From: Nitratireductor soli
GTDB taxonomy: Bacteria > Pseudomonadota > Alphaproteobacteria > Rhizobiales > Rhizobiaceae
Direction of reading: 5' to 3'
DNA length: 64,000 nt
Assembly (NCBI RefSeq): GCF_001050155.1
Contig: NZ_LFVY01000004.1
Coordinates: 1 to 64,000 of the forward strand
Made by a program: the position numbers and the translations under genes. The notes beneath the pieces were generated by a model. It worked only from the letters and a program-made list of their open reading frames with translations. It was not told the origin of the DNA and made no database searches. This document shows, piece by piece, positions 1 to 64,000 of this stretch; position 1 is the first letter of the stretch; every line of letters starts with the position of its first letter.

Positions 1-47
1 TCATCGGGGCCGATGCGGAAGGAATTGGGGCGGGTCGGTGCGGTCAT
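1..47 (-). CDS. 5' end of a leftward gene, possibly tryptophan synthase beta chain (partial)
   Basis: Reading leftward from an ATG at 47, fifteen codons are open to the window edge and give MTAPTRPNSFRIGPD followed by an acidic residue. This resembles the start of rhizobial TrpB proteins (NSFRxGPDE then a GxFGxYGGRF block), which would lie just outside the window. TrpB makes tryptophan from indole and serine. The ribosome site is weak. Only 15 residues are visible, so the family is a guess; no trpF gene precedes it, as it often does in relatives. Confidence 0.35.
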   Translation of the reverse strand, partial: MTAPTRPNSFRIGPD

Positions 48-248
48 GCCTGGGCGTCCGTTGTTTCAGCTTTCGCCAATTGAGACACGGCGCGAAGGAA
101 CAAGTCAAACGCGGGACCGGATCGCTTGCTTTCGTCAACAGGCTGAATTGAAACGGCAATTTCAACCGCCCCCGTGGCGCCGAGCAGGCAGCTTGTCCCA
201 ATCGGCGATGTTGTGGACAGGTTCCCCCGGCGTGCTTATCCTGAACCG

Positions 249-1238
249 ATGATGGTGCCTGATCTCATCGATGCATCGCATCGGCTCGGCCAGTTGCCCG
301 GCCTGCGCTCGCCGCACGTGGCCGAGGCGGAGGCGGCCATCGGCGCGCGTTATCGCCCGCACAGGCTGCTGATGCCGAAGGGGGAAGCGGCGCTGGATTT
401 TCGCCACCACGCCATCGCCAGCGGCGACGCCTCGCTCAACCTCCTGCGCTACGGCCCCGATATCGAGGTGGAGGCCGGCGTCTTCGATACATTCTACATG
501 CTGGAATTCCCGCTGGCCGGCGGTGTCGACGTCCTGTACGGCCGCGACCGCGTGGCATCACGCGTCGGCCGCGGCCTGATCCTGTCGCCGGGACCGTTCG
601 TGCGTTCCAATTGGCGGCCCGACACGACGCAGATCATGCTGCGGCTGGAGCGTGGTTTCGTCGAGCGCGCCTACCAGCGTTTCACCGGCGATCCGGTGCG
701 CCGCACGCCGCTGTTCAGGCCGGAGATCGACCTCGACATGCCGGTCGGTCGCCGGCTCGCCCGGTTGTTCGGCCTGATGGTGGCCGAACAGATGGAGGCC
801 GGCGACACGCCGGCGCTGCCGCCGATGCCGCTCGTCGGCGCGGTTCTGGAAACCCTGTTTGCCCATGTGCCCTGCAGCGCCATGGATCCGGTGTCGCTCG
901 CCGAGGCCGGACCACTGCCGCATTATGTGAACCGCTTCAGGACGATGCTCGACGAACCGGCGGCACTGGCGCTTACGGTCGGCGCGCTGTCGCAGACGCT
1001 TGGCGTCTCGCAGCGTGCGCTGACAACCGGCATGCGGCGCTTCACCGGATTGTCCCCTTACGACTACCTGACCATGCGTCGCATGGAGCATGCGCGCCTC
1101 CTGCTGGAGCGCAGCGACCTCTCGGTCGCCAGCATTGCGGCGCGTGTCGGCTATGCGCACGCCGGGCGCTTCGCTGCCGCCTTCCGCCGCCATTGCGGCA
1201 GCAATCCGGCGCGATTCGCAAAGATCTCCGGCGGTTGA
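249..1238 (+). CDS. AraC/XylS-family transcriptional regulator
   Basis: A 329-residue regulator with an AraC-binding-like N-terminal half (roughly residues 1-220) and two helix-turn-helix motifs at the C-terminus (about residues 230-329). The second half carries the family signature region RMEHARLLLERSDLSVASIA followed by VGYAHAGRFAAAFRRHCG. The frame is open back to a GTG at 174, but two adjacent ATG codons at 249 and 252 are better starts; I chose 249. It lies just upstream of, and in the same direction as, a sugar kinase and ABC transporter operon. A tandem direct repeat sits directly after its stop codon, so it is probably the activator of that operon. Its effector is unknown. Confidence 0.88.
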   Translation: MMVPDLIDASHRLGQLPGLRSPHVAEAEAAIGARYRPHRLLMPKGEAALDFRHHAIASGDASLNLLRYGPDIEVEAGVFDTFYMLEFPLAGGVDVLYGRDRVASRVGRGLILSPGPFVRSNWRPDTTQIMLRLERGFVERAYQRFTGDPVRRTPLFRPEIDLDMPVGRRLARLFGLMVAEQMEAGDTPALPPMPLVGAVLETLFAHVPCSAMDPVSLAEAGPLPHYVNRFRTMLDEPAALALTVGALSQTLGVSQRALTTGMRRFTGLSPYDYLTMRRMEHARLLLERSDLSVASIAARVGYAHAGRFAAAFRRHCGSNPARFAKISGG

Positions 1239-1246
1239 TTCAAGCC

Positions 1247-1311
1247 TTTCCGGGAAGCCTACGGCCTTTTCCGGAAGTGAAACGGCCTTCACCATGGTCC
1301 GCTTCTTGACA
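1247..1311 (+). promoter_or_regulatory. Tandem 21-bp-period direct repeat (candidate AraC operator) with a -35 box
   Basis: Two 22-nt copies begin at 1247 and 1268, so the period is 21 bp, two helical turns. Each copy starts TTTCCGG and ends ACGGCCTT; the middle differs. A TTGACA hexamer at 1306-1311 follows 16 bp later, with only poor -10 candidates near 1329-1337. Direct repeats in phase just upstream of -35 are the usual layout for AraC-family activators. The kinase starts at 1448. Confidence 0.5.
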
Positions 1312-1447
1312 AGGTGCGGCGTCTCGCCTGCTGTCATCCATCAACGCGAAAAGCGGTAACGAGCGGCCGAACATCGGCGCCCCATCAGACCACTAGGGAG
1401 GTAGGGAGGCGGCGGGCGAAACGGTCCGTTTGACGAGGGGGAATGGC

Positions 1448-2899
1448 TTGAGCCGGAACGTCCTGGCAATCGACATCGGATCTTCCGCACTGAAGGCTGT
1501 GCTGTTCGGTGCGGACGGCGTGATGCTGGCTTCACGATCCCGGCCGATCGCGACCGTGCAGGGCCCCGACCGCTCGCAGACCCAGGATCCGGATGCCTGG
1601 TGGCGATCCCTGAAGGAGGCGCTGGCCGAACTGCCCGGCAGGGAGAAAATTTCGGCTGTCGTGTGCACCGGCTCGATGCAGAACCTCATCGTTCTTTCGC
1701 CGCAGGGTCGGCCACTCACGCCTGCGGCGCTCTATTCCGATCGGCGGCTGGAAGAAGACGAGATCAGCGCTCTCGAAAAGCGTTTGCCGGAAGATTATGC
1801 GACACGGACCGGAAACCGGCTCGATCCGGCCCACACGATTCTCAAGCTGATGCGTCCGGACCGCTTTGCGCCGGGTGGCGCTTGGAGCCGGGACATGCGC
1901 TTCTGCTTCGGCGCGAAGGACGCCCTGACCTTTCGCATGACGGGTCGCGCCGCCATCGACCCGACCATCGCCTCGACCACCGGGCTGATGAACTTGAAGC
2001 AACGGGATTGGGACCCGGCGCTGGTGGGGGCCAGCGGCGTGGACAGGGATGTCCTGCCGGAAATCCTGCCCGCCGATGCCGTCATAGGGACGCTGAGAAG
2101 CGGCCCGGCGGCGGAACTCGGCCTCGCCGAGGGGCTCGTGGTGTTCAACGGCGCGGGCGATGCGGCCGCCGCCACCTGGGGTGCATCCGCCGATCGGCCG
2201 GGTGCTGCCTATGCTTATCTCGGAACGACGGGCTGGGTGGCGGCGACGCTCTCCCTGCATGACGCGGCACCGCCGCGCGACATCTACACGCTGGCCGACC
2301 CGATCCATCCCGACAGGGCGATCATCATCTCACCCTTCCTTACGGCGGGCGCTGCCATGGACTGGCTGGCGGAGGTGACGGGCGGAAAGGTCGAGGCGCT
2401 GCTGGCGCAAGCCGCGGAACTGGAAGAGCACCCGCCATCGACGCTGTTCCTGCCTTATCTGGCGGGCGAGCGGGCGCCGTTCGAGGATCAGAATGTGCGT
2501 GGCGCGTTTCTCGGCCTGGATCGAGCGCATGGCGCCGGCGCGATGGCACATGCGGTCATGGAGGGCGTCGCCTTCGCCATCCGCCACAATCTGGAAACGG
2601 CGGGCTTGCCGTCGTCTTCACTCACCGTCATCGGCGGCGGCGCGCGCCATCCGCTGCAGCGCCGAATCCTGGCCGACGCCCTGAAGCGCGGCATCACCTT
2701 CCCGCATGACAGCCAGGAGATGACGGCGCGCGGCGTCCTGCGCATGATCGCCGGCAAGATCGGCCTGCAGCCGGACAGTCGCGGCGCCGGTGTTCTGGTC
2801 GCTCCTCGCCCGGAGCGGACGGCGCGCAGCGATTTGCGCTTCGAAGCCTATCTCGCCGCCTCCCGCTTCGCGCGGGATCAGGCGCGCCTGCTGAACTGA
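1448..2899 (+). CDS. FGGY-family carbohydrate kinase (xylulokinase-like)
   Basis: A 483-residue cytoplasmic kinase that phosphorylates a pentose, pentulose or polyol with ATP. The N-terminal FGGY domain opens with VLAIDIGSSALKAVLF (the phosphate-binding loop) and the C-terminal domain contains GAGDAAAATWG, with the likely catalytic Asp, and a GGGARHPLQRRILAD adenosine-binding segment. There is no ATG near the N-terminus. TTG at 1430 is possible, but TTG at 1448 is preceded by GAGGGGG with 6-nt spacing and puts the conserved strand at the right place, so I use 1448. It is the first gene of an operon with a periplasmic binding protein, ATPase, permease and GntR regulator. The substrate is not evident from sequence. 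Confidence 0.85.
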   Translation: MSRNVLAIDIGSSALKAVLFGADGVMLASRSRPIATVQGPDRSQTQDPDAWWRSLKEALAELPGREKISAVVCTGSMQNLIVLSPQGRPLTPAALYSDRRLEEDEISALEKRLPEDYATRTGNRLDPAHTILKLMRPDRFAPGGAWSRDMRFCFGAKDALTFRMTGRAAIDPTIASTTGLMNLKQRDWDPALVGASGVDRDVLPEILPADAVIGTLRSGPAAELGLAEGLVVFNGAGDAAAATWGASADRPGAAYAYLGTTGWVAATLSLHDAAPPRDIYTLADPIHPDRAIIISPFLTAGAAMDWLAEVTGGKVEALLAQAAELEEHPPSTLFLPYLAGERAPFEDQNVRGAFLGLDRAHGAGAMAHAVMEGVAFAIRHNLETAGLPSSSLTVIGGGARHPLQRRILADALKRGITFPHDSQEMTARGVLRMIAGKIGLQPDSRGAGVLVAPRPERTARSDLRFEAYLAASRFARDQARLLN

Positions 2900-2942
2900 C
2901 ACGACTGGCAGAAAGACGTATCGCAACGGATCGGAGGATACC

Positions 2943-3857
2943 ATGAAACGCCTGCTCCTGACGGTGGCCATGCTGGCCGGTATGAACTGCGCAACCGCCG
3001 CCCTCGCCGAGGAGGTGGCCGTGCTGACTCCCTATCTCAGTTCCGTCGCCACCAACGAGATGGTGGAAACGTTCAAGGCGGATGCCACGGCCAAGGGCTG
3101 GTCGGTCAATGTGGTCGACACGCGCGGTGATTTCCAGCAATTGGCAAGCCGCGTGGAGGACGTGACCAATGCCGGTGTCGACGCGATCGTCCTGGTCAGC
3201 GTCGATCCGAACCAGATCGGCGACCAGATTGCGGCGGCGGCGAATAGCGGGATTCCGGTCTTCTCCCTCGACGGTGCGCTGGCCGAGGGTGTGTCCGCCA
3301 ACATCACCACCGACAATTTCGCGTTGGGCACGATCCTCTCCGACTATCTGTTCGAAGCTTTGGGCGGCGAGGGCAACATCGTAAAATTCTTCCATTCGGC
3401 GCATCCGGGCGTGCGTCAGCGCGAGCTTGCACTGGACGAGGCGCTGAAGAAGAGTCCCGGCATCAACGTGATTGCAGAACACTATGTGCAGGTGCCCGGG
3501 CCGATCGACAACACACGGCAGGCGATGGAGACCTTCATCCGCCAGCATGGCGATGCGATCGATGGCGTCTGGGCGGCCTGGGACGAGCCGGCCATCGGCG
3601 CCCTTCTGGCGCTGCAGGGCGACATGCCCGATTCCGACATCGTCATTGCCGGCATCGACGGCAACCCGCAGGCTGTCGAACTGATCGGCCAGTGCACCAA
3701 TCTGGCGGCGACGGTGCGGCAGGATTTTTCCAGCATTGCCCGCGCGGCGGTGAAGGAAATCGCTGCCGTACTGGACGGCGGCGCACCCAGCAATCGGGAG
3801 ATCTTCATCGACGCGATGGTGGTCGACCGCGAAAGCCTCGGGGTCGAATGTGAGTAA
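2943..3857 (+). CDS. Sugar ABC transporter substrate-binding protein (RbsB-like)
   Basis: A 304-residue periplasmic protein with a signal peptide (MKRLLLTVAMLAG..., likely cleavage after ALA near residue 22). The mature part is a periplasmic-binding-protein type 1 fold: the strand VAVLTPYLSSVATNEM, the VDAIVLVSVDPNQIGDQIAAA segment and IVIAGIDGNPQAVELI are typical of the ribose/xylose-binding family. A good ribosome site, GGAGG, precedes the ATG. It is followed 11 nt later by the ATPase and then the permease, forming a CUT2-type importer. It should capture the sugar that the upstream FGGY kinase phosphorylates. Confidence 0.88.
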   Translation: MKRLLLTVAMLAGMNCATAALAEEVAVLTPYLSSVATNEMVETFKADATAKGWSVNVVDTRGDFQQLASRVEDVTNAGVDAIVLVSVDPNQIGDQIAAAANSGIPVFSLDGALAEGVSANITTDNFALGTILSDYLFEALGGEGNIVKFFHSAHPGVRQRELALDEALKKSPGINVIAEHYVQVPGPIDNTRQAMETFIRQHGDAIDGVWAAWDEPAIGALLALQGDMPDSDIVIAGIDGNPQAVELIGQCTNLAATVRQDFSSIARAAVKEIAAVLDGGAPSNREIFIDAMVVDRESLGVECE

Positions 3858-3868
3858 GAACGGGTCCG

Positions 3869-5404
3869 ATGCTCGACATTGAGGGCCTGACGAAACGCTT
3901 CGGCGGTGTTGTCGCGCTTGACGACGTGCATATGCACGTCGCCGCCGGGCGCGTTCATGCCCTGCTCGGAGAAAACGGCGCGGGCAAGTCCACCCTGCTC
4001 AAATGCCTCTCCGGCGTGCACCGCCCGGACACTGGACGGATGCGGCTTGCGGAAAGGGATTTCGCGCCGCGGAACCCGCGCGAAGCAGAGGCGGCGGGCC
4101 TGCGTTCCGTGCATCAGGAGCTCAACCTCGTGCCGGGTTTCACGGCCTGCGAGAATGCCTATGTGGGCCGGCCCTACCCACGCCGGTTCGGCCGCGTCGA
4201 CTGGCGGGCGATGCGCACGCGCTTTGCCGCACTGCGCGACGCGCACAGGCTGGATCTCGACCTGGACATCCCGGTCGGGCGGTTGTCCGTCGCCAAATGC
4301 CAGATCGCCGAAATCCTGCGTGCGCTGATGGGCGAGGCACGGGTGCTGGTCCTCGACGAACCGACCGCATCGCTGAGCGAGGACGAAGCTGCGACGCTGC
4401 GGCGGATCGTGCGCGATCTCGCGGCACATGGGTGCGCGATCATCTTCGTGTCGCATCGCCTCGACGAGGTGTTTGCCGTCGCCGACGACTACACGGTGCT
4501 GCGCAATGGCGGCACCGTCGGGGCGGGGCGCGTTGCGGACACGACCCGCGACGAGGTGGTGGCGCTGATGGCCGGCGCGGAGTTCACGCACAAGCGCCAT
4601 GTGGACGCGCCGCGGATCGGAGCGCCGGTCCTGGAACTTGCCGATTTTCGCGTCAGCCCGGTGCGGCCGCCGATCGATCTCACCGTCCGCGCCGGTGAAA
4701 TCGTCGGGCTTTACGGCGTCATCGGCAGTGGCCGTTCGAGCTTGCTCAAGTCGATCTGGGGAGCGCATTCGCTGGCGCGCGGGCGGGTCGCGCTGGGCGG
4801 CACGGCGCTGCCGCAGGCGGGCATCGCCGCACGCATCCGGGCCGGTGTGGCCTATGTTTCGGAAGACCGCCGCAGCACCGGCCTCATCATGCATCACTCG
4901 ATCCTCGACAACGCCATCCTCCCACGCCTTGCCCGCTACCGCGCCACACCGCGATTGCCGGTGGTTTCCTGGCGTGCGGCGCGTGCCGGCGCGCGCCAGG
5001 CCCTTTCCGGGCTGAATGTGAAATACGGTCGGCTCGGCGAGCGGATCTCGACGCTGTCGGGCGGCAATCAACAGAAGATCATGATCGGCCGCTGGCTGGC
5101 GGGCGCCAGACCACGCCTTGTGCTGCTCGACGAGCCGACGCGTGGCGTCGACGTGCGCTCCAAGGCCGAGATCCATGCCCTTTGCAACCGTCTCGCCACG
5201 GAAGGTGCGGCCGTGGTGTTCGCCACCAGCGATCTCGAGGAGCTGCTGATGCTCGCCGGCCGCGTGGTGGTGCTGGCGCAGGGCGCCGTGACGCTCGATG
5301 CGCCGAACAGCGCGGTCACCCGGCAATCGGTTCTGGACGCGACTTTCCACGCACTGGCCCGACCGCTGCCACAGCAAACAGACCAGCCAGGAGCACCCAA
5401 GTGA
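3869..5404 (+). CDS. Sugar ABC transporter ATP-binding protein (RbsA-like, two ATPase domains)
   Basis: A 511-residue fused double ATPase that powers CUT2 sugar import at the inner membrane. Domain 1 has Walker A GENGAGKST and Walker B VLVLDEPTASL; domain 2 has a degenerate Walker A (GVIGSGRSS), a proper signature LSGGNQQKIMIGRWL and Walker B LVLLDEPTRGVD. The degenerate second Walker A is normal for RbsA/XylG proteins. In domain 1 the signature is diverged (LSVAKCQIAEI), also common in the family. Its stop overlaps the GTG start of the permease in a GTGA arrangement, implying translational coupling. Confidence 0.92.
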   Translation: MLDIEGLTKRFGGVVALDDVHMHVAAGRVHALLGENGAGKSTLLKCLSGVHRPDTGRMRLAERDFAPRNPREAEAAGLRSVHQELNLVPGFTACENAYVGRPYPRRFGRVDWRAMRTRFAALRDAHRLDLDLDIPVGRLSVAKCQIAEILRALMGEARVLVLDEPTASLSEDEAATLRRIVRDLAAHGCAIIFVSHRLDEVFAVADDYTVLRNGGTVGAGRVADTTRDEVVALMAGAEFTHKRHVDAPRIGAPVLELADFRVSPVRPPIDLTVRAGEIVGLYGVIGSGRSSLLKSIWGAHSLARGRVALGGTALPQAGIAARIRAGVAYVSEDRRSTGLIMHHSILDNAILPRLARYRATPRLPVVSWRAARAGARQALSGLNVKYGRLGERISTLSGGNQQKIMIGRWLAGARPRLVLLDEPTRGVDVRSKAEIHALCNRLATEGAAVVFATSDLEELLMLAGRVVVLAQGAVTLDAPNSAVTRQSVLDATFHALARPLPQQTDQPGAPK

Positions 5405-6330
5405 GTTTTTCCACCCGCTACGGAACCCTGATCGGCCTGTTCGCCATCGTCGCATTGTTCTCGGTCCTTTCTCCCGGCGCCTTCGCCAAAGGCTCGAACC
5501 TGATCAACATCACGCAGCAGATGTCGCTGCTGGCGATCGTTGCGCTGGGGGCGACATTCGTCATGTCGCTTGCCGAGTTCGATCTTTCGGTCGGGGCCGT
5601 CGTGTCGATGGCCGGCATCGTGTCCGTCAGCCTGTTCGGCGCGGGCTGGAGCATCCTGCCGGTGGTGCTGGTGACCCTGGCGGCCGGCCTGGCGGTCGGC
5701 GCGCTGAGCGGCCTGCTGATTGCCACCTACCGCATGCCGAGCTTCATCGTCACGCTCGCCATGGGCACCATCGTCGGCGGCGTCACCTTCTGGATCAGCG
5801 ATGGGGCGACCCTGTTCGGCCAGATACCGGTCGGCTTTCGCGATCTCGGCAGGGGCTACCTCGCCGGCGTCCCGGTGCTGACCTTGTGGGCGCTGGGGGC
5901 AACGCTTTTCGCCGCCTTCATGCTCGACCATACGGAGCTTGGCCGGCGCATTCTGGCGATCGGCGGAAATCGCGAAGCTGCAAGGCTGACCGGCGTTCGC
6001 ATCGTGCCGAACAGCATCTGGGCCTTTGGCTTGTGCACGTTTTTGGCAGCGCTGGCCGGCCTGCTGCTGACGGCACGGCTCGGCAGCGCACACCCCACGG
6101 GCGGCAACGGTTTCCTGCTGCAGGCCTATGCGGCGGCGTTTCTCGGCATGACCGCCTTCCGCGACGGCCAGACCAACGCGCTCGGCACCCTGCTCGGCGC
6201 GGCCATCATTGCCGTGGTGGCGAACGGGCTCACCATCCTCGGCGTGCCCAACTATCTGCAGGACATCTTTACCGGCCTGATCATCATCGGCGCCGTCCTC
6301 GTGCGCAACATCGGCGGCCGGAGCGCCTGA
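5401..6330 (+). CDS. Sugar ABC transporter permease (RbsC-like)
   Basis: A 309-residue inner-membrane protein with about eight to ten hydrophobic segments, matching the CUT2 permease family. Family-typical stretches include LAEFDLSVGAVVSMAGIV and AYAAAFLGMTAFRDGQTNALGTLLGAAIIA. The frame is open much further upstream, but the GTG at 5401 overlaps the TGA of the ATPase by 4 nt and starts right before the first membrane segment, so I chose it. It forms the channel of the importer encoded by the two preceding genes. Confidence 0.9.
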   Translation: MSFSTRYGTLIGLFAIVALFSVLSPGAFAKGSNLINITQQMSLLAIVALGATFVMSLAEFDLSVGAVVSMAGIVSVSLFGAGWSILPVVLVTLAAGLAVGALSGLLIATYRMPSFIVTLAMGTIVGGVTFWISDGATLFGQIPVGFRDLGRGYLAGVPVLTLWALGATLFAAFMLDHTELGRRILAIGGNREAARLTGVRIVPNSIWAFGLCTFLAALAGLLLTARLGSAHPTGGNGFLLQAYAAAFLGMTAFRDGQTNALGTLLGAAIIAVVANGLTILGVPNYLQDIFTGLIIIGAVLVRNIGGRSA

Positions 6331-6334
6331 GACG

Positions 6335-7021
6335 ATGCACGCCTATCGGCGCCTTGCCGCGGAGCTGACGCGCGAACTGACGGACGGCGTCTGGCGCAAC
6401 GGTGAGGCGCTACCGTCCGAGAACGCGCTCGCCCGGGCCTATACGGTCAGCCGCCGCACGGTGCGCCAGGCGCTGGACCAGCTCCACGGCGAAGGCCTGG
6501 TCTCGAAAGGACAAGGGCGTAACACCGTCTATCTCGAGCGCGCGCTCGGCCGCAGTGGAGAGCGCCTGGTCGATTTTCCAACGGCTGCACGGGCTGCGGG
6601 GTTGAAGCCGTCAACGCGGCTTCTCTGGACACGCAGGCGCATCGCCGGTCTCAGCGAGGCACACGCGTTGAAGATCGCGCTCGCCACGGAAGTCATGGAA
6701 ATCTGCCGCGTGCGCATGCTGGATGGCCGGCCGGTCGTGCGTCAGGCTTCGCTTCTGCCGCTCGCGGTGGCGAACCGGCTGCCGATGGAAAAGCTCGCCG
6801 GCGCGTCGCTCTATGCCTTGCTGCGCGCCGGTTTGCAGGATGAGATCTTCTTGTCTTTGGAACATGTTTCCCTGCTGCGCGCTTCCGGTGACGAGGCGGA
6901 GGCATTGGCGGTTCCGGAAGGAGCGGCATTGCTGCGCGTCCAGCGCGTGGTGACGGACGTTCGCGGCATGCCGGTTGAATATTCGAACTCGGCCCTGGAG
7001 GCTTCCTTCTTCCGGTTTTAG
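6335..7021 (+). CDS. GntR-family regulator with UTRA ligand domain
   Basis: A 228-residue repressor-type protein. Residues 1-70 form a winged helix of the GntR family (AYRRLAAELTRELTDG, then SRRTVRQALDQLHGEGLVSKGQGRNTVY). Residues 80-228 form a UTRA effector domain of the HutC subfamily, ending in the expected strand VTDVRGMPVEYSNSALEASFFRF. It starts 4 nt after the permease stop, as the last gene of the sugar operon, and may respond to the phosphorylated sugar. The operon therefore has two candidate regulators, this one and the AraC protein at the other end. Confidence 0.88.
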   Translation: MHAYRRLAAELTRELTDGVWRNGEALPSENALARAYTVSRRTVRQALDQLHGEGLVSKGQGRNTVYLERALGRSGERLVDFPTAARAAGLKPSTRLLWTRRRIAGLSEAHALKIALATEVMEICRVRMLDGRPVVRQASLLPLAVANRLPMEKLAGASLYALLRAGLQDEIFLSLEHVSLLRASGDEAEALAVPEGAALLRVQRVVTDVRGMPVEYSNSALEASFFRF

Positions 7022-7041
7022 CCGGTGGAGGCGGGTTCAGG

Positions 7042-8628
7042 TCAGGAGCCGCGCTGCCGTGCGTCCTGGTTCGGCCAATACTGGTAAATCCAGGTTTCCG
7101 ACAACGCCCTGTCATTCTTGCCCCTGATGTACATCCGCATGTCCACCGGCTTGGTTCCCTCGATCCTCGCATCGAAGAAAGCGCGGTAGAGACCTGGTTG
7201 CCCGACAACGGGATGGGAATCGGCCAGACTGACCGCGCCGCGGGAAAGATCAACGACCGGCTCGGCTTCGCCGCGTTCGAGATCACCAACCTCTCCGCCG
7301 CGGAAATCGATGACGAAGCGCGTCGTGTTCTCCGGCCGGTCCTGGCCCGGAATGCCACCTGTTCCGGTGTAGGTCGCCATGACCCTCCCCAATTCGGCGG
7401 GAAAAGGTTCGTCCGCTTTCCAGTGAAGCCGGTAGTCGAACCGAAGCGGCTTGCCGGGTTCGACGGCTGCGTCCGGCACCCAGTACGCGACGAGGTTGTC
7501 GTGAATCTCATCGTCCGTCGGAATCTCGACGAGTTGGATCTGGCCCGATCCCCAGTCGTTGGTCGGCTCGATCCAAGCGGAGGGCCGACGGTCGTAGAAG
7601 ACGCCGTCATCCTGATAATGGGTGAATTCGCGATCGCGCTGGAGAAGGCCGAAGCCACGCGGCTGATCAACTGTGAAGGCGTTGGTTACGGTCTCCGGCG
7701 GGTTGTTGAGCGGACGCCACAGACGCTCGCCATTACCCATCCAGATGGCGAGGCCGTCCGAATCGTGGATTTCCGGACGCCAGTCAACGGCCTGCTCGCG
7801 ATTGGTCTCGGAATACCAGTACATGGAGGTGAGCGGGGCAACGCCAAGGCGCTCGATGGGCTTGCGCGGATAGAGCGACGCGGAGACATCCATCACCGGA
7901 CCGTCGGTCTTCACGCAATCGAAACGATAGGCGCCGGTGATGCTCTCGCTGTCGAGCAAGGCATAGACGAGGACGCGGTCCCGCTCGCCCTCCACGCGTT
8001 CCAGCCAGATGCGGCTGAAGCGCGGGAATTCCTCCGGCTGTGGCAGCGCCGTGTCGATGGCGAGGCCGCGGGCCGAAAGCCCGTACTGGTCGCGTTCGCC
8101 CGATGAGCGGAAATAGGAGGCGCCCAGGAAGGCGATCCAGTCGGTTTCCTGCGATTGCGCCTGCAGGCGGAAGCCGGAAAAGCCGATATTGTCCGGCAGG
8201 CTGCGGGCGGGATGGTCGGCGGGAAGATCGAAATAGTCGCTTCGGTAAAGCACCTCGCGCGCCTCGCCATTCTCGACCACGTGGATGAGGACCGGCTCCT
8301 GGAAATAGCGCCCCAGATGAAAGAACTGCACCGGTGTGCCGCCGGCGCCGTCCGCCCACAGCGCGTGGTCGTTCCTGAAGCGGATTCTCTGAAACGCGTC
8401 ATAATCGATCTGCTGAAGGATCTCGCCATGCGGCGAACGGCCGTCTTTCCAGGGTGAGGTGGCGCGCTTTTCTGCCTCGAGCTTCAACGCATCGAAGCTG
8501 AAGGGTCTTGGCGGGCCGAATGACAGGCCGGACGCCGCGGCGGCCGCGTGGGCTCGCGCTGGAAGCGCGGCCACCAGGGAGGACGACAGCGCAAGCGAAA
8601 GAAGGTCACGTCTGTTGAATTCGGTCAT
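7042..8628 (-). CDS. opgG: Periplasmic glucan biosynthesis protein OpgG/OpgD (MdoG family)
   Basis: A 528-residue exported protein of the MdoG family, which acts in the periplasm on osmoregulated periplasmic glucans. The N-terminus has a twin-arginine signal (NRRDLLSLALSSSLVAALP, then ARAHA). After it come family segments: FSFDALKLEAEKRATSPW, QIDYDAFQRIRFRNDHALW, FFHLGRYFQEPVLIH and a C-terminal immunoglobulin-like part. A Tat signal favours the OpgD branch, but length and context also fit OpgG. It follows opgC in the same direction, so the two probably form an operon. The membrane glucosyltransferase opgH, the usual partner, is not in the window. Confidence 0.88.
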   Translation of the reverse strand: MTEFNRRDLLSLALSSSLVAALPARAHAAAAASGLSFGPPRPFSFDALKLEAEKRATSPWKDGRSPHGEILQQIDYDAFQRIRFRNDHALWADGAGGTPVQFFHLGRYFQEPVLIHVVENGEAREVLYRSDYFDLPADHPARSLPDNIGFSGFRLQAQSQETDWIAFLGASYFRSSGERDQYGLSARGLAIDTALPQPEEFPRFSRIWLERVEGERDRVLVYALLDSESITGAYRFDCVKTDGPVMDVSASLYPRKPIERLGVAPLTSMYWYSETNREQAVDWRPEIHDSDGLAIWMGNGERLWRPLNNPPETVTNAFTVDQPRGFGLLQRDREFTHYQDDGVFYDRRPSAWIEPTNDWGSGQIQLVEIPTDDEIHDNLVAYWVPDAAVEPGKPLRFDYRLHWKADEPFPAELGRVMATYTGTGGIPGQDRPENTTRFVIDFRGGEVGDLERGEAEPVVDLSRGAVSLADSHPVVGQPGLYRAFFDARIEGTKPVDMRMYIRGKNDRALSETWIYQYWPNQDARQRGS

Positions 8629-8697
8629 GGATGTACAGTCCCTTGCTCATTCATGAAACAGTTGAAGTGGGTTTGGCGGGCCGCCGGCTGCGATGGC

Positions 8698-9924
8698 TCA
8701 CTCGGCGGGGGCGGGCTCGACCTTGCGGCGCCGCGAGAACAGGGTGGCCCGCTCGCGATAGAGCGCCGGCACGGCGAGCGAGGCTATGGCCAGGAGCGCT
8801 ATGGCCGTCTTGGTCCACTCGGTGAACGGACCATAGTGGTACTCGAAGCCCTTCAGCAGATAGATAACGACCACGTGCCAGGCATAGACCTGGAGGGAAT
8901 GGCGGCCGATGAAGCGCAGGAAGGAGAGGCTGAACAACCAGCGCAAGCCGTTGCCAAGTGCCCGGACGACCTGGTTTTCGCAGGCTGGTCCCGCCATCAC
9001 CATCCAGGCAACCAGATAGCCGGTCGCCATGAAGTTCACCAGGTAGACGAAGCTGAACTCGACGCGGTTGTCGAGGCTCGTGAAGCGCTCCTTCATCGCT
9101 TCCGGCAGATACTGGAAGGTGAAGCCGAAGCGTATGGTCATGAAGACGAGAACCAGGGCAAACGCGGCCCAGGCCAGCGCCGGTCTGCGCGGATCCATCA
9201 CCTTCCCCCAGTCGATCTTTCCGCTTGCGGTCAGCGCACCGAGCACGAGACCGGACATGAAGACCGCCTGCCAAGCCAGCACGTTGAACGCCGTGCGAAA
9301 CATCTCGCCGTCATGAATCCGGTCCAGCGCCGCATATATGCCGCCGGCCAGCGGGAAATGCAGACCGAGCTGAACAGCGATCCAGACCCCTGCCGACAAT
9401 GCGGCAACCCACATCCAGCGTCCGGTCACGCACAGCCAGATAAGCGGCGGCGAGACCAGCATGTAGACGATGTACTGCGGAAGGATGTCCATGTAGGTGG
9501 GCTGATAGAGGAGCAGCAGCGATGCGATCGCGTAGAAGGGATCGTGGTTTGCCAGATCCCACAGCCATGGCTCCCAATAGGTGGAAGACTTGCTCAAGAC
9601 AAAGCCAAAAGCCATGACCGCAAGGAGGCAGGCAACCGCATAGCGGTAGATCTCGAACGCCCGCTTCCTGATCTTGCGTGCACCCGAGGCATAGCCTTCC
9701 TTGATCATCCGGCGCGCATAGACCATGCCCACGAGCAGGCCCGACAGAAAAACGAAGCCCTGCGCGTCCTGAACATAACCAAGTTCGCCATGGTTGATCT
9801 TCACCAGCAGGTACCCACCAACGAAGGTCAGATGGTTGAGCACCATGAAAACGAGGAAATAGCCTCGCATGCCGTCCAGCAATTCCAAACGTCGCATGAT
9901 TTCTTTCGTCAGACCTGGAGCCAC
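8698..9924 (-). CDS. opgC: OpgC-type membrane acyl/succinyl transferase
   Basis: A 408-residue integral membrane protein with about ten hydrophobic segments. It matches OpgC proteins: it begins RRLELLDGMRGYFLVFMVLNHL, the acyltransferase-3-like opening with the conserved Arg and His, and includes VYARRMIKEGYASGARKIRKRAFEIYRYA. OpgC succinylates periplasmic glucans, adding negative charge. It lies 69 nt upstream of opgG on the same strand. Start ATG at 9924 gives the expected N-terminus. The charged tail near the C-terminus (RRRKVEPAPAE) is cytoplasmic by inference. Confidence 0.85.
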   Translation of the reverse strand: MAPGLTKEIMRRLELLDGMRGYFLVFMVLNHLTFVGGYLLVKINHGELGYVQDAQGFVFLSGLLVGMVYARRMIKEGYASGARKIRKRAFEIYRYAVACLLAVMAFGFVLSKSSTYWEPWLWDLANHDPFYAIASLLLLYQPTYMDILPQYIVYMLVSPPLIWLCVTGRWMWVAALSAGVWIAVQLGLHFPLAGGIYAALDRIHDGEMFRTAFNVLAWQAVFMSGLVLGALTASGKIDWGKVMDPRRPALAWAAFALVLVFMTIRFGFTFQYLPEAMKERFTSLDNRVEFSFVYLVNFMATGYLVAWMVMAGPACENQVVRALGNGLRWLFSLSFLRFIGRHSLQVYAWHVVVIYLLKGFEYHYGPFTEWTKTAIALLAIASLAVPALYRERATLFSRRRKVEPAPAE

Positions 9925-10395
9925 CCTTCTGTGAAAGCCTGATTACAGGAACGGGTTCCATCTGCGGCATCACGAACTGTTCGTGATATTTGCAGGGTTG
10001 TGAGAGCAAGCCAGGCCAACGCTGCTTCCGCCGGCGGGCATCGCAGGGAATGCGGTGTCCCGGACGTTGCCAGATCGGCTGATCGAGCAAGGACCATTCA
10101 GACCTTCCGCAATCGTTTCTGCGGCTTGGTCGCCAAGATGGACCGGCCCCGAGAGGAAACGCAGAGCAGACCAGCGGCGCACGGCAGGATGGGTTGTGGC
10201 GCTGCGCTCGCGACTGCGCACATCAGGCAATGGGAGGCGACTTCATCGATGGCCGGTCTGTTCGGCAGAAGGCAAATCCAGAGCCGCTTTCCGAAGAATG
10301 CTTGATCGCTCAGATCTTTGTTGCTGCGCAAAGAAGCGCACCGCCCGGCGGCCTAGACATGTGTTCATGAACAAGAGGTCAGAAAGGACCGTGTC
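9925..10395 (+). other. Intergenic region between opgC and nirK; no gene recognised
   Basis: A 471-bp divergent spacer. Short open frames exist on both strands, but none has a recognisable family, a convincing ribosome site or sensible composition. It must hold the opgC promoter on the left and the nirK promoter on the right. The only motif I can support is the FNR/NnrR-type site at 10318-10331. Confidence 0.6.
10318..10331 (+). promoter_or_regulatory. NnrR/FNR-type box upstream of nirK
   Basis: TTGTTGCTGCGCAA, centred about 71 bp upstream of the nirK start. It fits TTG-N8-CAA, the general FNR/CRP-superfamily half-site pair, and shares TTGT(T/G)-N4-CGCAA with two other sites in the window (17796-17809 on the minus strand and 18920-18933). 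All three are next to genes of nitrogen-oxide metabolism. Confidence 0.62.
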
Positions 10396-11463
10396 ATGAC
10401 CACCCGCAAGACACTTCTCACAACTGCTGCGGTCGCCGCGATTGCTCTGGGTCTTGGGCTCGTCGCCCCCGCCGCTGCGAACATGGCGCACCAGCACATT
10501 GCCGGACTCGGCACGCATGAAGCGCCGCTCGACATCGTCAGGCAGGCAACCGATCTGCCCAACGCGATCGGAGAGCGTGGCGCGCAGACGGTGCGTGTCG
10601 GTCTCGAGACGGCGGAAGTCATCGGCCAGCTGGCGGACGGCGCCACCTACCACTACTGGACGTTCAACGGGAAGGTGCCCGGGCCATTCGTTCGCGTGCG
10701 GGTTGGCGACACAGTCGAAGTGTTGCTGGAAAACCATGAAGACAGCATGGCGATGCACAATGTCGACTTCCACGCGGTCACCGGACTGCACGGCGGCGGA
10801 CACGCCACGCTCGCCGCGCCAGGCGAGGAAAAGGGGTTCACCTTCAAGGCGCTGAATCCGGGCTTGTATGTCTACCATTGCGCGGTCGGTCCGGCCGCCC
10901 AGCACATCGCCAACGGCATGTACGGGCTCATCCTTGTGGAGCCCGAGGGCGGCCTGCCGCCGGTCGACCACGAATTCTACGTGATGCAGGGCGAGCTCTA
11001 CACCGAGGAAGCATTCGGGACGTCGGGACAGCTCACCGAGAGCTACGACAAGCTGATGGACGAACAGCCGGAATACTACGTCTTCAACGGTGCCGCCGAA
11101 GCGCTGACGGGTGACAACGCGCTGAAGGCAAAAGTGGGCGAGACGGTTCGCATCTACTTCGGTGTCGGTGGCCCGAACAAGACATCGAGCTTCCACGTCA
11201 TCGGTGAAATTTTCGACAAGGTCTACAACCTCGGTTCGTTGACGGGCGATGTGCTGCCGGATGTGCAAACGATCAGCGTTCCCCCAGGTGGTGCTGCCGC
11301 CGTTGATTTCAAGGTGGAGGTGCCAGGCGAATATCTGCTGGTCGACCACGCCCTGTCGCGAGTCAACCGCGGACTTATCGGCAAGCTGATTGTCGAAGGC
11401 CCCGAGCAGCCTGACATCTTCCGCGAGGGCGTGGGTGAAAAGCTCGGCCTGCTCGCACAGTAG
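10396..11463 (+). CDS. nirK: Copper-containing nitrite reductase
   Basis: A 355-residue exported enzyme reducing nitrite to nitric oxide in the periplasm. The signal peptide ends near residue 28. Type 1 copper ligands are visible as His121, Cys162, His170 and Met175; type 2 ligands as His126, His161 and His318; catalytic Asp124 and His267 are present. The Cys-to-His loop is short (CAVGPAAQH), as in the AniA/class II branch, rather than the longer loop of the common rhizobial class I enzymes. An NnrR-type box lies 65 nt upstream. The electron donor is probably the pseudoazurin at 17280-17723. RBS AGAAAGGA precedes the ATG. Confidence 0.95.
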   Translation: MTTRKTLLTTAAVAAIALGLGLVAPAAANMAHQHIAGLGTHEAPLDIVRQATDLPNAIGERGAQTVRVGLETAEVIGQLADGATYHYWTFNGKVPGPFVRVRVGDTVEVLLENHEDSMAMHNVDFHAVTGLHGGGHATLAAPGEEKGFTFKALNPGLYVYHCAVGPAAQHIANGMYGLILVEPEGGLPPVDHEFYVMQGELYTEEAFGTSGQLTESYDKLMDEQPEYYVFNGAAEALTGDNALKAKVGETVRIYFGVGGPNKTSSFHVIGEIFDKVYNLGSLTGDVLPDVQTISVPPGGAAAVDFKVEVPGEYLLVDHALSRVNRGLIGKLIVEGPEQPDIFREGVGEKLGLLAQ

Positions 11464-11479
11464 ATGAGACAAACCTGAC

Positions 11480-11515
11480 AGCCGGGCGACACCACATGCC
11501 GCCCGGCTCGTTCTT
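11480..11515 (+). terminator. Hairpin after nirK (weak intrinsic terminator)
   Basis: Perfect 9-bp arms AGCCGGGCG (11480-11488) and CGCCCGGCT (11500-11508), followed by the short U-rich tail GTTCTTG. The T run is poor, so termination may be partial. It lies 17 nt past the nirK stop. Confidence 0.5.
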
Positions 11516-11647
11516 GTGGAAGTAACCGTCCATGATCCAGTCTTTCAGACGAAACCTGATGCCAGCCTCCTCCGGGCCTGGAAAACCGGGCACACGTGCC
11601 GAGCGGCTGAAACGGGACATTGCCGACGCCGGACAGGGAAGCGTGTG

Positions 11648-12895
11648 ATGGCCGCAACTGCGACTTCCCCGTCCGACAGATCGGTGCCGAGGGCGGCGCT
11701 CAAGTCCGGAGACCTGTCGAGGGACGGCCGTGGCTGCATCCGGTCGATGCCTCCCATTCTCCATTACGGGTTCCGGCCCTTCTTCTTCCTGGCCTCACTC
11801 CATGCAGGGCTGGCCATTCCCGCATGGCTCGGAGCCTATCTCGGCGGCTTCGAGATTGGCGGGCCGTTCGGCGGCATGCACTGGCATGCGCACGAGATGC
11901 TGTTCGGCTATCTCGGAGCCGTCATTGCAGGCTTCATCCTCACGGCGATCCCCAACTGGACGGGGCGGCTGCCTCTGAGCGGATTGCCGCTCGCCATGCT
12001 CATCGGCCTGTGGCTGGCGGGGAGGGCAGCGTGCCTGCTTTCGCCCGATCCCTGGCTGGCGATGGCCATCGACCTGGCATTCCCGGCGGCGCTCGGCTTT
12101 GCGATCTGGCGCGAGGTCGTCGCGGGAAAAAGCTGGAAGAACGCTCCCGTGGCCATCATGATCACCCTGTTCGGGTGCGCGAATGCGGCGGACCACCTGG
12201 CCAATGCAGGCTTCCTCGACCAGGATCTCGGACAGCGGCTGGCGCTCGGCGTCGCCGCCATGTTGATTGCACTCATCGGCGGGCGCATCGTGCCCAGCTT
12301 CACGCGCAACTGGCTCGTCAAGCAGGAGGCTACGACGCTTCCCGCTCGGTTCGGCAGGCTCGATAAGGCTGCGCTGGCGACGACTGCGGCGGGAACCATC
12401 GGCTGGAGCGTCCTGCCGACGAACGCTGCTGTAGGTGCAATCCTGTGCGCGGCCGGCGCGCTCCTCGCCGTGAGACTGTTCCGGTGGCGCGGCTTCGCGA
12501 CCGTTCGCGAACCGATCCTGTTCGTCCTGCATGTCGGCTACGGCTGGCTCGCCGTCTCGCTATCGCTCCTCGGCCTCGCCATCCTGCTGCCCGATGCGGT
12601 TCACCGCTCGGCTGCCGTTCATGCGCTGACGGCAGGCGCGGTGGGGACCATGACGCTGGCCGTCATGACCAGGGCCAGTCTCGGCCATACGGGGCGCGCC
12701 ATCGTCGCCGACAGGTCCATCACCGCCATGTATGCCATGGTTTCGGCCGGCGCTGCGCTGCGCGTCATCGCCCCCATGTCTGACGCGAATTATGCTGCGA
12801 TGCTCGGAGCAGGAGGCGCGCTCTGGAGCGGCGCATTCCTGCTTTTCGCCATCCGCTACGCACCGATCCTCTGGGGTCCTCGCGCGGGAAACTGA
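11648..12895 (+). CDS. nnrS: NnrS family membrane protein
   Basis: A 415-residue protein with about twelve hydrophobic segments, matching NnrS, a haem- and copper-containing membrane protein linked to tolerance of nitrosative stress in denitrifiers. Typical segments are PPILHYGFRPFFFLASL near the N-terminus, GMHWHAHEMLFGYLGAVIAGF with metal-binding His residues, and GRIVPSFTRNWL. The frame is open back to 11516, but the ATG at 11648 has an upstream GGGAAG and leaves a normal length. It lies between nirK and napE, consistent with a role in NO handling. Confidence 0.9.
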   Translation: MAATATSPSDRSVPRAALKSGDLSRDGRGCIRSMPPILHYGFRPFFFLASLHAGLAIPAWLGAYLGGFEIGGPFGGMHWHAHEMLFGYLGAVIAGFILTAIPNWTGRLPLSGLPLAMLIGLWLAGRAACLLSPDPWLAMAIDLAFPAALGFAIWREVVAGKSWKNAPVAIMITLFGCANAADHLANAGFLDQDLGQRLALGVAAMLIALIGGRIVPSFTRNWLVKQEATTLPARFGRLDKAALATTAAGTIGWSVLPTNAAVGAILCAAGALLAVRLFRWRGFATVREPILFVLHVGYGWLAVSLSLLGLAILLPDAVHRSAAVHALTAGAVGTMTLAVMTRASLGHTGRAIVADRSITAMYAMVSAGAALRVIAPMSDANYAAMLGAGGALWSGAFLLFAIRYAPILWGPRAGN

Positions 12896-12998
12896 GGAGC
12901 CGGCGCCGAAAAGGCGTTGATCAATCGACTTATGCGAGTAGTCTGGACCTGAGCTTCCGTCCGCACGGAAGCACCTGTCCAAGGCACATGAGGAGGTC

Positions 12999-13196
12999 AT
13001 GACCCAGGACGGCCGCGAGGCAATCGCATCAATGGAACCACCGCCTGCGAAAACGCGGCGAAGGGAACTGCTGGCCTTCCTGATCCTGGCGTTTGGCATC
13101 TGGCCCGTCGTCGCTGTCGGCGTCGTCGGCGGCTACGGCTTCCTCGTCTGGATGTATCAGATCGTTTTCGGCCCGCCCGGGCCCCCGGGAGGCTGA
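12999..13196 (+). CDS. napE: Periplasmic nitrate reductase small membrane subunit NapE
   Basis: A 65-residue protein with one membrane segment (about residues 25-55) after a basic stretch KTRRRELLAFLILAFGIWP, which is the NapE signature. NapE is a small inner-membrane component of unknown exact role in the Nap system. A strong GAGGAGG ribosome site precedes the ATG. It is the first gene of napEDABC. A TTGATCAA palindrome lies about 75 nt upstream (12917-12924) but does not make a full FNR box. Confidence 0.9.
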   Translation: MTQDGREAIASMEPPPAKTRRRELLAFLILAFGIWPVVAVGVVGGYGFLVWMYQIVFGPPGPPGG

Positions 13197-13200
13197 TCAG

Positions 13201-13497
13201 ATGCGCGCCATCACACGCCGGGACCTGCTGACCGTAACCTCGCCGCCCCGCCATCACATCTCCAGCGCGGTCGTCATCGCGCTCCCCCTGCGGCGGGAGG
13301 AGGTCGGAAGAAGTCTTGCGGCCATGCCGGGCGTGGAGGTGCATGCCGGCGAAGGCAGCCGCATCGTCGTGACCATCGAGGGAACGACCAGCGGTGAGCT
13401 TGGAGAGACGCTGACCCGGATCTCGCTGATGGACGGCGTCCTGGCGGCGAACATGGTCTTCGAACATGTGGAGGATGCGGAGGAAGGGCCGTCATGA
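13201..13497 (+). CDS. napD: NapD chaperone of NapA
   Basis: A 98-residue cytoplasmic protein that binds the twin-arginine signal of NapA and delays export until the cofactor is loaded. It has the NapD ferredoxin-like pattern: [40 protein letters not shown] and a C-terminal [14 protein letters not shown]. The ATG at 13201 lies 4 nt after the napE stop. It overlaps the napA start by 4 nt. An N-terminal extension of about 15 residues ([15 protein letters not shown]) itself contains an RRDLL sequence, which is unusual for a cytoplasmic chaperone and is probably a chance match. Confidence 0.9.
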
Positions 13498-15995
13498 CCA
13501 CCGGCATCAATCGCCGCGACCTGCTCAAGGCCCATGCCGCTGCATTGGCGGCCGCGTCGGCCGGTATCACCCTTCCGGCCTCGGCGCAGCCGGTCCCGGG
13601 TGGCGTGGATGCTCTTCAGATCAAGTGGTCGAAGGCGCCCTGCCGATTCTGCGGAACGGGCTGCGGCGTGATGGTGGGAGTGAAGGACGGACATGTCGTT
13701 GCCACCCACGGCGACATGCAGGCCGAGGTCAACCGGGGCCTGAATTGCGTCAAGGGCTATTTCCTCTCCAAGATCATGTACGGCCAGGACCGCCTGACCA
13801 CGCCGCTGATGCGCAAGTCCAACGGGGTCTACGATAAGGACGGCGCGTTCGAGCCGGTCTCCTGGGACGAGGCCTTCGACGTGATGGCGGAGAAGTGCAA
13901 GGCGGTGCTTCGGGACAAGGGTCCCGAGGCCGTCGGCATGTTCGGCTCCGGCCAGTGGACGATCTTCGAGGGCTACGCCGCCACCAAGCTGATGCGGGCG
14001 GGATTCCGTTCCAACAACCTCGACCCCAACGCCCGCCACTGCATGGCTTCGGCGGCGGTGGCCTTCATGCGCACCTTCGGCATGGACGAGCCGATGGGCT
14101 GCTACGACGATTTCGAGCACGCCGACGCCTTCGTGCTGTGGGGTTCGAACATGGCGGAGATGCACCCCATCCTGTGGACCCGGCTGGCTGACCGGAGGCT
14201 CGGCCATCCGCACGTCCGCTGCGCGGTCCTGTCGACTTTCACGCACCGCTCGATGGACCTCGCCGACATACCGATCGTCTTCAAGCCGGGCACCGATCTT
14301 GCCATTCTCAACTACATCGCCAACCACATCATCCAGACGGGACGGGTCAACGAGGCGTTCGTCCGCGACCACGCTGTGTTCATGAGCGGCGCGACCGACA
14401 TCGGTTACGGCCTGCGTCCGGACAACCCGGTCGAGTTGGCGGCCAAGGGCGCTGCCGACCCCGGCAAGATGGACCCGATCGACTTCGAGGCCTTCAGGAC
14501 GATGGTGTCGGAATACACGCTCGACATGGTTTCACAGCTTTCCGGTGTGGAGCCGGGCTTCCTGGAGGAACTGGCCGAACTCTACGCCAATCCCGACGTC
14601 AAGGTGATGTCGCTCTGGACCATGGGCTTCAACCAGCATGTCCGCGGCGTGTGGGCCAACCAGATGGTCTACAACATCCATTTGCTCACGGGCAAAATCT
14701 CCGAGCCCGGCAACAGCCCGTTCTCGCTGACCGGCCAGCCTTCGGCCTGCGGCACGGCTCGCGAGGTCGGCACCTTCGCGCACCGACTTCCGGCCGACAT
14801 GGTGGTGACGAATCCGGAGCACCGAAAGCACACCGAGGAGATCTGGCGGCTGCCGCACGGCCTGTTGCCGGACAAGCCAGGCTTCCATGCCGTCCAGCAG
14901 GACCGGATGTTGAAGGACGGGAAGCTCAACTTCTACTGGGTGCAGTGCAACAACAACGTCCAGGCAGCGCCCAACAACTCGAACGAAACCTACCCCGGCT
15001 ACCGCAACCCCGACAATTTCATCGTCGTATCGGACGCCTATCCAACCGTAACCGCGTTGTCGGCGGACGTGATCCTGCCCGCGGCCATGTGGGTGGAGAA
15101 GGAGGGCGCCTACGGCAACGCGGAGCGGCGAACGCATGTCTGGCATCAACTTGTGAACGCGCCGGGCGAGGCCCGCTCCGATCTCTGGCAGCTCGTTGAA
15201 TTCTCGAAGCGCTTCACCACCGATGAGGCTTGGCCCGCCGGCCTTCTGAGCGCGCACCCGGAATACAAGGGAAAGACCCTGTTCGATGTCCTTTTCAGGA
15301 ATGGCAAGGTCGATCGCTTCCCGCTCGCGGATCTCGACCCGGAATATGAGAACCGGGAATCCAGGGAGTATGGCTTCTACCTCCAGAAGGGTCTGTTCGA
15401 GGAGTATGCCGAGTTTGGCCGGGGCCATGGCCACGACCTCGCGCCTTTCGACACCTATCATGAGGTACGAGGGTTGCGGTGGCCCGTTGTCGACGGCAAC
15501 GAGACGAAGTGGCGTTATCGCGAGGGCTATGATCCCTATGTCAAGCCGGGCGAAGGCGTCCGCTTCTACGGCAGGCCAGACGGCAAGGCGGTGATCCTTG
15601 CGGTTCCCTACGAGCCGCCGGCCGAATCGCCGGACGAGGAATACGATGTCTGGCTGGTGACGGGCCGTGTGCTGGAGCACTGGCATTCGGGTTCGATGAC
15701 CATGCGCGTGCCGGAACTCTTCAAGGCGTTTCCCGGGGCGGTCTGTTTCATGAATGCCGACGACGCGTGGCGTCGCGGCATCAACCAGGGGGCAGAGGTC
15801 AGTGTCGTCTCCCGGCGCGGCGAGATACGCGTCCGCGTCGAGACGCGGGGCCGCAACCGCATGCCGCGAGGCGTGGTCTTCGTGCCTTGGTTCGACGCGA
15901 GCAAGCTCATCAACAAGGTCACGCTCGACGCGACCGATCCCATCTCGAAACAGACGGATTTCAAGAAATGCGCGGTCAAGGTCGTCCCCGTCTGA
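13494..15995 (+). CDS. napA: Periplasmic nitrate reductase catalytic subunit
   Basis: An 833-residue molybdoenzyme reducing nitrate to nitrite in the periplasm. A twin-arginine signal ([19 protein letters not shown]) is followed by the 4Fe-4S site Cys50, Cys53, Cys57 and Cys85. The molybdenum ligand is Cys183 in NARHCMAS. Later segments ([33 protein letters not shown]) bind the two MGD cofactors, and the C-terminal domain closes the pocket. Full length for the family. Its end overlaps napB by 28 nt. Confidence 0.97.
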
Positions 15996-16465
15996 CGCGC
16001 CGGTCGCGCGTCTTGGTCGCGGCAGGGCTGCTCGCCCTTGCCGGAACGGCCGCGCTCGCGCAGATGTCGGTCAGCATCGTTCCGCCGCTGACCGGTGCGG
16101 AACAGCCGATGGAGACGGCTCCAGCGAATCCGATCCCGAAATGGGTGATCGACGACGTCCGCAGGATGCGCGCCTATCCCGAGCAGCCTCCGGTGATCCC
16201 GCATTCGATCGAAGGATACCAGCTTTCCGTCAACGCCAATCGTTGCCTGTCCTGTCACAAGCGGGAGTTCACGGAAGCCTCGGGCGCGCCGATGATCAGC
16301 GTTACTCACTACATGACGCGGGAGGGCCAGATGCTGGCCGACGTTTCGCCCCGCCGCTACTTCTGCACGGCCTGTCACGTTTCCCAGGCCGACACGCCCG
16401 CTCTGGTTGGCAACACCTTCATCGACATGAGCGAGCTTGGCGTCGGCCATGCCGGAGACCAGTAG
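15968..16465 (+). CDS. napB: Nitrate reductase cytochrome c subunit
   Basis: A 165-residue dihaem periplasmic cytochrome passing electrons from NapC to NapA. After a signal peptide ([22 protein letters not shown]) it has two haem sites, CLSCH and CTACH, and the conserved [12 protein letters not shown] and ANRCLSC context. The chosen ATG at 15968 overlaps the end of napA by 28 nt and gives a normal signal peptide; longer in-frame starts would add unrelated sequence. It ends directly before napC. Confidence 0.94.
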
Positions 16466-17194
16466 ATGTGGGCGCGGATCAAGGCGGCCGCGCTGTGGGC
16501 CTGGGGCATCGTTTCGACGCCCGCCGCCACGCTCAGTCTCGGCTTCCTGACCCTGGGCGGTTTTCTCGGGGGCGTGCTCTTCTGGGGCGCATTCAACACT
16601 GCGCTCGAGGTGACGAACACCGAGCAGTTCTGCATCTCATGTCACGAGATGGAGGCGAACGTCTACGAGGAGCTGACGAGGACAGTGCATTTCTCGAACC
16701 GGTCCGGTGTGCGCGCCTCTTGCCCCGACTGCCACGTACCGCACGAGTGGACCGACAAGATCGCCCGCAAGATGCAGGCGTCGAAGGAGGTCTGGGGCAA
16801 GATCTTCGGTACGATCAACACGCGGCGGAAATTCCTGGCGCATCGGCTCGAACTGGCCCAGCACGAGTGGGCGCGCCTCAAGGCCAATGACAGCCTCGAA
16901 TGTCGCAACTGCCATTCCTCGGTCGCCATGGACCTGTCGAGGCAGGCGCCGCGGGCGGCCGAGATCCACACCCGCTACCTGCTGTCCGGCGAAGCGACCT
17001 GCATCGACTGCCACAAGGGCATCGCGCACGAACTGCCAAACATGGACGGTGTCGATCCGGGCTGGAAGGTGCCGCCGGAGCTGGAGGGAGAGCGGCTTCC
17101 CGCAGCATCCGTATTCGACAGACTGGAACGCGCAGCCCGTTCACCCCACGGCTTCCCGTGGAATGAACGTGATCTTGCCTCGATGCTGGAGTGA
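16466..17194 (+). CDS. napC: Tetrahaem quinol dehydrogenase of the NapC/NirT family
   Basis: A 242-residue membrane-anchored cytochrome that takes electrons from quinol to NapB. One N-terminal membrane helix (about residues 18-45) precedes four haem sites: CISCH (56-60), CPDCH (86-90), CRNCH (146-150) and CIDCH (179-183). It starts on the base after the napB stop. It is the last nap gene; no napF, napG or napH is present, so electron input depends on this subunit. The next gene converges from the right. Confidence 0.95.
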
Positions 17195-17279
17195 ACACTG
17201 GGGGGATGATGTTCACGGCGGCGACCTTCCGCGTTGCCGTCTCCCGGTTCGCTGGACTCCGGGTTCACGATGTTTCCCT

Positions 17280-17723
17280 TCAGTTTGCCGCCAGCACCTG
17301 GCCAAACAGATCGGCGAACGCGGCCTTGGCCTTCCCCGGCTGCTTGACGGCACGGGCCTCTTCCGCGTTGGCGGGTTCGCCGACGCGAATGAGGGCGACC
17401 ATGCCCATGGCGTAGTGCGGCGTGCATTTGACGCCATATACGCCTTCCTCGCCTACGGTGATCGTGAATTCCTCGTTGAACTTGCTCTTGAAGGCTTCGA
17501 CGCCTTCCGGGAGCATGCCCTTGATGGTCTCCACGTTGTGGCCCTTGTCGGTCGGAACGAAGCGGATCGTGTCGCCGGGCGCGGCGACGATGAGGTCCGG
17601 CTCGAACACCATCGATCCCTTCTCTCCCTTGTTGAGCATGAGGACCTCGATCTCGGCTGCACCGGCCGCGCCCGCCAGTATGACGGCGGCGCTGATTGTG
17701 AGCGCTGCAATAATCCGTTTCAT
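17280..17723 (-). CDS. Pseudoazurin (blue copper protein)
   Basis: A 147-residue periplasmic cupredoxin with a cleavable signal ([20 protein letters not shown]). Copper ligands match pseudoazurin exactly in spacing: His62, Cys100, His103 and Met108, the last three in [10 protein letters not shown]. Pseudoazurins carry electrons to copper nitrite reductase and other denitrification enzymes. The frame is open further upstream, but the ATG at 17723 has an AAAGGACAG ribosome site. It is transcribed toward napC and away from nnrR, and shares with nnrR the box at 17796-17809. Confidence 0.93.
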
Positions 17724-17795
17724 GTTACTGTCCTTTCGAGTGCTCGGCTTCGCTTGCCGTTGGACAACCGATACCCCGCTGTGCCTTGTGGCAAT

Positions 17796-17809
17796 TTGCG
17801 CAAGCACAA
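17796..17809 (-). promoter_or_regulatory. NnrR-type box between pseudoazurin and nnrR
   Basis: TTGCGCAAGCACAA on the plus strand, which is TTGTGCTTGCGCAA on the minus strand. It matches the TTGCG-N4-CACAA pattern described for NnrR in Rhodobacter-type denitrifiers (from memory). Its centre is about 80 bp from the pseudoazurin start and 56 bp from the nnrR start, so it could serve both. Confidence 0.68.
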
Positions 17810-17858
17810 ACAGCGGATAGAAAAATGGACAGGCGACGCCGCGTCGCACGGGAACCGC

Positions 17859-18563
17859 ATGGCAATGCCACTCGACAGGTCGCTGATTTCGGGACTGCCC
17901 GCGTTTGCAGGGCTTGCCGCGGGCGATCTGGACGGCATCCTGGCGGCTGCCCGTTCCTCCCGGTTCGCGAAGGATTCGGAAATCTTCGCACAAGCCACGG
18001 AAGCGGAGAGTTTCTTTCTGCTCCTGTCAGGCCACATCCGGGTCGTGCGAACCACGCCGGACGGTGAGCAGGTCATCGCGCGCTATATCAACGAAGGCGA
18101 ACTGTTCGGGATCGCCGTCGCGATGGGACAGAAGAACTATCCGGCAACCGCCGTCGCCGCGGTCGACTGTGTCGTCCTGTGCTGGCCGAACGCGGCCTGG
18201 CCGGGATTGCAGTCCCAATTCCCGGCCTTCGGCGCGAACGCCTATCAGACTATCGGGTCGCGCCTTCAGGACACGCAGGCGCGCGTGGTGGAAATGTCGA
18301 CGCAGCAGGTTGAGCAACGTATCGCCAGCGCGGTGTTGCGGCTGATCCAGCAGTCCGGCCGCAAGACCGAAGGCGGCGTCGAGATCGATTTCCCGATCAC
18401 GCGGCAGGACATCGCCGAGATGACCGGCAGCACGCTCCACACGGTCAGCAGGCTCATGAGCGCTTGGGAAGAGGAAGGGATCGTCCGCAGCGGACGGCAG
18501 AAGGTGACGGTCACGAATCCCCACGCGTTGATGCTGGTCGCCGAGAACCGACGAAGGAAGTAG
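17859..18563 (+). CDS. nnrR: Crp/Fnr-family regulator, NnrR type
   Basis: A 234-residue activator with an N-terminal cyclic-nucleotide-like domain (about residues 20-130) and a C-terminal winged helix (150-225). The recognition helix reads [21 protein letters not shown]: the HTVSR core replaces the Glu of FNR by His, as in the NnrR branch. None of the FNR N-terminal cysteine cluster is present, so it is not an iron-sulfur oxygen sensor. NnrR proteins activate nir, nor and related genes in response to NO. ATG at 17859 (or 17865) follows an in-frame open region that I regard as non-coding. Its 3' end overlaps the convergent DUF1858 gene by 53 nt. Confidence 0.87.
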
Positions 18564-18867
18564 TCTCACCGCATGCCCGGGTCACGAGGCTGGCGGCTCC
18601 TATGGCGGTTTCAGGGTTGGGGATCGCCACCTCGAAAGCCGACGGCGCCCCTGCAGAAGGGTCTGACCTCATCGCGGCCAGGAGTTCGGCCAAGAACGGG
18701 GCTTCGTCGATTCGATGCGCGGCACATGCGTCAGCAACGGTATGAAATAGTCCGATTGGACAACCGATACAGAGCATCCTGTGGCGGATCATGACCCGGA
18801 TGGTCGCCGGCCATCTGCGCATGATTTCGTCTACCGGCATGTCTGGGTCTATGGCTGACGGCGTCAT
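18511..18867 (-). CDS. DUF1858 redox-disulfide protein (TIGR03980 type)
   Basis: A 118-residue protein whose first 70 residues form a DUF1858 domain: PDMPVDEIMRRWPATIRVMI, then the paired cysteines in MLCIGCPIGLFHTVADAC (Cys33 and Cys36). This domain is known as a hybrid-cluster-protein-associated redox motif and is common beside NO-responsive genes. The last 45 residues are low in conservation features and run antisense into the end of nnrR, which suggests a lost original stop. RBS GGAGAC precedes the ATG at 18867. It diverges from the haemoglobin gene, with an NnrR-type box between them. Confidence 0.78.
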   Translation of the reverse strand: MTPSAIDPDMPVDEIMRRWPATIRVMIRHRMLCIGCPIGLFHTVADACAAHRIDEAPFLAELLAAMRSDPSAGAPSAFEVAIPNPETAIGAASLVTRACGETTSFVGSRRPASTRGDS

Positions 18868-18919
18868 TGGGGCGGTCTCCTCAAGCCGCCAACCTACGAG
18901 TTCGCCCTGCCGCCGGTCG

Positions 18920-18933
18920 TTGTTCCGGCGCAA
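18920..18933 (+). promoter_or_regulatory. NnrR/FNR-type box between DUF1858 and haemoglobin genes
   Basis: TTGTTCCGGCGCAA, the same half-sites (TTGTT and CGCAA) as the box upstream of nirK. Its centre is about 60 bp from the DUF1858 start and about 92 bp from the haemoglobin start, so both divergent genes could be in the NnrR regulon. Confidence 0.62.
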
Positions 18934-18998
18934 ACAGCAGGAGGAAATCAGGCTGCGACATCTGCGATGCTTTCCTTCGGGGCGCCTGCAGGTTAAAA

Positions 18999-19017
18999 GT
19001 GGTATAGGAGATACCAC
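18999..19017 (+). promoter_or_regulatory. Inverted repeat enclosing the ribosome-binding site of the haemoglobin gene
   Basis: GTGGTATAGGAGATACCAC: perfect 7-bp arms with the Shine-Dalgarno AGGAG (19006-19010) as the whole loop, ending 1 nt before the ATG at 19019. It could be a DNA operator for the Rrf2 regulator encoded next door, or an mRNA hairpin that controls access of ribosomes. I cannot separate these from sequence alone. Confidence 0.55.
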
Positions 19018-19018
19018 A

Positions 19019-19459
19019 ATGACAATCCAGCCGACCGCGAGACTGCAACGCCCCCCTGAGGAACGCCCACTCGTCCATCCGGACGTCGATCGCGACTTCA
19101 TCGGCCGCCTGGTGCGGGAATTCTACGGACGGGTGCGCCGCGACGAACGGCTCGGGCCGATCTTCGCGGGCGTCGTTCAGGACAACTGGGAGCCGCATCT
19201 GGAGAAGATGACGGACTTCTGGTGCTCCGTGATCCTGAAGGACGGTTCCTACAGCGGGAGGCCCGTTCCCGCCCACCTGAAACTCAAGCAGGTCCGCGAG
19301 GAAGACTTCGACATCTGGCTCGACCACTTCCGCTCCGCTGCGGACGAACGCTGCCCTCCCGAAGTGGCGAAGACCTTCGTCGACAGGGCCGAGCGAATCG
19401 CCAACAGCCTACGGCTGGCGATGTTCTTCCGCCTTGAGCGTCCGGGTGGCGGAGCATGA
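19019..19459 (+). CDS. Group III truncated haemoglobin
   Basis: A 146-residue haem protein of the 2-on-2 globin fold. Visible markers are FIGRLVREFYGRVRRDERLGPIF (helices A and B), the EPHLEKMTDFWCSVIL stretch and the likely proximal His86 in PVPAHLKL, with Trp100 in helix G. Such globins bind NO and oxygen and are often linked to NO detoxification. The ATG at 19019 is directly preceded by the hairpin with AGGAG; a longer upstream open frame lacks globin features. It lies between the DUF1858 gene and an NsrR-like regulator, an NO-response context. Confidence 0.88.
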   Translation: MTIQPTARLQRPPEERPLVHPDVDRDFIGRLVREFYGRVRRDERLGPIFAGVVQDNWEPHLEKMTDFWCSVILKDGSYSGRPVPAHLKLKQVREEDFDIWLDHFRSAADERCPPEVAKTFVDRAERIANSLRLAMFFRLERPGGGA

Positions 19460-19560
19460 GGGCCGAAACCCCTGGAAAAACCTTTCCCCTTGGCGCGGCC
19501 GCCTTCATTGCCCTTTGCCGTTTGGGACGGCGAAAAAGTCCGGCGATCGGGGAGAATTAA

Positions 19561-20016
19561 GTGCGCCTCACCTTCCACACCGACTATGCACTGCGCATGC
19601 TGGTATACCTCGCGATCAACCAGGATCGGCCCTCGCGCGTCGCAGACGTCGCCGAGAGTTACGGTATCTCGCGCAACCACCTGCTCAAGGTGGCGTTGCG
19701 CCTCGGCAGGTTGGGCTACCTCACCACGCTGCGCGGGCGGTCAGGCGGTATCGCACTCGCGCGCGCGCCTGAAAACATCAATCTCGGTCGGGTGGTGAGG
19801 CAGATGGAGGACGATTTCGGCCTCGTCGAGTGCATGCACCTCGATGGCGGAGCCTGCGCGATCGGTCCCTCATGTCGGTTGAAGGGGGTTGTCGGGCAAG
19901 CCCTTGAGGCGTTTCTATCCGTCTTTGACGAATATTCGCTGGCGGATATCGCCGGAAACCGGGACATTCTTGCGGGTCTGCTCGGATTGCCGGGCAAGAC
20001 TGTGAACCCGACATGA
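19561..20016 (+). CDS. nsrR: Rrf2-family regulator, NsrR-like
   Basis: A 151-residue winged-helix repressor starting at GTG (19561) after GGGGAG. The opening MRLTFHTDYALRMLVYLA and helix SRNHLLKVALRLGRLGYL are typical of NsrR. Cys91, Cys99 and Cys105 are placed to bind an iron-sulfur cluster; C-x7-C-x5-C differs slightly from the classic NsrR spacing. NsrR senses NO and derepresses detoxification genes. The adjacent haemoglobin gene, with a palindrome at its ribosome site, is an obvious target. A broken ccoN-like gene follows 16 nt later. Confidence 0.82.
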   Translation: MRLTFHTDYALRMLVYLAINQDRPSRVADVAESYGISRNHLLKVALRLGRLGYLTTLRGRSGGIALARAPENINLGRVVRQMEDDFGLVECMHLDGGACAIGPSCRLKGVVGQALEAFLSVFDEYSLADIAGNRDILAGLLGLPGKTVNPT

Positions 20017-20032
20017 TCGACTTGCAGGAGGC

Positions 20033-20271
20033 ATGATGATCCGCAAACTCAACCCCTCCGAACGTCAATCGGCGGCGCTTGTCCTCGCATGGCTGCTATC
20101 GGCGGGAACGATGCGCCCGGCGTTCACGGGCTGCTTTTGATGCTTGTCGCCGGAGCGTTGTTGTACCCAGTCCTGCCCGGGGCTCAACCAGCCCGAGCCC
20201 GCTGAGGACCGTGAGGCGTCGTATTGCGACGACCCGACCGAGGTCGGCATCGTCTTCTCGCTGTTCAGTAA
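20033..20271 (+). pseudogene. Remnant of the 5' end of a cbb3 oxidase subunit gene (ccoN-like), frameshifted and truncated
   Basis: A strong AGGAGG site precedes ATG codons at 20033 and 20036. The first frame reads MIRKLNPSERQSAALVLAWL and stops at 20138. The next frame, from about 20100, reads GGNDAPGVHGLLLMLVAGALLY and stops at 20203. The first frame then resumes with EDREASYCDDPTEVGIVFSLF. Joined in order, these make a sensible N-terminus: a membrane helix, a His-containing helix, then a YDDPTxVGIVxSLF segment as I remember it from CcoN proteins of denitrifiers. Homology stops near 20270, where the SDR gene ends from the other side. Two compensating shifts plus truncation argue for decay. 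The CcoN assignment is from memory. Confidence 0.55.
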
Positions 20272-21035
20272 CCGCCGGACAGGACGATGGTCTCGCCTGT
20301 CATGAAGCTGCAGGCATCCGATGAAAGAAACAGCGCAGCGCCAACCATCTCCTGCGCGCTGGCGGCACGCCCCATCCAGTTGAGTTGCCTCACATACGCG
20401 TCCCACCCCTGCGGATCGGCTGCCTTGCGCTCTGCATTGCGATCGGTATCGACGAGCCCCGGAGCAAGTGTGTTCAGAAGAACGTTCGAGGCGGCAAAAT
20501 CGCGCGCCTGACTCTGGATCAGGTTGTGCTGGGCGGCTTTTGTGGCGGCATAGGCGGTCACGATGGACTTCGGGCGCAACTGGTTGATGGAACCGATATT
20601 GACGACGCGCCCCCAGCCTCGCGACGCCATCGAAGGAAGCACATGGCGCAACATCTCGAAGGTGGAACGAAGGTTGACGTCGAGCTGTAAATCGAAATCG
20701 TCATCGCAGATGTCCGCAAGCATTGCGTTGACCTGCGCCGAGGCGTTGATGATCAGGATGTCGACGGGACCGGCAATCCGCTCGGCTTCTTCAAGGAGGC
20801 GGATGCCGGCGCCGCGTTCACGCAGATCTCCACCCAGTGCCCAGGCCGTGCCTCCTCTCTCCACGATACTGCTGTGGATGGGTTCGGCGGCATCGGCGTG
20901 CTGTCCATGGAGGACGATGCGCGCGCCGGCTCCTGCGAGGCCTTGCGCGATCGCCGCGCCGATGCCACGGCTTGAACCGGTGACGAGCGCGGTCTTCCCC
21001 GTGAGGCGAAAGGAGGCGAAGGGGTCGGGATTCAT
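20265..21035 (-). CDS. SDR-family NAD(P)-dependent oxidoreductase
   Basis: A 256-residue classical short-chain dehydrogenase: cofactor motif TGSSRGIG (about residues 20-27), the INASAQ equivalent of NNAG, catalytic Ser in NIGSINQ, and YxxxK as YAATK. It is the last gene of the leftward sugar operon, 6 nt after the IclR-lactonase fusion. A role as sugar or sugar-acid dehydrogenase (for example aldose to lactone) is likely from context but not shown by sequence. Its last codons abut the ccoN remnant, so its tail may have been trimmed by a rearrangement; LSGGY is close to a normal SDR ending. Confidence 0.87.
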   Translation of the reverse strand: MNPDPFASFRLTGKTALVTGSSRGIGAAIAQGLAGAGARIVLHGQHADAAEPIHSSIVERGGTAWALGGDLRERGAGIRLLEEAERIAGPVDILIINASAQVNAMLADICDDDFDLQLDVNLRSTFEMLRHVLPSMASRGWGRVVNIGSINQLRPKSIVTAYAATKAAQHNLIQSQARDFAASNVLLNTLAPGLVDTDRNAERKAADPQGWDAYVRQLNWMGRAASAQEMVGAALFLSSDACSFMTGETIVLSGGY

Positions 21036-21041
21036 CGGGTT

Positions 21042-22799
21042 TTATCCACGCTGGAAAAGTTTGACCGGTGCGCCCGCAACGCCCGGCTTGCAGGCGAAAA
21101 GCCCGCCCGAAAGGGGGGCTTCCGAAAGACTCGAAGCGGGCAGGCGCGTGCGCGCACTGGTGATGAACAGGGTGGAAAGGTCCGCGCCGCCGAACGCGAC
21201 GCTGGTAGGGCGTGGCACGGGCAGGTCTATCGTTCGATCGAGTTTCCCGTCGGGCTCGTATCGATTCACCCGCCAGCCGTCCCAGATTGCGCACCAGAGG
21301 CCGCCCTCCGCATCCACCGCGATTCCATCCGGCCGACCCTCGGCTTCAGGGATTTGAGCAAAGACGCGGCGGTTCGAGATTGTGCCGCTCGCGGGCTCGC
21401 TGTCATAAGCGTAGATAAGGCCTGGCACTGTATCAACGAAGTAGAGTGTATTCCCCGTCGGGCTCCACGCGATGCCATTTGATACGGTGATACCGCTCTC
21501 CTTGCGGGTGATCGTTGCGTCGGTCTCCACTCTGTACAGCGCACCGCTTGGCCGGCTGGCATCGATGCGCATTGAACCAATCCAGATCGCGCCATCGGGG
21601 CCGATTTTGGCGTCGTTCAGGCGGTTGTCGCGTAGACCTGCCTCGGGATTCGCAAAGAGCGTCATGTCCCCGGTTGCGAAGTCCAGCCATTCGATGCCGT
21701 CCTGTGAGGCGACGAGCAGCCTTCCATCCTCGGCTGGGATGACAGCGCTGATCAACTTGCCCGTATCGCACGCCTCGTTGCGTCCACTCCGGGGGTCGAA
21801 CCGATATACGGCCGGATGGAGGATATCCACCCAGTAAAGGAGATGGCGGGCATCATCCCAGACAGGGGCCTCGCCGAGTTGGGCGCCCCAGGGCAGGATG
21901 CAACTGAGGTTGGCCTGAGGCCGCCCCTGCGATGCGCGGGGCCGTGGCCGCGATGTAATTGCGACGGCCCCTGCCGAGCCGGTGATGCGCCTGGCGGCGG
22001 CGATCAATTCACGCCCGGCCGGATGAACGCTCGTCGCATCCAGGCGGGAGGCGGGCCCCAGCGCCACCAGCGCGCCGATCGGCGTGCCGTCCCTTCCAAG
22101 AATTGGCGCTGACACGGAATTCACCCCCGTCAGGTGTTCTTCGTAGGACACCGAATAGCCACGCGCGCGCGTCAGTGTCAGGTCGGCCTGCAGCGCGTCG
22201 CTTGTCACGATGGTTTGCCGGGTGAAAGGGTCGAGCTTCAGCCGTTCCATGATGGCGCGGCCCAGAGCAGGATCCTGGTAGGCAAGGAGCACCTTGCCCG
22301 CGGCGGTGCAATGCAACGGCGCCCGCCGGCCCACATCGACCCGCACGGCGAGGCCGTCCCCGGAGCGTTCCTCCAGATACTGGACCATGTCGCCGTCTAG
22401 CCGGCAAAGCGCCACCGTCTCGCCGATCTCGGCGGACAAACGATCAAGTTCGGGGAAGGCAGCCGCCACCAGGTCGAACGTATCCCACACGCGATGTGAT
22501 AATTCCAGAAAGCGGCGGCCCAGCACGTAGGTGCCTTTCGCCTCGTCCTGCCGCACGAGCCCGAACGCGACGAGCGTGCGAAGAATTCGGGCGAATGTAG
22601 GCTTGGGCAAACCCGATGCCTTGTGGAGGTCGGCAAAGCGCATGGGATCGGCTGCGTCTGCGACGATATCGAGAAGCGTCAATCCCTTGGACAGCGCGGC
22701 CGTGCCGGCAGGCGCGACCGCCGGCGTTACGCCCGCGTCTTCGCGAGGCGTGCGCGCCTGACCTGTACGGCTTCTTCCACCATCCGATCTATTGTCCAT
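21042..22799 (-). CDS. IclR-type regulator fused to an SMP-30/gluconolactonase domain
   Basis: A 585-residue two-part protein. Residues 30-290 are an IclR regulator: winged helix (AALSKGLTLLDIVADAADPMRF, LPKPTFARILRTLVAFGLV) and an effector domain with GKVLLAYQD. Residues 300-585 are an SMP-30-type beta propeller with likely metal ligands Glu in LGEAPVWD, Asn in VSNGIAWS and Asp in RPDGIAVDAEGGLW, so the lactonase may be active. The only credible start is ATG 22799, inside the end of the preceding epimerase gene (73-nt overlap). The propeller could act as the sensor or as the enzyme of the pathway, opening a sugar lactone. There is no stop codon or start signal between the halves. Confidence 0.88.
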   Translation of the reverse strand: MDNRSDGGRSRTGQARTPREDAGVTPAVAPAGTAALSKGLTLLDIVADAADPMRFADLHKASGLPKPTFARILRTLVAFGLVRQDEAKGTYVLGRRFLELSHRVWDTFDLVAAAFPELDRLSAEIGETVALCRLDGDMVQYLEERSGDGLAVRVDVGRRAPLHCTAAGKVLLAYQDPALGRAIMERLKLDPFTRQTIVTSDALQADLTLTRARGYSVSYEEHLTGVNSVSAPILGRDGTPIGALVALGPASRLDATSVHPAGRELIAAARRITGSAGAVAITSRPRPRASQGRPQANLSCILPWGAQLGEAPVWDDARHLLYWVDILHPAVYRFDPRSGRNEACDTGKLISAVIPAEDGRLLVASQDGIEWLDFATGDMTLFANPEAGLRDNRLNDAKIGPDGAIWIGSMRIDASRPSGALYRVETDATITRKESGITVSNGIAWSPTGNTLYFVDTVPGLIYAYDSEPASGTISNRRVFAQIPEAEGRPDGIAVDAEGGLWCAIWDGWRVNRYEPDGKLDRTIDLPVPRPTSVAFGGADLSTLFITSARTRLPASSLSEAPLSGGLFACKPGVAGAPVKLFQRG

Positions 22800-23719
22800 T
22801 GCGGCTCAAATCCCAAAAGTCGCCGAATCTTGTCGTTCGACGTATGATACCAGACCCCGGCACCCGGCAGATCGACCTCGACAACCGGCAGCCCGGTGTT
22901 TTCCGCCATGGAGCGAACCAGAGAACCGAGATCCACCGGATCGGTTGCGCCGAGATTGAAGACCTGCCCGGAGGCGCCTTCGCTTCTCAGCGCAAGGACG
23001 ACGCCTTCCACCATATCCCGGGTGTCGGTGATGTGCATGCGGAACGGGCGTCCCTCTTCGTTGCGCGCTGCAACATGTGCCGGCTGCCCCGGATCCTTCG
23101 CGCGCAGCAGATCGGCCACCGCCTGGTTTCCGAAAGCCTCCTGCTGCCGTATACGGGGCCGGAGGAAGAAGCGCGGGCCGGAAAAGGAACTTTCCTCGTC
23201 GAGCAGTTCGCTTGCATCCTGCGTATGGGAAAAACGCAGGATGACAGTTTCCATGCGGCCAGCGCGTTGATGGAAACGCACGAGTTCCTCGCCGAGCAGC
23301 TTGGTCAATCCATAAGGCGAGTTGGGGACCAGCGGATGTTCCTCCGTAACCGGAAGAAACTGCGGCTGGTTCTCCGGATAGACCTCTCCGGAACTGGCGA
23401 AGACGAAGCGCCTGATGCCGCCATGCGCGGCCGCATCGAGCAGGATACGGGTTCCCTCAACATTGGCCGAAAACATGCGTGCCCTGTCGGCGGGCGCCCA
23501 TGACATGAAGGCTCCGAGATGCAGGACACAAGTCACGCCTTCCATCGCGGTTTCCACTGCCTGAGGGTCGCTCAGCGCGCCGGTGACCTCGGTGAAGTTC
23601 GCATGCGCGCGGCCCGAGGGACGCAGATCCAGTCCACGAACGCCTTCTCCTTCTTCGAGAAGGCGCGAGACTACGGCTGAGCCAACGCGACCGGAAGAGC
23701 CGGTGACCAGAACGCTCAT
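22727..23719 (-). CDS. NAD-dependent epimerase/dehydratase family protein
   Basis: A 330-residue extended SDR with the Rossmann motif GSSGRVGSAV at the N-terminus, a Ser/Tyr/Lys active site (ASSGEVY and YGLTK) and a C-terminal substrate lobe. Members include UDP-sugar epimerases and uronate or aldose dehydrogenases. In this operon, between an ABC importer and a lactonase, a sugar dehydrogenase giving a lactone is the most useful reading, but it is inferred. Its start overlaps the ATPase stop by 4 nt, and its end overlaps the IclR fusion start by 73 nt. Confidence 0.82.
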   Translation of the reverse strand: MSVLVTGSSGRVGSAVVSRLLEEGEGVRGLDLRPSGRAHANFTEVTGALSDPQAVETAMEGVTCVLHLGAFMSWAPADRARMFSANVEGTRILLDAAAHGGIRRFVFASSGEVYPENQPQFLPVTEEHPLVPNSPYGLTKLLGEELVRFHQRAGRMETVILRFSHTQDASELLDEESSFSGPRFFLRPRIRQQEAFGNQAVADLLRAKDPGQPAHVAARNEEGRPFRMHITDTRDMVEGVVLALRSEGASGQVFNLGATDPVDLGSLVRSMAENTGLPVVEVDLPGAGVWYHTSNDKIRRLLGFEPQWTIDRMVEEAVQVRRARLAKTRA

Positions 23720-24819
23720 TTGCCGATCGCCTTCCCGGTTTCCGCGTCGAAAAGATAGAGTTCTGCCGGATCGAAGGAAAGGGTGACTTCCTCACCGGCA
23801 TCAAGGCGGCCGCTGTGATCCACGCGAGCGATCATGCTCTTCGTTGTTTCGTCTTCCGCGTGGTCGCGCATACGCTTCTGGCCCCCGGAATCGAAATAGA
23901 TGTATTTTTCGGATCCCAGACTCTCGACCAGCGTCGGGTTCACCTTGAAAGACACGGGTCCGGCCCCGAGCGCCAGATGCTCCGGGCGCAGGCCGGCGAT
24001 CACATTGCCGGGCGGCGGCCGTACTCCGTGTAGTGGCACATCCTGCCCGAAGATGCGTGTGTGCGGGGTGTTTCCGCCAACGACTTCCGAGGTCATGAAG
24101 TTCATGCCCGGCGAGCCAATGAACCCGGCGACGAAGAGATTGTCGGGCTTCTGGAAGAGTGTGTCAGGCGGCGCGATCTGCTGGATTTCGCCGTCCCGCA
24201 TGATCACCACGCGCTGCGCCATGGTCATCGCCTCGATCTGATCATGGGTGACGTAGACGGTGGTGACGCCGATGCGGCGGTGAAGTGCCCCGATCTCGGC
24301 GCGCATGTGGACACGCAGCTTGGCATCGAGATTGGAGAGTGGCTCGTCCATCAGGAAGGCCTGAGGCTGGCGGACGATCGCTCGACCGAGCGCGACGCGC
24401 TGGCGTTGGCCGCCGGACAGTTCCTTCGGCCGTCGATCGAGGTAGTTCGTAACTTCGAGGATCCGGGCGGCGTCATCGATCCGCCGGTCCATTTCCGCTT
24501 TCGCGGTACCACGCATTTTCAGCCCGAAGCCGATGTTCTGGCGAACCGTGAGATGCGGATAAAGCGCATAGTTCTGGAAAACCATGGCGATGTCGCGATC
24601 GCCGGGTGCAAGGTCCGTTACGTCCCTGTCGCCGATCATGATCGACCCGCCCGAAGCAGGCTCGAGGCCGGCGAGGATCTTCAGCATCGTCGATTTGCCG
24701 CAGCCGGACGGGCCGACGAGAACGACAAACTCGCCATCCTCGATCTCCAGCGAAAAGGGCTTCAGGACGTTCAGCGCGCCGTAATTCTTGTGCACGTTGC
24801 GAATGGAAATCTTGGCCAT
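23716..24819 (-). CDS. Sugar ABC transporter ATP-binding protein (MalK/UgpC type)
   Basis: A 367-residue ATPase of a CUT1 importer. Residues 1-235 are the nucleotide-binding domain with Walker A GPSGCGKSTM, signature LSGGQRQRVALGRA and Walker B FLMDEPLSNLD. Residues 240-367 form the C-terminal regulatory OB-type domain (TOBE) found in MalK. It starts 3 nt after the permease stop and ends overlapping the epimerase. One copy serves both permeases by dimerising. Confidence 0.95.
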   Translation of the reverse strand: MAKISIRNVHKNYGALNVLKPFSLEIEDGEFVVLVGPSGCGKSTMLKILAGLEPASGGSIMIGDRDVTDLAPGDRDIAMVFQNYALYPHLTVRQNIGFGLKMRGTAKAEMDRRIDDAARILEVTNYLDRRPKELSGGQRQRVALGRAIVRQPQAFLMDEPLSNLDAKLRVHMRAEIGALHRRIGVTTVYVTHDQIEAMTMAQRVVIMRDGEIQQIAPPDTLFQKPDNLFVAGFIGSPGMNFMTSEVVGGNTPHTRIFGQDVPLHGVRPPPGNVIAGLRPEHLALGAGPVSFKVNPTLVESLGSEKYIYFDSGGQKRMRDHAEDETTKSMIARVDHSGRLDAGEEVTLSFDPAELYLFDAETGKAIGK

Positions 24820-24822
24820 GCT

Positions 24823-25653
24823 TTATTTCTCCGCGCCTGCGGTCAGCCCACCGACCAGATAGCGTTCAAGAATGAGGTAGATGATGATGACGGGCACGGC
24901 CACGAACACGGCTGCCGCCGATATTTCGTTCCAGTCGGTGACGTATTCGCCCTTCATGGTGGTGATGCCGAGATTGGCCGTCCAATTCTGGGGCGCGTTC
25001 ACGAGGAACGTGCGTGCGTAGGCGTAATCGGCCCAGGAGAGGACAAAGGCATACAGGGCGGTCGCCGAAAGACCAGGCGTGGCTATGGGAAGCACGACGC
25101 GCACCATCGCGCCCAGTGGCGAGCAGCCGTCGACCATCGCCGCTTGCTCCAGTTCCCGTGGAATGGTGTCGAAATAGCCCTTCAGCATCCAGGTCGCGAA
25201 TGGAATGATAAGCGTGGAATGCGCGATGATGAGCGTCCACATGCTGCCGATCATGCCGAGATTGCGGAACACCGCAAACAGCGGAATGACGAGAAGTGTC
25301 GCCGGGAGCATTTTCGCCGTCAGAATGAACAGACCCAGCGAATGCCCTCCGCGCAGCCGGTATCGCGAAAGCGCGTAGCCCGCGAACACCGAAACGACCA
25401 TGGAAAGCGCGGCCGATCCAAGCGCGGCGATCATGGAATTGAGCAGCCAAGCCGGGATCGGTCGCTCTTCCCATACGCGAGAGAAAATTTCCCACTGCGG
25501 TGCGGATGGCCAGAAGCTCGGTGGCAGGGCGGAAAGCTCTGCCGAGGTTGAGATGGCGGTGATGAAGAGCCAGTAGATCGGGAAAAGGATCAGGCCGAGG
25601 GTCAGGATCACGGTGAGATAGAGCATGAGGCTCTGGCTGAACGTACGTGTCAT
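24823..25653 (-). CDS. Carbohydrate ABC transporter permease (MalG type)
   Basis: A 276-residue membrane protein with six hydrophobic segments and the EAA loop ELEQAAMVDGCSPLGAMVRVVLP that contacts the ATPase. The frame is open to 25719, but the ATG at 25653 follows GAGGAG and starts just before the first helix (MTRTFSQSLMLYLTVILTLG), so I chose it. It pairs with the MalF-type permease 13 nt upstream. Confidence 0.92.
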   Translation of the reverse strand: MTRTFSQSLMLYLTVILTLGLILFPIYWLFITAISTSAELSALPPSFWPSAPQWEIFSRVWEERPIPAWLLNSMIAALGSAALSMVVSVFAGYALSRYRLRGGHSLGLFILTAKMLPATLLVIPLFAVFRNLGMIGSMWTLIIAHSTLIIPFATWMLKGYFDTIPRELEQAAMVDGCSPLGAMVRVVLPIATPGLSATALYAFVLSWADYAYARTFLVNAPQNWTANLGITTMKGEYVTDWNEISAAAVFVAVPVIIIYLILERYLVGGLTAGAEK

Positions 25654-25666
25654 CGGATCGCTCTCC

Positions 25667-26572
25667 TCAATAGATCGCTTTGGTGCCGCGACCGAGCATG
25701 AAGATGCTGGCCACGACACTGATGACGAGCGTCAGCACGCCCACTGCTGACGCATAGCCGAAATTATGGAGTCCGAAGGCTTGGTCGTAGGTCATGATCG
25801 ACAGCGTCTGGGTTGTTTTCAGCGGGCCGCCCTCGGTGAGAACCTTGATGATGGAGAAGTCACGGAAAACCCAGAGGATCACCAGCACGAGCGTGACCCC
25901 CAGAACAGGCATCAGCAAGGGCAAGGTTATCCATCGGAAGCGCTGGAGGGCGCTTGCGCCGTCCACTTTGGCCGCGTTGTAAAAGTCGGCCGGGATCGAC
26001 TGGAGGCCAGCCAGGACCATGATCGAGACGAAGGGAAAGCCCTTCCATACCATTGTGAGCGCCACTGCCCAGAAGGCCGCAGCGGGGCTCGAAGTCCACG
26101 GGATCATGGTGTCGCTGAGGCCGGTGACGACGAACAGCCAGCTCATCAGGCCAAAGGACGAATCAAAGATCCAGGCGAATATCACGACGGCGATGACTTC
26201 CGGCACCGCCCATGGCAAGGCCATGCCCAGGCGTGCCAGCGTACGGCCGCGAAAGCGGTTGTTGACCAGAAGCGCGGTCGACATTCCCACAAAAAGGCTT
26301 CCGATCGTAACGACCGTCACGAGCTTGAGGGTAACCCAGCAAGCCATCCAGAATTCCGATGACGCGAAGAGCCGCTGGTAATTGGCCAGCGTGAACGCGC
26401 CTCGCGTGCCCATTCTCGGGATGCGGACTTGCTGGAAGGAAAGGTCGATCGCGATGGCGAGAGGATAGACGATGATGAAGCCGACAAGCAGCACGGCCGG
26501 CGCCAGCAGGATGTAGCCGAGCAGATGCTGGCGGCTCGGACGCGCCAGGTCAAACATTTTTGCGTTGGGCAT
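25667..26572 (-). CDS. Sugar ABC transporter permease (MalF type)
   Basis: A 301-residue membrane protein with about six hydrophobic segments, opening with RQHLLGYILLAPAVLLVGFI. The EAA loop reads NAAKVDGASALQRFRWITLP. It is the first of two CUT1 permeases in the operon and lies 76 nt after the binding-protein gene, with a strong hairpin in the gap. Confidence 0.92.
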   Translation of the reverse strand: MPNAKMFDLARPSRQHLLGYILLAPAVLLVGFIIVYPLAIAIDLSFQQVRIPRMGTRGAFTLANYQRLFASSEFWMACWVTLKLVTVVTIGSLFVGMSTALLVNNRFRGRTLARLGMALPWAVPEVIAVVIFAWIFDSSFGLMSWLFVVTGLSDTMIPWTSSPAAAFWAVALTMVWKGFPFVSIMVLAGLQSIPADFYNAAKVDGASALQRFRWITLPLLMPVLGVTLVLVILWVFRDFSIIKVLTEGGPLKTTQTLSIMTYDQAFGLHNFGYASAVGVLTLVISVVASIFMLGRGTKAIY

Positions 26573-26605
26573 GGATCAGCGCCTTCAGAAAGGACGTTCG
26601 GGAAA

Positions 26606-26634
26606 GGCGGCCGCCCCGCGACGGGGCGGCCGCC
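26606..26634 (-). other. Perfect intercistronic stem-loop after the binding-protein gene
   Basis: 13-bp arms GGCGGCCGCCCCG and CGGGGCGGCCGCC around a 3-nt loop, 14 nt downstream of the solute-binding-protein stop and upstream of the permease start. There is no T run. Such hairpins often protect the upstream message or attenuate the downstream one, so that more binding protein than permease is made. Confidence 0.6.
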
Positions 26635-26648
26635 AATTCTGACGTTGC

Positions 26649-27920
26649 TCAGTTCGCAAGCGCTTCGGCCTGGGCCTGCATCGTCTTGACGACATCAGCC
26701 GGGTCGAGGTCCTGGATGAGCATGCGCTGGGTTTCTTCCTGAATCATCTTGCTGAACTCGTTGTAGTTCAACTCCAGCCCCGCAGGGATACGATCGATCC
26801 CTCCATCGGAAGCAGCCTGCATGGTTTTGACGAGGAGCGGGAAGTGGGGGATGGTCTCTTCCACGCCGCTGATGTCAGCCTTGGGGCTCGGGGGCGTGTT
26901 TCCGCCCACCGTCGCATAGGTGCGTTGAAATTCAGGAGACATTGTCAGCTTGATGAACTCCCAGACAAGTTCCTTTTCTTCATCCGTGATTTCGCTCGGG
27001 ATTGCGAGAACGTTCGACGAGCCGCCGAGCGGCACGGTGAATGGCGGCGCTGCGACGACCGTGTCCGCCGACGCGGCCCCGTCCTGCATCGTCCCGTAAA
27101 GCCAGGGGCCGTCGAGTTTGAGCGCAATGCGACCATCGGCAAACAGCCGGCGTACATCTCCGGCAGACATGTCCACGGGGGTCAGGCCTTCCGAGATTAT
27201 CGTTTTCCAGCGCGTTAGGCCCTCGACCATCTCCGGTGTGTCGATGGTGACCTTTCCGTCCTTGTCGGTCCAGTAAGCGCCGGCGTCGATGATGTAGCTC
27301 AGCATCTCGGTCAGATACTGGCCCGCTCCGCCGCGCGTCTCGTGTCCGGTGCCGAACTGGTCGGGAATTCCGTCCGCGTTCAGGTCTTTGGTGGTTGCGC
27401 GCGCCGCAGCCAGGAATTCTTCATAGGTGGTTGGCACTTCGATGCCTTCGGCCTCCAGGATAGCCTTGTTGTAGGCCATGATGAAGCCGAAGTAGCTCAT
27501 CATGATGCAGACGGTCTGACCGTTCCACTGGCAGACCGATTGTCCGGCCCAACCCGTCATGTCGAGGCCGTCGCGCTTGATCCAGGGATCGAGATCCTCC
27601 AGCCAGCCGGTGTCGGCGAAGGACTGGAATTCGAAAGAGGCGAGATGGACGATGTGAGGCGGTTGGCCGCCGGCAAACAGGGTCGTCATCGTGTCGGCAT
27701 ATGCGCCACGCTCGACCTTCGTGAATTCGATCGTCACGCCCTCATGCGCTTCCTCGAACGCCTTGATGGCGGATTTCCACCATTCGCCGTTCCCCGCATC
27801 ATCGACCTGCCACGAGATGAATTTCAGCGTGGTCTGCGCCAGCGCAGGTGTCAGCGCCGAAGTGGACAGCAGTGCGGCGACAGCAAGCGAAACCAGGCTC
27901 TTGCGTAATAGGCCAGTCAT
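26649..27920 (-). CDS. Extracellular sugar-binding protein of a CUT1 ABC importer
   Basis: A 423-residue periplasmic protein, family 1 of extracellular solute-binding proteins (MalE/UgpB-like). The signal peptide is SLVSLAVAALLSTSALTPALA. The mature part has the expected SWQVDDAGNGEWWKSAIKAFEEAHEGVTIEF opening in pieces, and the GHETRGGAGQYLTEMLSY region. RBS GGAGAACG precedes the ATG. It lies 24 nt before the dehydratase gene in map order and is read after it. The ligand is probably a sugar or sugar acid, given the catabolic genes around it. Confidence 0.9.
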   Translation of the reverse strand: MTGLLRKSLVSLAVAALLSTSALTPALAQTTLKFISWQVDDAGNGEWWKSAIKAFEEAHEGVTIEFTKVERGAYADTMTTLFAGGQPPHIVHLASFEFQSFADTGWLEDLDPWIKRDGLDMTGWAGQSVCQWNGQTVCIMMSYFGFIMAYNKAILEAEGIEVPTTYEEFLAAARATTKDLNADGIPDQFGTGHETRGGAGQYLTEMLSYIIDAGAYWTDKDGKVTIDTPEMVEGLTRWKTIISEGLTPVDMSAGDVRRLFADGRIALKLDGPWLYGTMQDGAASADTVVAAPPFTVPLGGSSNVLAIPSEITDEEKELVWEFIKLTMSPEFQRTYATVGGNTPPSPKADISGVEETIPHFPLLVKTMQAASDGGIDRIPAGLELNYNEFSKMIQEETQRMLIQDLDPADVVKTMQAQAEALAN

Positions 27921-27944
27921 ATCGTTCTCCTCCCAGATCTACAG

Positions 27945-29114
27945 TCAAATTGGCTGAAGCAGTTCCAGTGCTTCCTCGGATGGCTCGACTCCCAACCCCG
28001 GCGCTGTCGGGAGGCGGTACATGCCCTCCCGGCAATCCATGTCGCCGACAAGCAGCCGGCGATTCGGTTCGAAGATCGAGTGTTGAAACTCGTGGCCGGC
28101 AAGCGTCGGCAATGCCGAAGATGCATGAAGGCTGGCCGCGAGAAAGATGCCCGCGCCGATCGTCGCGTGCGGGATGACGTCGATCTCATGCTCGGCCGCC
28201 AGCGCGCCGATGCGGGTAAAATTGGTAATGCCCTTGTGGCCCATCTCGGGCTGGACGATCGAGATGTTGCAACGGTCTATCCGCTGACGCATGTCCCATA
28301 CGGTTCGCCATTCCTCGCCTACCGCGATGGGGACGGCAGTGGCTGTCGATACCGTTTCGAGCGCCGCTATGTCTTCGGTGCGCACCGGCGCCTCGGCAAA
28401 CCAGAGACCGTGCGGCTCCATCGCGGCGATCAAGGCGAGCGCTTCTTCCGCAGTCTGGTTCCAGTGCATATCGGCAGCGATCCGCGCTTGCGGTCCCAGG
28501 GCGGAGCGCAGGTTCTGCAGCTCTGCTGCAGGCCCTTCGTCTGCAACGGGGGTCGCAAACTTGAACGCGTCGAAGCCGCGATCCTGCCATCGCCTTGCCA
28601 GGTCTGCGCGCTTGTCCATGGTGGGCTCGGGGAGTCCGGATACATAAGCGCCAATCGTCTCCCGGCTTACTCCATCCAGCAGGGAAGACACGGGTTCACC
28701 GGCTTGTCTGCCGGCGATGTCCCATAGCGCGATGTCGATCGCCGCAAGCGCATCCACGTAGAATCCGCCCGTATAGCCGCGCACGCGCATCAGGTCGTAA
28801 AGATCGTCATAGATCGCCGAGGGATTGTCGACTTCCCGGCCGACGACGAAACCTGACAGGAGGTCGTTGATGATGGCGCCGACGGCGCCTGGCGCGACGA
28901 TGCCGTAGGTTTCACCCCAGCCGACCGTGCCGCCGCGCGTTTTGACGCGCACGAGAACGCTGCGGTCGAAGGTGGGATAGACGGTGCGGTTGCCCTTGCG
29001 CACGATATAGCCTTGGGCATTCGCCCTTTCGCCCGGCCGCAGCGCGCCAAGATAGGGGGTGTCGCGCGGAAGCGTCAGCGTGAAGACTTCGACGCTTTCA
29101 ACCGGCCCGCTCAT
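27945..29114 (-). CDS. Enolase-superfamily sugar-acid dehydratase (MR/MLE family)
   Basis: A 389-residue metal-dependent enzyme with a capping domain (residues 1-130) and a TIM barrel. Metal ligands appear as Asp in AADMHWNQ, Glu in WFAEAPVR and Glu in AVGEEWR; the likely base is His in VIPHATIG. The usual second Lys of the KxK motif is absent (FKFATP) and the Asp partner of the His is replaced by Glu in QPEMGH, so it differs from mandelate racemase. With KDGal kinase and aldolase genes nearby, a galactonate- or related aldonate-dehydrating role making a 2-keto-3-deoxy acid is likely. Its start overlaps the DapA-like stop by 4 nt. Confidence 0.82.
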   Translation of the reverse strand: MSGPVESVEVFTLTLPRDTPYLGALRPGERANAQGYIVRKGNRTVYPTFDRSVLVRVKTRGGTVGWGETYGIVAPGAVGAIINDLLSGFVVGREVDNPSAIYDDLYDLMRVRGYTGGFYVDALAAIDIALWDIAGRQAGEPVSSLLDGVSRETIGAYVSGLPEPTMDKRADLARRWQDRGFDAFKFATPVADEGPAAELQNLRSALGPQARIAADMHWNQTAEEALALIAAMEPHGLWFAEAPVRTEDIAALETVSTATAVPIAVGEEWRTVWDMRQRIDRCNISIVQPEMGHKGITNFTRIGALAAEHEIDVIPHATIGAGIFLAASLHASSALPTLAGHEFQHSIFEPNRRLLVGDMDCREGMYRLPTAPGLGVEPSEEALELLQPI

Positions 29115-30046
29115 GCCACCTCTCTCTTCACGCCCGACCGGACGCCGAGCTTGCGCAGGTTCGCGTCGATGTCCTCCAGGGCATAGCCGTCGATCACCGG
29201 GGTTGGCGCGCGTACATGGACATCCGTGAGAACGCCACGCCGCATGAGCACATGCTTGGTCAGACGCATGCGATAAACGGCTTGCAGGGTAAGGAGCGGC
29301 AATGTGCGCACATAGATCGCGCGGGCGGTCTCCAGGTCACCGCGCCGCCAAGCCGCATCGAGGCTGACGTGCTCGTCGGCAAGTTCGAGAGCGGGCATCG
29401 CCGCACAGGCGCCACGGGCGTATTCGTCGAGAATGTAACGGGCGCCGCCTCCACCGATCACGCCCTTCAAAGTGGCGGGTGAGTTGGCAAGGATATGGCT
29501 GATCGCGGGGCCTGCCGGCAGCGTCTCCTCCTTGACATAGGTTATCTGCGGGACGGCCGAGACGATGTCGACCATCGCTTCGGGGGCCAGGTCCGAGCCA
29601 CGCGGCGCAGGCGCGTTCTGCAGGATGATTTCCATGTTCGGCAGGGCGCCGGCGACCTCCGCGAGGAAGGCTGCAACCGCGCCGGCATCAACGCCGGCCG
29701 ATTTCGGCGGCTGGACCATCAGGTGCTTCACACCCAGCGCGCCGGCGACCCTGCCATGTTCAGCCACTTCCTTCGGGGAGGCAGCACTTGCGCCGGCGAT
29801 GACCGGTACGCGACCGGCCGCTTCGTGCACGACGATTTCCAGAAGCGTTGCCCGCTCAGCCTGCGACAGGCTCTCGACCTCGCTTGCGAAGCCGGGAAAG
29901 ACCAGGCCCTGCACGCCCGCTTCGCAGGCGAACTGCACAATCCGACGCATGGCTTCCAGGTCAATTTCGGCTTCCAGGTCATTTTCGCCATTGACGCGGA
30001 AGGGGGTTGGAAGGACGGGCAAAATACCGCTCAGCACGCTTGACAT
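29111..30046 (-). CDS. DapA-family (dihydrodipicolinate synthase/KDG aldolase type) lyase or dehydratase
   Basis: A 311-residue TIM-barrel protein of the DHDPS/NAL family. It opens GILPVLPTPFRVNG and has the Schiff-base Lys in TYVKEET. The conserved Tyr of the YNxP motif is replaced (LQNAPAP), which argues against true DapA and fits sugar-acid aldolases or dehydratases. It is the first gene of the long leftward sugar operon and faces dgoK across a 112-bp divergent promoter region. It may cleave or dehydrate a keto-deoxy sugar acid. Confidence 0.82.
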   Translation of the reverse strand: MSSVLSGILPVLPTPFRVNGENDLEAEIDLEAMRRIVQFACEAGVQGLVFPGFASEVESLSQAERATLLEIVVHEAAGRVPVIAGASAASPKEVAEHGRVAGALGVKHLMVQPPKSAGVDAGAVAAFLAEVAGALPNMEIILQNAPAPRGSDLAPEAMVDIVSAVPQITYVKEETLPAGPAISHILANSPATLKGVIGGGGARYILDEYARGACAAMPALELADEHVSLDAAWRRGDLETARAIYVRTLPLLTLQAVYRMRLTKHVLMRRGVLTDVHVRAPTPVIDGYALEDIDANLRKLGVRSGVKREVA

Positions 30047-30049
30047 CAG

Positions 30050-30113
30050 ATTGGTCCAATATATGACACTAATAACTCACTAGTTGACACTACAGTGCGC
30101 GGTTGCTTATGAC
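30050..30113 (+). promoter_or_regulatory. Divergent promoter region of the sugar-acid locus
   Basis: Contains the palindrome ATTGGTCCAAT (30050-30060) just upstream of the DapA-like start, a direct repeat TGACACTA (30064-30071 and 30085-30092, 21 bp apart) and a TTGACA hexamer (30084-30089) with TTATGA 17 bp downstream (30107-30112), which could drive dgoK. The repeat and palindrome are candidate sites for the IclR fusion protein. Confidence 0.45.
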
Positions 30114-30158
30114 AAGCCCAGAACCAAGTTTGTCGCAACGGGAAGTGGAGCCTCTGGA

Positions 30159-31112
30159 ATGACCGCTCAAAATGGCGAGGCGCGTTGTATAGTCGTTGAC
30201 TGGGGGACGACTTCTTTCCGAGCGTTCCTGACCGACGATGACGGTGCCATTCTCGACAGTGGCGAAACGGCGGATGGGATCGGAAAGATCGGCCGGGAGG
30301 ATTTCGAGCCGCTACTGATGCGCAATCTCGAAGCCTGGCTTCGCAAATGGTCAGCGCTTCCGGTCGTGTGCCTCGGAATGATCACCAGCCGAAGCGGCTG
30401 GATCGAGCTGCCCTACGTGCCGTGCCCCGCTGATCTCGATGCCCTGGCGCAAGGTGCGCATCAGACCAGCCTTCCAAATGGCTCGCCGCTTGTTTTCCTC
30501 ACCGGCCTGACCGATCGAGCGAGGTGGCCGTACCCGGATGTCATGCGTGGCGAGGAAACCCAGATTGCGGGCTTCGGGCTTGAGCGCGATGCAACCGTCG
30601 TGCTGCCCGGCACCCATAGCAAATGGGCTCGGGTCAAGGACGGGCGGATCACGGGTTTTCAGACATTCGTGACGGGCGAGATCTTCGCTCTTTTGTCGCA
30701 GCATTCCTTCATCGCCCGCTCAGCCGGACAGCCGTCGTCCGCCCCGGTATGGGACGCGTTCGAACGTGGGCTCTCCTTTGCGGCAGACGAACGCCTGGAT
30801 GCGGGTGCATTCTTGTCGATGATCTTCTCGGCGCGAACCGGCATGCTGGCAGGGCAACTCGCACCGCCGGAAATCACCGATTACGTGTCGGGGCTCGTGA
30901 TCGGTTGCGAGTTTCGCCAGGCGCGGGAGCAAGGCTGGTTCGACCCGGGCACGGCAATCGGCATCGTCGGCAATGACGGTCTCAATGAACGCTATAAGCG
31001 TGCAGCCGACGCGTTCGGCCTCAGGGTGATCGATGGCGGCGAAGAGGCTGCAATCCGGGGTGCGCTGGCGATACTCAATGCGGTGCAAGGGGCGTCGGTC
31101 CATGCTGCGTGA
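30159..31112 (+). CDS. dgoK: 2-dehydro-3-deoxygalactonokinase
   Basis: A 317-residue kinase of the DgoK family that phosphorylates 2-keto-3-deoxygalactonate with ATP. Typical segments are IVVDWGTTSFRAFL at the start, GMITSRSGWIELPYVPCP, PGTHSKWARV and TGEIFALLSQHS. The frame is open to 30084, but the ATG at 30159 gives the standard N-terminus. It overlaps the aldolase start by 11 nt. Divergent from the main operon, it supplies the step before aldol cleavage. Confidence 0.93.
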   Translation: MTAQNGEARCIVVDWGTTSFRAFLTDDDGAILDSGETADGIGKIGREDFEPLLMRNLEAWLRKWSALPVVCLGMITSRSGWIELPYVPCPADLDALAQGAHQTSLPNGSPLVFLTGLTDRARWPYPDVMRGEETQIAGFGLERDATVVLPGTHSKWARVKDGRITGFQTFVTGEIFALLSQHSFIARSAGQPSSAPVWDAFERGLSFAADERLDAGAFLSMIFSARTGMLAGQLAPPEITDYVSGLVIGCEFRQAREQGWFDPGTAIGIVGNDGLNERYKRAADAFGLRVIDGGEEAAIRGALAILNAVQGASVHAA

Positions 31113-31728
31113 GATGCTGGATGCGTGCCCGCTGATCGCAATCCTGCGTGGTCTTGCTCCGTCTGAGGCGATCGCGACCGGCCGCGTTCTGGTCGAAGAG
31201 GGGATCAGGATCATCGAGGTTCCGCTGAACTCGCCGGAACCCTTCAACAGCATCAGGTTGCTTGCGGAGACGTTTGGCGACGACGCGCTGATCGGCGCAG
31301 GCACGGTGCTGCGCCCAGACCAATGCGTGGCGCTCGCCTCAACTGGCGCACGGCTGATGGTCGCGCCGAATTTCGACGCCCGCACGGTTCAAGCCGCACA
31401 AGCGTTGAATCTGTTTACGGTGCCTGGCGTCGGTACTGTGTCTGAGGCCTTCGCCGCGATCGAAGCGGGTGCCGACGCGCTGAAGCTCTTTCCGGCTGAG
31501 ACGCTCGGGCCGGTCGGTCTGAAGGCGTGGCGCGCTGTCTTGCCACCGGAAGTCCGTCTTCTGCCAGTCGGCGGCGTCACACCAGGTTGGTTGGAAGCCT
31601 GGCATCGCGCTGGAGCCGGCGGCTTCGGCGTCGGCTCGGCGCTCTATCGTCCCGGCATCGAGCTCGACGAACTGAGAAGCCGGGCGAAGGCTTTCGTCGG
31701 CAAGGCGCAGGAACTTGGGCGGAAATAA
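31102..31728 (+). CDS. dgoA: 2-dehydro-3-deoxy-6-phosphogalactonate aldolase
   Basis: A 208-residue KDPG/KDPGal aldolase of class I. It opens CPLIAILRGLAPSEA, has Glu in IIEVPLNSPEPF and the Schiff-base Lys in ALKLFPAE. It yields pyruvate and glyceraldehyde 3-phosphate. The LNSPEPF sequence favours DgoA over Eda. Start ATG at 31102 overlaps the kinase end by 11 nt, so the two are translationally coupled. Confidence 0.93.
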   Translation: MLREMLDACPLIAILRGLAPSEAIATGRVLVEEGIRIIEVPLNSPEPFNSIRLLAETFGDDALIGAGTVLRPDQCVALASTGARLMVAPNFDARTVQAAQALNLFTVPGVGTVSEAFAAIEAGADALKLFPAETLGPVGLKAWRAVLPPEVRLLPVGGVTPGWLEAWHRAGAGGFGVGSALYRPGIELDELRSRAKAFVGKAQELGRK

Positions 31729-31974
31729 TATCCCGTGGCCAGGCTCCCGGCCATTCGACGCGATCACCGGGCGATATGGCGCCGGTATCCGAAACGGTCG
31801 CTTCGAACGCGAAGATCGCACAGGGCGCTGTCACGTTATCTGAGCCTGGAAACGGAAGGCTGAGAAGGTCGGGACGAAGGGGTGCAGGCTCCCTGGCGAA
31901 CGGACGCCCCGCATCAGCACCTCCTCGAATGAAGTTGCCGTGACAATGCATCGCGCGCCAATGGCGGGACAACG

Positions 31975-32274
31975 TCACTCCGGGCTGCAGAACGCCTTGT
32001 GGAGCGCTTCCACGACCGTGAGCACTTCGGGCCGGGCGATCCTGTAGTAGACGGTCGTGCCCACACGCCGCGAGACGACCAAGCCGTCCGATCTCAGTCG
32101 CATCAACTGCTGCGACATCGGAACCTGATCTATGCCGAGTTCACCACGCAACTGACCAACTGATTTTTCCTCACTGCCAAGTGCGCAGAGCGCCAGCAAA
32201 CGCTGGGGGTGCGACAGGCTCCGCATCAGGTCGGCTGCCTCCTGAGAGGCGGGGATCAATTTCTCTACATTCAT
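31975..32274 (-). CDS. bigR: ArsR-family sulfide/persulfide-responsive repressor (BigR/SqrR type)
   Basis: A 99-residue winged-helix repressor (MNVEKLIPASQEAADLMRSL, recognition helix VPMSQQLMRLRSDGLV). Cys30 and Cys96 are 66 residues apart, the same spacing as the two sensor cysteines of SqrR and BigR, which form a tetrasulfide bridge with persulfides. The frame is open to 32412, but the ATG at 32274 gives the family N-terminus. It diverges from the remains of a sulfide:quinone reductase gene, a classical target. The AT-rich spacer after 32275, with ATTGAAT and TTGAATG half-sites, is the likely operator. Confidence 0.85.
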   Translation of the reverse strand: MNVEKLIPASQEAADLMRSLSHPQRLLALCALGSEEKSVGQLRGELGIDQVPMSQQLMRLRSDGLVVSRRVGTTVYYRIARPEVLTVVEALHKAFCSPE

Positions 32275-32454
32275 ACTATTGAATTTATAATCCTTGAATG
32301 TTAAATGCAAGCGTAAGGCGCCCGGCGATGGAAGGTCGCGCTCGGCCTGGAATATAGGCGAGCAGAAACGATCTGTCCTCGCGCCATTTCCAGCGGGTTT
32401 GCGCCGGATCAATGTGTCCTGGGACGTCGGAGGCTACTCAGAACTTTGGAAACA

Positions 32455-32684
32455 GGTGGCGAAGGTGGAGCCCGGCCGGATGTATGTGGAGATGGTCAAT
32501 GTGGCTGGCGAGACCGCGGCGAAGCATGGGCTTGCCTTCGCGTTCTCCATGATGCTGCCCGGCTTTCGGGGCGTACCGGCGGTTTACGGCATCCACGGTC
32601 ACGGCCACGGCGGAGAACATCGCCGCCCTGCACATGCCGGGTATTGAGAAACTGAAGGAAATCGAACTCGAACCGGGCGAATGA
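32455..32684 (+). pseudogene. Remnant of a sulfide:quinone oxidoreductase gene with an internal deletion
   Basis: Two fragments in different frames are recognisable. One, to about 32602, contains LAFAFSMMLPGFRGVPAV, which resembles the SMMLPxFRGV region of type I SQR proteins. The second, from about 32602 to a stop at 32684, contains STVTATAENIAAL, resembling the C-terminal MVTATAxNI segment, then MPGIEKLKEIELEPGE. The region normally between them (about 80 residues with the flavin-contacting Cys) and the whole N-terminal part are missing. It sits between a BigR-type repressor and a DUF2892 gene, where an sqr gene would be expected. Identification is from remembered motifs. Confidence 0.55.
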
Positions 32685-32711
32685 CGCCCGCTTCGATATT
32701 GGAGAAGAACA

Positions 32712-32915
32712 ATGACAATCGATCGTGCTGTGATGATGTTTGCCGGCGCCCTCGTGCTCGTCTCGCTGGCTTTGGGCTTCTACGTCTCGCCTTACTGGTA
32801 TCTGCTGACGGCTTTCGTCGGGCTCAACCTGATGCAAGCCTCGATCACCGGCTTCTGTCCGGCGGCCATGGCTTTCAGGAAGCTCGGCTGCAAGCCGGGC
32901 GCGGCGTTCAGGTAG
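32712..32915 (+). CDS. DUF2892 small inner-membrane protein
   Basis: A 67-residue protein with two hydrophobic segments (about residues 5-22 and 26-45) and the family motif NLMQASITGFCPAAM with a conserved Cys, followed by KLGC. DUF2892 (YgaP-like) proteins accompany rhodanese and sulfide-oxidation genes. RBS GGAGAAG lies upstream of the ATG at 32712. It follows the broken sqr-like gene and precedes an RND pump pair. Confidence 0.82.
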   Translation: MTIDRAVMMFAGALVLVSLALGFYVSPYWYLLTAFVGLNLMQASITGFCPAAMAFRKLGCKPGAAFR

Positions 32916-32968
32916 ACCCTGCGGTGGGTCGACGGTGTCCCAAAACCTTGTTTGTGCGAAGGCTCGCC

Positions 32969-33970
32969 ATGGCACGTTTTAGTCCCTTTCCCCTCGCCAT
33001 ACTCGCGCTGCTTGCCGGCGGTGGGATGGTCACGGCAGGCGAATTCACCGTCAACACGATGCGCGTGCCAGAGATGAAGGCGGTCTTTGGCCAGGTGCAG
33101 AGCCGGACGGTTGTTCCGGCGCGGACACGAACGGGTGGCACCATCCGCGCGGTCAATGTCACCGAAGGAAGCGAGGTGGAGGTGGGGCAGGCCATCGCCA
33201 CGGTCGTGGACGAGAAGATCGCGCTGGAGCTCGACGCCGCCGAGGCAAGAATTCTGGAGCTTGACTCGCAACTGGCCAATGCCGGAACGGAACTCGAACG
33301 CGCGGAACAGCTCTTTGCCCGAGGCGTCGTCTCCCAGGGGCGCGTGGACCAGGCGAAGACGCAGTTCGACGTCGCTACCAACCAGTTGGCGGCCGCCCGC
33401 GCCAACAAGTCTGTCATCGAGCAACAGGCGCGCGAAGGCGCGGTGCTGGCGCCGGCCACGGGCCGCGTGCTGACCGTACCGGTGACGCCCGGCTCCGTGG
33501 TTCTGCAGGGCGAAGAGATCGCGCGCATCGCCTCCGGCCAGTATTATCTTCGCCTTTCCCTGCCGGAGCGGCACGCCGCCGAGATCACGGAAGGGAGCGC
33601 CGTGCTTCTCGGCCAGCGCGGCCTCCGCGGCAGTGCTGCGGCGGAGACGGAGCTGGAAGGCCGCATCGCGAAGGTTTATCCGGAGATTTCGGAAGGCCGC
33701 GTGATCGCCGATGTCGAGGTCGCGGACCTTGGCGACTATTTCGTCAACGAGCGCACGCTCGTGTGGATTCCCGTCGGCAGCCGCGATGTCGTCGCCGTGC
33801 CGCCCGAGGCGGTGACGACGCGCCACGGCATCGACTATGTCAGCCTGGCGACAGCCGATGGGCCGACGGATATTGCCGTCATCCTGGGCGAGAGCATCGC
33901 CGATGCCGCCGGGGAGCGGATCGAAATCCTGAGCGGCCTGCGCGCGGGCGACACGGTGCTCGTCCCATGA
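32969..33970 (+). CDS. RND efflux periplasmic adaptor (HlyD/MFP family)
   Basis: A 333-residue exported adaptor linking an inner-membrane RND pump to an outer-membrane channel. Signal peptide FSPFPLAILALLAGGGMVTAG; lipoyl halves around TGGTIRAVNVTEGSEVEVGQAIATV and APATGRVLTVPVTPGSVV; between them a coiled coil (about residues 85-150: ILELDSQLANAGTELERAEQL). The ATG at 32969 is the best start; upstream open sequence belongs to the DUF2892 region. Its stop overlaps the pump start by 4 nt. No outer-membrane factor gene follows. Confidence 0.9.
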   Translation: MARFSPFPLAILALLAGGGMVTAGEFTVNTMRVPEMKAVFGQVQSRTVVPARTRTGGTIRAVNVTEGSEVEVGQAIATVVDEKIALELDAAEARILELDSQLANAGTELERAEQLFARGVVSQGRVDQAKTQFDVATNQLAAARANKSVIEQQAREGAVLAPATGRVLTVPVTPGSVVLQGEEIARIASGQYYLRLSLPERHAAEITEGSAVLLGQRGLRGSAAAETELEGRIAKVYPEISEGRVIADVEVADLGDYFVNERTLVWIPVGSRDVVAVPPEAVTTRHGIDYVSLATADGPTDIAVILGESIADAAGERIEILSGLRAGDTVLVP

Positions 33971-36900
33971 AGCTCGGCATTGCCGGCGGGCTCACCCGCG
34001 CCTTCATCGCATCGCCGCTCACGCCGCTCTTTCTGCTTGCGGCCTTCGCGCTCGGCCTCGTGGCCCTCATCACCCTCCCGCGCGAGGAGGAGCCGCAGAT
34101 CTCCGTGCCGATGGTCGACATCCACGTTGCGGCCAATGGCCTGAAGGCGGAGGATGCGGTCAAGCTTGTGACGGAGCCGCTGGAAGCGATCGTCAAGAGC
34201 ATTGACGGCGTCGAGCACGTCTATTCCCAGACCCGGGACGACGGTGCGCTGGTCACGGCGCGATTCCTGGTCGGCACGAGCGCGGATGCCGCCATCCTGC
34301 GCGTGCACGACAAGGTGCGCGCCAACATGGACCGCATTCCGGTCGGCATCCCCGAACCGCTGATCGTCGGCCGCGGCATCGACGATGTGGCCATCGTCGT
34401 CGTCACGCTCACGCCGGCCCCGGAGGCGGCGGAGCGCTGGACGGCCAACGGGCTGACGCGCCTTGCGCGCGAATTGCAGGTCGAGGTGGCGAAGCTGCCC
34501 GATATCGGCCTCACCTATATCGTCGGCGAGCAGCCGGAAGAAATCCGCATCGAGCCCGATCCCGAAAAGCTGTCGCTCTACGGCATCACGCTGCAGCAGC
34601 TTTCCGCCAAGGTGGAGGGCGCCAACCGCTCGTTCCAGGCGGCGACCGTGCGCGAAGGGGGTGGGCAGCGCACGCTGCTTGCCGGCCAGACGCTGCAGAC
34701 GCAAAGCGAGATCGGCAATCTTCTTGTCACCGCCCGCGACGGCCGGCCCGTCTATGTGCGCGATGTGGCCCAGGTGGTGCTCGCGACCGAGCCCAACGAG
34801 AGCCGTGTCACCGAGGTGCGCAAGACCGGGGAGGGCCTCCAGCGCCTGCCTGCCGTCTCGCTGGCGATCGCCAAGCGGCCCGGCACCAACGCCGTCGTCA
34901 TCGCCGAGACCATCATCCACCGGCTTGAGCAGGTGCGCGGGCAGATCTTCCCAGAAGATGTCGAGATGACGATCACGCGCGACTACGGCGAGACGGCCAA
35001 CGAAAAGGCGAACGAGCTGCTCTTCCATCTCGGCCTGGCCACCGTCTCCATCGTGCTCCTCGTCGCCTTCGCGATCGGCTGGCGGGAGGCGCTCGTCGTG
35101 GCGGTGGTGATCCCCACGACGATCCTGCTCACGCTCTTCGCGTCGCGCGTCATGGGCTATACGCTCAACCGGGTGAGCCTGTTCGCGCTCATCTTCTCGA
35201 TCGGCATCCTCGTCGACGACGCCATCGTGGTGATCGAGAACATCGCCCGCCACTGGGCCATGAAGGACGACCGCCCGCGCGCCCGAGCGGCGATCGAGGC
35301 CGTCGCCGAGGTCGGCAATCCGACCATCGTTGCGACGCTGACGGTGGTCGCGGCCCTTCTGCCCATGCTGTTCGTGTCGGGTATGATGGGGCCGTATATG
35401 AGCCCGATCCCGGCGAACGCCTCCGCCGCGATGCTGTTCTCCTTCTTCGTCGCGGTCATGCTGACGCCCTGGCTGATGCTGAAGTTCGCCGGAAAGGAAG
35501 GGGAGGGCGCTTCCCATGGGCATGGCGACAACCATGGCGGGCGGCTCGGGAAGGCCTATGTGGCGATAGCCCGGCCCATCCTGAAGTCGCGTCTGCGCGC
35601 CTGGATCTTCCTGCTCTTGGTCGGCGTTGCCACGCTTGCCTCGCTGGCGCTCATCTACACCAGGGACGTGACCGTCAAGCTGCTTCCCTTCGACAACAAG
35701 ACGGAACTGCAGGTGGTGGTCGACCTGCCCGAAGGCGCGTCGGTGGAGGATACCGATCGGGCTCTGCAGCAGATCGTCAATCGCCTGGCCTCGGTTCCGG
35801 AGGTGGTTTCCTTCCAGAGCTATGCCGGCACGTCTGCCCCGTTCAATTTCAATGGGCTGGTGCGCCACTACTATCTGCGCTCGTCACCGGAGCTGGGAGA
35901 CGTGCAGGTCAATCTTCTGCCGAAAGGCGAGCGCGAGCGCGCCAGCCACGACATCGCCCTTGATCTGCGAGAGCGCCTGGCGGGGCTTGGCTTGCCGGAG
36001 GGGACCGCGATCAAGGTCGTCGAGCCACCGCCGGGGCCGCCGGTGATGGGCACGCTGCTCGCCGAGATCTACGGGCCTGACCCGGAGACCAGGCGTGCCG
36101 TCGCAACGAAGGTGCGCGAGACGTTCGAGGGCATTCCCTTCATCGTCGATGTGGACGATTCTTATGGCGTCCGGCACGAGCGGGTGCGGCTCGGCATCGA
36201 TCAGGACAATCTCGAATACCACCAGGTCGAGCAGGCCGACGTCTATGATGCGATCCGAGCGCTCTACTCAGGCTCCACGGTCGGCTATTCGCATCGCGGC
36301 GGCGGGCGGCAGCCGATCCCGATCCGCATTGCCCTGCCCAAAAGCGCCAAGGTGGTGGGCGAGCGGGCTCTTGCCACGCCGGTGCCGGCCAATGCGCTGC
36401 CGGGCGGCCGCGGCATTGTCGAGCTCGGCGATGTCGTCACGGTGACGCGGGAGCCTGCCTCTTATCCCATCTTCCGCCGCAACGGCCGTGCGGCCGAGAT
36501 GGTGACGGCGGAGCTTGCCGGGCAGTTCGAGGCGCCGGTCTACGGGATGATGGCGGTGGCCGATGCCATCGAGGAAGCCGATTGGGGCGCTGTGCCGAAG
36601 CCGGTGATTGCGTTCAACGGCCAGCCCGACGACGAGTCGGTTCCGACGCTGCTGTGGGACGGGGAGTGGGAGGTGACCTGGGTCACCTTCCGCGATATGG
36701 GCGCGGCCTTCATGGTCGCCATTCTGGGCATCTACATCCTCGTCGTCGCCCAGTTCGGCTCCTTCAAATTGCCCTTGGTCATCCTGACGCCGATCCCGCT
36801 CACCTTCATCGGCATCATGCTCGGGCATTGGCTGTTCGGCGCGCCTTTCTCGGCCACCTCGATGATCGGCTTCATCGCACTTGCCGGCATCATCGTGCGC

Positions 36901-37242
36901 AATTCGATCCTGCTCGTCGACTTCATCCGTCATGCGCGCACGCCCGAGCGGCCGCTGATCGATGTGCTTCTGGAAGCCGGTGCCATCCGCTTCAAGCCGA
37001 TCCTGCTCACGGCGATCGCGGCCATGATCGGCGCGGCGGTGATCCTCGCCGACCCGATCTTCCAGGGCCTGGCGATCGCGCTGCTCTTCGGCCTCGCCTC
37101 GTCGACCGCGCTCACCGTGCTGGTCATCCCGGCGATCTACGTGGCGCTCAGAGGCGAACGCGGAGGCGCACGCGAGCCGGATGAGGGCGCTTACGGGGCC
37201 TCGGTGGACCGGAACGAGTTGAAGGGCCTGTTCGCTGACTGA
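33967..37242 (+). CDS. RND-superfamily efflux transporter (AcrB/HAE type)
   Basis: A 1091-residue inner-membrane proton-driven pump with twelve predicted helices and two large periplasmic loops. The proton-relay Asp pair is visible in GILVDDAIVVIENIARH. Cytoplasmic and periplasmic landmarks include PREEEPQISVPMVDIHV after helix 1 and LTPIPLTFIGIMLGHWLFG near the C-terminus. The start at 33967 overlaps the adaptor stop (ATGA). A His-rich stretch, SHGHGDNHGG, near residue 520 in the central cytoplasmic loop may bind metal. Its place behind a BigR-type regulator suggests a sulfur- or thiol-linked role. Confidence 0.92.
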   Translation: MKLGIAGGLTRAFIASPLTPLFLLAAFALGLVALITLPREEEPQISVPMVDIHVAANGLKAEDAVKLVTEPLEAIVKSIDGVEHVYSQTRDDGALVTARFLVGTSADAAILRVHDKVRANMDRIPVGIPEPLIVGRGIDDVAIVVVTLTPAPEAAERWTANGLTRLARELQVEVAKLPDIGLTYIVGEQPEEIRIEPDPEKLSLYGITLQQLSAKVEGANRSFQAATVREGGGQRTLLAGQTLQTQSEIGNLLVTARDGRPVYVRDVAQVVLATEPNESRVTEVRKTGEGLQRLPAVSLAIAKRPGTNAVVIAETIIHRLEQVRGQIFPEDVEMTITRDYGETANEKANELLFHLGLATVSIVLLVAFAIGWREALVVAVVIPTTILLTLFASRVMGYTLNRVSLFALIFSIGILVDDAIVVIENIARHWAMKDDRPRARAAIEAVAEVGNPTIVATLTVVAALLPMLFVSGMMGPYMSPIPANASAAMLFSFFVAVMLTPWLMLKFAGKEGEGASHGHGDNHGGRLGKAYVAIARPILKSRLRAWIFLLLVGVATLASLALIYTRDVTVKLLPFDNKTELQVVVDLPEGASVEDTDRALQQIVNRLASVPEVVSFQSYAGTSAPFNFNGLVRHYYLRSSPELGDVQVNLLPKGERERASHDIALDLRERLAGLGLPEGTAIKVVEPPPGPPVMGTLLAEIYGPDPETRRAVATKVRETFEGIPFIVDVDDSYGVRHERVRLGIDQDNLEYHQVEQADVYDAIRALYSGSTVGYSHRGGGRQPIPIRIALPKSAKVVGERALATPVPANALPGGRGIVELGDVVTVTREPASYPIFRRNGRAAEMVTAELAGQFEAPVYGMMAVADAIEEADWGAVPKPVIAFNGQPDDESVPTLLWDGEWEVTWVTFRDMGAAFMVAILGIYILVVAQFGSFKLPLVILTPIPLTFIGIMLGHWLFGAPFSATSMIGFIALAGIIVRNSILLVDFIRHARTPERPLIDVLLEAGAIRFKPILLTAIAAMIGAAVILADPIFQGLAIALLFGLASSTALTVLVIPAIYVALRGERGGAREPDEGAYGASVDRNELKGLFAD

Positions 37243-37967
37243 ACCGTTGAGCAGGAGCGGCGAGAACCTGGTAACCTGCGATGGATCATAGAATGGTCAA
37301 TGCGAATGTCGCGTTCGGCCATCATCATTTCTGTATCCCGCTGGCCGGGATCGTGGGTGAGGCGCCAGCCTACGCGCAGCGGAACCACCGATCGATCGAA
37401 ATGCCGGCCTGAAAACACTGGAAAGCTCCTCCAAAACCGGAAAGCCATCATGCCTCACCATCATGCCTCACCGTGGGTTGCCGCCACATTCGTTCAGGAT
37501 ATTTGGCCCAGCATTGCGGGTGTTGTGCTGGAGCCGAAGCATATCGACTGATTTCCGGTGCGACTTCCGGAAGGTCGTGTAATTTCTTCGTTCCACGGCA
37601 TCTTATGCGTTGCGCGCATGAGGGAGGCTGGAATAAATGCATTGGACAGTTGAGCTGGCGGATGGTTCAACAATGGAGATGCAAGGCATTAGTCCTTGCG
37701 TTCCAGGGCTTTGGCCCATAGCGGAATGGCGAAAAGCCATCCTCTTTCATGGAGCTGGTGGTGCGTTTGCTGACAATCGAAAACGCGAAACCTTGGTGGG
37801 AACAACAACAAACTCGACCAGTGCATCTACAGGAGAAACGGTGCATTTGCAGCCCTCGGGTGGGGTGCGGACGTCTCGTGCATACACCAAGCGACAGGGC
37901 CGACTGAAAGCCCGACGACCAGTTCTTCGTATTCGATCATTCATGCATAAGAATTCGGAGACAAATC
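37243..37967 (+). other. Intergenic region after the RND gene; no gene recognised
   Basis: 725 bp with short open frames only; none has family features or a good ribosome site, and an apparent frame at 37637 runs out of phase into the next gene. A 13-bp tandem duplication lies at 37447-37472. The promoter of the tct operon should be toward the right end. Confidence 0.6.
37447..37472 (+). repeat. Tandem duplication of a 13-bp unit
   Basis: ATCATGCCTCACC occurs twice head to tail (37447-37459 and 37460-37472). It lies in non-coding DNA; it may be replication slippage without function. Confidence 0.7.
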
Positions 37968-38915
37968 ATGAATTTACTTCCCAGAATGCTGTTGGGGCTG
38001 GGCGCGCTGACCATTGCCGCCGCAGGTTCGGCGCCTGCCATGGCCGAGTATCCGGAAAAGCCGGTGACGATCATCGTCGGTTTCGGCGCCGGAGGCGGTG
38101 TCGATACGGTCAGCCGGGCGGCGGCAAATGCGCTCAGCGAAAAGCTCGGCCAACCCATCACCATCAAAAACCAGCCGGGCGCCGGTGGAGGGCTCGCTGC
38201 GACCACTCTCAAGGCGATGCCAGCTGACGGCTACAACATCGTAGCCACGACTTCAACGACACTGACCTTCGATCCGCACACGCAGGATCTCGCCTTCAAC
38301 GTCGATGATTTCGATTATATCGCGGCCTTCGGCGTGTTTCCTGAGGCGCTGATCTCGTTGCCAAGCCGTGGCTGGAAGACCTTCGCCGACACGGTGGCGG
38401 AAGCCAAGTCCAACGGCGCGCCGATGAGCTATGCCTCCACCACATCGGTGGACCGCGTGGTGGTTGGCATGATCGCCAAACAGGAGGGCGTCACACTGAA
38501 CCCGACGCCGACCAAGGGCGGTGCCGAAGCCGTGGCCCAGACGCTCGGTGGCCATGTCGACTTCGCCTACAGCTCCGGCACCTATTATGCGCAGGCCGAA
38601 GCCGGCAATCTGAACGTTCTTGCCGTGTTCGGTGACGAGCGTATCGACGGATTTCCCGAAACGCCGACGCTGCAGGAACTGGGCTACGACATCGCCAGCA
38701 TGAACATGGTGCTCTTCCTGATCCCCAAGGGCGCGCCTGAAGAGGTCAAGACCAAGCTGACTGAAGCCTTTGCCGAGGCTGCCAAGGACGAGCAATTGCT
38801 GGAGACACTGAAACAGAGGAACATGGGATCGTTCGTGCCGGTGGGGGAGGAGATTTCCGCCCTCGTCCACAAGCAGAGCGCCCAGTTCAAAGCTGCTGTC
38901 GAAGCAAGCAAGTGA
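37968..38915 (+). CDS. tctC: Tripartite tricarboxylate transporter substrate-binding protein (TctC family)
   Basis: A 315-residue periplasmic protein of the Bug/TctC family. Signal peptide LLPRMLLGLGALTIAAAGSAPAMA; then YPEKPVTIIVGFGAGGGVDTVSRAAA, the classic Bug opening, and NQPGAGGGLAATTL. RBS CGGAGAC precedes the ATG. It delivers a carboxylate to the TctA/TctB membrane pair encoded just downstream. The ligand is unknown; the linked PxpA gene hints at a lactam or amino-acid-derived acid. Confidence 0.92.
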   Translation: MNLLPRMLLGLGALTIAAAGSAPAMAEYPEKPVTIIVGFGAGGGVDTVSRAAANALSEKLGQPITIKNQPGAGGGLAATTLKAMPADGYNIVATTSTTLTFDPHTQDLAFNVDDFDYIAAFGVFPEALISLPSRGWKTFADTVAEAKSNGAPMSYASTTSVDRVVVGMIAKQEGVTLNPTPTKGGAEAVAQTLGGHVDFAYSSGTYYAQAEAGNLNVLAVFGDERIDGFPETPTLQELGYDIASMNMVLFLIPKGAPEEVKTKLTEAFAEAAKDEQLLETLKQRNMGSFVPVGEEISALVHKQSAQFKAAVEASK

Positions 38916-38916
38916 C

Positions 38917-39378
38917 ATGAACGGTGATACTCAGGGCAGGCGCGTCTCGCGCCTGCCCCAGTTCCGGAGGGCCCTCGGCGAACTGATCGTCGTCGGCGGC
39001 GCGAGCCTGGCCATGATCTTCTGGATCATTCCGGCGCAGACGAGTTCCGGTGGCGAACTCGGTCTTTCGCCGCAACTGGTTCCGACGGTCTGTTCGGCGG
39101 CAATCGGTCTTTTGACCCTTTTCCGTTTCATCGCGGCTTTGGTTTCGACACCGGCGCCCGAACCAGGCGACGTCGCACCGCTCCACTATGCTTTCAGCAT
39201 CATCGTTGCGACCGCCGCCGGCATTGCCGGCATCGCCTTCTGGGGCTGGCCCATCGGCGGAGCCATCCTCTCGCTTCTCGTGCTCCTTGTGCTCGGCGAG
39301 CGCAGGCCGCTGATGCTGGCCGCGATGCCTGTTCTGGTCGCGGTGCTTTTGTTCCTGATCCAGAAAACGGGGATCTAG
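38917..39378 (+). CDS. tctB: Tripartite tricarboxylate transporter small membrane subunit (TctB family)
   Basis: A 153-residue inner-membrane protein with four hydrophobic segments (about residues 22-40, 48-68, 85-110 and 120-145). Such small proteins are poorly conserved in sequence but recognised by size and position between tctC and tctA. It begins 1 nt after the tctC stop and ends just before the TTG start of tctA. Confidence 0.85.
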   Translation: MNGDTQGRRVSRLPQFRRALGELIVVGGASLAMIFWIIPAQTSSGGELGLSPQLVPTVCSAAIGLLTLFRFIAALVSTPAPEPGDVAPLHYAFSIIVATAAGIAGIAFWGWPIGGAILSLLVLLVLGERRPLMLAAMPVLVAVLLFLIQKTGI

Positions 39379-39379
39379 G

Positions 39380-40891
39380 TTGGAAAACATTCTTCTTGGT
39401 GCGAGCGATGCCTTCTCCCTGGCGGCGGTCACTGCCGTATTCGGTGGCATCCTGCTCGGTTACATCGTTGGTGTGGTGCCAGGGTTGAGCCGTCCGGCGG
39501 CACTCGCGGTCGCGGTTCCGCTGACCTATTATATGACACCCATCGCGGCCATTGCCTTTCTGGTCGGCGTGACCAAAGCGAGTGCGGCAGGTGGTGCGAC
39601 CGGTGCCATCATGCTCAATACGCCGGGCGAGCCGAGTTCGGCGGCAACCTGCTATGATGGCTATCCGTTGGCGCGGGCCGGAAAAGCGGCGAAAGCGCTC
39701 AAGATTGCGCTTTATTCCTCGGTCTTCGGCGATACGGTCTCGACCTTGGTGCTGATCGCGCTCGCCATGCCACTTGCGTCCTTCGCTTTGAAGATGGGAC
39801 CCGTGGAAATGACGGCGGTGATGATTTTCGCGCTGACCTTCATCGCAGCGCTATCCGGTACCTCGCTTTCCAAGGGACTGGTCTCGGGAATCTTCGGCAT
39901 TCTTCTGGCAACAGTCGGGCTCGATCCCGAAAGCGCCACGCCGCGGCTTACTTTCGGCATGATCGAGCTCTTCGACGGAATCCCGCTCGTCTCCGCGACT
40001 GTAGGCATGCTGGCCTTCACAGAAATGCTGGTGCAGGCGGAAGCCTATATCAGGGCGCGCAAAAGCGGCGAGGAGATCCAGAGGATGGAGCTTTTGCCGG
40101 ACGACAATGGTGTTTCGCTGAAAGAGGTCCGCGAGGTGGCGCCGACGGCCGTGCGTTCTACGCTGGTAGGCATTGCCGCCGGCATTATTCCAGGGCTTGG
40201 CCCCACCATCGGCGCCTTCCTTTCCTACGTGGTGGCCAAGAAATTCGCCAAGCCCGGCGACCGGTTCGGCGAAGGCGACATCAAGGGTGTGGCGGCGACG
40301 GAAGCGGCAGACAACGCTGTCCTGCCGGCCAGCTTCATCCCACTCTTTGCCATCGGATTGCCGGGCAGCGTTTCGGCAGCGATCCTGGTCGCCGCATTCA
40401 TGATGCATGGCGTGGTGCCTGGACCGCTGATCTTCGAACAGCATCCCCGTCTCATGTACGGCATCTATGTGTCCATGCTGGTGGCAAGCCTTTGTATGCT
40501 GATTGTCGGGCGGGTGGGACTTACCTTCTTCGCCCGTATCGGCAGCGTGCCTGCAGTCATCATTATCCCGGTGGTAATTGTCTTCTGCACTCTCGGTTCC
40601 TTCCTCGAGCATCACGCGATGTTCTCGGTCTATGCGATGATGGTGCTGGGCGTGGTCGGCTACTTCATGCAGCGCTACGGCTATTCGGTCGTAACGTTCC
40701 TGATCGGCTTCGTGATCGGGCCGCTGTTCGAATTGTCGCTCAGGCAATCAATCATCGTCACCAATCATCAGCCGGAAGCGGTGCTGCAGCATCCCATAGC
40801 CATCGCTTTCCTGGTGATGGCGGTGGTTGCCGTGATCTTCTTCGTGAAGCCCGCAGGCAAGCTCGCGCAGGCGCAGCGGGCCGGTGGCTGA
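39380..40891 (+). CDS. tctA: Tripartite tricarboxylate transporter large permease (TctA family)
   Basis: A 503-residue membrane protein with about twelve segments. Family markers are GYIVGVVPGLSRPAALAVAVPL, TGAIMLNTPGEPSSAATCYDGYPLAR and the repeated AAGIIPGLGPTIGAFLSYVVAKK. The start is TTG at 39380 with GGGG upstream and no ATG in frame nearby. It completes a secondary TTT-family importer with the two preceding genes. Confidence 0.93.
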   Translation: MENILLGASDAFSLAAVTAVFGGILLGYIVGVVPGLSRPAALAVAVPLTYYMTPIAAIAFLVGVTKASAAGGATGAIMLNTPGEPSSAATCYDGYPLARAGKAAKALKIALYSSVFGDTVSTLVLIALAMPLASFALKMGPVEMTAVMIFALTFIAALSGTSLSKGLVSGIFGILLATVGLDPESATPRLTFGMIELFDGIPLVSATVGMLAFTEMLVQAEAYIRARKSGEEIQRMELLPDDNGVSLKEVREVAPTAVRSTLVGIAAGIIPGLGPTIGAFLSYVVAKKFAKPGDRFGEGDIKGVAATEAADNAVLPASFIPLFAIGLPGSVSAAILVAAFMMHGVVPGPLIFEQHPRLMYGIYVSMLVASLCMLIVGRVGLTFFARIGSVPAVIIIPVVIVFCTLGSFLEHHAMFSVYAMMVLGVVGYFMQRYGYSVVTFLIGFVIGPLFELSLRQSIIVTNHQPEAVLQHPIAIAFLVMAVVAVIFFVKPAGKLAQAQRAGG

Positions 40892-40933
40892 GCAACATGT
40901 GGCGAGGCAACGGAAACTGGCGACCGTTCTCTT

Positions 40934-41845
40934 TCAAGGGATCGGATTCAGCCCCTTGCCACGAAAATCGGAATGGATTTCCAGAAGATCGACGAAGGCG
41001 GGCAGGCTTGCCGGACGATAGCGGTTCGGGTGCCAAAGGGCGAGGACCATGTCGCTGATCGTGCGGCCGTCGGAGACGAGCGCTGCCGAATTGTCGAGGT
41101 GGTGAACCTCGCGGGCAGAGGAGGACACCACGGCGATTCCGTGCCCGTCGCGGGCCAGTGAAATCAGTGTGTGCGTGCTGTCGCTTTCCAGCATGATGCG
41201 GGGGCGGATGCCGGCCCGGGCGCAGGCGTGATCAAACAGCTGGCGGGTGAGAAAGCCGCGCCTGAGGACGAGAAAGCGGTCTTCTGCCAGCTCCCGCAGA
41301 TCGATCATGGGTGTGCCCTTGGCGGGATGGCTCTCGGGCAGGACGGCGAACAGCTCGGCCTTGAAAAGTTCGCGGCCGACGAGATTGCAGGTGTTGGTGC
41401 GGCTTGCCACAGCCATGTGCACGCCGCCATTCTCGACAAGCTCGACAAGGGCATCGTTGTGCGCCTCGCTGATGACCAGGTTCACGTTTGGATAGAGACG
41501 GGCGAATTCCGTCATCACCGGTGATATGAGACCGGAGATCGTCTGCGGGGAAGCGCCGATGCGCAGCAGGCCTACATGGCCGTGCTCCAGCCCATAGGCG
41601 CGGTTGATAAGCGCCTGCGCCTGGTCGAGAAGCTGAGCCGAATGCATGAGGAGGTCGTCGCCCTCGGCGGTTAGCACGAGCCTTTTTCCAATGCGCTCGA
41701 ACAACTTCACACCCAGCTTGCGTTCGAGCGCCTGTATCTGGCGGGAGAGGGCGGGCTGGCTCAGATGAACAACTTTTGCGGCTCCCGAAACACTCAATCG
41801 TTCGGCCACGGCGACGAAATTCTGCAACTCCTTGAGTTCGAGCAT
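40934..41845 (-). CDS. LysR-family transcriptional regulator
   Basis: A 303-residue regulator. The N-terminal helix-turn-helix reads LKELQNFVAVAERLSVSGAAKVVHLSQPALSRQIQALERKLGVKLFER in pieces; the C-terminal effector domain includes IGASPQTISGLISPVM and DGHGIAVVSSSA. It is transcribed toward the TctA gene and away from pxpA, whose promoter it probably shares. Typically such proteins respond to the transported acid. Confidence 0.92.
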   Translation of the reverse strand: MLELKELQNFVAVAERLSVSGAAKVVHLSQPALSRQIQALERKLGVKLFERIGKRLVLTAEGDDLLMHSAQLLDQAQALINRAYGLEHGHVGLLRIGASPQTISGLISPVMTEFARLYPNVNLVISEAHNDALVELVENGGVHMAVASRTNTCNLVGRELFKAELFAVLPESHPAKGTPMIDLRELAEDRFLVLRRGFLTRQLFDHACARAGIRPRIMLESDSTHTLISLARDGHGIAVVSSSAREVHHLDNSAALVSDGRTISDMVLALWHPNRYRPASLPAFVDLLEIHSDFRGKGLNPIP

Positions 41846-41995
41846 GATGAGCGTTCCATGACCTCTTTATTGATGCATCCAGAGCATATGAATGCCGATC
41901 TTAAATGCATTGGACACAGCAATCAATCGCTGACAGATTGCCGCTGAAAGCTCATTACAGGTAATCGCCAAGCGGTGTCGGGTCGGAGATTCAAT

Positions 41996-42772
41996 ATGAA
42001 AATCAATATCAACGCCGATATTGGCGAAGGGTTTGGAAAGTTCAGGATGGGCAATGACGAGGAGCTGATGCGCCTCATCGGCTCCGCAAACATTGCTTGC
42101 GGCATGCATGCCGGAGACCCCACGATCATGGTGCGGACGGTCGAATTCGCGAAACGCGAAAACGTCTCTATCGGCGCTCATCCGGGCTTCAACGACATCT
42201 GGGGTTTCGGGCGTCGCCAGATTCGCATGGATCCCCGCGATCTCGAATACTCCGTGACGTATCAGATCGGCGCCCTGCAGGCACTTGCCGCCTCGCGCGG
42301 CGCCCGGGTGACACATGTGAAGCCGCATGGCGCGCTCAACAACATGGCCCATGACGACCCGGATATCGCGCTTGCGATCGGTCGCGGCATCAAAGCTGCG
42401 GATTCCGATCTCATATTCGTGGCCAATGTGGGCTCGCAGATGACGCGTGCCGGCGAGAGCCTCGGACTGCGCGTGGCGAACGAATCCTATGTGGACCGCC
42501 GCTATGACGACAATGGCAAGATGCTTTCCCGCGAGCTCGACAATTCCGTTATCCGCTCACCGGAGGAGGCCAGCCAGCAAGTGACCCGCATCATCGAGGA
42601 AGGCGCCCTTTTCTCGGTCAATGGCAAGCGCATCCCTGCCGAGGTTCACACCTTCTGCATTCATGGAGACGAACCGACCGCCGTGCCGGTGATGAAGGCC
42701 GTTCGCGCAAAGTTCGTCGAGCGCGGAATAGACGTGGTGACTATCCCGGAGATGCTGGGCTTGGGCGCTTAA
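41996..42772 (+). CDS. pxpA: 5-oxoprolinase subunit A (LamB/YcsF family)
   Basis: A 258-residue protein of the YcsF/PxpA family: it opens ININADIGEGFGKFRMGNDE, and has IACGMHAGDP, SIGAHPGFND, HVKPHGALNNM and a final FCIHGDEPTAV. PxpA works with PxpB and PxpC to hydrolyse 5-oxoproline with ATP, but neither partner is in the window. The ATG at 41996 follows GGAG; the upstream in-frame ATG at 41975 has no ribosome site. With the Tct transporter and LysR gene it may form a lactam-use unit. Confidence 0.9.
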   Translation: MKININADIGEGFGKFRMGNDEELMRLIGSANIACGMHAGDPTIMVRTVEFAKRENVSIGAHPGFNDIWGFGRRQIRMDPRDLEYSVTYQIGALQALAASRGARVTHVKPHGALNNMAHDDPDIALAIGRGIKAADSDLIFVANVGSQMTRAGESLGLRVANESYVDRRYDDNGKMLSRELDNSVIRSPEEASQQVTRIIEEGALFSVNGKRIPAEVHTFCIHGDEPTAVPVMKAVRAKFVERGIDVVTIPEMLGLGA

Positions 42773-42954
42773 CAGGCTGTTGACGAAATGTCGCGTCAGG
42801 CCTTGAGGATTGCCTCGCCACCGTTGTGACAGGCGAGTGTGATCCCGATGGGGCCGTCCGTGCAGTTCGGCATGGCCATCGCCCATGACCTCTTCCATCG
42901 CGTCGAAGCCGGCCCATGTGAAGAAGACCATCGACGGGCTGTAGCGAGAGAAAC

Positions 42955-43050
42955 TCCGGGAAAAGTGGGAACCGGTTCTCCGTCTGGAACTGCGCAAGAA
43001 CAATGAGATAAAGCATTTCCGTGACTTTGAGAAAAAGGGAAATGCTCTAA
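42955..43050 (+). repeat. Rhizobial-type palindromic intergenic repeat
   Basis: Contains GGGAACCGGTTCTCCG followed by a stem with perfect arms AGCATTTCC (43012-43020) and GGAAATGCT (43038-43046). I recognise this as a kind of short palindromic repeat scattered between genes in rhizobial genomes. The rest of 42773-43258 holds only short open frames on both strands without recognisable products. Confidence 0.6.
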
Positions 43051-43258
43051 GAGCGGTTCGGGCGAGGAGCTGATTGCACCCGCCGATGCGGGTTGCGCCG
43101 AGATCTTCGACGAAGATGAATGAAGGCCGCAAACATCAGGCGACGGATTGGTCAATCTGCAGCGCCATAGCGTCGCCATGTGCAGCATGGCGGGCAGGCG
43201 CTTGCCGCAGAGGGCACGCAGACCGTGAACCGTCATGCGCTGGGAGACCTTCGTGCCG

Positions 43259-44455
43259 TCATCCTTTCAACAGCGACTTCAGGTTCGTGCCCGTGTCGGC
43301 AAGCTGCCCCGCGGAGACGGGCACGGCGCGCTGGATCATCTTCTCGGCGATGGAGATCTGCTTCGCCACCGCGTTGCCCGGCCCGGCACCGCTGGCCGAC
43401 AGGAGCGCGCCGTCATCGCCCAGCTGGAACAGGATCAGCGCGCCGCCGGCCAGGTCGCGGCGAATGAATGGTCGCGCCGGGTCCGGCAGCCCGGCCACCT
43501 GCAGGCCGAGATCGTACTGGTCGGACCAGAACCAGGGCGTGCGTGAAAAGGCTTCGTCGGCGCCCAGCATGGCGCGCGCCGCATGCGTTCCCTGGTCCTG
43601 CGCGCAGCGCCAGCTTTCCAGCCGCACGCGACCGCCGCGATAGGGAAAGTTGCAGCAGTCGCCGGCGGCGAAGATGCTGGCATCGGCGGTCTGCAGCCTG
43701 TGATCGACGAGAATGCCGTCGCCGACGGCGAGACCGGCCTGTTCCGCCAGTTGCGTGTCGGGCGCCGCACCGACGCCGGCAACCACCAGATCCGCCTCGA
43801 CATGCCGGCCATCGGCAAGCACGACACCCTCTTCGCCGACGCTCGCCACCGTCGCGGACAGAAGCAGCGCGACACCTTCGGCGCGGTGGCGCGCCTCGAA
43901 CATGGCGGCGAGGGCGGCCGGTACGATCCGCGCCATCAGCCGGTCCGCAGCCTCGATCACGGTTACGTCGACATGGCGCTCGCGTGCCGTCGCGGCAAGC
44001 TCCAGGCCGATGAAACCGCCACCGACGACCGCAAGCCGGGCGCCGGGCCTGAACGCGGCCAGAATGGCTTCGGCATCGTCCAGGCTGCGCAGGGTGCGGG
44101 CGGCTTCCATGCCCGGAAACCGGCGTGCCTGGGCGCCTGTGGCGATGAGAAGCTTGTCGTAGGCATGCGTTGTCCCGTCCGAAAGGGCCACCTGCCTGCG
44201 GTTTGCCTCGATGCGCTCGACGCGTGTCGCGCGCCTGAGGGTGATGCCGGCCTCGTCATAGCGGCTCTCGCCGGCAATGATCTTCTGTGCCCCCGCGGCT
44301 GCACCCTTGGACAAGGGCGGGCGTTCATAGGGCAGGTGCGGTTCGGCGCCGATCAGCGTCACCGGTCCGCCATACCCCTCCTCGCGCAACGCGAAGGCGG
44401 CGCGCACCCCGCACTCGCCGGCGCCGATGATGATCATGCCGCTCGCGCCGCTCAT
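43259..44455 (-). CDS. mocF: FAD-dependent ferredoxin reductase (MocF-like)
   Basis: A 398-residue NAD(P)H:ferredoxin reductase of the rubredoxin/putidaredoxin reductase family. Motifs: FAD site IIIGAGECGVRAA, NAD(P)H site AVVGGGFIGLELAAT, and the second FAD segment ASIFAAGDCCNFP; a C-terminal dimerisation domain follows (VRLESWRCAQDQGTHAAR). It ends the leftward mocD-mocE-mocF cluster and should pass electrons from NAD(P)H to the Rieske ferredoxin 4 nt upstream. In rhizopine catabolism MocF supports the demethylation step carried out by MocD and MocE. Confidence 0.85.
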   Translation of the reverse strand: MSGASGMIIIGAGECGVRAAFALREEGYGGPVTLIGAEPHLPYERPPLSKGAAAGAQKIIAGESRYDEAGITLRRATRVERIEANRRQVALSDGTTHAYDKLLIATGAQARRFPGMEAARTLRSLDDAEAILAAFRPGARLAVVGGGFIGLELAATARERHVDVTVIEAADRLMARIVPAALAAMFEARHRAEGVALLLSATVASVGEEGVVLADGRHVEADLVVAGVGAAPDTQLAEQAGLAVGDGILVDHRLQTADASIFAAGDCCNFPYRGGRVRLESWRCAQDQGTHAARAMLGADEAFSRTPWFWSDQYDLGLQVAGLPDPARPFIRRDLAGGALILFQLGDDGALLSASGAGPGNAVAKQISIAEKMIQRAVPVSAGQLADTGTNLKSLLKG

Positions 44456-44459
44456 GGCG

Positions 44460-44774
44460 TCAGGCGATGTCGATCAGCACGCGGTCGCTCTTGACCTGCA
44501 CCGGGTAGGTTTTCAGTTTGACGCAGGCCGGCGCGCCACGCGCTTCGCCGCTGCGGTAGTCAAAGCGTCCGTTGTGCTTTGGGCATTCGATGATGTGGTC
44601 CATCACCAGCCCGTCGGCCAGGTGCACATGTTCATGCGTGCATAGGCCGTCGGTGGCGTAGAAGGCGTTTTCGTGACTGCGATAGATGGCGAAGGTCCGG
44701 CCTTCGTGGTCGAAGCGGATCAGGTCTTCCTCCTCCACGTCGTCCACTGCGCATGCGTCGATCCATTCGGACAT
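44460..44774 (-). CDS. mocE: Rieske-type 2Fe-2S ferredoxin (MocE family)
   Basis: A 104-residue soluble Rieske ferredoxin. Cluster ligands are Cys45 and His47 in CTHEH and Cys64 and His67 in CPKHNGRFDY. RBS GAGACGATC-like sequence precedes the ATG at 44774. It lies between the desaturase-like oxygenase and the reductase, so it is the electron carrier of a three-part oxygenase. MocE is required, with MocD and MocF, for use of 3-O-methyl-scyllo-inosamine in Rhizobium (established for the named system; assigned here by motif and gene order). Confidence 0.88.
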   Translation of the reverse strand: MSEWIDACAVDDVEEEDLIRFDHEGRTFAIYRSHENAFYATDGLCTHEHVHLADGLVMDHIIECPKHNGRFDYRSGEARGAPACVKLKTYPVQVKSDRVLIDIA

Positions 44775-44797
44775 GATCGTCTCCTCGGTTTCTGCGT

Positions 44798-45919
44798 CTA
44801 TTCGGCGGTTGCAGGCGGGTTCGCCGGCGTGGCGTGGAACTCGGCCCGGTAGGGCCTGGCCGTCGGTGGCAGCGCGCGCTTGATGAAGTAGTCCTCGTGG
44901 CGGAGCTGGCGCAGGAAGGCGGGCAGCATCTCGCGATAGCCGTCGAGGATCGACGGGTTGGGGGCCGGCAGGTCATGCCCGATCAGCGCATGCAGCCTGG
45001 GCAGCGCGTGATAGGGCACCATCGGGAACATGTGGTGCTCGACGTGGTAGTTCATGTTCCAGTAGATGAAGCGGCTGACCGGGTTCATCAGGACGGTGCG
45101 GCTGTTCAGCCGGTGGTCGGTGACATCTTCGGCCAGTCCTCCATGCTGCAGCAGGCCTGTCATGACGTGGTGCCAGGCGCCGTAGAGACGCGGGCCGCCG
45201 ATCAGCAGCAGGGGCAGGATCGAACCGGTGGCAATGGCCGTCGCGCCCGTCGCGGCATAGATCGCCACCCAGATGCGGGCGATGCGGATCACTTTCGGCT
45301 GCTCCTGCGGGGGGATGAAATCCCGTTCCGCCGCGCTCAGCCGCCCGCCGGCGTTGCGCGCCATGTCGATCACCGCATGCCACACATCGACGATGCCGAA
45401 GACATTCAGGACGAGGCGGGCCAGATCCGGCGGGCGCATCACGGAAATCTCCGGATCGCGGCCGACGATGATCGTGTCCGTGTGGTGGCGCGCGTGGCTC
45501 CAGCGCCAGGTCACCGGGTTGCGCATGATCATGAAGGAGGCGATCTGATAGACCGCGTCGTTCATCCAGCGTGTCTTGAAGGCGGTGCCATGGCCGCATT
45601 CGTGCCAGCGGGAATCGGTCGCCGAGCCGTAGAGCACGCCATAGGCGAGAAACAGCGGGATCGCCCAGGCCGAAGGCCACAGCAGAACCGCGCCGGTGGC
45701 GAAAACCGCCATGGCGCCGAGCCAGACGGCCGTATCGCGGATCGCGGCGCCGTCGCTGCGCTGCATAAGCGCCTTCATCTCCTTGCGCGGCACGTCGGTG
45801 TGGTACCACTCGGCCGAGGCAAGCCCGGTCTCGACAGCATGTCGGCCGGCGGTGCCGGTCAGCTCGTAATCGCGTTTGCGCGCGGCGCGCGCCGGTTCGG
45901 AAAAGTCCAGTACGGTCAT
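44798..45919 (-). CDS. mocD: Membrane di-iron oxygenase of the fatty acid desaturase family (MocD-like)
   Basis: A 373-residue membrane protein with the three histidine boxes of the desaturase/hydroxylase superfamily: HECGH (106-110), HARHH (142-146) and HVEHH (292-296), around four hydrophobic segments. With a dedicated Rieske ferredoxin and reductase it matches MocD rather than a lipid desaturase; the inferred reaction is oxidative O-demethylation of rhizopine to scyllo-inosamine. It is the first gene of the leftward cluster and diverges from a LacI regulator across 126 bp. Confidence 0.85.
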   Translation of the reverse strand: MTVLDFSEPARAARKRDYELTGTAGRHAVETGLASAEWYHTDVPRKEMKALMQRSDGAAIRDTAVWLGAMAVFATGAVLLWPSAWAIPLFLAYGVLYGSATDSRWHECGHGTAFKTRWMNDAVYQIASFMIMRNPVTWRWSHARHHTDTIIVGRDPEISVMRPPDLARLVLNVFGIVDVWHAVIDMARNAGGRLSAAERDFIPPQEQPKVIRIARIWVAIYAATGATAIATGSILPLLLIGGPRLYGAWHHVMTGLLQHGGLAEDVTDHRLNSRTVLMNPVSRFIYWNMNYHVEHHMFPMVPYHALPRLHALIGHDLPAPNPSILDGYREMLPAFLRQLRHEDYFIKRALPPTARPYRAEFHATPANPPATAE

Positions 45920-45984
45920 GATCCTTGCTCCTCTCCCGGAGGCTAGGGCAACGCCGCGGGGAATCTCAAGAAGGATGAGGTTTT

Positions 45985-46006
45985 TTCTATCATTCTACAT
46001 CATTTC
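45985..46006 (+). promoter_or_regulatory. Candidate LacI half-sites between mocD and the LacI gene
   Basis: TTCTATCAT at 45985-45993 is identical to the left half of the 47128-47153 palindrome; CATCATTTC follows at 45998-46006. The symmetry is imperfect, so this is a weak call, but the position between divergent genes fits autoregulation and control of mocDEF. Confidence 0.4.
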
Positions 46007-46045
46007 GTGCTCTGCTGAATGAGGGAAAACACGCGGAGATTGATC

Positions 46046-47095
46046 ATGGCCAGGCGCCCGACCATTGCAGATCTTGCCGAAAGGGCCGGCGTCAGCGTTG
46101 CCACGGTCGACCGGGTCCTGAACGACAGGCTCCGGGTGCGCGAGGAGACCGCGCGCCGCGTCTACGAGGCGGCGGCCGCGATCGGCTATCATGCCGCCGC
46201 GTTGATTCATCAACGCATCACGGCCGACCTGCCGCGCATGGATTTCGGCTTTCTCCTGCACAAGGAGGGCCAGCCCTTCTACCAGGCTTTCGCCCGTGCG
46301 CTGGAGGCGGCTGTCGCCGCGCGGCACGACATTCGCGGCCGCGCCCATGTCGCCTTCGTGAGAAACCAGGCGCCCGGCGAGATGACCGAGGCGCTTCGCT
46401 CCCTGGGCGCGCGCACGCAGGTGCTTGCCGCCACCAGCCTCGACCACCATGCGGTGACGCGGACGGTCGAGGCCCTGAAGGGCGAGGGCAAGCTGGTCTT
46501 CTCCCTGCTTTCGGATTTCGCCCAGGGAGTGCGCGAGAGCTATATCGGCCTCAACAACAAGAAGGTCGGGCGTACCGCGGCCTGGATGATCGCCCGCACG
46601 GCGCGCCGCCCGGGCAAGGTGGCGATCTTCGTCGGCAGCCATCGCTGGCACGGGCACGAGCTGCGCGAGACCGGGTTTCGCAGCTTCTTCCGCGAGCATG
46701 CGCCGCAGTTCGAGATCCTCGAGACGCTGGTCAATCTGGAAACGCGCCAGGTGACCTACGAGGCGACACTCAACCTCCTCGACCGGTACCCCGACATTGC
46801 CGGCTTCTATGTCGCCGGCGGCGGCATGGAGGGCGCGATCGGCGCCCTGCGCGAGGCGCTGGAGGAAGGGCGCTTCCAGACGGGCAACGGTCCGTCCGTG
46901 ATCGTCAACGAGCTGACGCCCGATTCGACCGCCGCCCTGCAGGACCAGGTGGTGACGGCAGTCATCGCCACGCCCTTGCACGAACTGGCGCAGGCGCTGG
47001 TGGAACTGATGGTCGGCGCGGTGCGGACCGGTCCGGCCGAGATGCCGGGCCAACTGTTCCTGCCGCTCGGCCTGCATGTGCCGGAGAGCTTGTGA
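46046..47095 (+). CDS. LacI-family transcriptional regulator
   Basis: A 349-residue repressor. Helix-turn-helix at residues 4-30 (TIADLAERAGVSVATVDRVLND), hinge around residue 50, then a periplasmic-binding-protein type effector domain (MDFGFLLHKEGQPFYQAF, GKVAIFVGSHRWHG). An in-frame ATG exists at 46019, but the one at 46046 has a CGGAG site and gives the standard LacI N-terminus. It sits between mocDEF and the moc transporter genes, and a strong palindrome lies just after its stop, so it probably controls both sides in response to rhizopine or an inositol. Confidence 0.9.
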   Translation: MARRPTIADLAERAGVSVATVDRVLNDRLRVREETARRVYEAAAAIGYHAAALIHQRITADLPRMDFGFLLHKEGQPFYQAFARALEAAVAARHDIRGRAHVAFVRNQAPGEMTEALRSLGARTQVLAATSLDHHAVTRTVEALKGEGKLVFSLLSDFAQGVRESYIGLNNKKVGRTAAWMIARTARRPGKVAIFVGSHRWHGHELRETGFRSFFREHAPQFEILETLVNLETRQVTYEATLNLLDRYPDIAGFYVAGGGMEGAIGALREALEEGRFQTGNGPSVIVNELTPDSTAALQDQVVTAVIATPLHELAQALVELMVGAVRTGPAEMPGQLFLPLGLHVPESL

Positions 47096-47127
47096 TCCTG
47101 TGATGGAATGATGGCCGCTGCTCGATA

Positions 47128-47153
47128 GGATTCTATCATAAATGATGGAATCC
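47128..47153 (+). promoter_or_regulatory. LacI-type operator upstream of the MocC-like gene
   Basis: A near-perfect inverted repeat: GGATTCTATCAT (47128-47139), two spacer A residues, then ATGATGGAATCC (47142-47153); 11 of 12 pairs match. A further partial copy, TGATGGAATGATGG, lies at 47101-47114. The even-spaced long palindrome is typical of LacI-family operators. Confidence 0.62.
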
Positions 47154-47243
47154 TGAGCGGGAACGCGTTGACCACTGCATCTGCCGGCCGCATCCTTGGC
47201 GACGCGGTCCCGCTGGGGTCGCGCAAGCTTCCAGGAGGACATG

Positions 47244-48077
47244 ATGCCGGCGACGACGCCTTCCTTCGCGCTCAACCATATGAGCATGCCGCACCGCACG
47301 ATTTCCGATTTCTTTGCCCTTGCCGCGGCGCTCGGCATGCGCGGTGTCGAGATCCGCAACGATCTCGCCGGCAACGCCATCCTTGACGGCACGCCGCCGG
47401 CTGCCGTGCGGGCGGCGGCGCAAGCGCACGGTCTGCGCATCCTGTCGATCAACGCGCTGCAGCGCTTCAACGACTGGACGCCGGCGCGCGGCGAGGAGGC
47501 GCGGGCGCTGCTCTCCTATGCGCGTGCCTGCGGCGCCGAAGCCCTGGTGCTGGTGCCGGTCAATGATGGGTCGGGGCGCGCCAATGGCGAGCGGCAGGCC
47601 AATCTGCGCATTGCGCTGAAGGCGCTCAGGCCGATGCTGGAAGAGGCTGGCATTGTCGGCCTGGTCGAGCCGCTCGGCTTTGAGGAATGCTCGCTGCGGC
47701 GCAAGTCCGAGGCGGTCGAGGCGATTGTCTCGCTCGGCGCGGAAGACGGTTTCCGGCTGGTGCACGACACCTTCCATCATTGCCTGGCGGGCGAGGAGAC
47801 GCTGTTCGTTGCCCATACGGGCCTGGTCCACATCTCCGGCGTCGATGATGGCGCGGTCGCCCTGCGCGACATGCGCGATGGGCACCGCGTGCTGATCGAT
47901 GAGCACGACCGGCTGGGCAATGTGGCGCAGATCGCCGCGCTGCTGGACGGTGGCTATGGCGGGGCTTTCTCTTTCGAGCCCTTTTCGCCGGGCGTGCACC
48001 GCGCGGCCGATCTGCGCGGCGCCCTGCAGGCGAGCATGGCACACATCCATGACGGCATCCGCCGGGTGCCCGCCTGA
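47244..48077 (+). CDS. Sugar phosphate isomerase/epimerase-type TIM barrel protein (MocC/IolE-related)
   Basis: A 277-residue xylose-isomerase-like TIM barrel. It contains MRGVEIRNDLAGN, GLRILSINALQRFNDW, IVGLVEPLGFEECSLRRKSE with the first metal Glu, and DGFRLVHDTFHHCLAG with Asp and His ligands. Two adjacent ATG codons exist at 47241 and 47244; AGGAGG is 2 nt from the first and 5 nt from the second, so I chose 47244. MocC of rhizopine operons belongs to this family, and IolE is a distant relative; a keto-inosose or inosamine isomerisation is likely but unproven. Confidence 0.8.
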   Translation: MPATTPSFALNHMSMPHRTISDFFALAAALGMRGVEIRNDLAGNAILDGTPPAAVRAAAQAHGLRILSINALQRFNDWTPARGEEARALLSYARACGAEALVLVPVNDGSGRANGERQANLRIALKALRPMLEEAGIVGLVEPLGFEECSLRRKSEAVEAIVSLGAEDGFRLVHDTFHHCLAGEETLFVAHTGLVHISGVDDGAVALRDMRDGHRVLIDEHDRLGNVAQIAALLDGGYGGAFSFEPFSPGVHRAADLRGALQASMAHIHDGIRRVPA

Positions 48078-48307
48078 GGCGAGGGCAAGAATGGAATTTC
48101 GCCTTGACGAAACGGAGGAAAATAGAATAAATATTACATATTGGGCGATCAACGGTTCCGACATTCCATTTCATAATCCTGTCGGGCGGCTGAAAAGGCG
48201 AGGATTTCACCCGTTAATACGCTGAAAAAGCTCATGAATTCCCGTCAATAGGGATTCCGGTCAAAGCGGGGTGCCGCCGGACACCCGCCATGTGGAGGAG
48301 CATTCAG

Positions 48308-49252
48308 ATGAAAAAGCTAATGATGGGCGTCGCCCTTTCGGCGCTGATGACCGGTTCGGCCATGGCTGAAAAGGTCGGGGTCTCGATGGCTCTGTTCGAC
48401 GATAATTTCCTCACCGTTCTGCGCAACGGCATGATCGACTATGCCGGGACGCTCGAGGGCGTCGAACTGCAGGTCGAGGACGCGCAGAACGACGTCGGCA
48501 AGCAGCTCAACCAGATCCAGAACTTCATCGCCTCGGGCGTCGACGCGGTGATCGTCAACCCGGTCGACACCGATGCGACGGTGGCAATGACCAAGGCGGC
48601 GGCCGACGCCGGCGTGCCGCTGGTGTTCGTCAACCGCGAGCCGGTGAATGTCGATGACCTGCCGGACAACCAGGCCTTCGTCGCTTCCGACGAGCGCGAA
48701 TCCGGCACGCTGGAAACGCAGGAGATCTGCCGCCTTCTCAAGGAGAAGGGCAAGGGCGACGGCGCCAAGATCATCGTCATGATGGGCGAATTGTCGAACC
48801 AGGCGGCCCGCCAGCGCACCCAGGACGTGCATGACGTGATCGCCACCGAGGCGTGCTCCTTCATGGAGATCGTCGAGGAGCAGACAGCCAACTGGCAGCG
48901 CACCGAGGCCACCGACCTGATGACCAACTGGCTGTCGGCCGGTCTGGAATTCGACGCGCTCGTCTCCAACAATGACGAAATGGCCATCGGCGCCATCCAG
49001 GCGATGAAGGCGGCCAACGTCTCGATGGAGGACGTGCTCGTGGGCGGCATCGACGCGACGCAGGATGCGCTGGCCGCCATGGCGGCCGGCGATCTGGACG
49101 TGACCGTGTTCCAGGACGCGGCCGGCCAGGGCAAGGGCGCGCTCGATGCCGCCCTGAAACTCGCCAAGGGTGAAGACGTCGACCAGAAGGTGTATATTCC
49201 CTTCCAGCTCGTGACGCCTGCGAACCTCGCGGATTTCACGACCAAGAACTGA
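48308..49252 (+). CDS. Periplasmic sugar/rhizopine-binding protein (MocB-like)
   Basis: A 314-residue periplasmic-binding protein, type 1 fold. Signal peptide KKLMMGVALSALMTGSAMA; then VGVSMALFDDNFLTVLRNGM, VDAVIVNPVDTDATVAMTKAA and VFVNREPVN, close to the inositol/rhizopine-binding branch. The ATG at 48308 follows GGAGGAG; an upstream GTG-like start would lack it. The transporter genes follow, with a strong hairpin in between. The 230-bp upstream spacer contains an AT-rich stretch with a TTGACG and an IolR-like half-site. Confidence 0.88.
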   Translation: MKKLMMGVALSALMTGSAMAEKVGVSMALFDDNFLTVLRNGMIDYAGTLEGVELQVEDAQNDVGKQLNQIQNFIASGVDAVIVNPVDTDATVAMTKAAADAGVPLVFVNREPVNVDDLPDNQAFVASDERESGTLETQEICRLLKEKGKGDGAKIIVMMGELSNQAARQRTQDVHDVIATEACSFMEIVEEQTANWQRTEATDLMTNWLSAGLEFDALVSNNDEMAIGAIQAMKAANVSMEDVLVGGIDATQDALAAMAAGDLDVTVFQDAAGQGKGALDAALKLAKGEDVDQKVYIPFQLVTPANLADFTTKN

Positions 49253-49267
49253 TCGTGCGGACCTGAC

Positions 49268-49290
49268 GGCGGCGGCCCAGGGCCGCCGCC
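49268..49290 (+). other. Intercistronic GC-rich stem-loop after the binding-protein gene
   Basis: GGCGGCGGCCC (49268-49278) and GGGCCGCCGCC (49280-49290) are perfect inverted copies around one A. There is no T run. It follows the binding-protein stop by 16 nt and precedes the permease, the same arrangement as at 26606-26634. Confidence 0.6.
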
Positions 49291-49331
49291 GGGCCGCTGG
49301 CGATCCCGGACTCCTGATGGCGGGAAGAACG

Positions 49332-50360
49332 ATGGCAAACCAGGCGCAAGCAGTCTCAGTCAGCCCCGTCGAGACGCCGCAGAAACGGCCGCGCTCGCAC
49401 GAGCTCAACGCCCTGTTCGGGCTGATCGGCATTGCGCTGATCTTCGAGTTATTAGGCTGGCTGTTCCAGGGGCAGAGCTTCCTGTTCAATCCGCAACGCC
49501 TGTCGATCATGATCCTGCAGGTTTCGGTGATCGGCATCATCGCCATCGGGGTCACCCAGGTGATCATTACCGGCGGCATCGATTTGTCCTCCGGCTCCAT
49601 CGTCGGGGCGACTGCCATGATCGCCATGAGTTTCGCGCAGGTGGGCACCTATCCCCGCGCCGTCTATCCGGCGCTGACGGACCTGCCGGTCGTCATTCCC
49701 ATCCTCATCGGCCTCGCCTGCGGCCTTGCCGCCGGCTTGATCAACGGTCTCCTGATCGCCTTCACCAAGATCCCGCCCTTCATCGCCACGCTCGGCATGA
49801 TGGTGACGGCGCGCGGCGTCGCCAAATGGTACACGAAGGGCCAGCCGGTCTCGTTCCCAACCGATGGTTTTGCCTCGCTCGGCCAGGGCATGACGCCGGT
49901 GTTCATCTTTCTCGCCATAGCGCTCCTGTTCCATGTGGCGTTGAAATACACCGTCTACGGCAAGCACACCTATGCGATCGGCTCCAACGTGCAGGCCTCG
50001 CGCATGTCGGGCATCAATGTCGAGCGGCATCTGGTGCTGGTTTATGCGATCGCCGGCCTGCTGGCCGGCCTGGCGGGCATGGTGGTGGCGGCGCGCGGCC
50101 TGACCGCCCAGGCCGGCATGGGCGTCATGTATGAGCTCGACGCCATCGCCATGGCCGTGATCGGCGGTGTGTCGCTGTCGGGCGGGCGCGGTTCGATCGT
50201 CGGCACCCTGATCGGCGCCATCATCTTCGGCGTCATCATCTCGGGCTTCACCTTCCTGAGGCTCGACGCCTATTACCAGGAAATGATCAAGGGCGTGATC
50301 ATCGTCGCCGCCGTCGTGGCCGATGTATACCGCCAGAAAATGCGGCCGCGCGCGCGCTAG
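49332..50360 (+). CDS. ABC transporter permease (RbsC/IatP type) of the moc importer
   Basis: A 342-residue inner-membrane protein with about eight to ten segments. Family stretches: IIAIGVTQVIITGGIDLSSGSIVG, IPPFIATLGMMVTARGVAKWY and IAMAVIGGVSLSGGRGSIVGTLIGA. The frame starts at 49317, but ATG at 49332 has GGGAAGA nearby; either is possible. It lies between the binding protein and ATPase genes of a CUT2-like importer for inositol or rhizopine. Confidence 0.9.
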   Translation: MANQAQAVSVSPVETPQKRPRSHELNALFGLIGIALIFELLGWLFQGQSFLFNPQRLSIMILQVSVIGIIAIGVTQVIITGGIDLSSGSIVGATAMIAMSFAQVGTYPRAVYPALTDLPVVIPILIGLACGLAAGLINGLLIAFTKIPPFIATLGMMVTARGVAKWYTKGQPVSFPTDGFASLGQGMTPVFIFLAIALLFHVALKYTVYGKHTYAIGSNVQASRMSGINVERHLVLVYAIAGLLAGLAGMVVAARGLTAQAGMGVMYELDAIAMAVIGGVSLSGGRGSIVGTLIGAIIFGVIISGFTFLRLDAYYQEMIKGVIIVAAVVADVYRQKMRPRAR

Positions 50361-50378
50361 AATCCGAGGGAGGACGTC

Positions 50379-51164
50379 ATGGCAGGCGAAGAGCGCAAGG
50401 TGATCCTCAAGACCGAGGGCCTGACCAAACACTATGGCGGCGTGCATGCGCTGGAGGACGCCGATTTCGAACTGCTCGAGGGCGAGCATGTGGCGATCGT
50501 CGGCGACAACGGCGCCGGCAAGTCGACCTTCGTGCGACAGATCACCGGGGTTGAGAAACCGACAGCCGGCAAGATTCTGTTTGAGGGCCGTGAAGTGGAA
50601 TTCCACAATCCGGTCGACGCACGGGAGGTGGGCATCGAGGCGGTGTTCCAGAACCTGGCGCTGGCCGATGATCTCGACGTGCCGTCGAATATCTTCCTCG
50701 GCCGGGAGGAAACCTATTTCAATCTCGGTCCGTTCAGCATCCTCAACGAGCGCAAGATGCTGCAGCGCAGCCGGGAGGCGCTGGAGAAGACCGGGGTGAA
50801 GATCCCCAATCTGCACAATTCCATCGCCAACATGTCGGGCGGCCAACGGCAATGCGTGGCGATCAGCCGTGCGGCGAGCTTCGCCTCCAAGCTGATCCTG
50901 ATGGACGAGCCGACGGCGGCGCTTGGCGTGCAGGAGACGACGCAGGTGGAGAACATCATCCGCGGGCTGAAGGCGCGCGGCATCCCGCTGATCCTGGTCA
51001 GCCACAATCTGCGCCAGGTGTTCAACCTGGTCGACAAGATCTGGGTGTTCCGCCGCGGCCGCATCGCCGGCATGCTGGAGGCGGGCAAGACCGACGGCAA
51101 CGAGGTGGTGTCGCTGATCACCGGCGTGCAGACCGGCGTGCACGAGAACGCCAGCTACATCTGA
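50379..51164 (+). CDS. ABC transporter ATP-binding protein of the moc importer
   Basis: A 261-residue single-domain ATPase, half the size of RbsA. Walker A GDNGAGKST, signature MSGGQRQCVAISRA, Walker B LILMDEPTAAL, switch His in LVSHNLRQV. Single-domain partners are usual for inositol/fructose-type importers of this subfamily. RBS GAGGGAGG precedes the ATG. It is followed by an intrinsic terminator, so the transporter transcript ends here. Confidence 0.92.
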   Translation: MAGEERKVILKTEGLTKHYGGVHALEDADFELLEGEHVAIVGDNGAGKSTFVRQITGVEKPTAGKILFEGREVEFHNPVDAREVGIEAVFQNLALADDLDVPSNIFLGREETYFNLGPFSILNERKMLQRSREALEKTGVKIPNLHNSIANMSGGQRQCVAISRAASFASKLILMDEPTAALGVQETTQVENIIRGLKARGIPLILVSHNLRQVFNLVDKIWVFRRGRIAGMLEAGKTDGNEVVSLITGVQTGVHENASYI

Positions 51165-51173
51165 TCGCCTCTG

Positions 51174-51208
51174 CCCGGCGGCGCCCCAAGGCCGCCGGGT
51201 TCTTTTTT
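51174..51208 (+). terminator. Intrinsic terminator after the moc ATPase gene
   Basis: 9-bp arms CCCGGCGGC (51174-51182) and GCCGCCGGG (51191-51199) with an 8-nt loop, then TTCTTTTTT. A textbook rho-independent terminator, 10 nt after the ATPase stop. Confidence 0.85.
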
Positions 51209-51252
51209 GCCAAGACCGGATCGCCACGCACCGGCTCATCCTCGGATTCGTC

Positions 51253-52032
51253 ATGCAGAACACAGACACGCGCGCCGTCATCATCGGAGGAACCCAGGGG
51301 CTCGGCCTGGCCATCGCCAGGCAACTCGTCGCCGAAGGGTGCCAGGCGCTGGTCATTGCGGGGCGCGATCGCGGCAAGGGCGAGGCGGCCGCCGCGGCGC
51401 TTTCGGCCCTTGGCTGCAAGGCGCATTTTGTCGTCGCCGACCTCGGCAGGCTCGACGATTGCAGCCGGGCGATCGCCGAAGCCGGCCGGCTCGTCGGGCC
51501 GCTCAACGCCCTCGTCAACGCGGCGGCCAGCTGCGCGCGCGGTTCCCTGATGGACACCACGCCGGAGATATGGACGCGGCTGATGGACATCAACGCGCGC
51601 GGCCCCTTCTTCACCATGCAGGCCTTCGTCCGGCAGGCTCTCGACCATGGGATGCCGGCCTCGATCGTCAACATCGTCTCGATGGTGATCCATTGCGGCC
51701 AGTCCTACCTGGCGCCATACGCGGCCTCCAAGGCGGCGCTCGCCAACCTCACCAGGAACACGGCGCAAGCCCATCGCCGCGACCGCATCCGCTGCAACGC
51801 CATCGCCTGCGGCTGGATGGACACGCCCGGCGAGGACGCCACCCAGAAGCGCTATCATGCCGCGCCGGACAATTGGCTCGAAACGGCCGAGGCCGGACAG
51901 CCTTTCGGCCAGTTGGTGAAGCCGGGTGAAGTGGCGCCGCTCGCCGCTTATCTCCTGTCGCCGCAATCGGGCGTGATGACCGGCGCGATCATCGATTGCG
52001 ACCAGAACGTCGCCGGCGCCTATCCCGAATAG
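51253..52032 (+). CDS. SDR-family oxidoreductase
   Basis: A 259-residue short-chain dehydrogenase: cofactor motif GGTQGLGLA, NAAAS in place of NNAG, catalytic Ser in VNIVSMV and YAASK. The ending GVMTGAIIDCDQNVAGAYPE is normal for the family. It lies between the moc importer and iolG, on the same strand, after a terminator, so it needs its own promoter. Oxidation of an inositol or inosamine ring hydroxyl is a fair guess from context only. Confidence 0.87.
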   Translation: MQNTDTRAVIIGGTQGLGLAIARQLVAEGCQALVIAGRDRGKGEAAAAALSALGCKAHFVVADLGRLDDCSRAIAEAGRLVGPLNALVNAAASCARGSLMDTTPEIWTRLMDINARGPFFTMQAFVRQALDHGMPASIVNIVSMVIHCGQSYLAPYAASKAALANLTRNTAQAHRRDRIRCNAIACGWMDTPGEDATQKRYHAAPDNWLETAEAGQPFGQLVKPGEVAPLAAYLLSPQSGVMTGAIIDCDQNVAGAYPE

Positions 52033-52080
52033 CCCATCACGATTGCGACCACCCTTGCAAGAAAAACAGAAGGCATCCCC

Positions 52081-53085
52081 ATGACCGTAAAATTCGCTCT
52101 TCTCGGCGCCGGCCGCATCGGCAGGGTCCACGCCAAGGCAGTCGCCGGCGATGCCGATGCCCGGCTCGTCGCCGTCGCCGACGCCGTCCCCGAGGCGGCG
52201 CAGGCCATCGCCGACGCCTATAGCTGCACGGTGCGGACCATCGCCGAGATCGAGGCGGCGGCGGACATCGATGCGGTGGTCGTCTGCACGCCGACAAACA
52301 CGCATGCCGATTTGATCGAGCGGTTCGCGCATGCCGGCAAGGCCGTCTTCTGTGAGAAGCCAATCGATCTCGACCTTGCCCGGGTCAAGGGCTGTCTCGA
52401 CGTGGTGGAGAAGGCCGGCGCTGTGCTGATGGTCGGCTTCAACCGCCGCTTCGATCCGCATTTCGCCGCGGTGCGCGCGGCCATCGACGAGGGGCGGATC
52501 GGCCCGGTCGAGATGGTGCAGATTACCTCGCGCGATCCCGGCCCGCCGCCGATCAGCTACATCAAAACCTCTGGCGGCATTTTTCGCGATATGACGATCC
52601 ACGATTTCGACATGGCGCGTTTTCTCCTCGGCGAGGAACCGGACACGGTCTTTGCGACGGCCTCGGTGCTGGTCGATCCGGCAATCGGTGCGGCGGGCGA
52701 CCACGACAGCGTGTCGGTGGTTTTGACGACGGCATCGGGCAAACAATGCAGCATCTCCAATTCGCGCCGCGCCACCTATGGCTACGACCAGCGCATCGAA
52801 GTTCTGGGCGCCAAGGGGGCGATTTCCGCCGAGAACCAAAGGCCGGTATCCATAGAGATCGCCAATGCCGAGGGCTTCACCCGCCCGCCGCTCCATGATT
52901 TCTTCATGACGCGTTACACCCAAGCCTATGCCGCCGAGATAGCCGCTTTCGTCGCGGCGGTGTCGGCGGGTGCGCCGGCCTCACCTTCCGGGGCCGACGG
53001 CCTCAAGGCGCTGGCGCTCGCCGATGCTGCGTTGCGTTCTGTGAAGGAGGCGCGCGCGGTGGAGATTTCCGAGGTTCTGGGGTAA
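52081..53085 (+). CDS. iolG: Inositol 2-dehydrogenase (Gfo/Idh/MocA family)
   Basis: A 334-residue NAD-dependent dehydrogenase. Rossmann motif LLGAGRIGRVHAKAV, the CEKPID catalytic segment with Lys, and GGIFRDMTIHDFDMARFLLGE with the IolG-type Asp and His dyad. It oxidises myo-inositol to 2-keto-myo-inositol, the first step of the pathway continued by iolE. It follows the SDR gene by 48 nt on the same strand and converges with the MocA-like gene. Confidence 0.92.
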   Translation: MTVKFALLGAGRIGRVHAKAVAGDADARLVAVADAVPEAAQAIADAYSCTVRTIAEIEAAADIDAVVVCTPTNTHADLIERFAHAGKAVFCEKPIDLDLARVKGCLDVVEKAGAVLMVGFNRRFDPHFAAVRAAIDEGRIGPVEMVQITSRDPGPPPISYIKTSGGIFRDMTIHDFDMARFLLGEEPDTVFATASVLVDPAIGAAGDHDSVSVVLTTASGKQCSISNSRRATYGYDQRIEVLGAKGAISAENQRPVSIEIANAEGFTRPPLHDFFMTRYTQAYAAEIAAFVAAVSAGAPASPSGADGLKALALADAALRSVKEARAVEISEVLG

Positions 53086-53263
53086 GGCGACGCTGCGAGG
53101 GGGAAGCTGGTGCGCTTGTCCGATCCCGCGCGGCGGTTTGCCGGGTGATGTCAAACAACGCTACCAGGCGGGAGCCGGGAAGAGGGGCGGGAGGCCGCCG
53201 CCGCCAAGGACCGTGGAGAGCGGGGCATGGATTTGTCCCCGCCGATCAGTCTGCCGGTACCAT

Positions 53264-54382
53264 CTACACGGTCACCCGCCGGCCGTCGCGCGCCGAGGCG
53301 GCAATGGCGTGGATGACCTTCTCGAACTCCAGCGCCTCGGCGAAGTCCGGGCCGGCCTTCTCGCCGCCGGCCACGTGGCGCAGGAAGGCGCCGGCTTCCA
53401 GGACCTTCAGATCGTTGAAGCCGAGCTGATGTCCGGGCGCCGGGCAGAAGGCGGCGTAGGGCGGGTGCGCCGGGCCGGTGAGGATGGTCTTGAAGCCCTG
53501 CTCGCCGGCTGGCCCCTCGTTGCGGTAGAGCTGCAGCTCGTTCATGCGCTCCTGCTCGAAGGCGATCATCCCTGCGGTGCCGTGGACCTCGAAGTCGAGC
53601 CTGTTCTTGCGCCCCCAGGCCGAACGCGAGGTGCATAACACACCCTGCGCGCCGCTCCGGAAGCGCACCAATGCCGAGGCGACGTCCTCGTTCTCAACCC
53701 TGCCGTGCCCCGCGCCCTCCGGTAGCGGCCGCGTTTCGTGGATCGTTTGCATGTCGGCGATCAGGCTATCGACCGGCCCCATCAGGCGATGGGCCATGGA
53801 GACCAGGTGGCAGCCGAGATCGCCGAGTGCGCCGAGCCCTGCCTCCTCGATGCGCGCCCGCCAGGTCCAGGCGAGGTTGGGGTCTGCCTGGTAATCCTCG
53901 TCGACCACACCGCGGAAATGCACCGGCCGGCCGATGGCGCCTTCGGCGACGAGCTTTTGCGCATGGATGAAGGTTGGGTTCTTGACGTAGTTGTAGCCGA
54001 CCATGGTCCTGACGTCGGCGCCGGCCGCCGCCTCGGCCATCGCGCGGGCTTCCTCCAGCGTCAGGCCCATCGGCTTTTCGCAATAGACATGTTTGCCGGC
54101 TTCGATTGCCGCCAGCGCCATTTCGCAATGCATGCGGTTGGGCGTGGTGATCGAGACAATCTCCACCGCCGGATCGGCGACGAGCGCCCGCCAATCGTCG
54201 GTGGCGCGGGCGAAGCCGAACTGACCGGCCATCTGCCGGGCGCGCTCGGCCGGCGTGTCGCAAAGGAGCTCCAGCCGTGCCGTGGGCACATCGCCGAGAA
54301 CCGCCTGCGCGGCGCGGAAGGCCAGCGCATGCGCCTTGCCCATGAAACCGGTGCCGATCAGGCCGATGCCGATGTGACGCAT
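53264..54382 (-). CDS. Gfo/Idh/MocA-family oxidoreductase (MocA-like)
   Basis: A 372-residue dehydrogenase with Rossmann motif LIGTGFMGKAHALAF, catalytic CEKPMG, and GALGDLGCHLVSMAHRLMG. It belongs to the longer branch that includes scyllo-inositol and rhizopine MocA dehydrogenases. The frame is open to 54472, but ATG 54382 follows GGAGGAG and gives the correct N-terminus. It is read leftward, divergent from rpiR, with an IolR-like palindrome between them. Confidence 0.87.
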   Translation of the reverse strand: MRHIGIGLIGTGFMGKAHALAFRAAQAVLGDVPTARLELLCDTPAERARQMAGQFGFARATDDWRALVADPAVEIVSITTPNRMHCEMALAAIEAGKHVYCEKPMGLTLEEARAMAEAAAGADVRTMVGYNYVKNPTFIHAQKLVAEGAIGRPVHFRGVVDEDYQADPNLAWTWRARIEEAGLGALGDLGCHLVSMAHRLMGPVDSLIADMQTIHETRPLPEGAGHGRVENEDVASALVRFRSGAQGVLCTSRSAWGRKNRLDFEVHGTAGMIAFEQERMNELQLYRNEGPAGEQGFKTILTGPAHPPYAAFCPAPGHQLGFNDLKVLEAGAFLRHVAGGEKAGPDFAEALEFEKVIHAIAASARDGRRVTV

Positions 54383-54502
54383 GGAAATTCTCCTCCACCG
54401 CATCGGCCCAAGAATCGAAATCGATTTTTGCAAAGCACGATGCGTCGTTAAAGATGCTACAGCGTCCTTCATGCGTGCCGACGGGACGCACGGCGCTGCA
54501 AT

Positions 54503-54516
54503 GGAATTTTTATTCC
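54503..54516 (+). promoter_or_regulatory. IolR-like operator GGAA-N6-TTCC between the MocA-like gene and rpiR
   Basis: GGAATTTTTATTCC, extended to TGGAATTTTTATTCCA. It matches the GGAA-N6-TTCC pattern that I recall for RpiR-type IolR of Sinorhizobium. It lies 54 nt upstream of the rpiR start and 121 nt from the MocA-like start. Confidence 0.6.
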
Positions 54517-54569
54517 AATTGCGTTAGGATCGGGGCGGGTGTTTTGTCAAGCGAAAGAGGGGGCAGTGC

Positions 54570-55388
54570 ATGGCAGGCGTTTCCACTCCGGCATCGATCG
54601 AGGAACTGCTCGACCGGATGCTGGACATTTCCGGCGGTCTACCGAAAAGGCTGAAACAGTGCGCCGACTATGTGGCGGCCAATCCAGACCGCATCGCCGT
54701 GTCGACGGTGGCCGAGATGGCGGAGGGGGCGGGGGTCAAGCCGTCGGCCTTCATGCGCTTCTGCCAGGTGCTCGGCTTTTCCGGTTTCTCGCAGATGCAG
54801 CGCCTGTTCCGCGAGACCTATGCGCAGAACTGGCCGGACTACGCGACGCGGCTGGAAAAGCTGCGCGAGAGCGGCGCGGGCAGCCCCTCGGCACTGCTCG
54901 CCGAATTTATCGAGGCGGGCCGGCTGTCTCTGGAGAACCTGGCCAAGACGATCGATCCGCGCACGCTCGACGCCGCCATCAAGACGCTGTCGGACGCCCA
55001 TATGGTGCACATCATCGGCCTGCGCCGGGCCTTCTCGGTGGCCGCCTATTTCGCTTATGCGTTCGAGAAGATGAACGTGCCGACCATGCTGCACGACACG
55101 GTGGGCGGACTGGACAGCCGCCATGCCATCAGGCCGGGCGACGCGGTGATCGCCATCACCTTTGCCCCCTACACGCGCGAGACGATCGAACTGGCCGAGG
55201 CGGCGCGCGCGGGGGGCGCCGAGGTGGTGGCCATCACCGATGCCATCGCCAGCCCGCTGCGACCGATCACGCCGCTGCTTCTGACCGTTTCCGAGGCCGA
55301 TTTCGGCGATTTCCGCTCACTGTCGGCAACCCTGTCGCTGGCCGTCGCATTGGTCGTGGCGGTGGGGGCCAGGGCGCGGGCGAAATAG
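54570..55388 (+). CDS. iolR: RpiR/MurR-family regulator with SIS domain (IolR)
   Basis: A 272-residue repressor. N-terminal RpiR helix-turn-helix (residues 10-85, with VSTVAEMAEGAGVKPSAFMRFCQVLGFSGF in pieces) and a C-terminal SIS phosphosugar-binding domain (AHMVHIIGLRRAFSVAAYFAYAF, RPGDAVIAITFAPYTRETIELAE). RBS GAGGGGG precedes the ATG. It lies directly upstream of iolC and between two IolR-like palindromes, as expected for the inositol repressor, whose inducer is a phosphorylated pathway intermediate. Confidence 0.9.
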   Translation: MAGVSTPASIEELLDRMLDISGGLPKRLKQCADYVAANPDRIAVSTVAEMAEGAGVKPSAFMRFCQVLGFSGFSQMQRLFRETYAQNWPDYATRLEKLRESGAGSPSALLAEFIEAGRLSLENLAKTIDPRTLDAAIKTLSDAHMVHIIGLRRAFSVAAYFAYAFEKMNVPTMLHDTVGGLDSRHAIRPGDAVIAITFAPYTRETIELAEAARAGGAEVVAITDAIASPLRPITPLLLTVSEADFGDFRSLSATLSLAVALVVAVGARARAK

Positions 55389-55414
55389 AATTTCATGATT
55401 GATTTTATCTTTGA

Positions 55415-55434
55415 AATAGAACATATCTTCTATT
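55415..55434 (+). promoter_or_regulatory. IolR-like operator upstream of iolC
   Basis: AATAGAACATATCTTCTATT: perfect 7-bp arms with a 6-nt centre, the same half-site spacing as GGAA-N6-TTCC with A-T at the outer position. It lies 84 nt upstream of iolC and 26 nt after the rpiR stop. Confidence 0.55.
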
Positions 55435-55518
55435 ATTGCCGGTGAGGCGGACCGATCCCGCCAGTCCGTTGCCCACCGCCCTCCATCGAATCCGGCGGAA
55501 CCCGCGGAGGAGACAGCG

Positions 55519-57435
55519 ATGAAGCCTCTCGACCTGATCACCATCGGCCGCTCCTCGGTCGATCTCTACGGCGCGCAGGTGGGCGGACGGCTCGAGGACA
55601 TGGGTTCCTTCAACAAGTATATCGGCGGCTCGCCGACCAACATCGCCGCCGGCACGGCGAGGCTGGGGCTGAAGTCGGCGCTCATCACCCGTGTCGGCGA
55701 CGAGCCGATGGGCCGTTTCATCCGCGAGGAGCTCGAGCGCGAGGGCGTCGATACGCGCGGCGTCGTCACCGACCCGGAGCGGCTGACGGCGCTGGTCCTG
55801 CTCGGCATCCGCGACCAGGACCGGTTTCCGCTGATCTTCTACCGCGAGAATTGCGCCGACATGGCGCTGGACGAGGGCGACATCGACGCCGATTTCATCG
55901 CCGAGGCGCGCTGCGTCTGCGCGACGGGCACGCATCTGTCGCATCCGCGCACGGAGGCCGCGGTGCTGAAGGCGCTGAGGCTGGCGCGCGGCAACGGCGC
56001 GCTGACGGCGCTCGACATCGACTACCGGCCAAACCTGTGGGGGCTGGCCGGCCACGATGCCGGCGACAGCCGCTTCATCGAATCCGGCCGGGTGACGGCC
56101 AAGCTGCAGGCGAGCCTGGAACTGTTCGACCTGATCGTCGGCACGGAAGAGGAGTTCCACATCGCCGGCGGCTCGACGAACACGATGGAAGCGCTCGCCG
56201 CCGTGCGGGCGCTGAGCGACGCGGTGCTGGTCTGCAAGCGCGGGCCGATGGGCGCTGCGGCCTTTGCCGGCGCCATCCCCGATACGCTCGACGCGGGCGA
56301 GGCGGGCGAGGGGTTCCCGATCGAGGTGTTCAACGTACTCGGCGCCGGCGACGGCTTCATGTCGGGACTGCTGAAGGGCTGGCTTTCCGGAGAGGACTGG
56401 CCGACGGCGCTGAAATACGCCAATGCCTGCGGCGCCTTCGCCGTTTCGCGGCACGGCTGCGCGCCGGCTTACCCCTCCTGGGAGGAACTGCAATACTTCT
56501 TCCGCACCGGCATCCGCACGCCGGCGCTGCGCAAGGATGCGGCGCTGGAGCAGGTGCATTGGGCGACGACAAGGCACGGCGACTGGCCGCAGATGCGCGT
56601 CTTCGCCTTCGATCACCGCATGCAGCTCGAGGCCATGGCCGACGCGGCGGGCGCGCCGCATGAGCGCATCGGCGCCTTCAAGGCGCTGTGCCTGGAGGCG
56701 GCAAAGCAGGTCGCCGACGGGCGCCCCGGCTACGGCATATTGTGCGATGGGCGGCTGGGGCGCGAGGCGCTCTACCGCGCCTCCGGCTCGGGCCTCTGGA
56801 TCGGCCGGCCGGTCGAGTGGCCGGGCTCGCGTCCGCTTGTGCTGGAGCCGGAGATCGGCCCGGATTTCGGCGGGCTTGGCGAATGGCCGCTGGAGAACGT
56901 CGTCAAGGTGCTGTGTTTCTATCACCCGGACGACGACGACGAAACGAAGGCGCGCCAGGAGGACGTGGTCAAGCGGCTGTTTGCCGCCAGCCGGCGCAAC
57001 CGGCTGGAGATGCTGCTCGAGATCATTCCCTCGAAGGTCGCCCCGTGCGACGAGCGGACGGCGGCGCGGGTGATCGAGCGGTTCTACGAAATCGGCGTCT
57101 ATCCGGATTGGTGGAAGCTGGAGCCGATGACGGCGCGCGCCGCCTGGCAGAATGCCTGCGAGGCGATCACGCGCAACGACCCGCATGTGCGCGGCATCGT
57201 GGTGCTGGGGCTCGATGCGCCGGCTAAAGAATTGGCGAAGAGTTTCGCGGTTGCGGCGGGCTTCGATCTGGTCAAGGGTTTCGCCGTCGGACGCACGATC
57301 TTCGCCGAAGCGGCGAGACAGTGGCTGCGCGGAGAGATGGACGACCGGGCGGCGGTCGCCGACATGGCGGAGCGTTATGCACGGCTGTGCGCAGTATGGG
57401 ACCGGGCGCGGGCGCGGGAAGGGAAGGCGGCATGA
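55519..57435 (+). CDS. iolC: 5-dehydro-2-deoxygluconokinase fused to DUF2090 (IolC)
   Basis: A 638-residue bifunctional protein. Residues 1-325 are a PfkB-type kinase (ITIGRSSVDLYGAQVGG, GGSPTNIAAGTARLG, catalytic VLGAGDGFMSGLLKG). Residues 340-638 are a DUF2090 TIM barrel (VFAFDHRMQLEAMADAAG), related to the aldolase that splits the kinase product; this fusion is standard in proteobacterial IolC. RBS GGAGGAG precedes the ATG. The stop overlaps iolD by 4 nt. An IolR-like palindrome lies upstream. Confidence 0.94.
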   Translation: MKPLDLITIGRSSVDLYGAQVGGRLEDMGSFNKYIGGSPTNIAAGTARLGLKSALITRVGDEPMGRFIREELEREGVDTRGVVTDPERLTALVLLGIRDQDRFPLIFYRENCADMALDEGDIDADFIAEARCVCATGTHLSHPRTEAAVLKALRLARGNGALTALDIDYRPNLWGLAGHDAGDSRFIESGRVTAKLQASLELFDLIVGTEEEFHIAGGSTNTMEALAAVRALSDAVLVCKRGPMGAAAFAGAIPDTLDAGEAGEGFPIEVFNVLGAGDGFMSGLLKGWLSGEDWPTALKYANACGAFAVSRHGCAPAYPSWEELQYFFRTGIRTPALRKDAALEQVHWATTRHGDWPQMRVFAFDHRMQLEAMADAAGAPHERIGAFKALCLEAAKQVADGRPGYGILCDGRLGREALYRASGSGLWIGRPVEWPGSRPLVLEPEIGPDFGGLGEWPLENVVKVLCFYHPDDDDETKARQEDVVKRLFAASRRNRLEMLLEIIPSKVAPCDERTAARVIERFYEIGVYPDWWKLEPMTARAAWQNACEAITRNDPHVRGIVVLGLDAPAKELAKSFAVAAGFDLVKGFAVGRTIFAEAARQWLRGEMDDRAAVADMAERYARLCAVWDRARAREGKAA

Positions 57436-59258
57436 AGACCATCAGACTGACGGCAGCACAAGCGGCGATCCGCTACATCGCCGCGCAGAAGAACGAGGAC
57501 GGGCTCCCCTTCATCGCCGGCGTCTGGGCGATCTTCGGCCACGGCAACGTGGCCGGCATCGGCGAGGCGCTTCACGCCGAGCGTGCGACGATCGCGACCT
57601 ATCGCGGCCATAACGAGCAATCGATGGCGCATGCGGCGATCGCCTATGCCAAGCAGCTCGGCCGCCGTCGCGCCATGGCGGTGACCTCGTCCATCGGCCC
57701 CGGCGCGACCAACATGGTGACGGCGGCCGCACTCGCCCATGTCAACCGCCTGCCGGTCCTGTTCATGCCGGGCGACGTGTTTGCGGGCCGCGGGCCGGAC
57801 CCGGTGCTGCAGCAGGTGGAGGACTTTGCCGACGGCACCGTCAGCGCCAATGACTGCTTCCGCCCCGTATCGCGCTATTTCGACCGCATCACGCGGCCCG
57901 AGCAGCTTCTGACCGCTCTGCCGCGCGCCTTCCGCGTGATGACCGACCCGGCCGATTGCGGCCCCGTGACGCTGGCCTTCTGCCAGGATGTACAGGCGCA
58001 GGCCCATGACTGGCCGGAGGACTTCTTTGCCGAGAAAATCTGGCGCCGGCGCCGGCCTCGGCCCGACGAGGCGGAACTGGCGGCGGTGATAGAGGCGATC
58101 CGCGCCGCAAGCCGCCCGGTGATCGTCGCCGGCGGCGGCGTGCATTACGCCGGCGCCTCAGAGGCGCTGAAGGATTTCGTCGAGAAGCACGCGATCCCCG
58201 TCGTCGAGACGCAGGCCGGCAAATCGGCGCTGCCCTGGGACCACGCGCTCAATCTCGGCCCGGTCGGCGTGACCGGCGCGTCGAGTGCCAACGCGGTGTG
58301 CGCCGAGGCAGACCTGGTCTTCGGCGTCGGCACCCGCTTCCAGGATTTCACCACCGGCTCCTGGGCGCTGTTCCGCAACAAGGCGCGCCGGCTCCTGTCG
58401 CTGAATGTGCAGCCCTATGACGGTTACAAGCATGGCGCGCTGCCGCTGGTGGCCGACGCGGTGGTCGGCCTGGAGCTTTTGTCGCATGGCCTTGGCAACT
58501 GGCGGGCCGAGGGCGCCGACGCCAGGCTGAAGGCGGATTGGTTCGAGGCGGCAGGTGCCGTCACCGCGCCACCTTCGGCCGACGACAACGCGCTGCCGAC
58601 CGACATGCAGGTGATCGGCGCCGTACAGCGTGCGGCGCGGGCCGACACGGTGGTGATGTGCGCCGCCGGCACCATGCCGGGCGAATTGCACAAACTGTGG
58701 AAGGCCGGCCGGCCGATGAGCTATCACATGGAATACGGCTATTCCTGCATGGGCTACGAGATCGCCGGCGGGCTGGGCATCAAGATGGCCGAGCCCGACC
58801 GCGACGTGGTGGTGATGGTCGGCGATGGCTCCTACATGATGATGAATTCGGAGCTTGCGACGGCGGCGATGATGGGGGTGAGGATGACGATCGTCGTCAC
58901 CGACAATCGCGGCTATGGCTGCATCAACCGGCTGCAGATGGCGACCGGCGGGGCGGAGTTCAACAATCTGCTCGACCACGCGCAACACGTGAATCCATCG
59001 CGCATCGATTTCGTCGCGCACGCGGCCTCGATGGGCGCCCAGGCATGCAAGGCGGGCTCCATCGCCGAACTGGAACAGGCGCTGGTCGCGGCGCGCCAGG
59101 CCACCGGCCCGTTTGTCGTCGTCATCGACACCGATCCCTATCCGACGACCGGGGCGGGCGGCGCCTGGTGGGACGTCGCCGTGCCGGAAGTGTCGGAGCG
59201 CGCCGAAGTGAAGGCCGCGCGGCGGAAATACGAAGCCGCGTTGAAGGAAAGACACTGA
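57432..59258 (+). CDS. iolD: 3D-(3,5/4)-trihydroxycyclohexane-1,2-dione hydrolase
   Basis: A 608-residue thiamine-diphosphate enzyme that opens the inositol ring. N-terminal AVWAIFGHGNVAGIGEAL-type segment (here beginning FIAGVWAIFGHGNVAG), AYAKQLGRRRAMAVTSSIGPGATNMVTAA, and the ThDP motif GDGSYMMMNSELATAAMMG followed by TDNRGYG. The ATG at 57432 overlaps the iolC stop. iolE starts on the base after its stop. Confidence 0.95.
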   Translation: MKTIRLTAAQAAIRYIAAQKNEDGLPFIAGVWAIFGHGNVAGIGEALHAERATIATYRGHNEQSMAHAAIAYAKQLGRRRAMAVTSSIGPGATNMVTAAALAHVNRLPVLFMPGDVFAGRGPDPVLQQVEDFADGTVSANDCFRPVSRYFDRITRPEQLLTALPRAFRVMTDPADCGPVTLAFCQDVQAQAHDWPEDFFAEKIWRRRRPRPDEAELAAVIEAIRAASRPVIVAGGGVHYAGASEALKDFVEKHAIPVVETQAGKSALPWDHALNLGPVGVTGASSANAVCAEADLVFGVGTRFQDFTTGSWALFRNKARRLLSLNVQPYDGYKHGALPLVADAVVGLELLSHGLGNWRAEGADARLKADWFEAAGAVTAPPSADDNALPTDMQVIGAVQRAARADTVVMCAAGTMPGELHKLWKAGRPMSYHMEYGYSCMGYEIAGGLGIKMAEPDRDVVVMVGDGSYMMMNSELATAAMMGVRMTIVVTDNRGYGCINRLQMATGGAEFNNLLDHAQHVNPSRIDFVAHAASMGAQACKAGSIAELEQALVAARQATGPFVVVIDTDPYPTTGAGGAWWDVAVPEVSERAEVKAARRKYEAALKERH

Positions 59259-60167
59259 ATGATCCGCTACGGCACCAATCCCATCGCCTGGTCGAACGAC
59301 GACGATCGGACCATCGGCGCGCATATCCCGCTCGAACAATGCCTCTCCGAGACGGCCGCTATCGGCTTCGACGGCATCGAGAAGGGGCATAAGATGCCCT
59401 CCGACGGGGCCACGCTGAAGGCCATGCTCGCATCCCACGGCCTCGTCTTCGTCTCGGGCTGGCATTCGCTGAACCTGCTCGTCAACGATGTCGAGACCGA
59501 GAAGCGGGCGATCCAGCCGCATCTCGACATGCTGAAGGCCAATGGCTGTGCGGTCTGCATCGTCTGCGAGACCTCCAATGCGGTGCATGGCGACGACGCC
59601 GTCGCGCTCGCCGATCGGCCGCGCCTGGCGGACGATCGCTGGCCAGAGTTCTGCGCCGGCGTGGAGGCGCTCGCCGAACATTGCGCGGCGCAGGGCATTG
59701 CGCTGGTCTATCATCACCACATGGGAACCATCGTCGAGAACCGCACCGAGATCGGTCGGCTGATGGCCGGCACCGGCCCTGCCACGCGGCTGCTGCTCGA
59801 CACGGGGCATGCCTGGTTCGGCGGCTCGGATCCGGTCGAGCTGGCGCAGGCCTACGGCGAGCGAGTGGGGCATTTCCACGCCAAGAACGTGCGCCCGGCG
59901 ATCCGCAGCGAGGTGGAGCGGGAGCGCCTGTCGTTCCTCGAAGGGGTGCGGCGCGGGGTGTTCACCGTTCCGGGCGATCCCGAAGGCGGCGTCGCATTCG
60001 AGCCCGTGCTCGCGGTGCTGGCCGGCAAGGGCTATGACGGCTGGCTGGTGATCGAGGCCGAGCAGGACCCGACGAAGGCCGATCCGGTCAGGTATCAGTC
60101 CATGGGCCTGAAGACGCTGAAGGCGGCGGCGCGGGCGGCCGGGCTCGACCGGGCCGACGCGGCATGA
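59259..60167 (+). CDS. iolE: Inosose dehydratase
   Basis: A 302-residue TIM-barrel enzyme converting 2-keto-myo-inositol to the trihydroxycyclohexanedione. Opening [19 protein letters not shown], metal-site segments [41 protein letters not shown] and [10 protein letters not shown]. It begins immediately after iolD with no spacer and overlaps the next small gene by 4 nt. Confidence 0.94.
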
Positions 60168-60352
60168 CGTTCCTCGACCCCCGCCACCCGTTCTTCCGGC
60201 CGCTGTGGCGGCGCGTGGCGGTGGTCGCCGCCTGCCTCGGTTGGGGCCTGTTCGAATTCGCCTCCGGCGCGCCGTTCTGGGGCATCCTGTTCACCGCCGC
60301 TGGCGCCTATGCGGCATGGGTTCTGCTGATCGTTTTTGCGCCGGAGGAATAG
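60164..60352 (+). CDS. Small membrane protein of the DUF3329 type
   Basis: A 62-residue protein with two hydrophobic segments (about residues 17-35 and 38-58) and an N-terminal [18 protein letters not shown] motif, as in small DUF3329-like proteins common in alphaproteobacteria. Its ATG overlaps the iolE stop (ATGA). Function unknown; it may simply travel with the iol operon. Confidence 0.78.
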
Positions 60353-60369
60353 GGGTGGAGGCAGGCCCC

Positions 60370-60483
60370 CGCCCCTCATCCGCCTGCCGGCACCTTCTCC
60401 CCGTGAACGGGGAGAAGGAAGATGACCGCAACCTGGATGCCTCCCTCTCCCCGCTTGCGGGGAGAGGGTAAGGGTGAGGGGCA
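60370..60483 (+). repeat. Composite palindromic repeat element between iolE and iolB
   Basis: Two perfect 12-bp hairpins, CCTTCTCCCCGT with ACGGGGAGAAGG (60393-60418) and CCCTCTCCCCGC with GCGGGGAGAGGG (60443-60468), are framed by outer arms GCCCCTCATCC and GGGTGAGGGGC. This resembles the REP/BIME-like elements of rhizobial genomes. It breaks the iol transcript between the DUF3329 gene and iolB and could affect message stability. Confidence 0.75.
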
Positions 60484-60531
60484 GCGCTGGCGCCCGAACC
60501 GACTGAACGGAGACGAGCAAAGGAGCGAGCC

Positions 60532-61347
60532 ATGTCCCGCCTGCTGATCAAACCCGCCGGCACGGCCGGAAAGGTGCATGACATCACGCCGCAATCGGCC
60601 GGATGGAGTTATGTCGGCTTCGGCCTGTACCGGCTGCGCGCCGGCGAGACGGCAACTGAGGAGACCGGCGATCGCGAGGTGATCCTCGTGCTGGTCGAGG
60701 GCAAGGCCGAGATCTCCGGCGCGGGCGAGGATTTCGGCGAGCTGGGCGAGCGCATGAACGTGTTCCAGCGCCTGCCGCCGCACGCGGTCTACATCCCGAA
60801 CGGAATGCACTGGCAGGCAAAGGCCACCACCGGCTGCACGCTAGCCGTCTGTTCCGCACCGGGCAGGGGCGGACACGCCGCGCAGGTGATCGGCCCCATC
60901 GGCATCGGCCTGGAGGAGCGCGGCCAAGGTGCCAACACGCGCTACATCCACAACATCGCCATGGAAGGACGCGACGTGGCCGACAGCCTGCTGGTGACGG
61001 AGGTCTATACGCCGCAGGGCAACTGGTCGTCCTACCCGCCGCATCGGCACGACGAGGACGACTTTCCCGACATGACCTATCTCGAGGAGAGCTATTACCA
61101 TCGGCTCAATCCGGCGCAGGGGTTCGGCTTCCAGCGCGTCTTCACCGAGGACGGCAGCCTCGACGAAACGATGGCCGTGTCGGATCACGACGTGGTGCTG
61201 GTGCCGAAGGGGCACCACCCCTGCGGCGCGCCCTATGGCTATGAGATGTACTACCTCAACGTCATGGCCGGCCCCTTGCGCAAATGGCGCTTCAAGAACC
61301 ATCCCGACCATGACTGGATTTTCCAGCGCGATTCGAAACAGAGATAG
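60532..61347 (+). CDS. iolB: 5-deoxy-glucuronate isomerase
   Basis: A 271-residue cupin-fold enzyme turning 5-deoxyglucuronate into 2-deoxy-5-ketogluconate. Conserved segments: WSYVGFGLYRLRAGET, VLVEGKAEISGAGEDF, WSSYPPHRHDEDDFPDMTYLEES (in pieces) with the metal His residues, and PKGHHPCGAPYGYEMYYLNVMAG. RBS GGAGCGAGCC-like sequence precedes the ATG. It is the last iol gene here; iolA is not in the window. Confidence 0.94.
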   Translation: MSRLLIKPAGTAGKVHDITPQSAGWSYVGFGLYRLRAGETATEETGDREVILVLVEGKAEISGAGEDFGELGERMNVFQRLPPHAVYIPNGMHWQAKATTGCTLAVCSAPGRGGHAAQVIGPIGIGLEERGQGANTRYIHNIAMEGRDVADSLLVTEVYTPQGNWSSYPPHRHDEDDFPDMTYLEESYYHRLNPAQGFGFQRVFTEDGSLDETMAVSDHDVVLVPKGHHPCGAPYGYEMYYLNVMAGPLRKWRFKNHPDHDWIFQRDSKQR

Positions 61348-61414
61348 ACGTTCTCCTGCAACGGCTGAACCTGGGGGCATAAACTCAGGTGATCCCACCC
61401 GACTGTAAAATGCC

Positions 61415-62686
61415 CTAGCCGTTCTCGGCGCGTGATGGCAGCTTTTGCTCGAATCCCTGGACCGGGGCAGGCGAGGCTGCCGTGATCGCCGCAATCGCGG
61501 CTGCGAGGAGGTTTGCTGCGACGCTGATGAGGATCGGCAGCGTATAGCTTCGGCTGATGTCGAAGATGAAGCCGGCGGCGCTTGGGCCAACCAGCGTCCC
61601 GAATGCCACGCTGGTGTAGAGGATGCCGATGATGCCGCTGACATTGCGTGCGCCGAAGCGTCCCATGACCACGGCCGGCAAAATCGCCACCCAGCCGCCG
61701 TAGAAGAGGCCGAACAGAAGGGCGAAGAGGCCCAGCGACCAGAAGCCGGTAGCAACGGCCCAGATTGCTAGCGATGCGGCCATGCCGAAGAACATCGCCA
61801 GGAGAAAGGATTGGCGCCCCATGCGATCGGCGAGGCCGCCGAGGACAAACCGGCCGACCGTGCTGCCGACGCCGATCGCCGCGAGCAGGAGAACGGCCGA
61901 ATACTGATCGAGCCCGTGATTCAGTGCGTATGGCACCAGATGGACGAACGGCACGAAAACGCCGAAAGAGGAGATCAGGCAAGCGGCGTAAAGGCCGATG
62001 AACTGTGGCGACCGAACCGCCTCGCCGACCGACGCCCCGGCCCGGACCGCAACCGGCTCATTGGCGTCCAGCGGGTCGCCGTCGGGGCTCGTTCCCTTCT
62101 CGCGCGGATCGCTGGATATGAACAGCGACGCGCCCACGCCGATCAGCGTGGCAAGGCCACCCAGGGCCAGGTATGCGTTTCGCCAGCCCAGGGCGTCGAT
62201 CAGCCATGAGGCAAGCGAGGGCATCACCATCGTTCCCACGCCAATGCCGCTGACCGCGAGGCCGGATGCGAGGCCTCGCCGTTTCACGAACCAGTGTTGA
62301 ACGGCGCCGATGGCCGGGACGTAGGCGCAGCCCACTCCGAGGCCGACGCCAAGGCCGTAGGCCATGTAGACCTCCAGGATCGAGCGCGCCATGCCGGCCA
62401 GCGCAAGGCCGGCCCCCACCAGCAGCATTCCGAGAATGGCCAGGCGGCGTGCGCCCCAGCGGTCGGCGAGCGGCCCGCTGATGACGCCAAGTCCGAAGTA
62501 CAGGAACCCGGCAAGAGAGAAGACGAGCGACACCGACCCGCGGGAAGCACCGAACTCCTGTTGCAGCGCTTCGACGAACGCGCTGAACGTGTAGGCGCTG
62601 CCGAAGCCGACGAAGGTGATGGCGAAGGCGGACATGACGACGACCCAGCCATAGAACAGGCGCTGGGTGGATGAGGCGCAATCCAT
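61415..62686 (-). CDS. MFS transporter (oxalate/formate-antiporter-like)
   Basis: A 423-residue membrane protein with twelve predicted helices. Family features: FYGWVVVMSAFAITFVGFGSAYTF at the start, PLADRWGARRLAILG (loop 2-3 motif) and GLADRMGRQSFL (loop 8-9). The frame extends to 62794, but ATG 62686, 1 nt after the amidase stop, gives the standard N-terminus and suggests coupling. The substrate may be a carboxylate released by the upstream amidase, an inference from linkage. Confidence 0.88.
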   Translation of the reverse strand: MDCASSTQRLFYGWVVVMSAFAITFVGFGSAYTFSAFVEALQQEFGASRGSVSLVFSLAGFLYFGLGVISGPLADRWGARRLAILGMLLVGAGLALAGMARSILEVYMAYGLGVGLGVGCAYVPAIGAVQHWFVKRRGLASGLAVSGIGVGTMVMPSLASWLIDALGWRNAYLALGGLATLIGVGASLFISSDPREKGTSPDGDPLDANEPVAVRAGASVGEAVRSPQFIGLYAACLISSFGVFVPFVHLVPYALNHGLDQYSAVLLLAAIGVGSTVGRFVLGGLADRMGRQSFLLAMFFGMAASLAIWAVATGFWSLGLFALLFGLFYGGWVAILPAVVMGRFGARNVSGIIGILYTSVAFGTLVGPSAAGFIFDISRSYTLPILISVAANLLAAAIAAITAASPAPVQGFEQKLPSRAENG

Positions 62687-62687
62687 A

Positions 62688-64000
62688 TCATGCCACCGGA
62701 TGGTGGCGGTGCCAGTTCGAGACGCTCTGGAAGGCCGCGCCGGCACGAAGCAGCGACGTTTCGCCCAGGTGAGCGGCGGCGAGCTGGAAGCCAATCGGCA
62801 TGCAGCCGCTGGTAAAGCCGCCGGGCAGTGTGATCGTCGGATGCCCGGACATGTCGAAAGGGCAGGTGTAGCGTTGCAGCATCGCTATGAGTTCCGGCTG
62901 TTCGCCAAGCGTCCGGATCGTCTCGAGCGTCGGCGTCGCGAACGGCTGAACCGGCGTCAGCAGCAGATCGATCGAACCGAACAACGCCTCCACATGGCCG
63001 CGGAACACCATGCGCCGCAGCAGGATTTCCTGATACTGCGTGCCCGAGACCGCATGCCCGGCCTCGATCACCGAAGCGAGCACGCTGCCATAATGCTCCT
63101 TCTGCGCGGGATAGGTGCTTTTGTGCGCAACGGCAGCTTCAACCGCGCAGTTGGTGGTCCAGTCCGCGACGGTTTGAGCGACATCCGGGAACGTGACCTC
63201 GACGATCTCGGCGCCAAGTTCGCGGAAGGTCGCCAGAGCACCGTCAAGGACTGCGTGTGTGGCGGGGTCGACGCCGTCGCTGTTCCAGGCCACGTCGATA
63301 CCGATGCGCAGACCCCGCGCGCCGCCCTTGATCGACATCAGGTAGTTGGGCACGGGATCACGCAACGCCGTCGGATCGCCCGGGTCGCTGCCGGCAATCA
63401 CACCGAGCATGGCGCCGGCGTCCTTCGCGCTGCGGGTCATCACTCCGACATGGTCCAGCGACGCGGCAAGTTCGCACACGCCGTGGCGACTGACCCGGCC
63501 CCAGGTGGGCTTCAGCCCCGTCAGGCCATTGGCCGCCGACGGCCAGCGGATGGAGCCGCCCGTATCGGAAGCGATCGCGCCGTAGCAAAGCCCTGCCGCC
63601 GTTGCAACGCCCGAACCGCTGGATGAAATGCCGGTCCAATAATCGCCATTCCAGGGATTGCGCGGCGGCGTCGCGGACGGATGATGGTCGGAATAAGCGC
63701 CCTCGCTGAGTTGCAGTTTGCCCAGCAGGACGGCGCCCGCTTCTTTCAGGCGCCGAACGATTGTCGCGTCCTCGGTCGCCACGCCGTCACGGTGGAACGC
63801 CATGCCGGCGCCGGTCGCAAAGCCCTTGATCCGGCACAGATCCTTGACCGCTATGGGGACCCCGTGCAGTGGGCCGTGGCAACGACCTTCGGCGATATCC
63901 ACGTCCGCCGCTTCGGCTTGGGCGAGGGCAGCATCGGTCATCACCAGGGTGTAGCTATGCAGGGTGCTATCCAGCGAGGCGATCCTTTCAAGCTGGGCGC
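62688..64000 (-). CDS. Amidase (amidase-signature family), N-terminus beyond the window
   Basis: About 437 codons are visible; the reading frame continues through 64000 with QLERIASLDSTLHSYTLV, a typical amidase N-terminal region, so the gene is cut by the window edge. The Ser-cisSer-Lys triad is visible: Lys in GVPIAVKDL, Ser in TGISSSGSG and Ser in DTGGSIRWPS. GLTGLKPTWGRVSRHGV follows. It hydrolyses an amide to acid and ammonia; the substrate is unknown. It is coupled to the MFS gene downstream. Confidence 0.92.
   Translation of the reverse strand, partial: AQLERIASLDSTLHSYTLVMTDAALAQAEAADVDIAEGRCHGPLHGVPIAVKDLCRIKGFATGAGMAFHRDGVATEDATIVRRLKEAGAVLLGKLQLSEGAYSDHHPSATPPRNPWNGDYWTGISSSGSGVATAAGLCYGAIASDTGGSIRWPSAANGLTGLKPTWGRVSRHGVCELAASLDHVGVMTRSAKDAGAMLGVIAGSDPGDPTALRDPVPNYLMSIKGGARGLRIGIDVAWNSDGVDPATHAVLDGALATFRELGAEIVEVTFPDVAQTVADWTTNCAVEAAVAHKSTYPAQKEHYGSVLASVIEAGHAVSGTQYQEILLRRMVFRGHVEALFGSIDLLLTPVQPFATPTLETIRTLGEQPELIAMLQRYTCPFDMSGHPTITLPGGFTSGCMPIGFQLAAAHLGETSLLRAGAAFQSVSNWHRHHPVA

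Follow-up and report, generated by a model that had tools for sequence, protein, structure and literature searches.

The locus described here raises the question of which compound a bacterium would break down with a mocDEF-type oxygenase system placed next to inositol catabolic genes. It occupies positions 43259 to 61347 of the window, by which we mean the whole analysed stretch of 64,000 nucleotides from Nitratireductor soli, and an earlier note made from the letters and open reading frames had interpreted it as a rhizopine-to-inositol catabolic locus. We consider it reasonably probable that these 18 kb are instead one O-methyl-inositol catabolic locus, with D-pinitol as the likeliest substrate and related ethers, e.g. 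ononitol, beside it. D-pinitol is 3-O-methyl-D-chiro-inositol.

Our ORF calls and profile searches agreed with the reading frames and families listed in that note. Three reverse-strand genes encode a MocF-like FAD/NAD ferredoxin reductase (43259 to 44455; PF07992 and PF14759), a MocE-family Rieske ferredoxin (44460 to 44774; TIGR02377, 169 bits against a cut-off of 136), and the membrane di-iron oxygenase MocD, the proposed O-demethylase (44798 to 45919; PF00487). The three His boxes of MocD are HECGH, HARHH, and HVEHH, and their histidines are invariant in 15 aligned rows including that of the window. On the forward strand a LacI-family regulator, a homolog of the FixV family (46019 to 47095; PF00356), is followed by an IolI-like TIM barrel (about 47226 to 48077, start uncertain), a MocB-like sugar-binding protein (SBP, 48302 to 49252), a CUT2-type ABC permease (49317 to 50360; PF02653), a single-domain ABC ATPase (50379 to 51164; PF00005), an SDR dehydrogenase (51253 to 52032; NF004847, 352 against 240), and the inositol 2-dehydrogenase IolG (52081 to 53085; TIGR04380, 420 against 355). 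A Gfo/Idh/MocA protein resembling scyllo-inositol dehydrogenase is read from the reverse strand (53264 to 54382, start by inspection). Beyond it, forward genes encode an RpiR-family regulator that is a candidate IolR (54570 to 55388; PF01418 and PF01380), an IolC kinase fused to an IolJ-like aldolase domain (55519 to 57435; NF047869, 718 against 600), IolD (57429 to 59258; TIGR04377, 909 against 715), IolE (59259 to 60167; TIGR04379, 352 against 290), and IolB (60532 to 61347; TIGR04378, 338 against 205). The claim that the whole route lies within 18 kb held for IolG, C, D, E, and B, all above curated cut-offs, but not for iolA/mmsA, which is absent from the locus and present elsewhere in the genome in two copies above the TIGR01722 cut-off.

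We then asked whether the substrate could be rhizopine itself (3-O-methyl-scyllo-inosamine), with LacI in place of MocR. Loci L081, L140, L165, L166, L167, and L175 stood in for the rhizopine locus of S. meliloti L5-30. MocD is 76% identical to rhizopine MocD, the SBP 69% to rhizopine MocB, MocF 51% to MocF of L167, and MocE 63 to 69% to MocE of five MocR loci; methyl-inositols and rhizopine are similar in shape, and rhizopine use requires iol genes (excerpts of PMC5789663). Against this kinship, no MocR ortholog was found in the whole genome (best match 30% identity), and neither was a MocA ortholog, the best match being IolG itself at 30%. Matches to MosB were partial, at 37%, with none full-length, and nothing in the genome scored above the nifH cut-off. 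The LacI-MocD gap holds no moc-box (AAAGYGGYTCT, as given in PMC10107442) within 3 mismatches, whereas L166 and L167 carry pairs of it at 24 bp spacing. Among plasmid records, a MocD relative occurs in 285 and MocR at 86 to 100% identity in 14, these being two separate counts. As the earlier note had said of transaminases, none of the locus genes encodes an aminotransferase, and no amine-removing enzyme was seen among them. Because O-methyl-inositols carry no amine, the deamination step that the note had left unassigned falls away. In excerpts of PMC6668481, a MocR biosensor responded to rhizopines from a panel in which myo-inositol, ononitol, and pinitol were also included; since rhizopines were what activated MocR there, a different regulator fits a different inducer. 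These data support the earlier reading in part, as regards the iol link and the close relation of mocDEF and the SBP to rhizopine genes; they do not support rhizopine as substrate, a possibility that we rate as quite improbable.

The individual moc assignments fared unevenly. The gene in the MocC position of the rhizopine loci is IolE-like (44% identical to IolE of the window), and the TIM barrel at 47226 gave no blastp match to it at 1e-10, so the TIM barrel is not MocC, as had been suggested, but IolI-like. Of the two supposed MocA/IolG dehydrogenases, the one at 52081 is IolG; the one at 53264 is not MocA, its nearest relative being the scyllo-inositol dehydrogenase 5ya8 (E 5e-127). The importer is MocB-like by identity, yet six MocB rows form one clade without the SBP (SH-aLRT 100, unrooted tree). 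NF052284, the 'rhizopine SBP' model, was discarded as a negative test: the SBP scored 37 against 420, but the model was also unlisted for the MocR-adjacent binding protein (E-value limits 1e-20 and 1e-10). The few MocR loci sit among LacI-linked rows in the MocD tree. We set aside the claim of two separate origins of rhizopine MocD within the LacI-linked family, which free trees gave, as the AU test does not reject a single origin (p 0.327).

The conservation of the cluster was examined in 95 MocD loci, namely the closest 80 of at least 583 matches and a hand-picked remainder; some flanks were short and the counts are uncorrected for this, the duplicates L085 (= L067) and L087 (= L065) were entered once, and gene content was counted by tblastn with reference proteins. 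Among these best 80 of at least 583 and the hand-picked loci, MocE is present in 92/95, MocF in 86/95, and a LacI gene divergent to MocD in 84/95, making the LacI-controlled cluster the rule in this set. Such dedicated partners and a fixed place beside LacI argue against MocD being a lipid or carotenoid desaturase that arrived here by chance, an idea to which its PF00487 membership would lend itself and which we regard as highly improbable. Lipid and carotenoid models score 20 to 27 bits. The grouping with lipid desaturases that the earlier note had considered did not appear in profile comparisons, where the best lipid model gave 27 bits and the MocD profile matched no PDB chain at E 0.01.

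In the same 95 loci (best 80 of at least 583 plus the hand-picked ones), the SBP occurs in 58, the IolI-like TIM gene in 55, IolG within reach in 39, and the SDR near MocD in 20. Runs of iol genes were found in L083 and in L084, where the record end cuts the run, and the TIM gene was not found within the flank of Mesorhizobium loci such as L108 and L113. We conclude that mocDEF is genuinely linked to a MocB-like binding protein and to the iol pathway, and that this linkage is conserved. The MocD family is not limited to inositols, because members also adjoin other ABC types (L082, L211, L213, and L214), and mocDEF of P. syringae adjoins xylA2 without mocCABR (excerpts of PMC5132102). One could argue from such paralogs that the locus serves plain myo-, scyllo-, or chiro-inositol and that demethylation by mocDEF acts on a different methylated sugar or sugar acid entering through the shared importer. 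The counts of IolG and the TIM gene, together with the two iol runs, speak against this explanation, which we consider unlikely, though less so than rhizopine.

In the O-methyl-inositol reading, the SBP, permease, and ATPase would take up the methyl ether. Electrons would pass from NAD(P)H through MocF and the Rieske ferredoxin MocE to MocD, which may hydroxylate the O-methyl carbon, and the resulting hemiacetal would break to free inositol and formaldehyde. Pinitol would in this way be demethylated to D-chiro-inositol, which IolG would oxidise, and the ketone would be converted to scyllo-inosose by the IolI-like TIM barrel, a candidate inosose isomerase of the Msi119 type. IolE, D, B, the IolC-J fusion, and IolA would complete catabolism, and the second Gfo/Idh enzyme may let scyllo-inositol enter at the same ketone, scyllo-inosose. 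The TIM barrel matches IolI (1i60) in a profile search (E 7e-11), and its residues E139/D172/H193/E242, invariant in our alignment A4, resemble what we take to be the metal ligands of IolI; 4hgx and 2q02 are presumably Salmonella STM4435/iolI2. IolG with IolI is a known D-chiro-inositol route (excerpts of PMC3176187), and a ferredoxin-oxygenase step by mocDEF belongs to the published rhizopine model (Bahar 1998, as cited in PMC10107442).

Published expression data speak in part for this reading. According to excerpts of PMC5789663, Mimosa exudate raises R. mesoamericanum mocDEF 1.5-2.1x, a mocB-type ABC 4-4.7x, idhA 2.4x, and iol genes, and the top compound of the exudate is pinitol, at 145 µM compared with 0.73 µM inositol. 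Several points weigh against the methyl-inositol reading here: the response was to whole exudate, mocDEF rose only about 2-fold, the R. mesoamericanum ABC lies apart from mocDEF as judged by gene numbers, and the authors' own reading is rhizopine.

Demethylation would release a one-carbon unit, and we looked at the genes behind mocDEF. A PanB-like gene is present in 55/95 and PurU in 18/95 of the MocD loci (best 80 of at least 583 plus the hand-picked ones). The order is mocDEF-panB-purU-folD on M. huakuii pMHb; FolD also occurs in L097, L100, L111, and L166, and in part in L081, L140, and L167. Within the genus of the window, L067 and L068 have a PanB-like gene and PurU, and L066 has PurU. 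In the genome studied here neither gene lies behind mocDEF, which counts against this reading, and one PF02548 match and one PurU above cut-off lie elsewhere. PurU and FolD handle one-carbon units, as the PanB-like protein may, and these genes are likely the C1 outlet in relatives. The PanB-like proteins score 102-105 bits, far below the PanB cut-off of 208. Rhizopine loci and relatives of the window are alike in carrying PanB-like and PurU genes there.

The regulator lies between two divergent gene runs, both of which it may control, with a cyclitol ether or a product derived from it as the signal. From the mocDEF gaps we learned the dyad ATGATRG-n3/4-CYATCAT, which occurs in relatives with at most 2 mismatches in 65/87 LacI-MocD gaps (shuffled mean 0.25) and 29/52 LacI-TIM gaps (shuffled mean 0.15). 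The LacI-MocD gap of the window has an operator-like site on the reverse strand (45974 to 45997) with the half site AATGATAGAA and a matrix score of 24.8, the site being a member of the training set. Its left half is good and its full dyad poor, with 5 mismatches, and congeners have 3 to 5. The second operator-like dyad, TCGATAGGATTCTATCAT, between the LacI and TIM genes (47122 to 47139), is good, with 2 mismatches to ATGATRG-n4-CYATCAT.

The same dyad lies upstream of nifA2-type genes in 37/41 loci from 14 sequence clusters, where 0.34 was expected from shuffles and about 3.4 from real background, and upstream of 0/20 nifA1-type genes. The 41 count L257, cut 300 bp into the gene, as a miss and leave out L234, with 22 bp upstream; at least 11/14 clusters bear the dyad, a lower bound because L238, whose flank is short, was sliced wrongly although its site is present. 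As stand-ins for FixV of M. loti R7A we took LacI genes of other Mesorhizobium that lie about 0.6 to 4 kb from nifA2; the window LacI shares their HTH stretch. FixV activates nifA2 in Mesorhizobium, and several rhizobia had already been noted to carry a LacI homolog that diverges from mocD and has a TIM-barrel epimerase gene behind it, as in FixV-Msi119 (PMC3538637). The window LacI matches FixV in homology, HTH identity, divergence from mocD, and position ahead of the TIM gene, and differs in sitting in a catabolic locus of a genome with no nifH above cut-off, which speaks against control of nifA2 here. The main text of PMC3538637 does not mention palindrom-, operator, inverted repeat, or pinitol; the shared operator and the methyl-inositol signal are proposed here. 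Because one DNA site precedes both nifA2 and mocDEF, it offers a hint to the FixV inducer. Tentatively, the window LacI and FixV may be one kind of sensor reading O-methyl-inositol, FixV having been lifted from a mocDEF locus to bind the same dyad at nifA2, so that plant pinitol or ononitol in the symbiosome would act as an in-nodule switch for nitrogen fixation in Mesorhizobium. This would connect to LjPLT11 pinitol transport into Lotus symbiosomes, and it provides a candidate binding site and a short ligand list for FixV, the 2013 work having left its inducer open.

Legumes are rich in methyl-inositols (PMC8730688), and no bacterial methyl-inositol demethylase was named in our literature search results. 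The locus offers a candidate for this enzyme, with its electron chain, its regulator, and a likely C1 outlet in relatives. If this is true, the rhizopine reading of LacI-linked mocDEF (PMC3538637 and excerpts of PMC5789663) names the wrong substrate. Compared through the related loci, mocCABRDEF of S. meliloti L5-30 and R. leguminosarum shares the MocDEF trio, a binding protein resembling MocB, and use of the inositol pathway; it has MocR and moc-boxes, whereas the window has LacI and the dyad, no MocA ortholog, and, among the genes of the locus, a MocC-type gene only as IolE. The window also carries the importer, IolG, the SDR, iolCDEB, and an IolI-like gene in the same locus. We also compared the window with the iol pathway of Bacillus subtilis, Caulobacter, and Salmonella. 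IolG, C, D, E, B, and an IolI-like protein are shared (excerpts of PMC3176187 and PMC10783015), and the window differs in having iolA elsewhere, a fused IolC-J, a CUT2 importer, and a putative O-demethylase front end.

All the genes that an earlier note had described from the DNA were found in place, both as ORFs and by family. Two gene runs diverge from a common gap of 99 bp (45920-46018), mocD-E-F to the left, and a LacI regulator, a TIM barrel, a binding protein, a permease, an ATPase, an SDR and IolG to the right. Beyond the right run lie a Gfo/Idh gene on the opposite strand, an RpiR regulator and then iolC(J)-D-E-B. The draft genome has 58 contigs and is 99.5% complete, and the closest named relative of its MocD among the genome-scan matches was that of Nitratireductor sp. 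ZSWI3 (87%). Directly downstream of iolB, on the opposite strand, are an MFS monocarboxylate-type transporter and an amidase (61415-62794 and 62688-63944). Positions 39380-42772 hold a TctA-like permease ORF (recognized by eye), a LysR regulator and a PxpA-like gene; the last is convergent to mocF, where congeners have PanB-like and PurU genes.

The locus had been read as a route for rhizopine. Plasmid loci with MocR (L081, L165, L166, L167 and L175) have the order MocC position (IolE-like), Gfo, MocA, MocB, MocR, MocD, E, F, PanB-like and PurU, with MosB-like genes near four of the five. The window genome had no MocR (best match 30%), no MocA (best match IolG, 30%) and only partial MosB matches (37%), and the LacI-MocD gap had no moc-box, suggesting that, by the tests run, this is not a rhizopine locus. 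We compared 95 MocD loci, the best 80 of at least 583 genome-scan matches and 15 picked by hand. MocR occurred in one of those 80 (L140); the remaining four MocR loci among the 95 were plasmid loci, three of which had been fetched because MocR was present. The plasmid collection had a MocD relative in 285 records (256 at ≥60% identity) and a MocR relative in 24 (E 1e-100; 14 at ≥80%), these being two separate tallies. In midpoint-rooted trees, MocR-linked MocD fell among LacI-linked rows, and six MocB rows formed one clade, with a starred set in common with 17 LacI-type binding proteins. The NCBIfam model NF052284, 'rhizopine SBP', was absent, at limits of 1e-20 and 1e-10, from the model matches of the MocR-adjacent binding proteins in L081 and L167, and its name looks doubtful.

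Two genes had to be renamed. The TIM barrel, previously called MocC-like, is not an ortholog of the rhizopine-locus MocC and matched B. subtilis IolI (1i60) over almost its full length in a profile search (E 7e-11), behind its top matches, the uncharacterised 2q02 and 4hgx (E 2e-58); its E139, D172, H193 and E242 were invariant in an 18-row alignment. As for the two proposed MocA/IolG dehydrogenases, IolG stood, but the Gfo/Idh at 53264 is not a MocA ortholog, its closest match being 5ya8, a 'scyllo-inositol dehydrogenase with L-glucose dehydrogenase activity' (E 5e-127).

Methyl-inositol is suggested as the substrate by what shares the cluster with mocDEF, namely an importer, IolG, an IolI-like gene and at some loci an iol run, also in seawater Marivivens (L083) and paddy-soil Rhizobium (L084). 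Pinitol would give D-chiro-inositol upon demethylation, and use of D-chiro-inositol in B. subtilis is reported to require IolG and IolI (PMC3176187). In R. mesoamericanum exposed to Mimosa exudate, whose most concentrated compound was pinitol, mocDEF, mocB-type ABC, idhA and iol genes were up, a response that the authors themselves read as one to rhizopine (PMC5789663). Pinitol and ononitol are described as widespread in legumes (PMC8730688). Rhizobium johnstonii 3841, host of a rhizopine biosensor (PMC6668481), carries a LacI-TIM-mocDEF-panB set on pRL11.

A PanB-like gene lay behind mocDEF in 55 of the 95 loci, PurU in 18, and FolD in L097, L100, L111, L166 and L219 (partial in L081, L140 and L167). 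FolD and PurU convert methylene-THF to formate, and PanB uses methylene-THF as a substrate; the PanB-like proteins here are distant from true PanB. The run mocDEF-panB-purU-folD on M. huakuii pMHb (L219, 1475-6847) likely encodes every step needed to turn the methyl group into formate. Rhizopine operons, for which a mocDEF oxygenase step is the published model (Bahar 1998, via PMC10107442), have the same one-carbon genes behind mocDEF as the LacI-linked relatives, and these genes are why we propose that mocDEF act in O-demethylation. Three congeners (L066, L067, which is also L085, and L068) have PurU, and two of them (L067 and L068) also a PanB-like gene. The window has neither behind mocDEF, which counts against O-demethylation, or else household enzymes serve. 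Further MocD-MocE-PanB-like copies, with MocD at ~62-67% identity and other ABC importers (L211, L213, L214 and L082), are perhaps demethylases for other methylated sugars.

The gaps of these loci share a dyad, ATGATRG-n3/4-CYATCAT. At ≤2 mismatches it was present in 65 of 87 LacI-MocD gaps (15 exact; shuffled mean 0.25) and in 29 of 52 LacI-TIM gaps (9 exact; shuffled mean 0.15). In the window, the LacI-TIM gap has a good dyad with 2 mismatches (47122-47139), and the LacI-MocD gap a half site (45974-45997; 5 mismatches to the full dyad). A weight matrix trained on 35 distinct sites from such gaps, including the one of the window, gave four matches scoring ≥10 across the window, each within a gap of the moc-iol locus: 45974 (a training-set member), 47120, and two weak ones between the RpiR gene and iolC (55392 and 55417). 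The looser dyad rule also found 2-mismatch sites outside such gaps (37447, 44590 and 50208), so that single sites prove little.

In M. loti R7A, the LacI regulator FixV activates nifA2, and the same paper guesses at an inositol derivative as its signal and notes that FixV homologs lie divergent to mocD and are followed by TIM-barrel genes (PMC3538637). We therefore asked whether the dyad derived from mocDEF gaps also precedes nifA2. The NifA of L221, the first record whose nifA upstream showed the dyad (11869-11886), was matched at 1e-120 in 82 of 119 Mesorhizobium genomes. In many of the 82 the sole match was a shorter NifA-like protein of ~371 aa (76% to NifA residues 247-606), which also occurs in genomes without a full-length match. 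We took all 42 full-length matches at ≥65% identity as nifA2-type; one had too little upstream sequence. Within 700 bp upstream, 37 of the remaining 41 had the dyad at ≤2 mismatches (shuffled mean 0.34), not as 41 independent cases, since 16 rows fall in a single cluster and carry an identical site, and with three of the 37 (L227, a duplicate of record L221, plus L228 and L229 from its cluster) belonging to the discovery case. Grouped at 85% identity, the 41 upstreams made 14 clusters, at least 11 with a site. Four dyads were exact, 9 had ≤1 mismatch, and 40 of 41 upstreams had one at 3; some substitutions preserve the symmetry, e.g. CTGAT...ATCAG. As a control, 20 of ~49 second-type matches (~47-54% identity; 'nifA1-type', an inferred label) had no dyad even when 3 mismatches were allowed, against 2.0 in shuffles. 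Mesorhizobium background outside the LacI-MocD gap had 0.083 sites (≤2 mismatches) per 700 bp, or ~3.4 in 41, and none at ≤1 mismatch in 362 kb. These comparisons make the dyad upstream of nifA2-type genes a candidate FixV binding site.

The mocDEF and iol genes, FixV and the FixV-mocD-epimerase synteny are already known from publications, and FixV is also mentioned with Mesorhizobium in PMC8627217. A literature search covering few subscription journals, and hence weak evidence of absence, named neither an O-methyl-inositol demethylase nor a FixV operator.

FixV-family LacI genes were present in six of seven wider nifA2 upstreams fetched, three within ~0.6 kb and three ~3 kb away. The stretch GVSVATVDRVLN is common to these nifA2-near proteins and the window LacI, and a tree that included five of the six and the LacI of L221 placed them in one clade. 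On three symbiotic plasmids, MocD and PanB-like relics, with MocF also in L217, lie between the FixV-type LacI and a LysR gene (L217, 8001-8908; L218, 8108-8787; L223, 5888-6795), and this LysR gene is 82% identical to one in L221.
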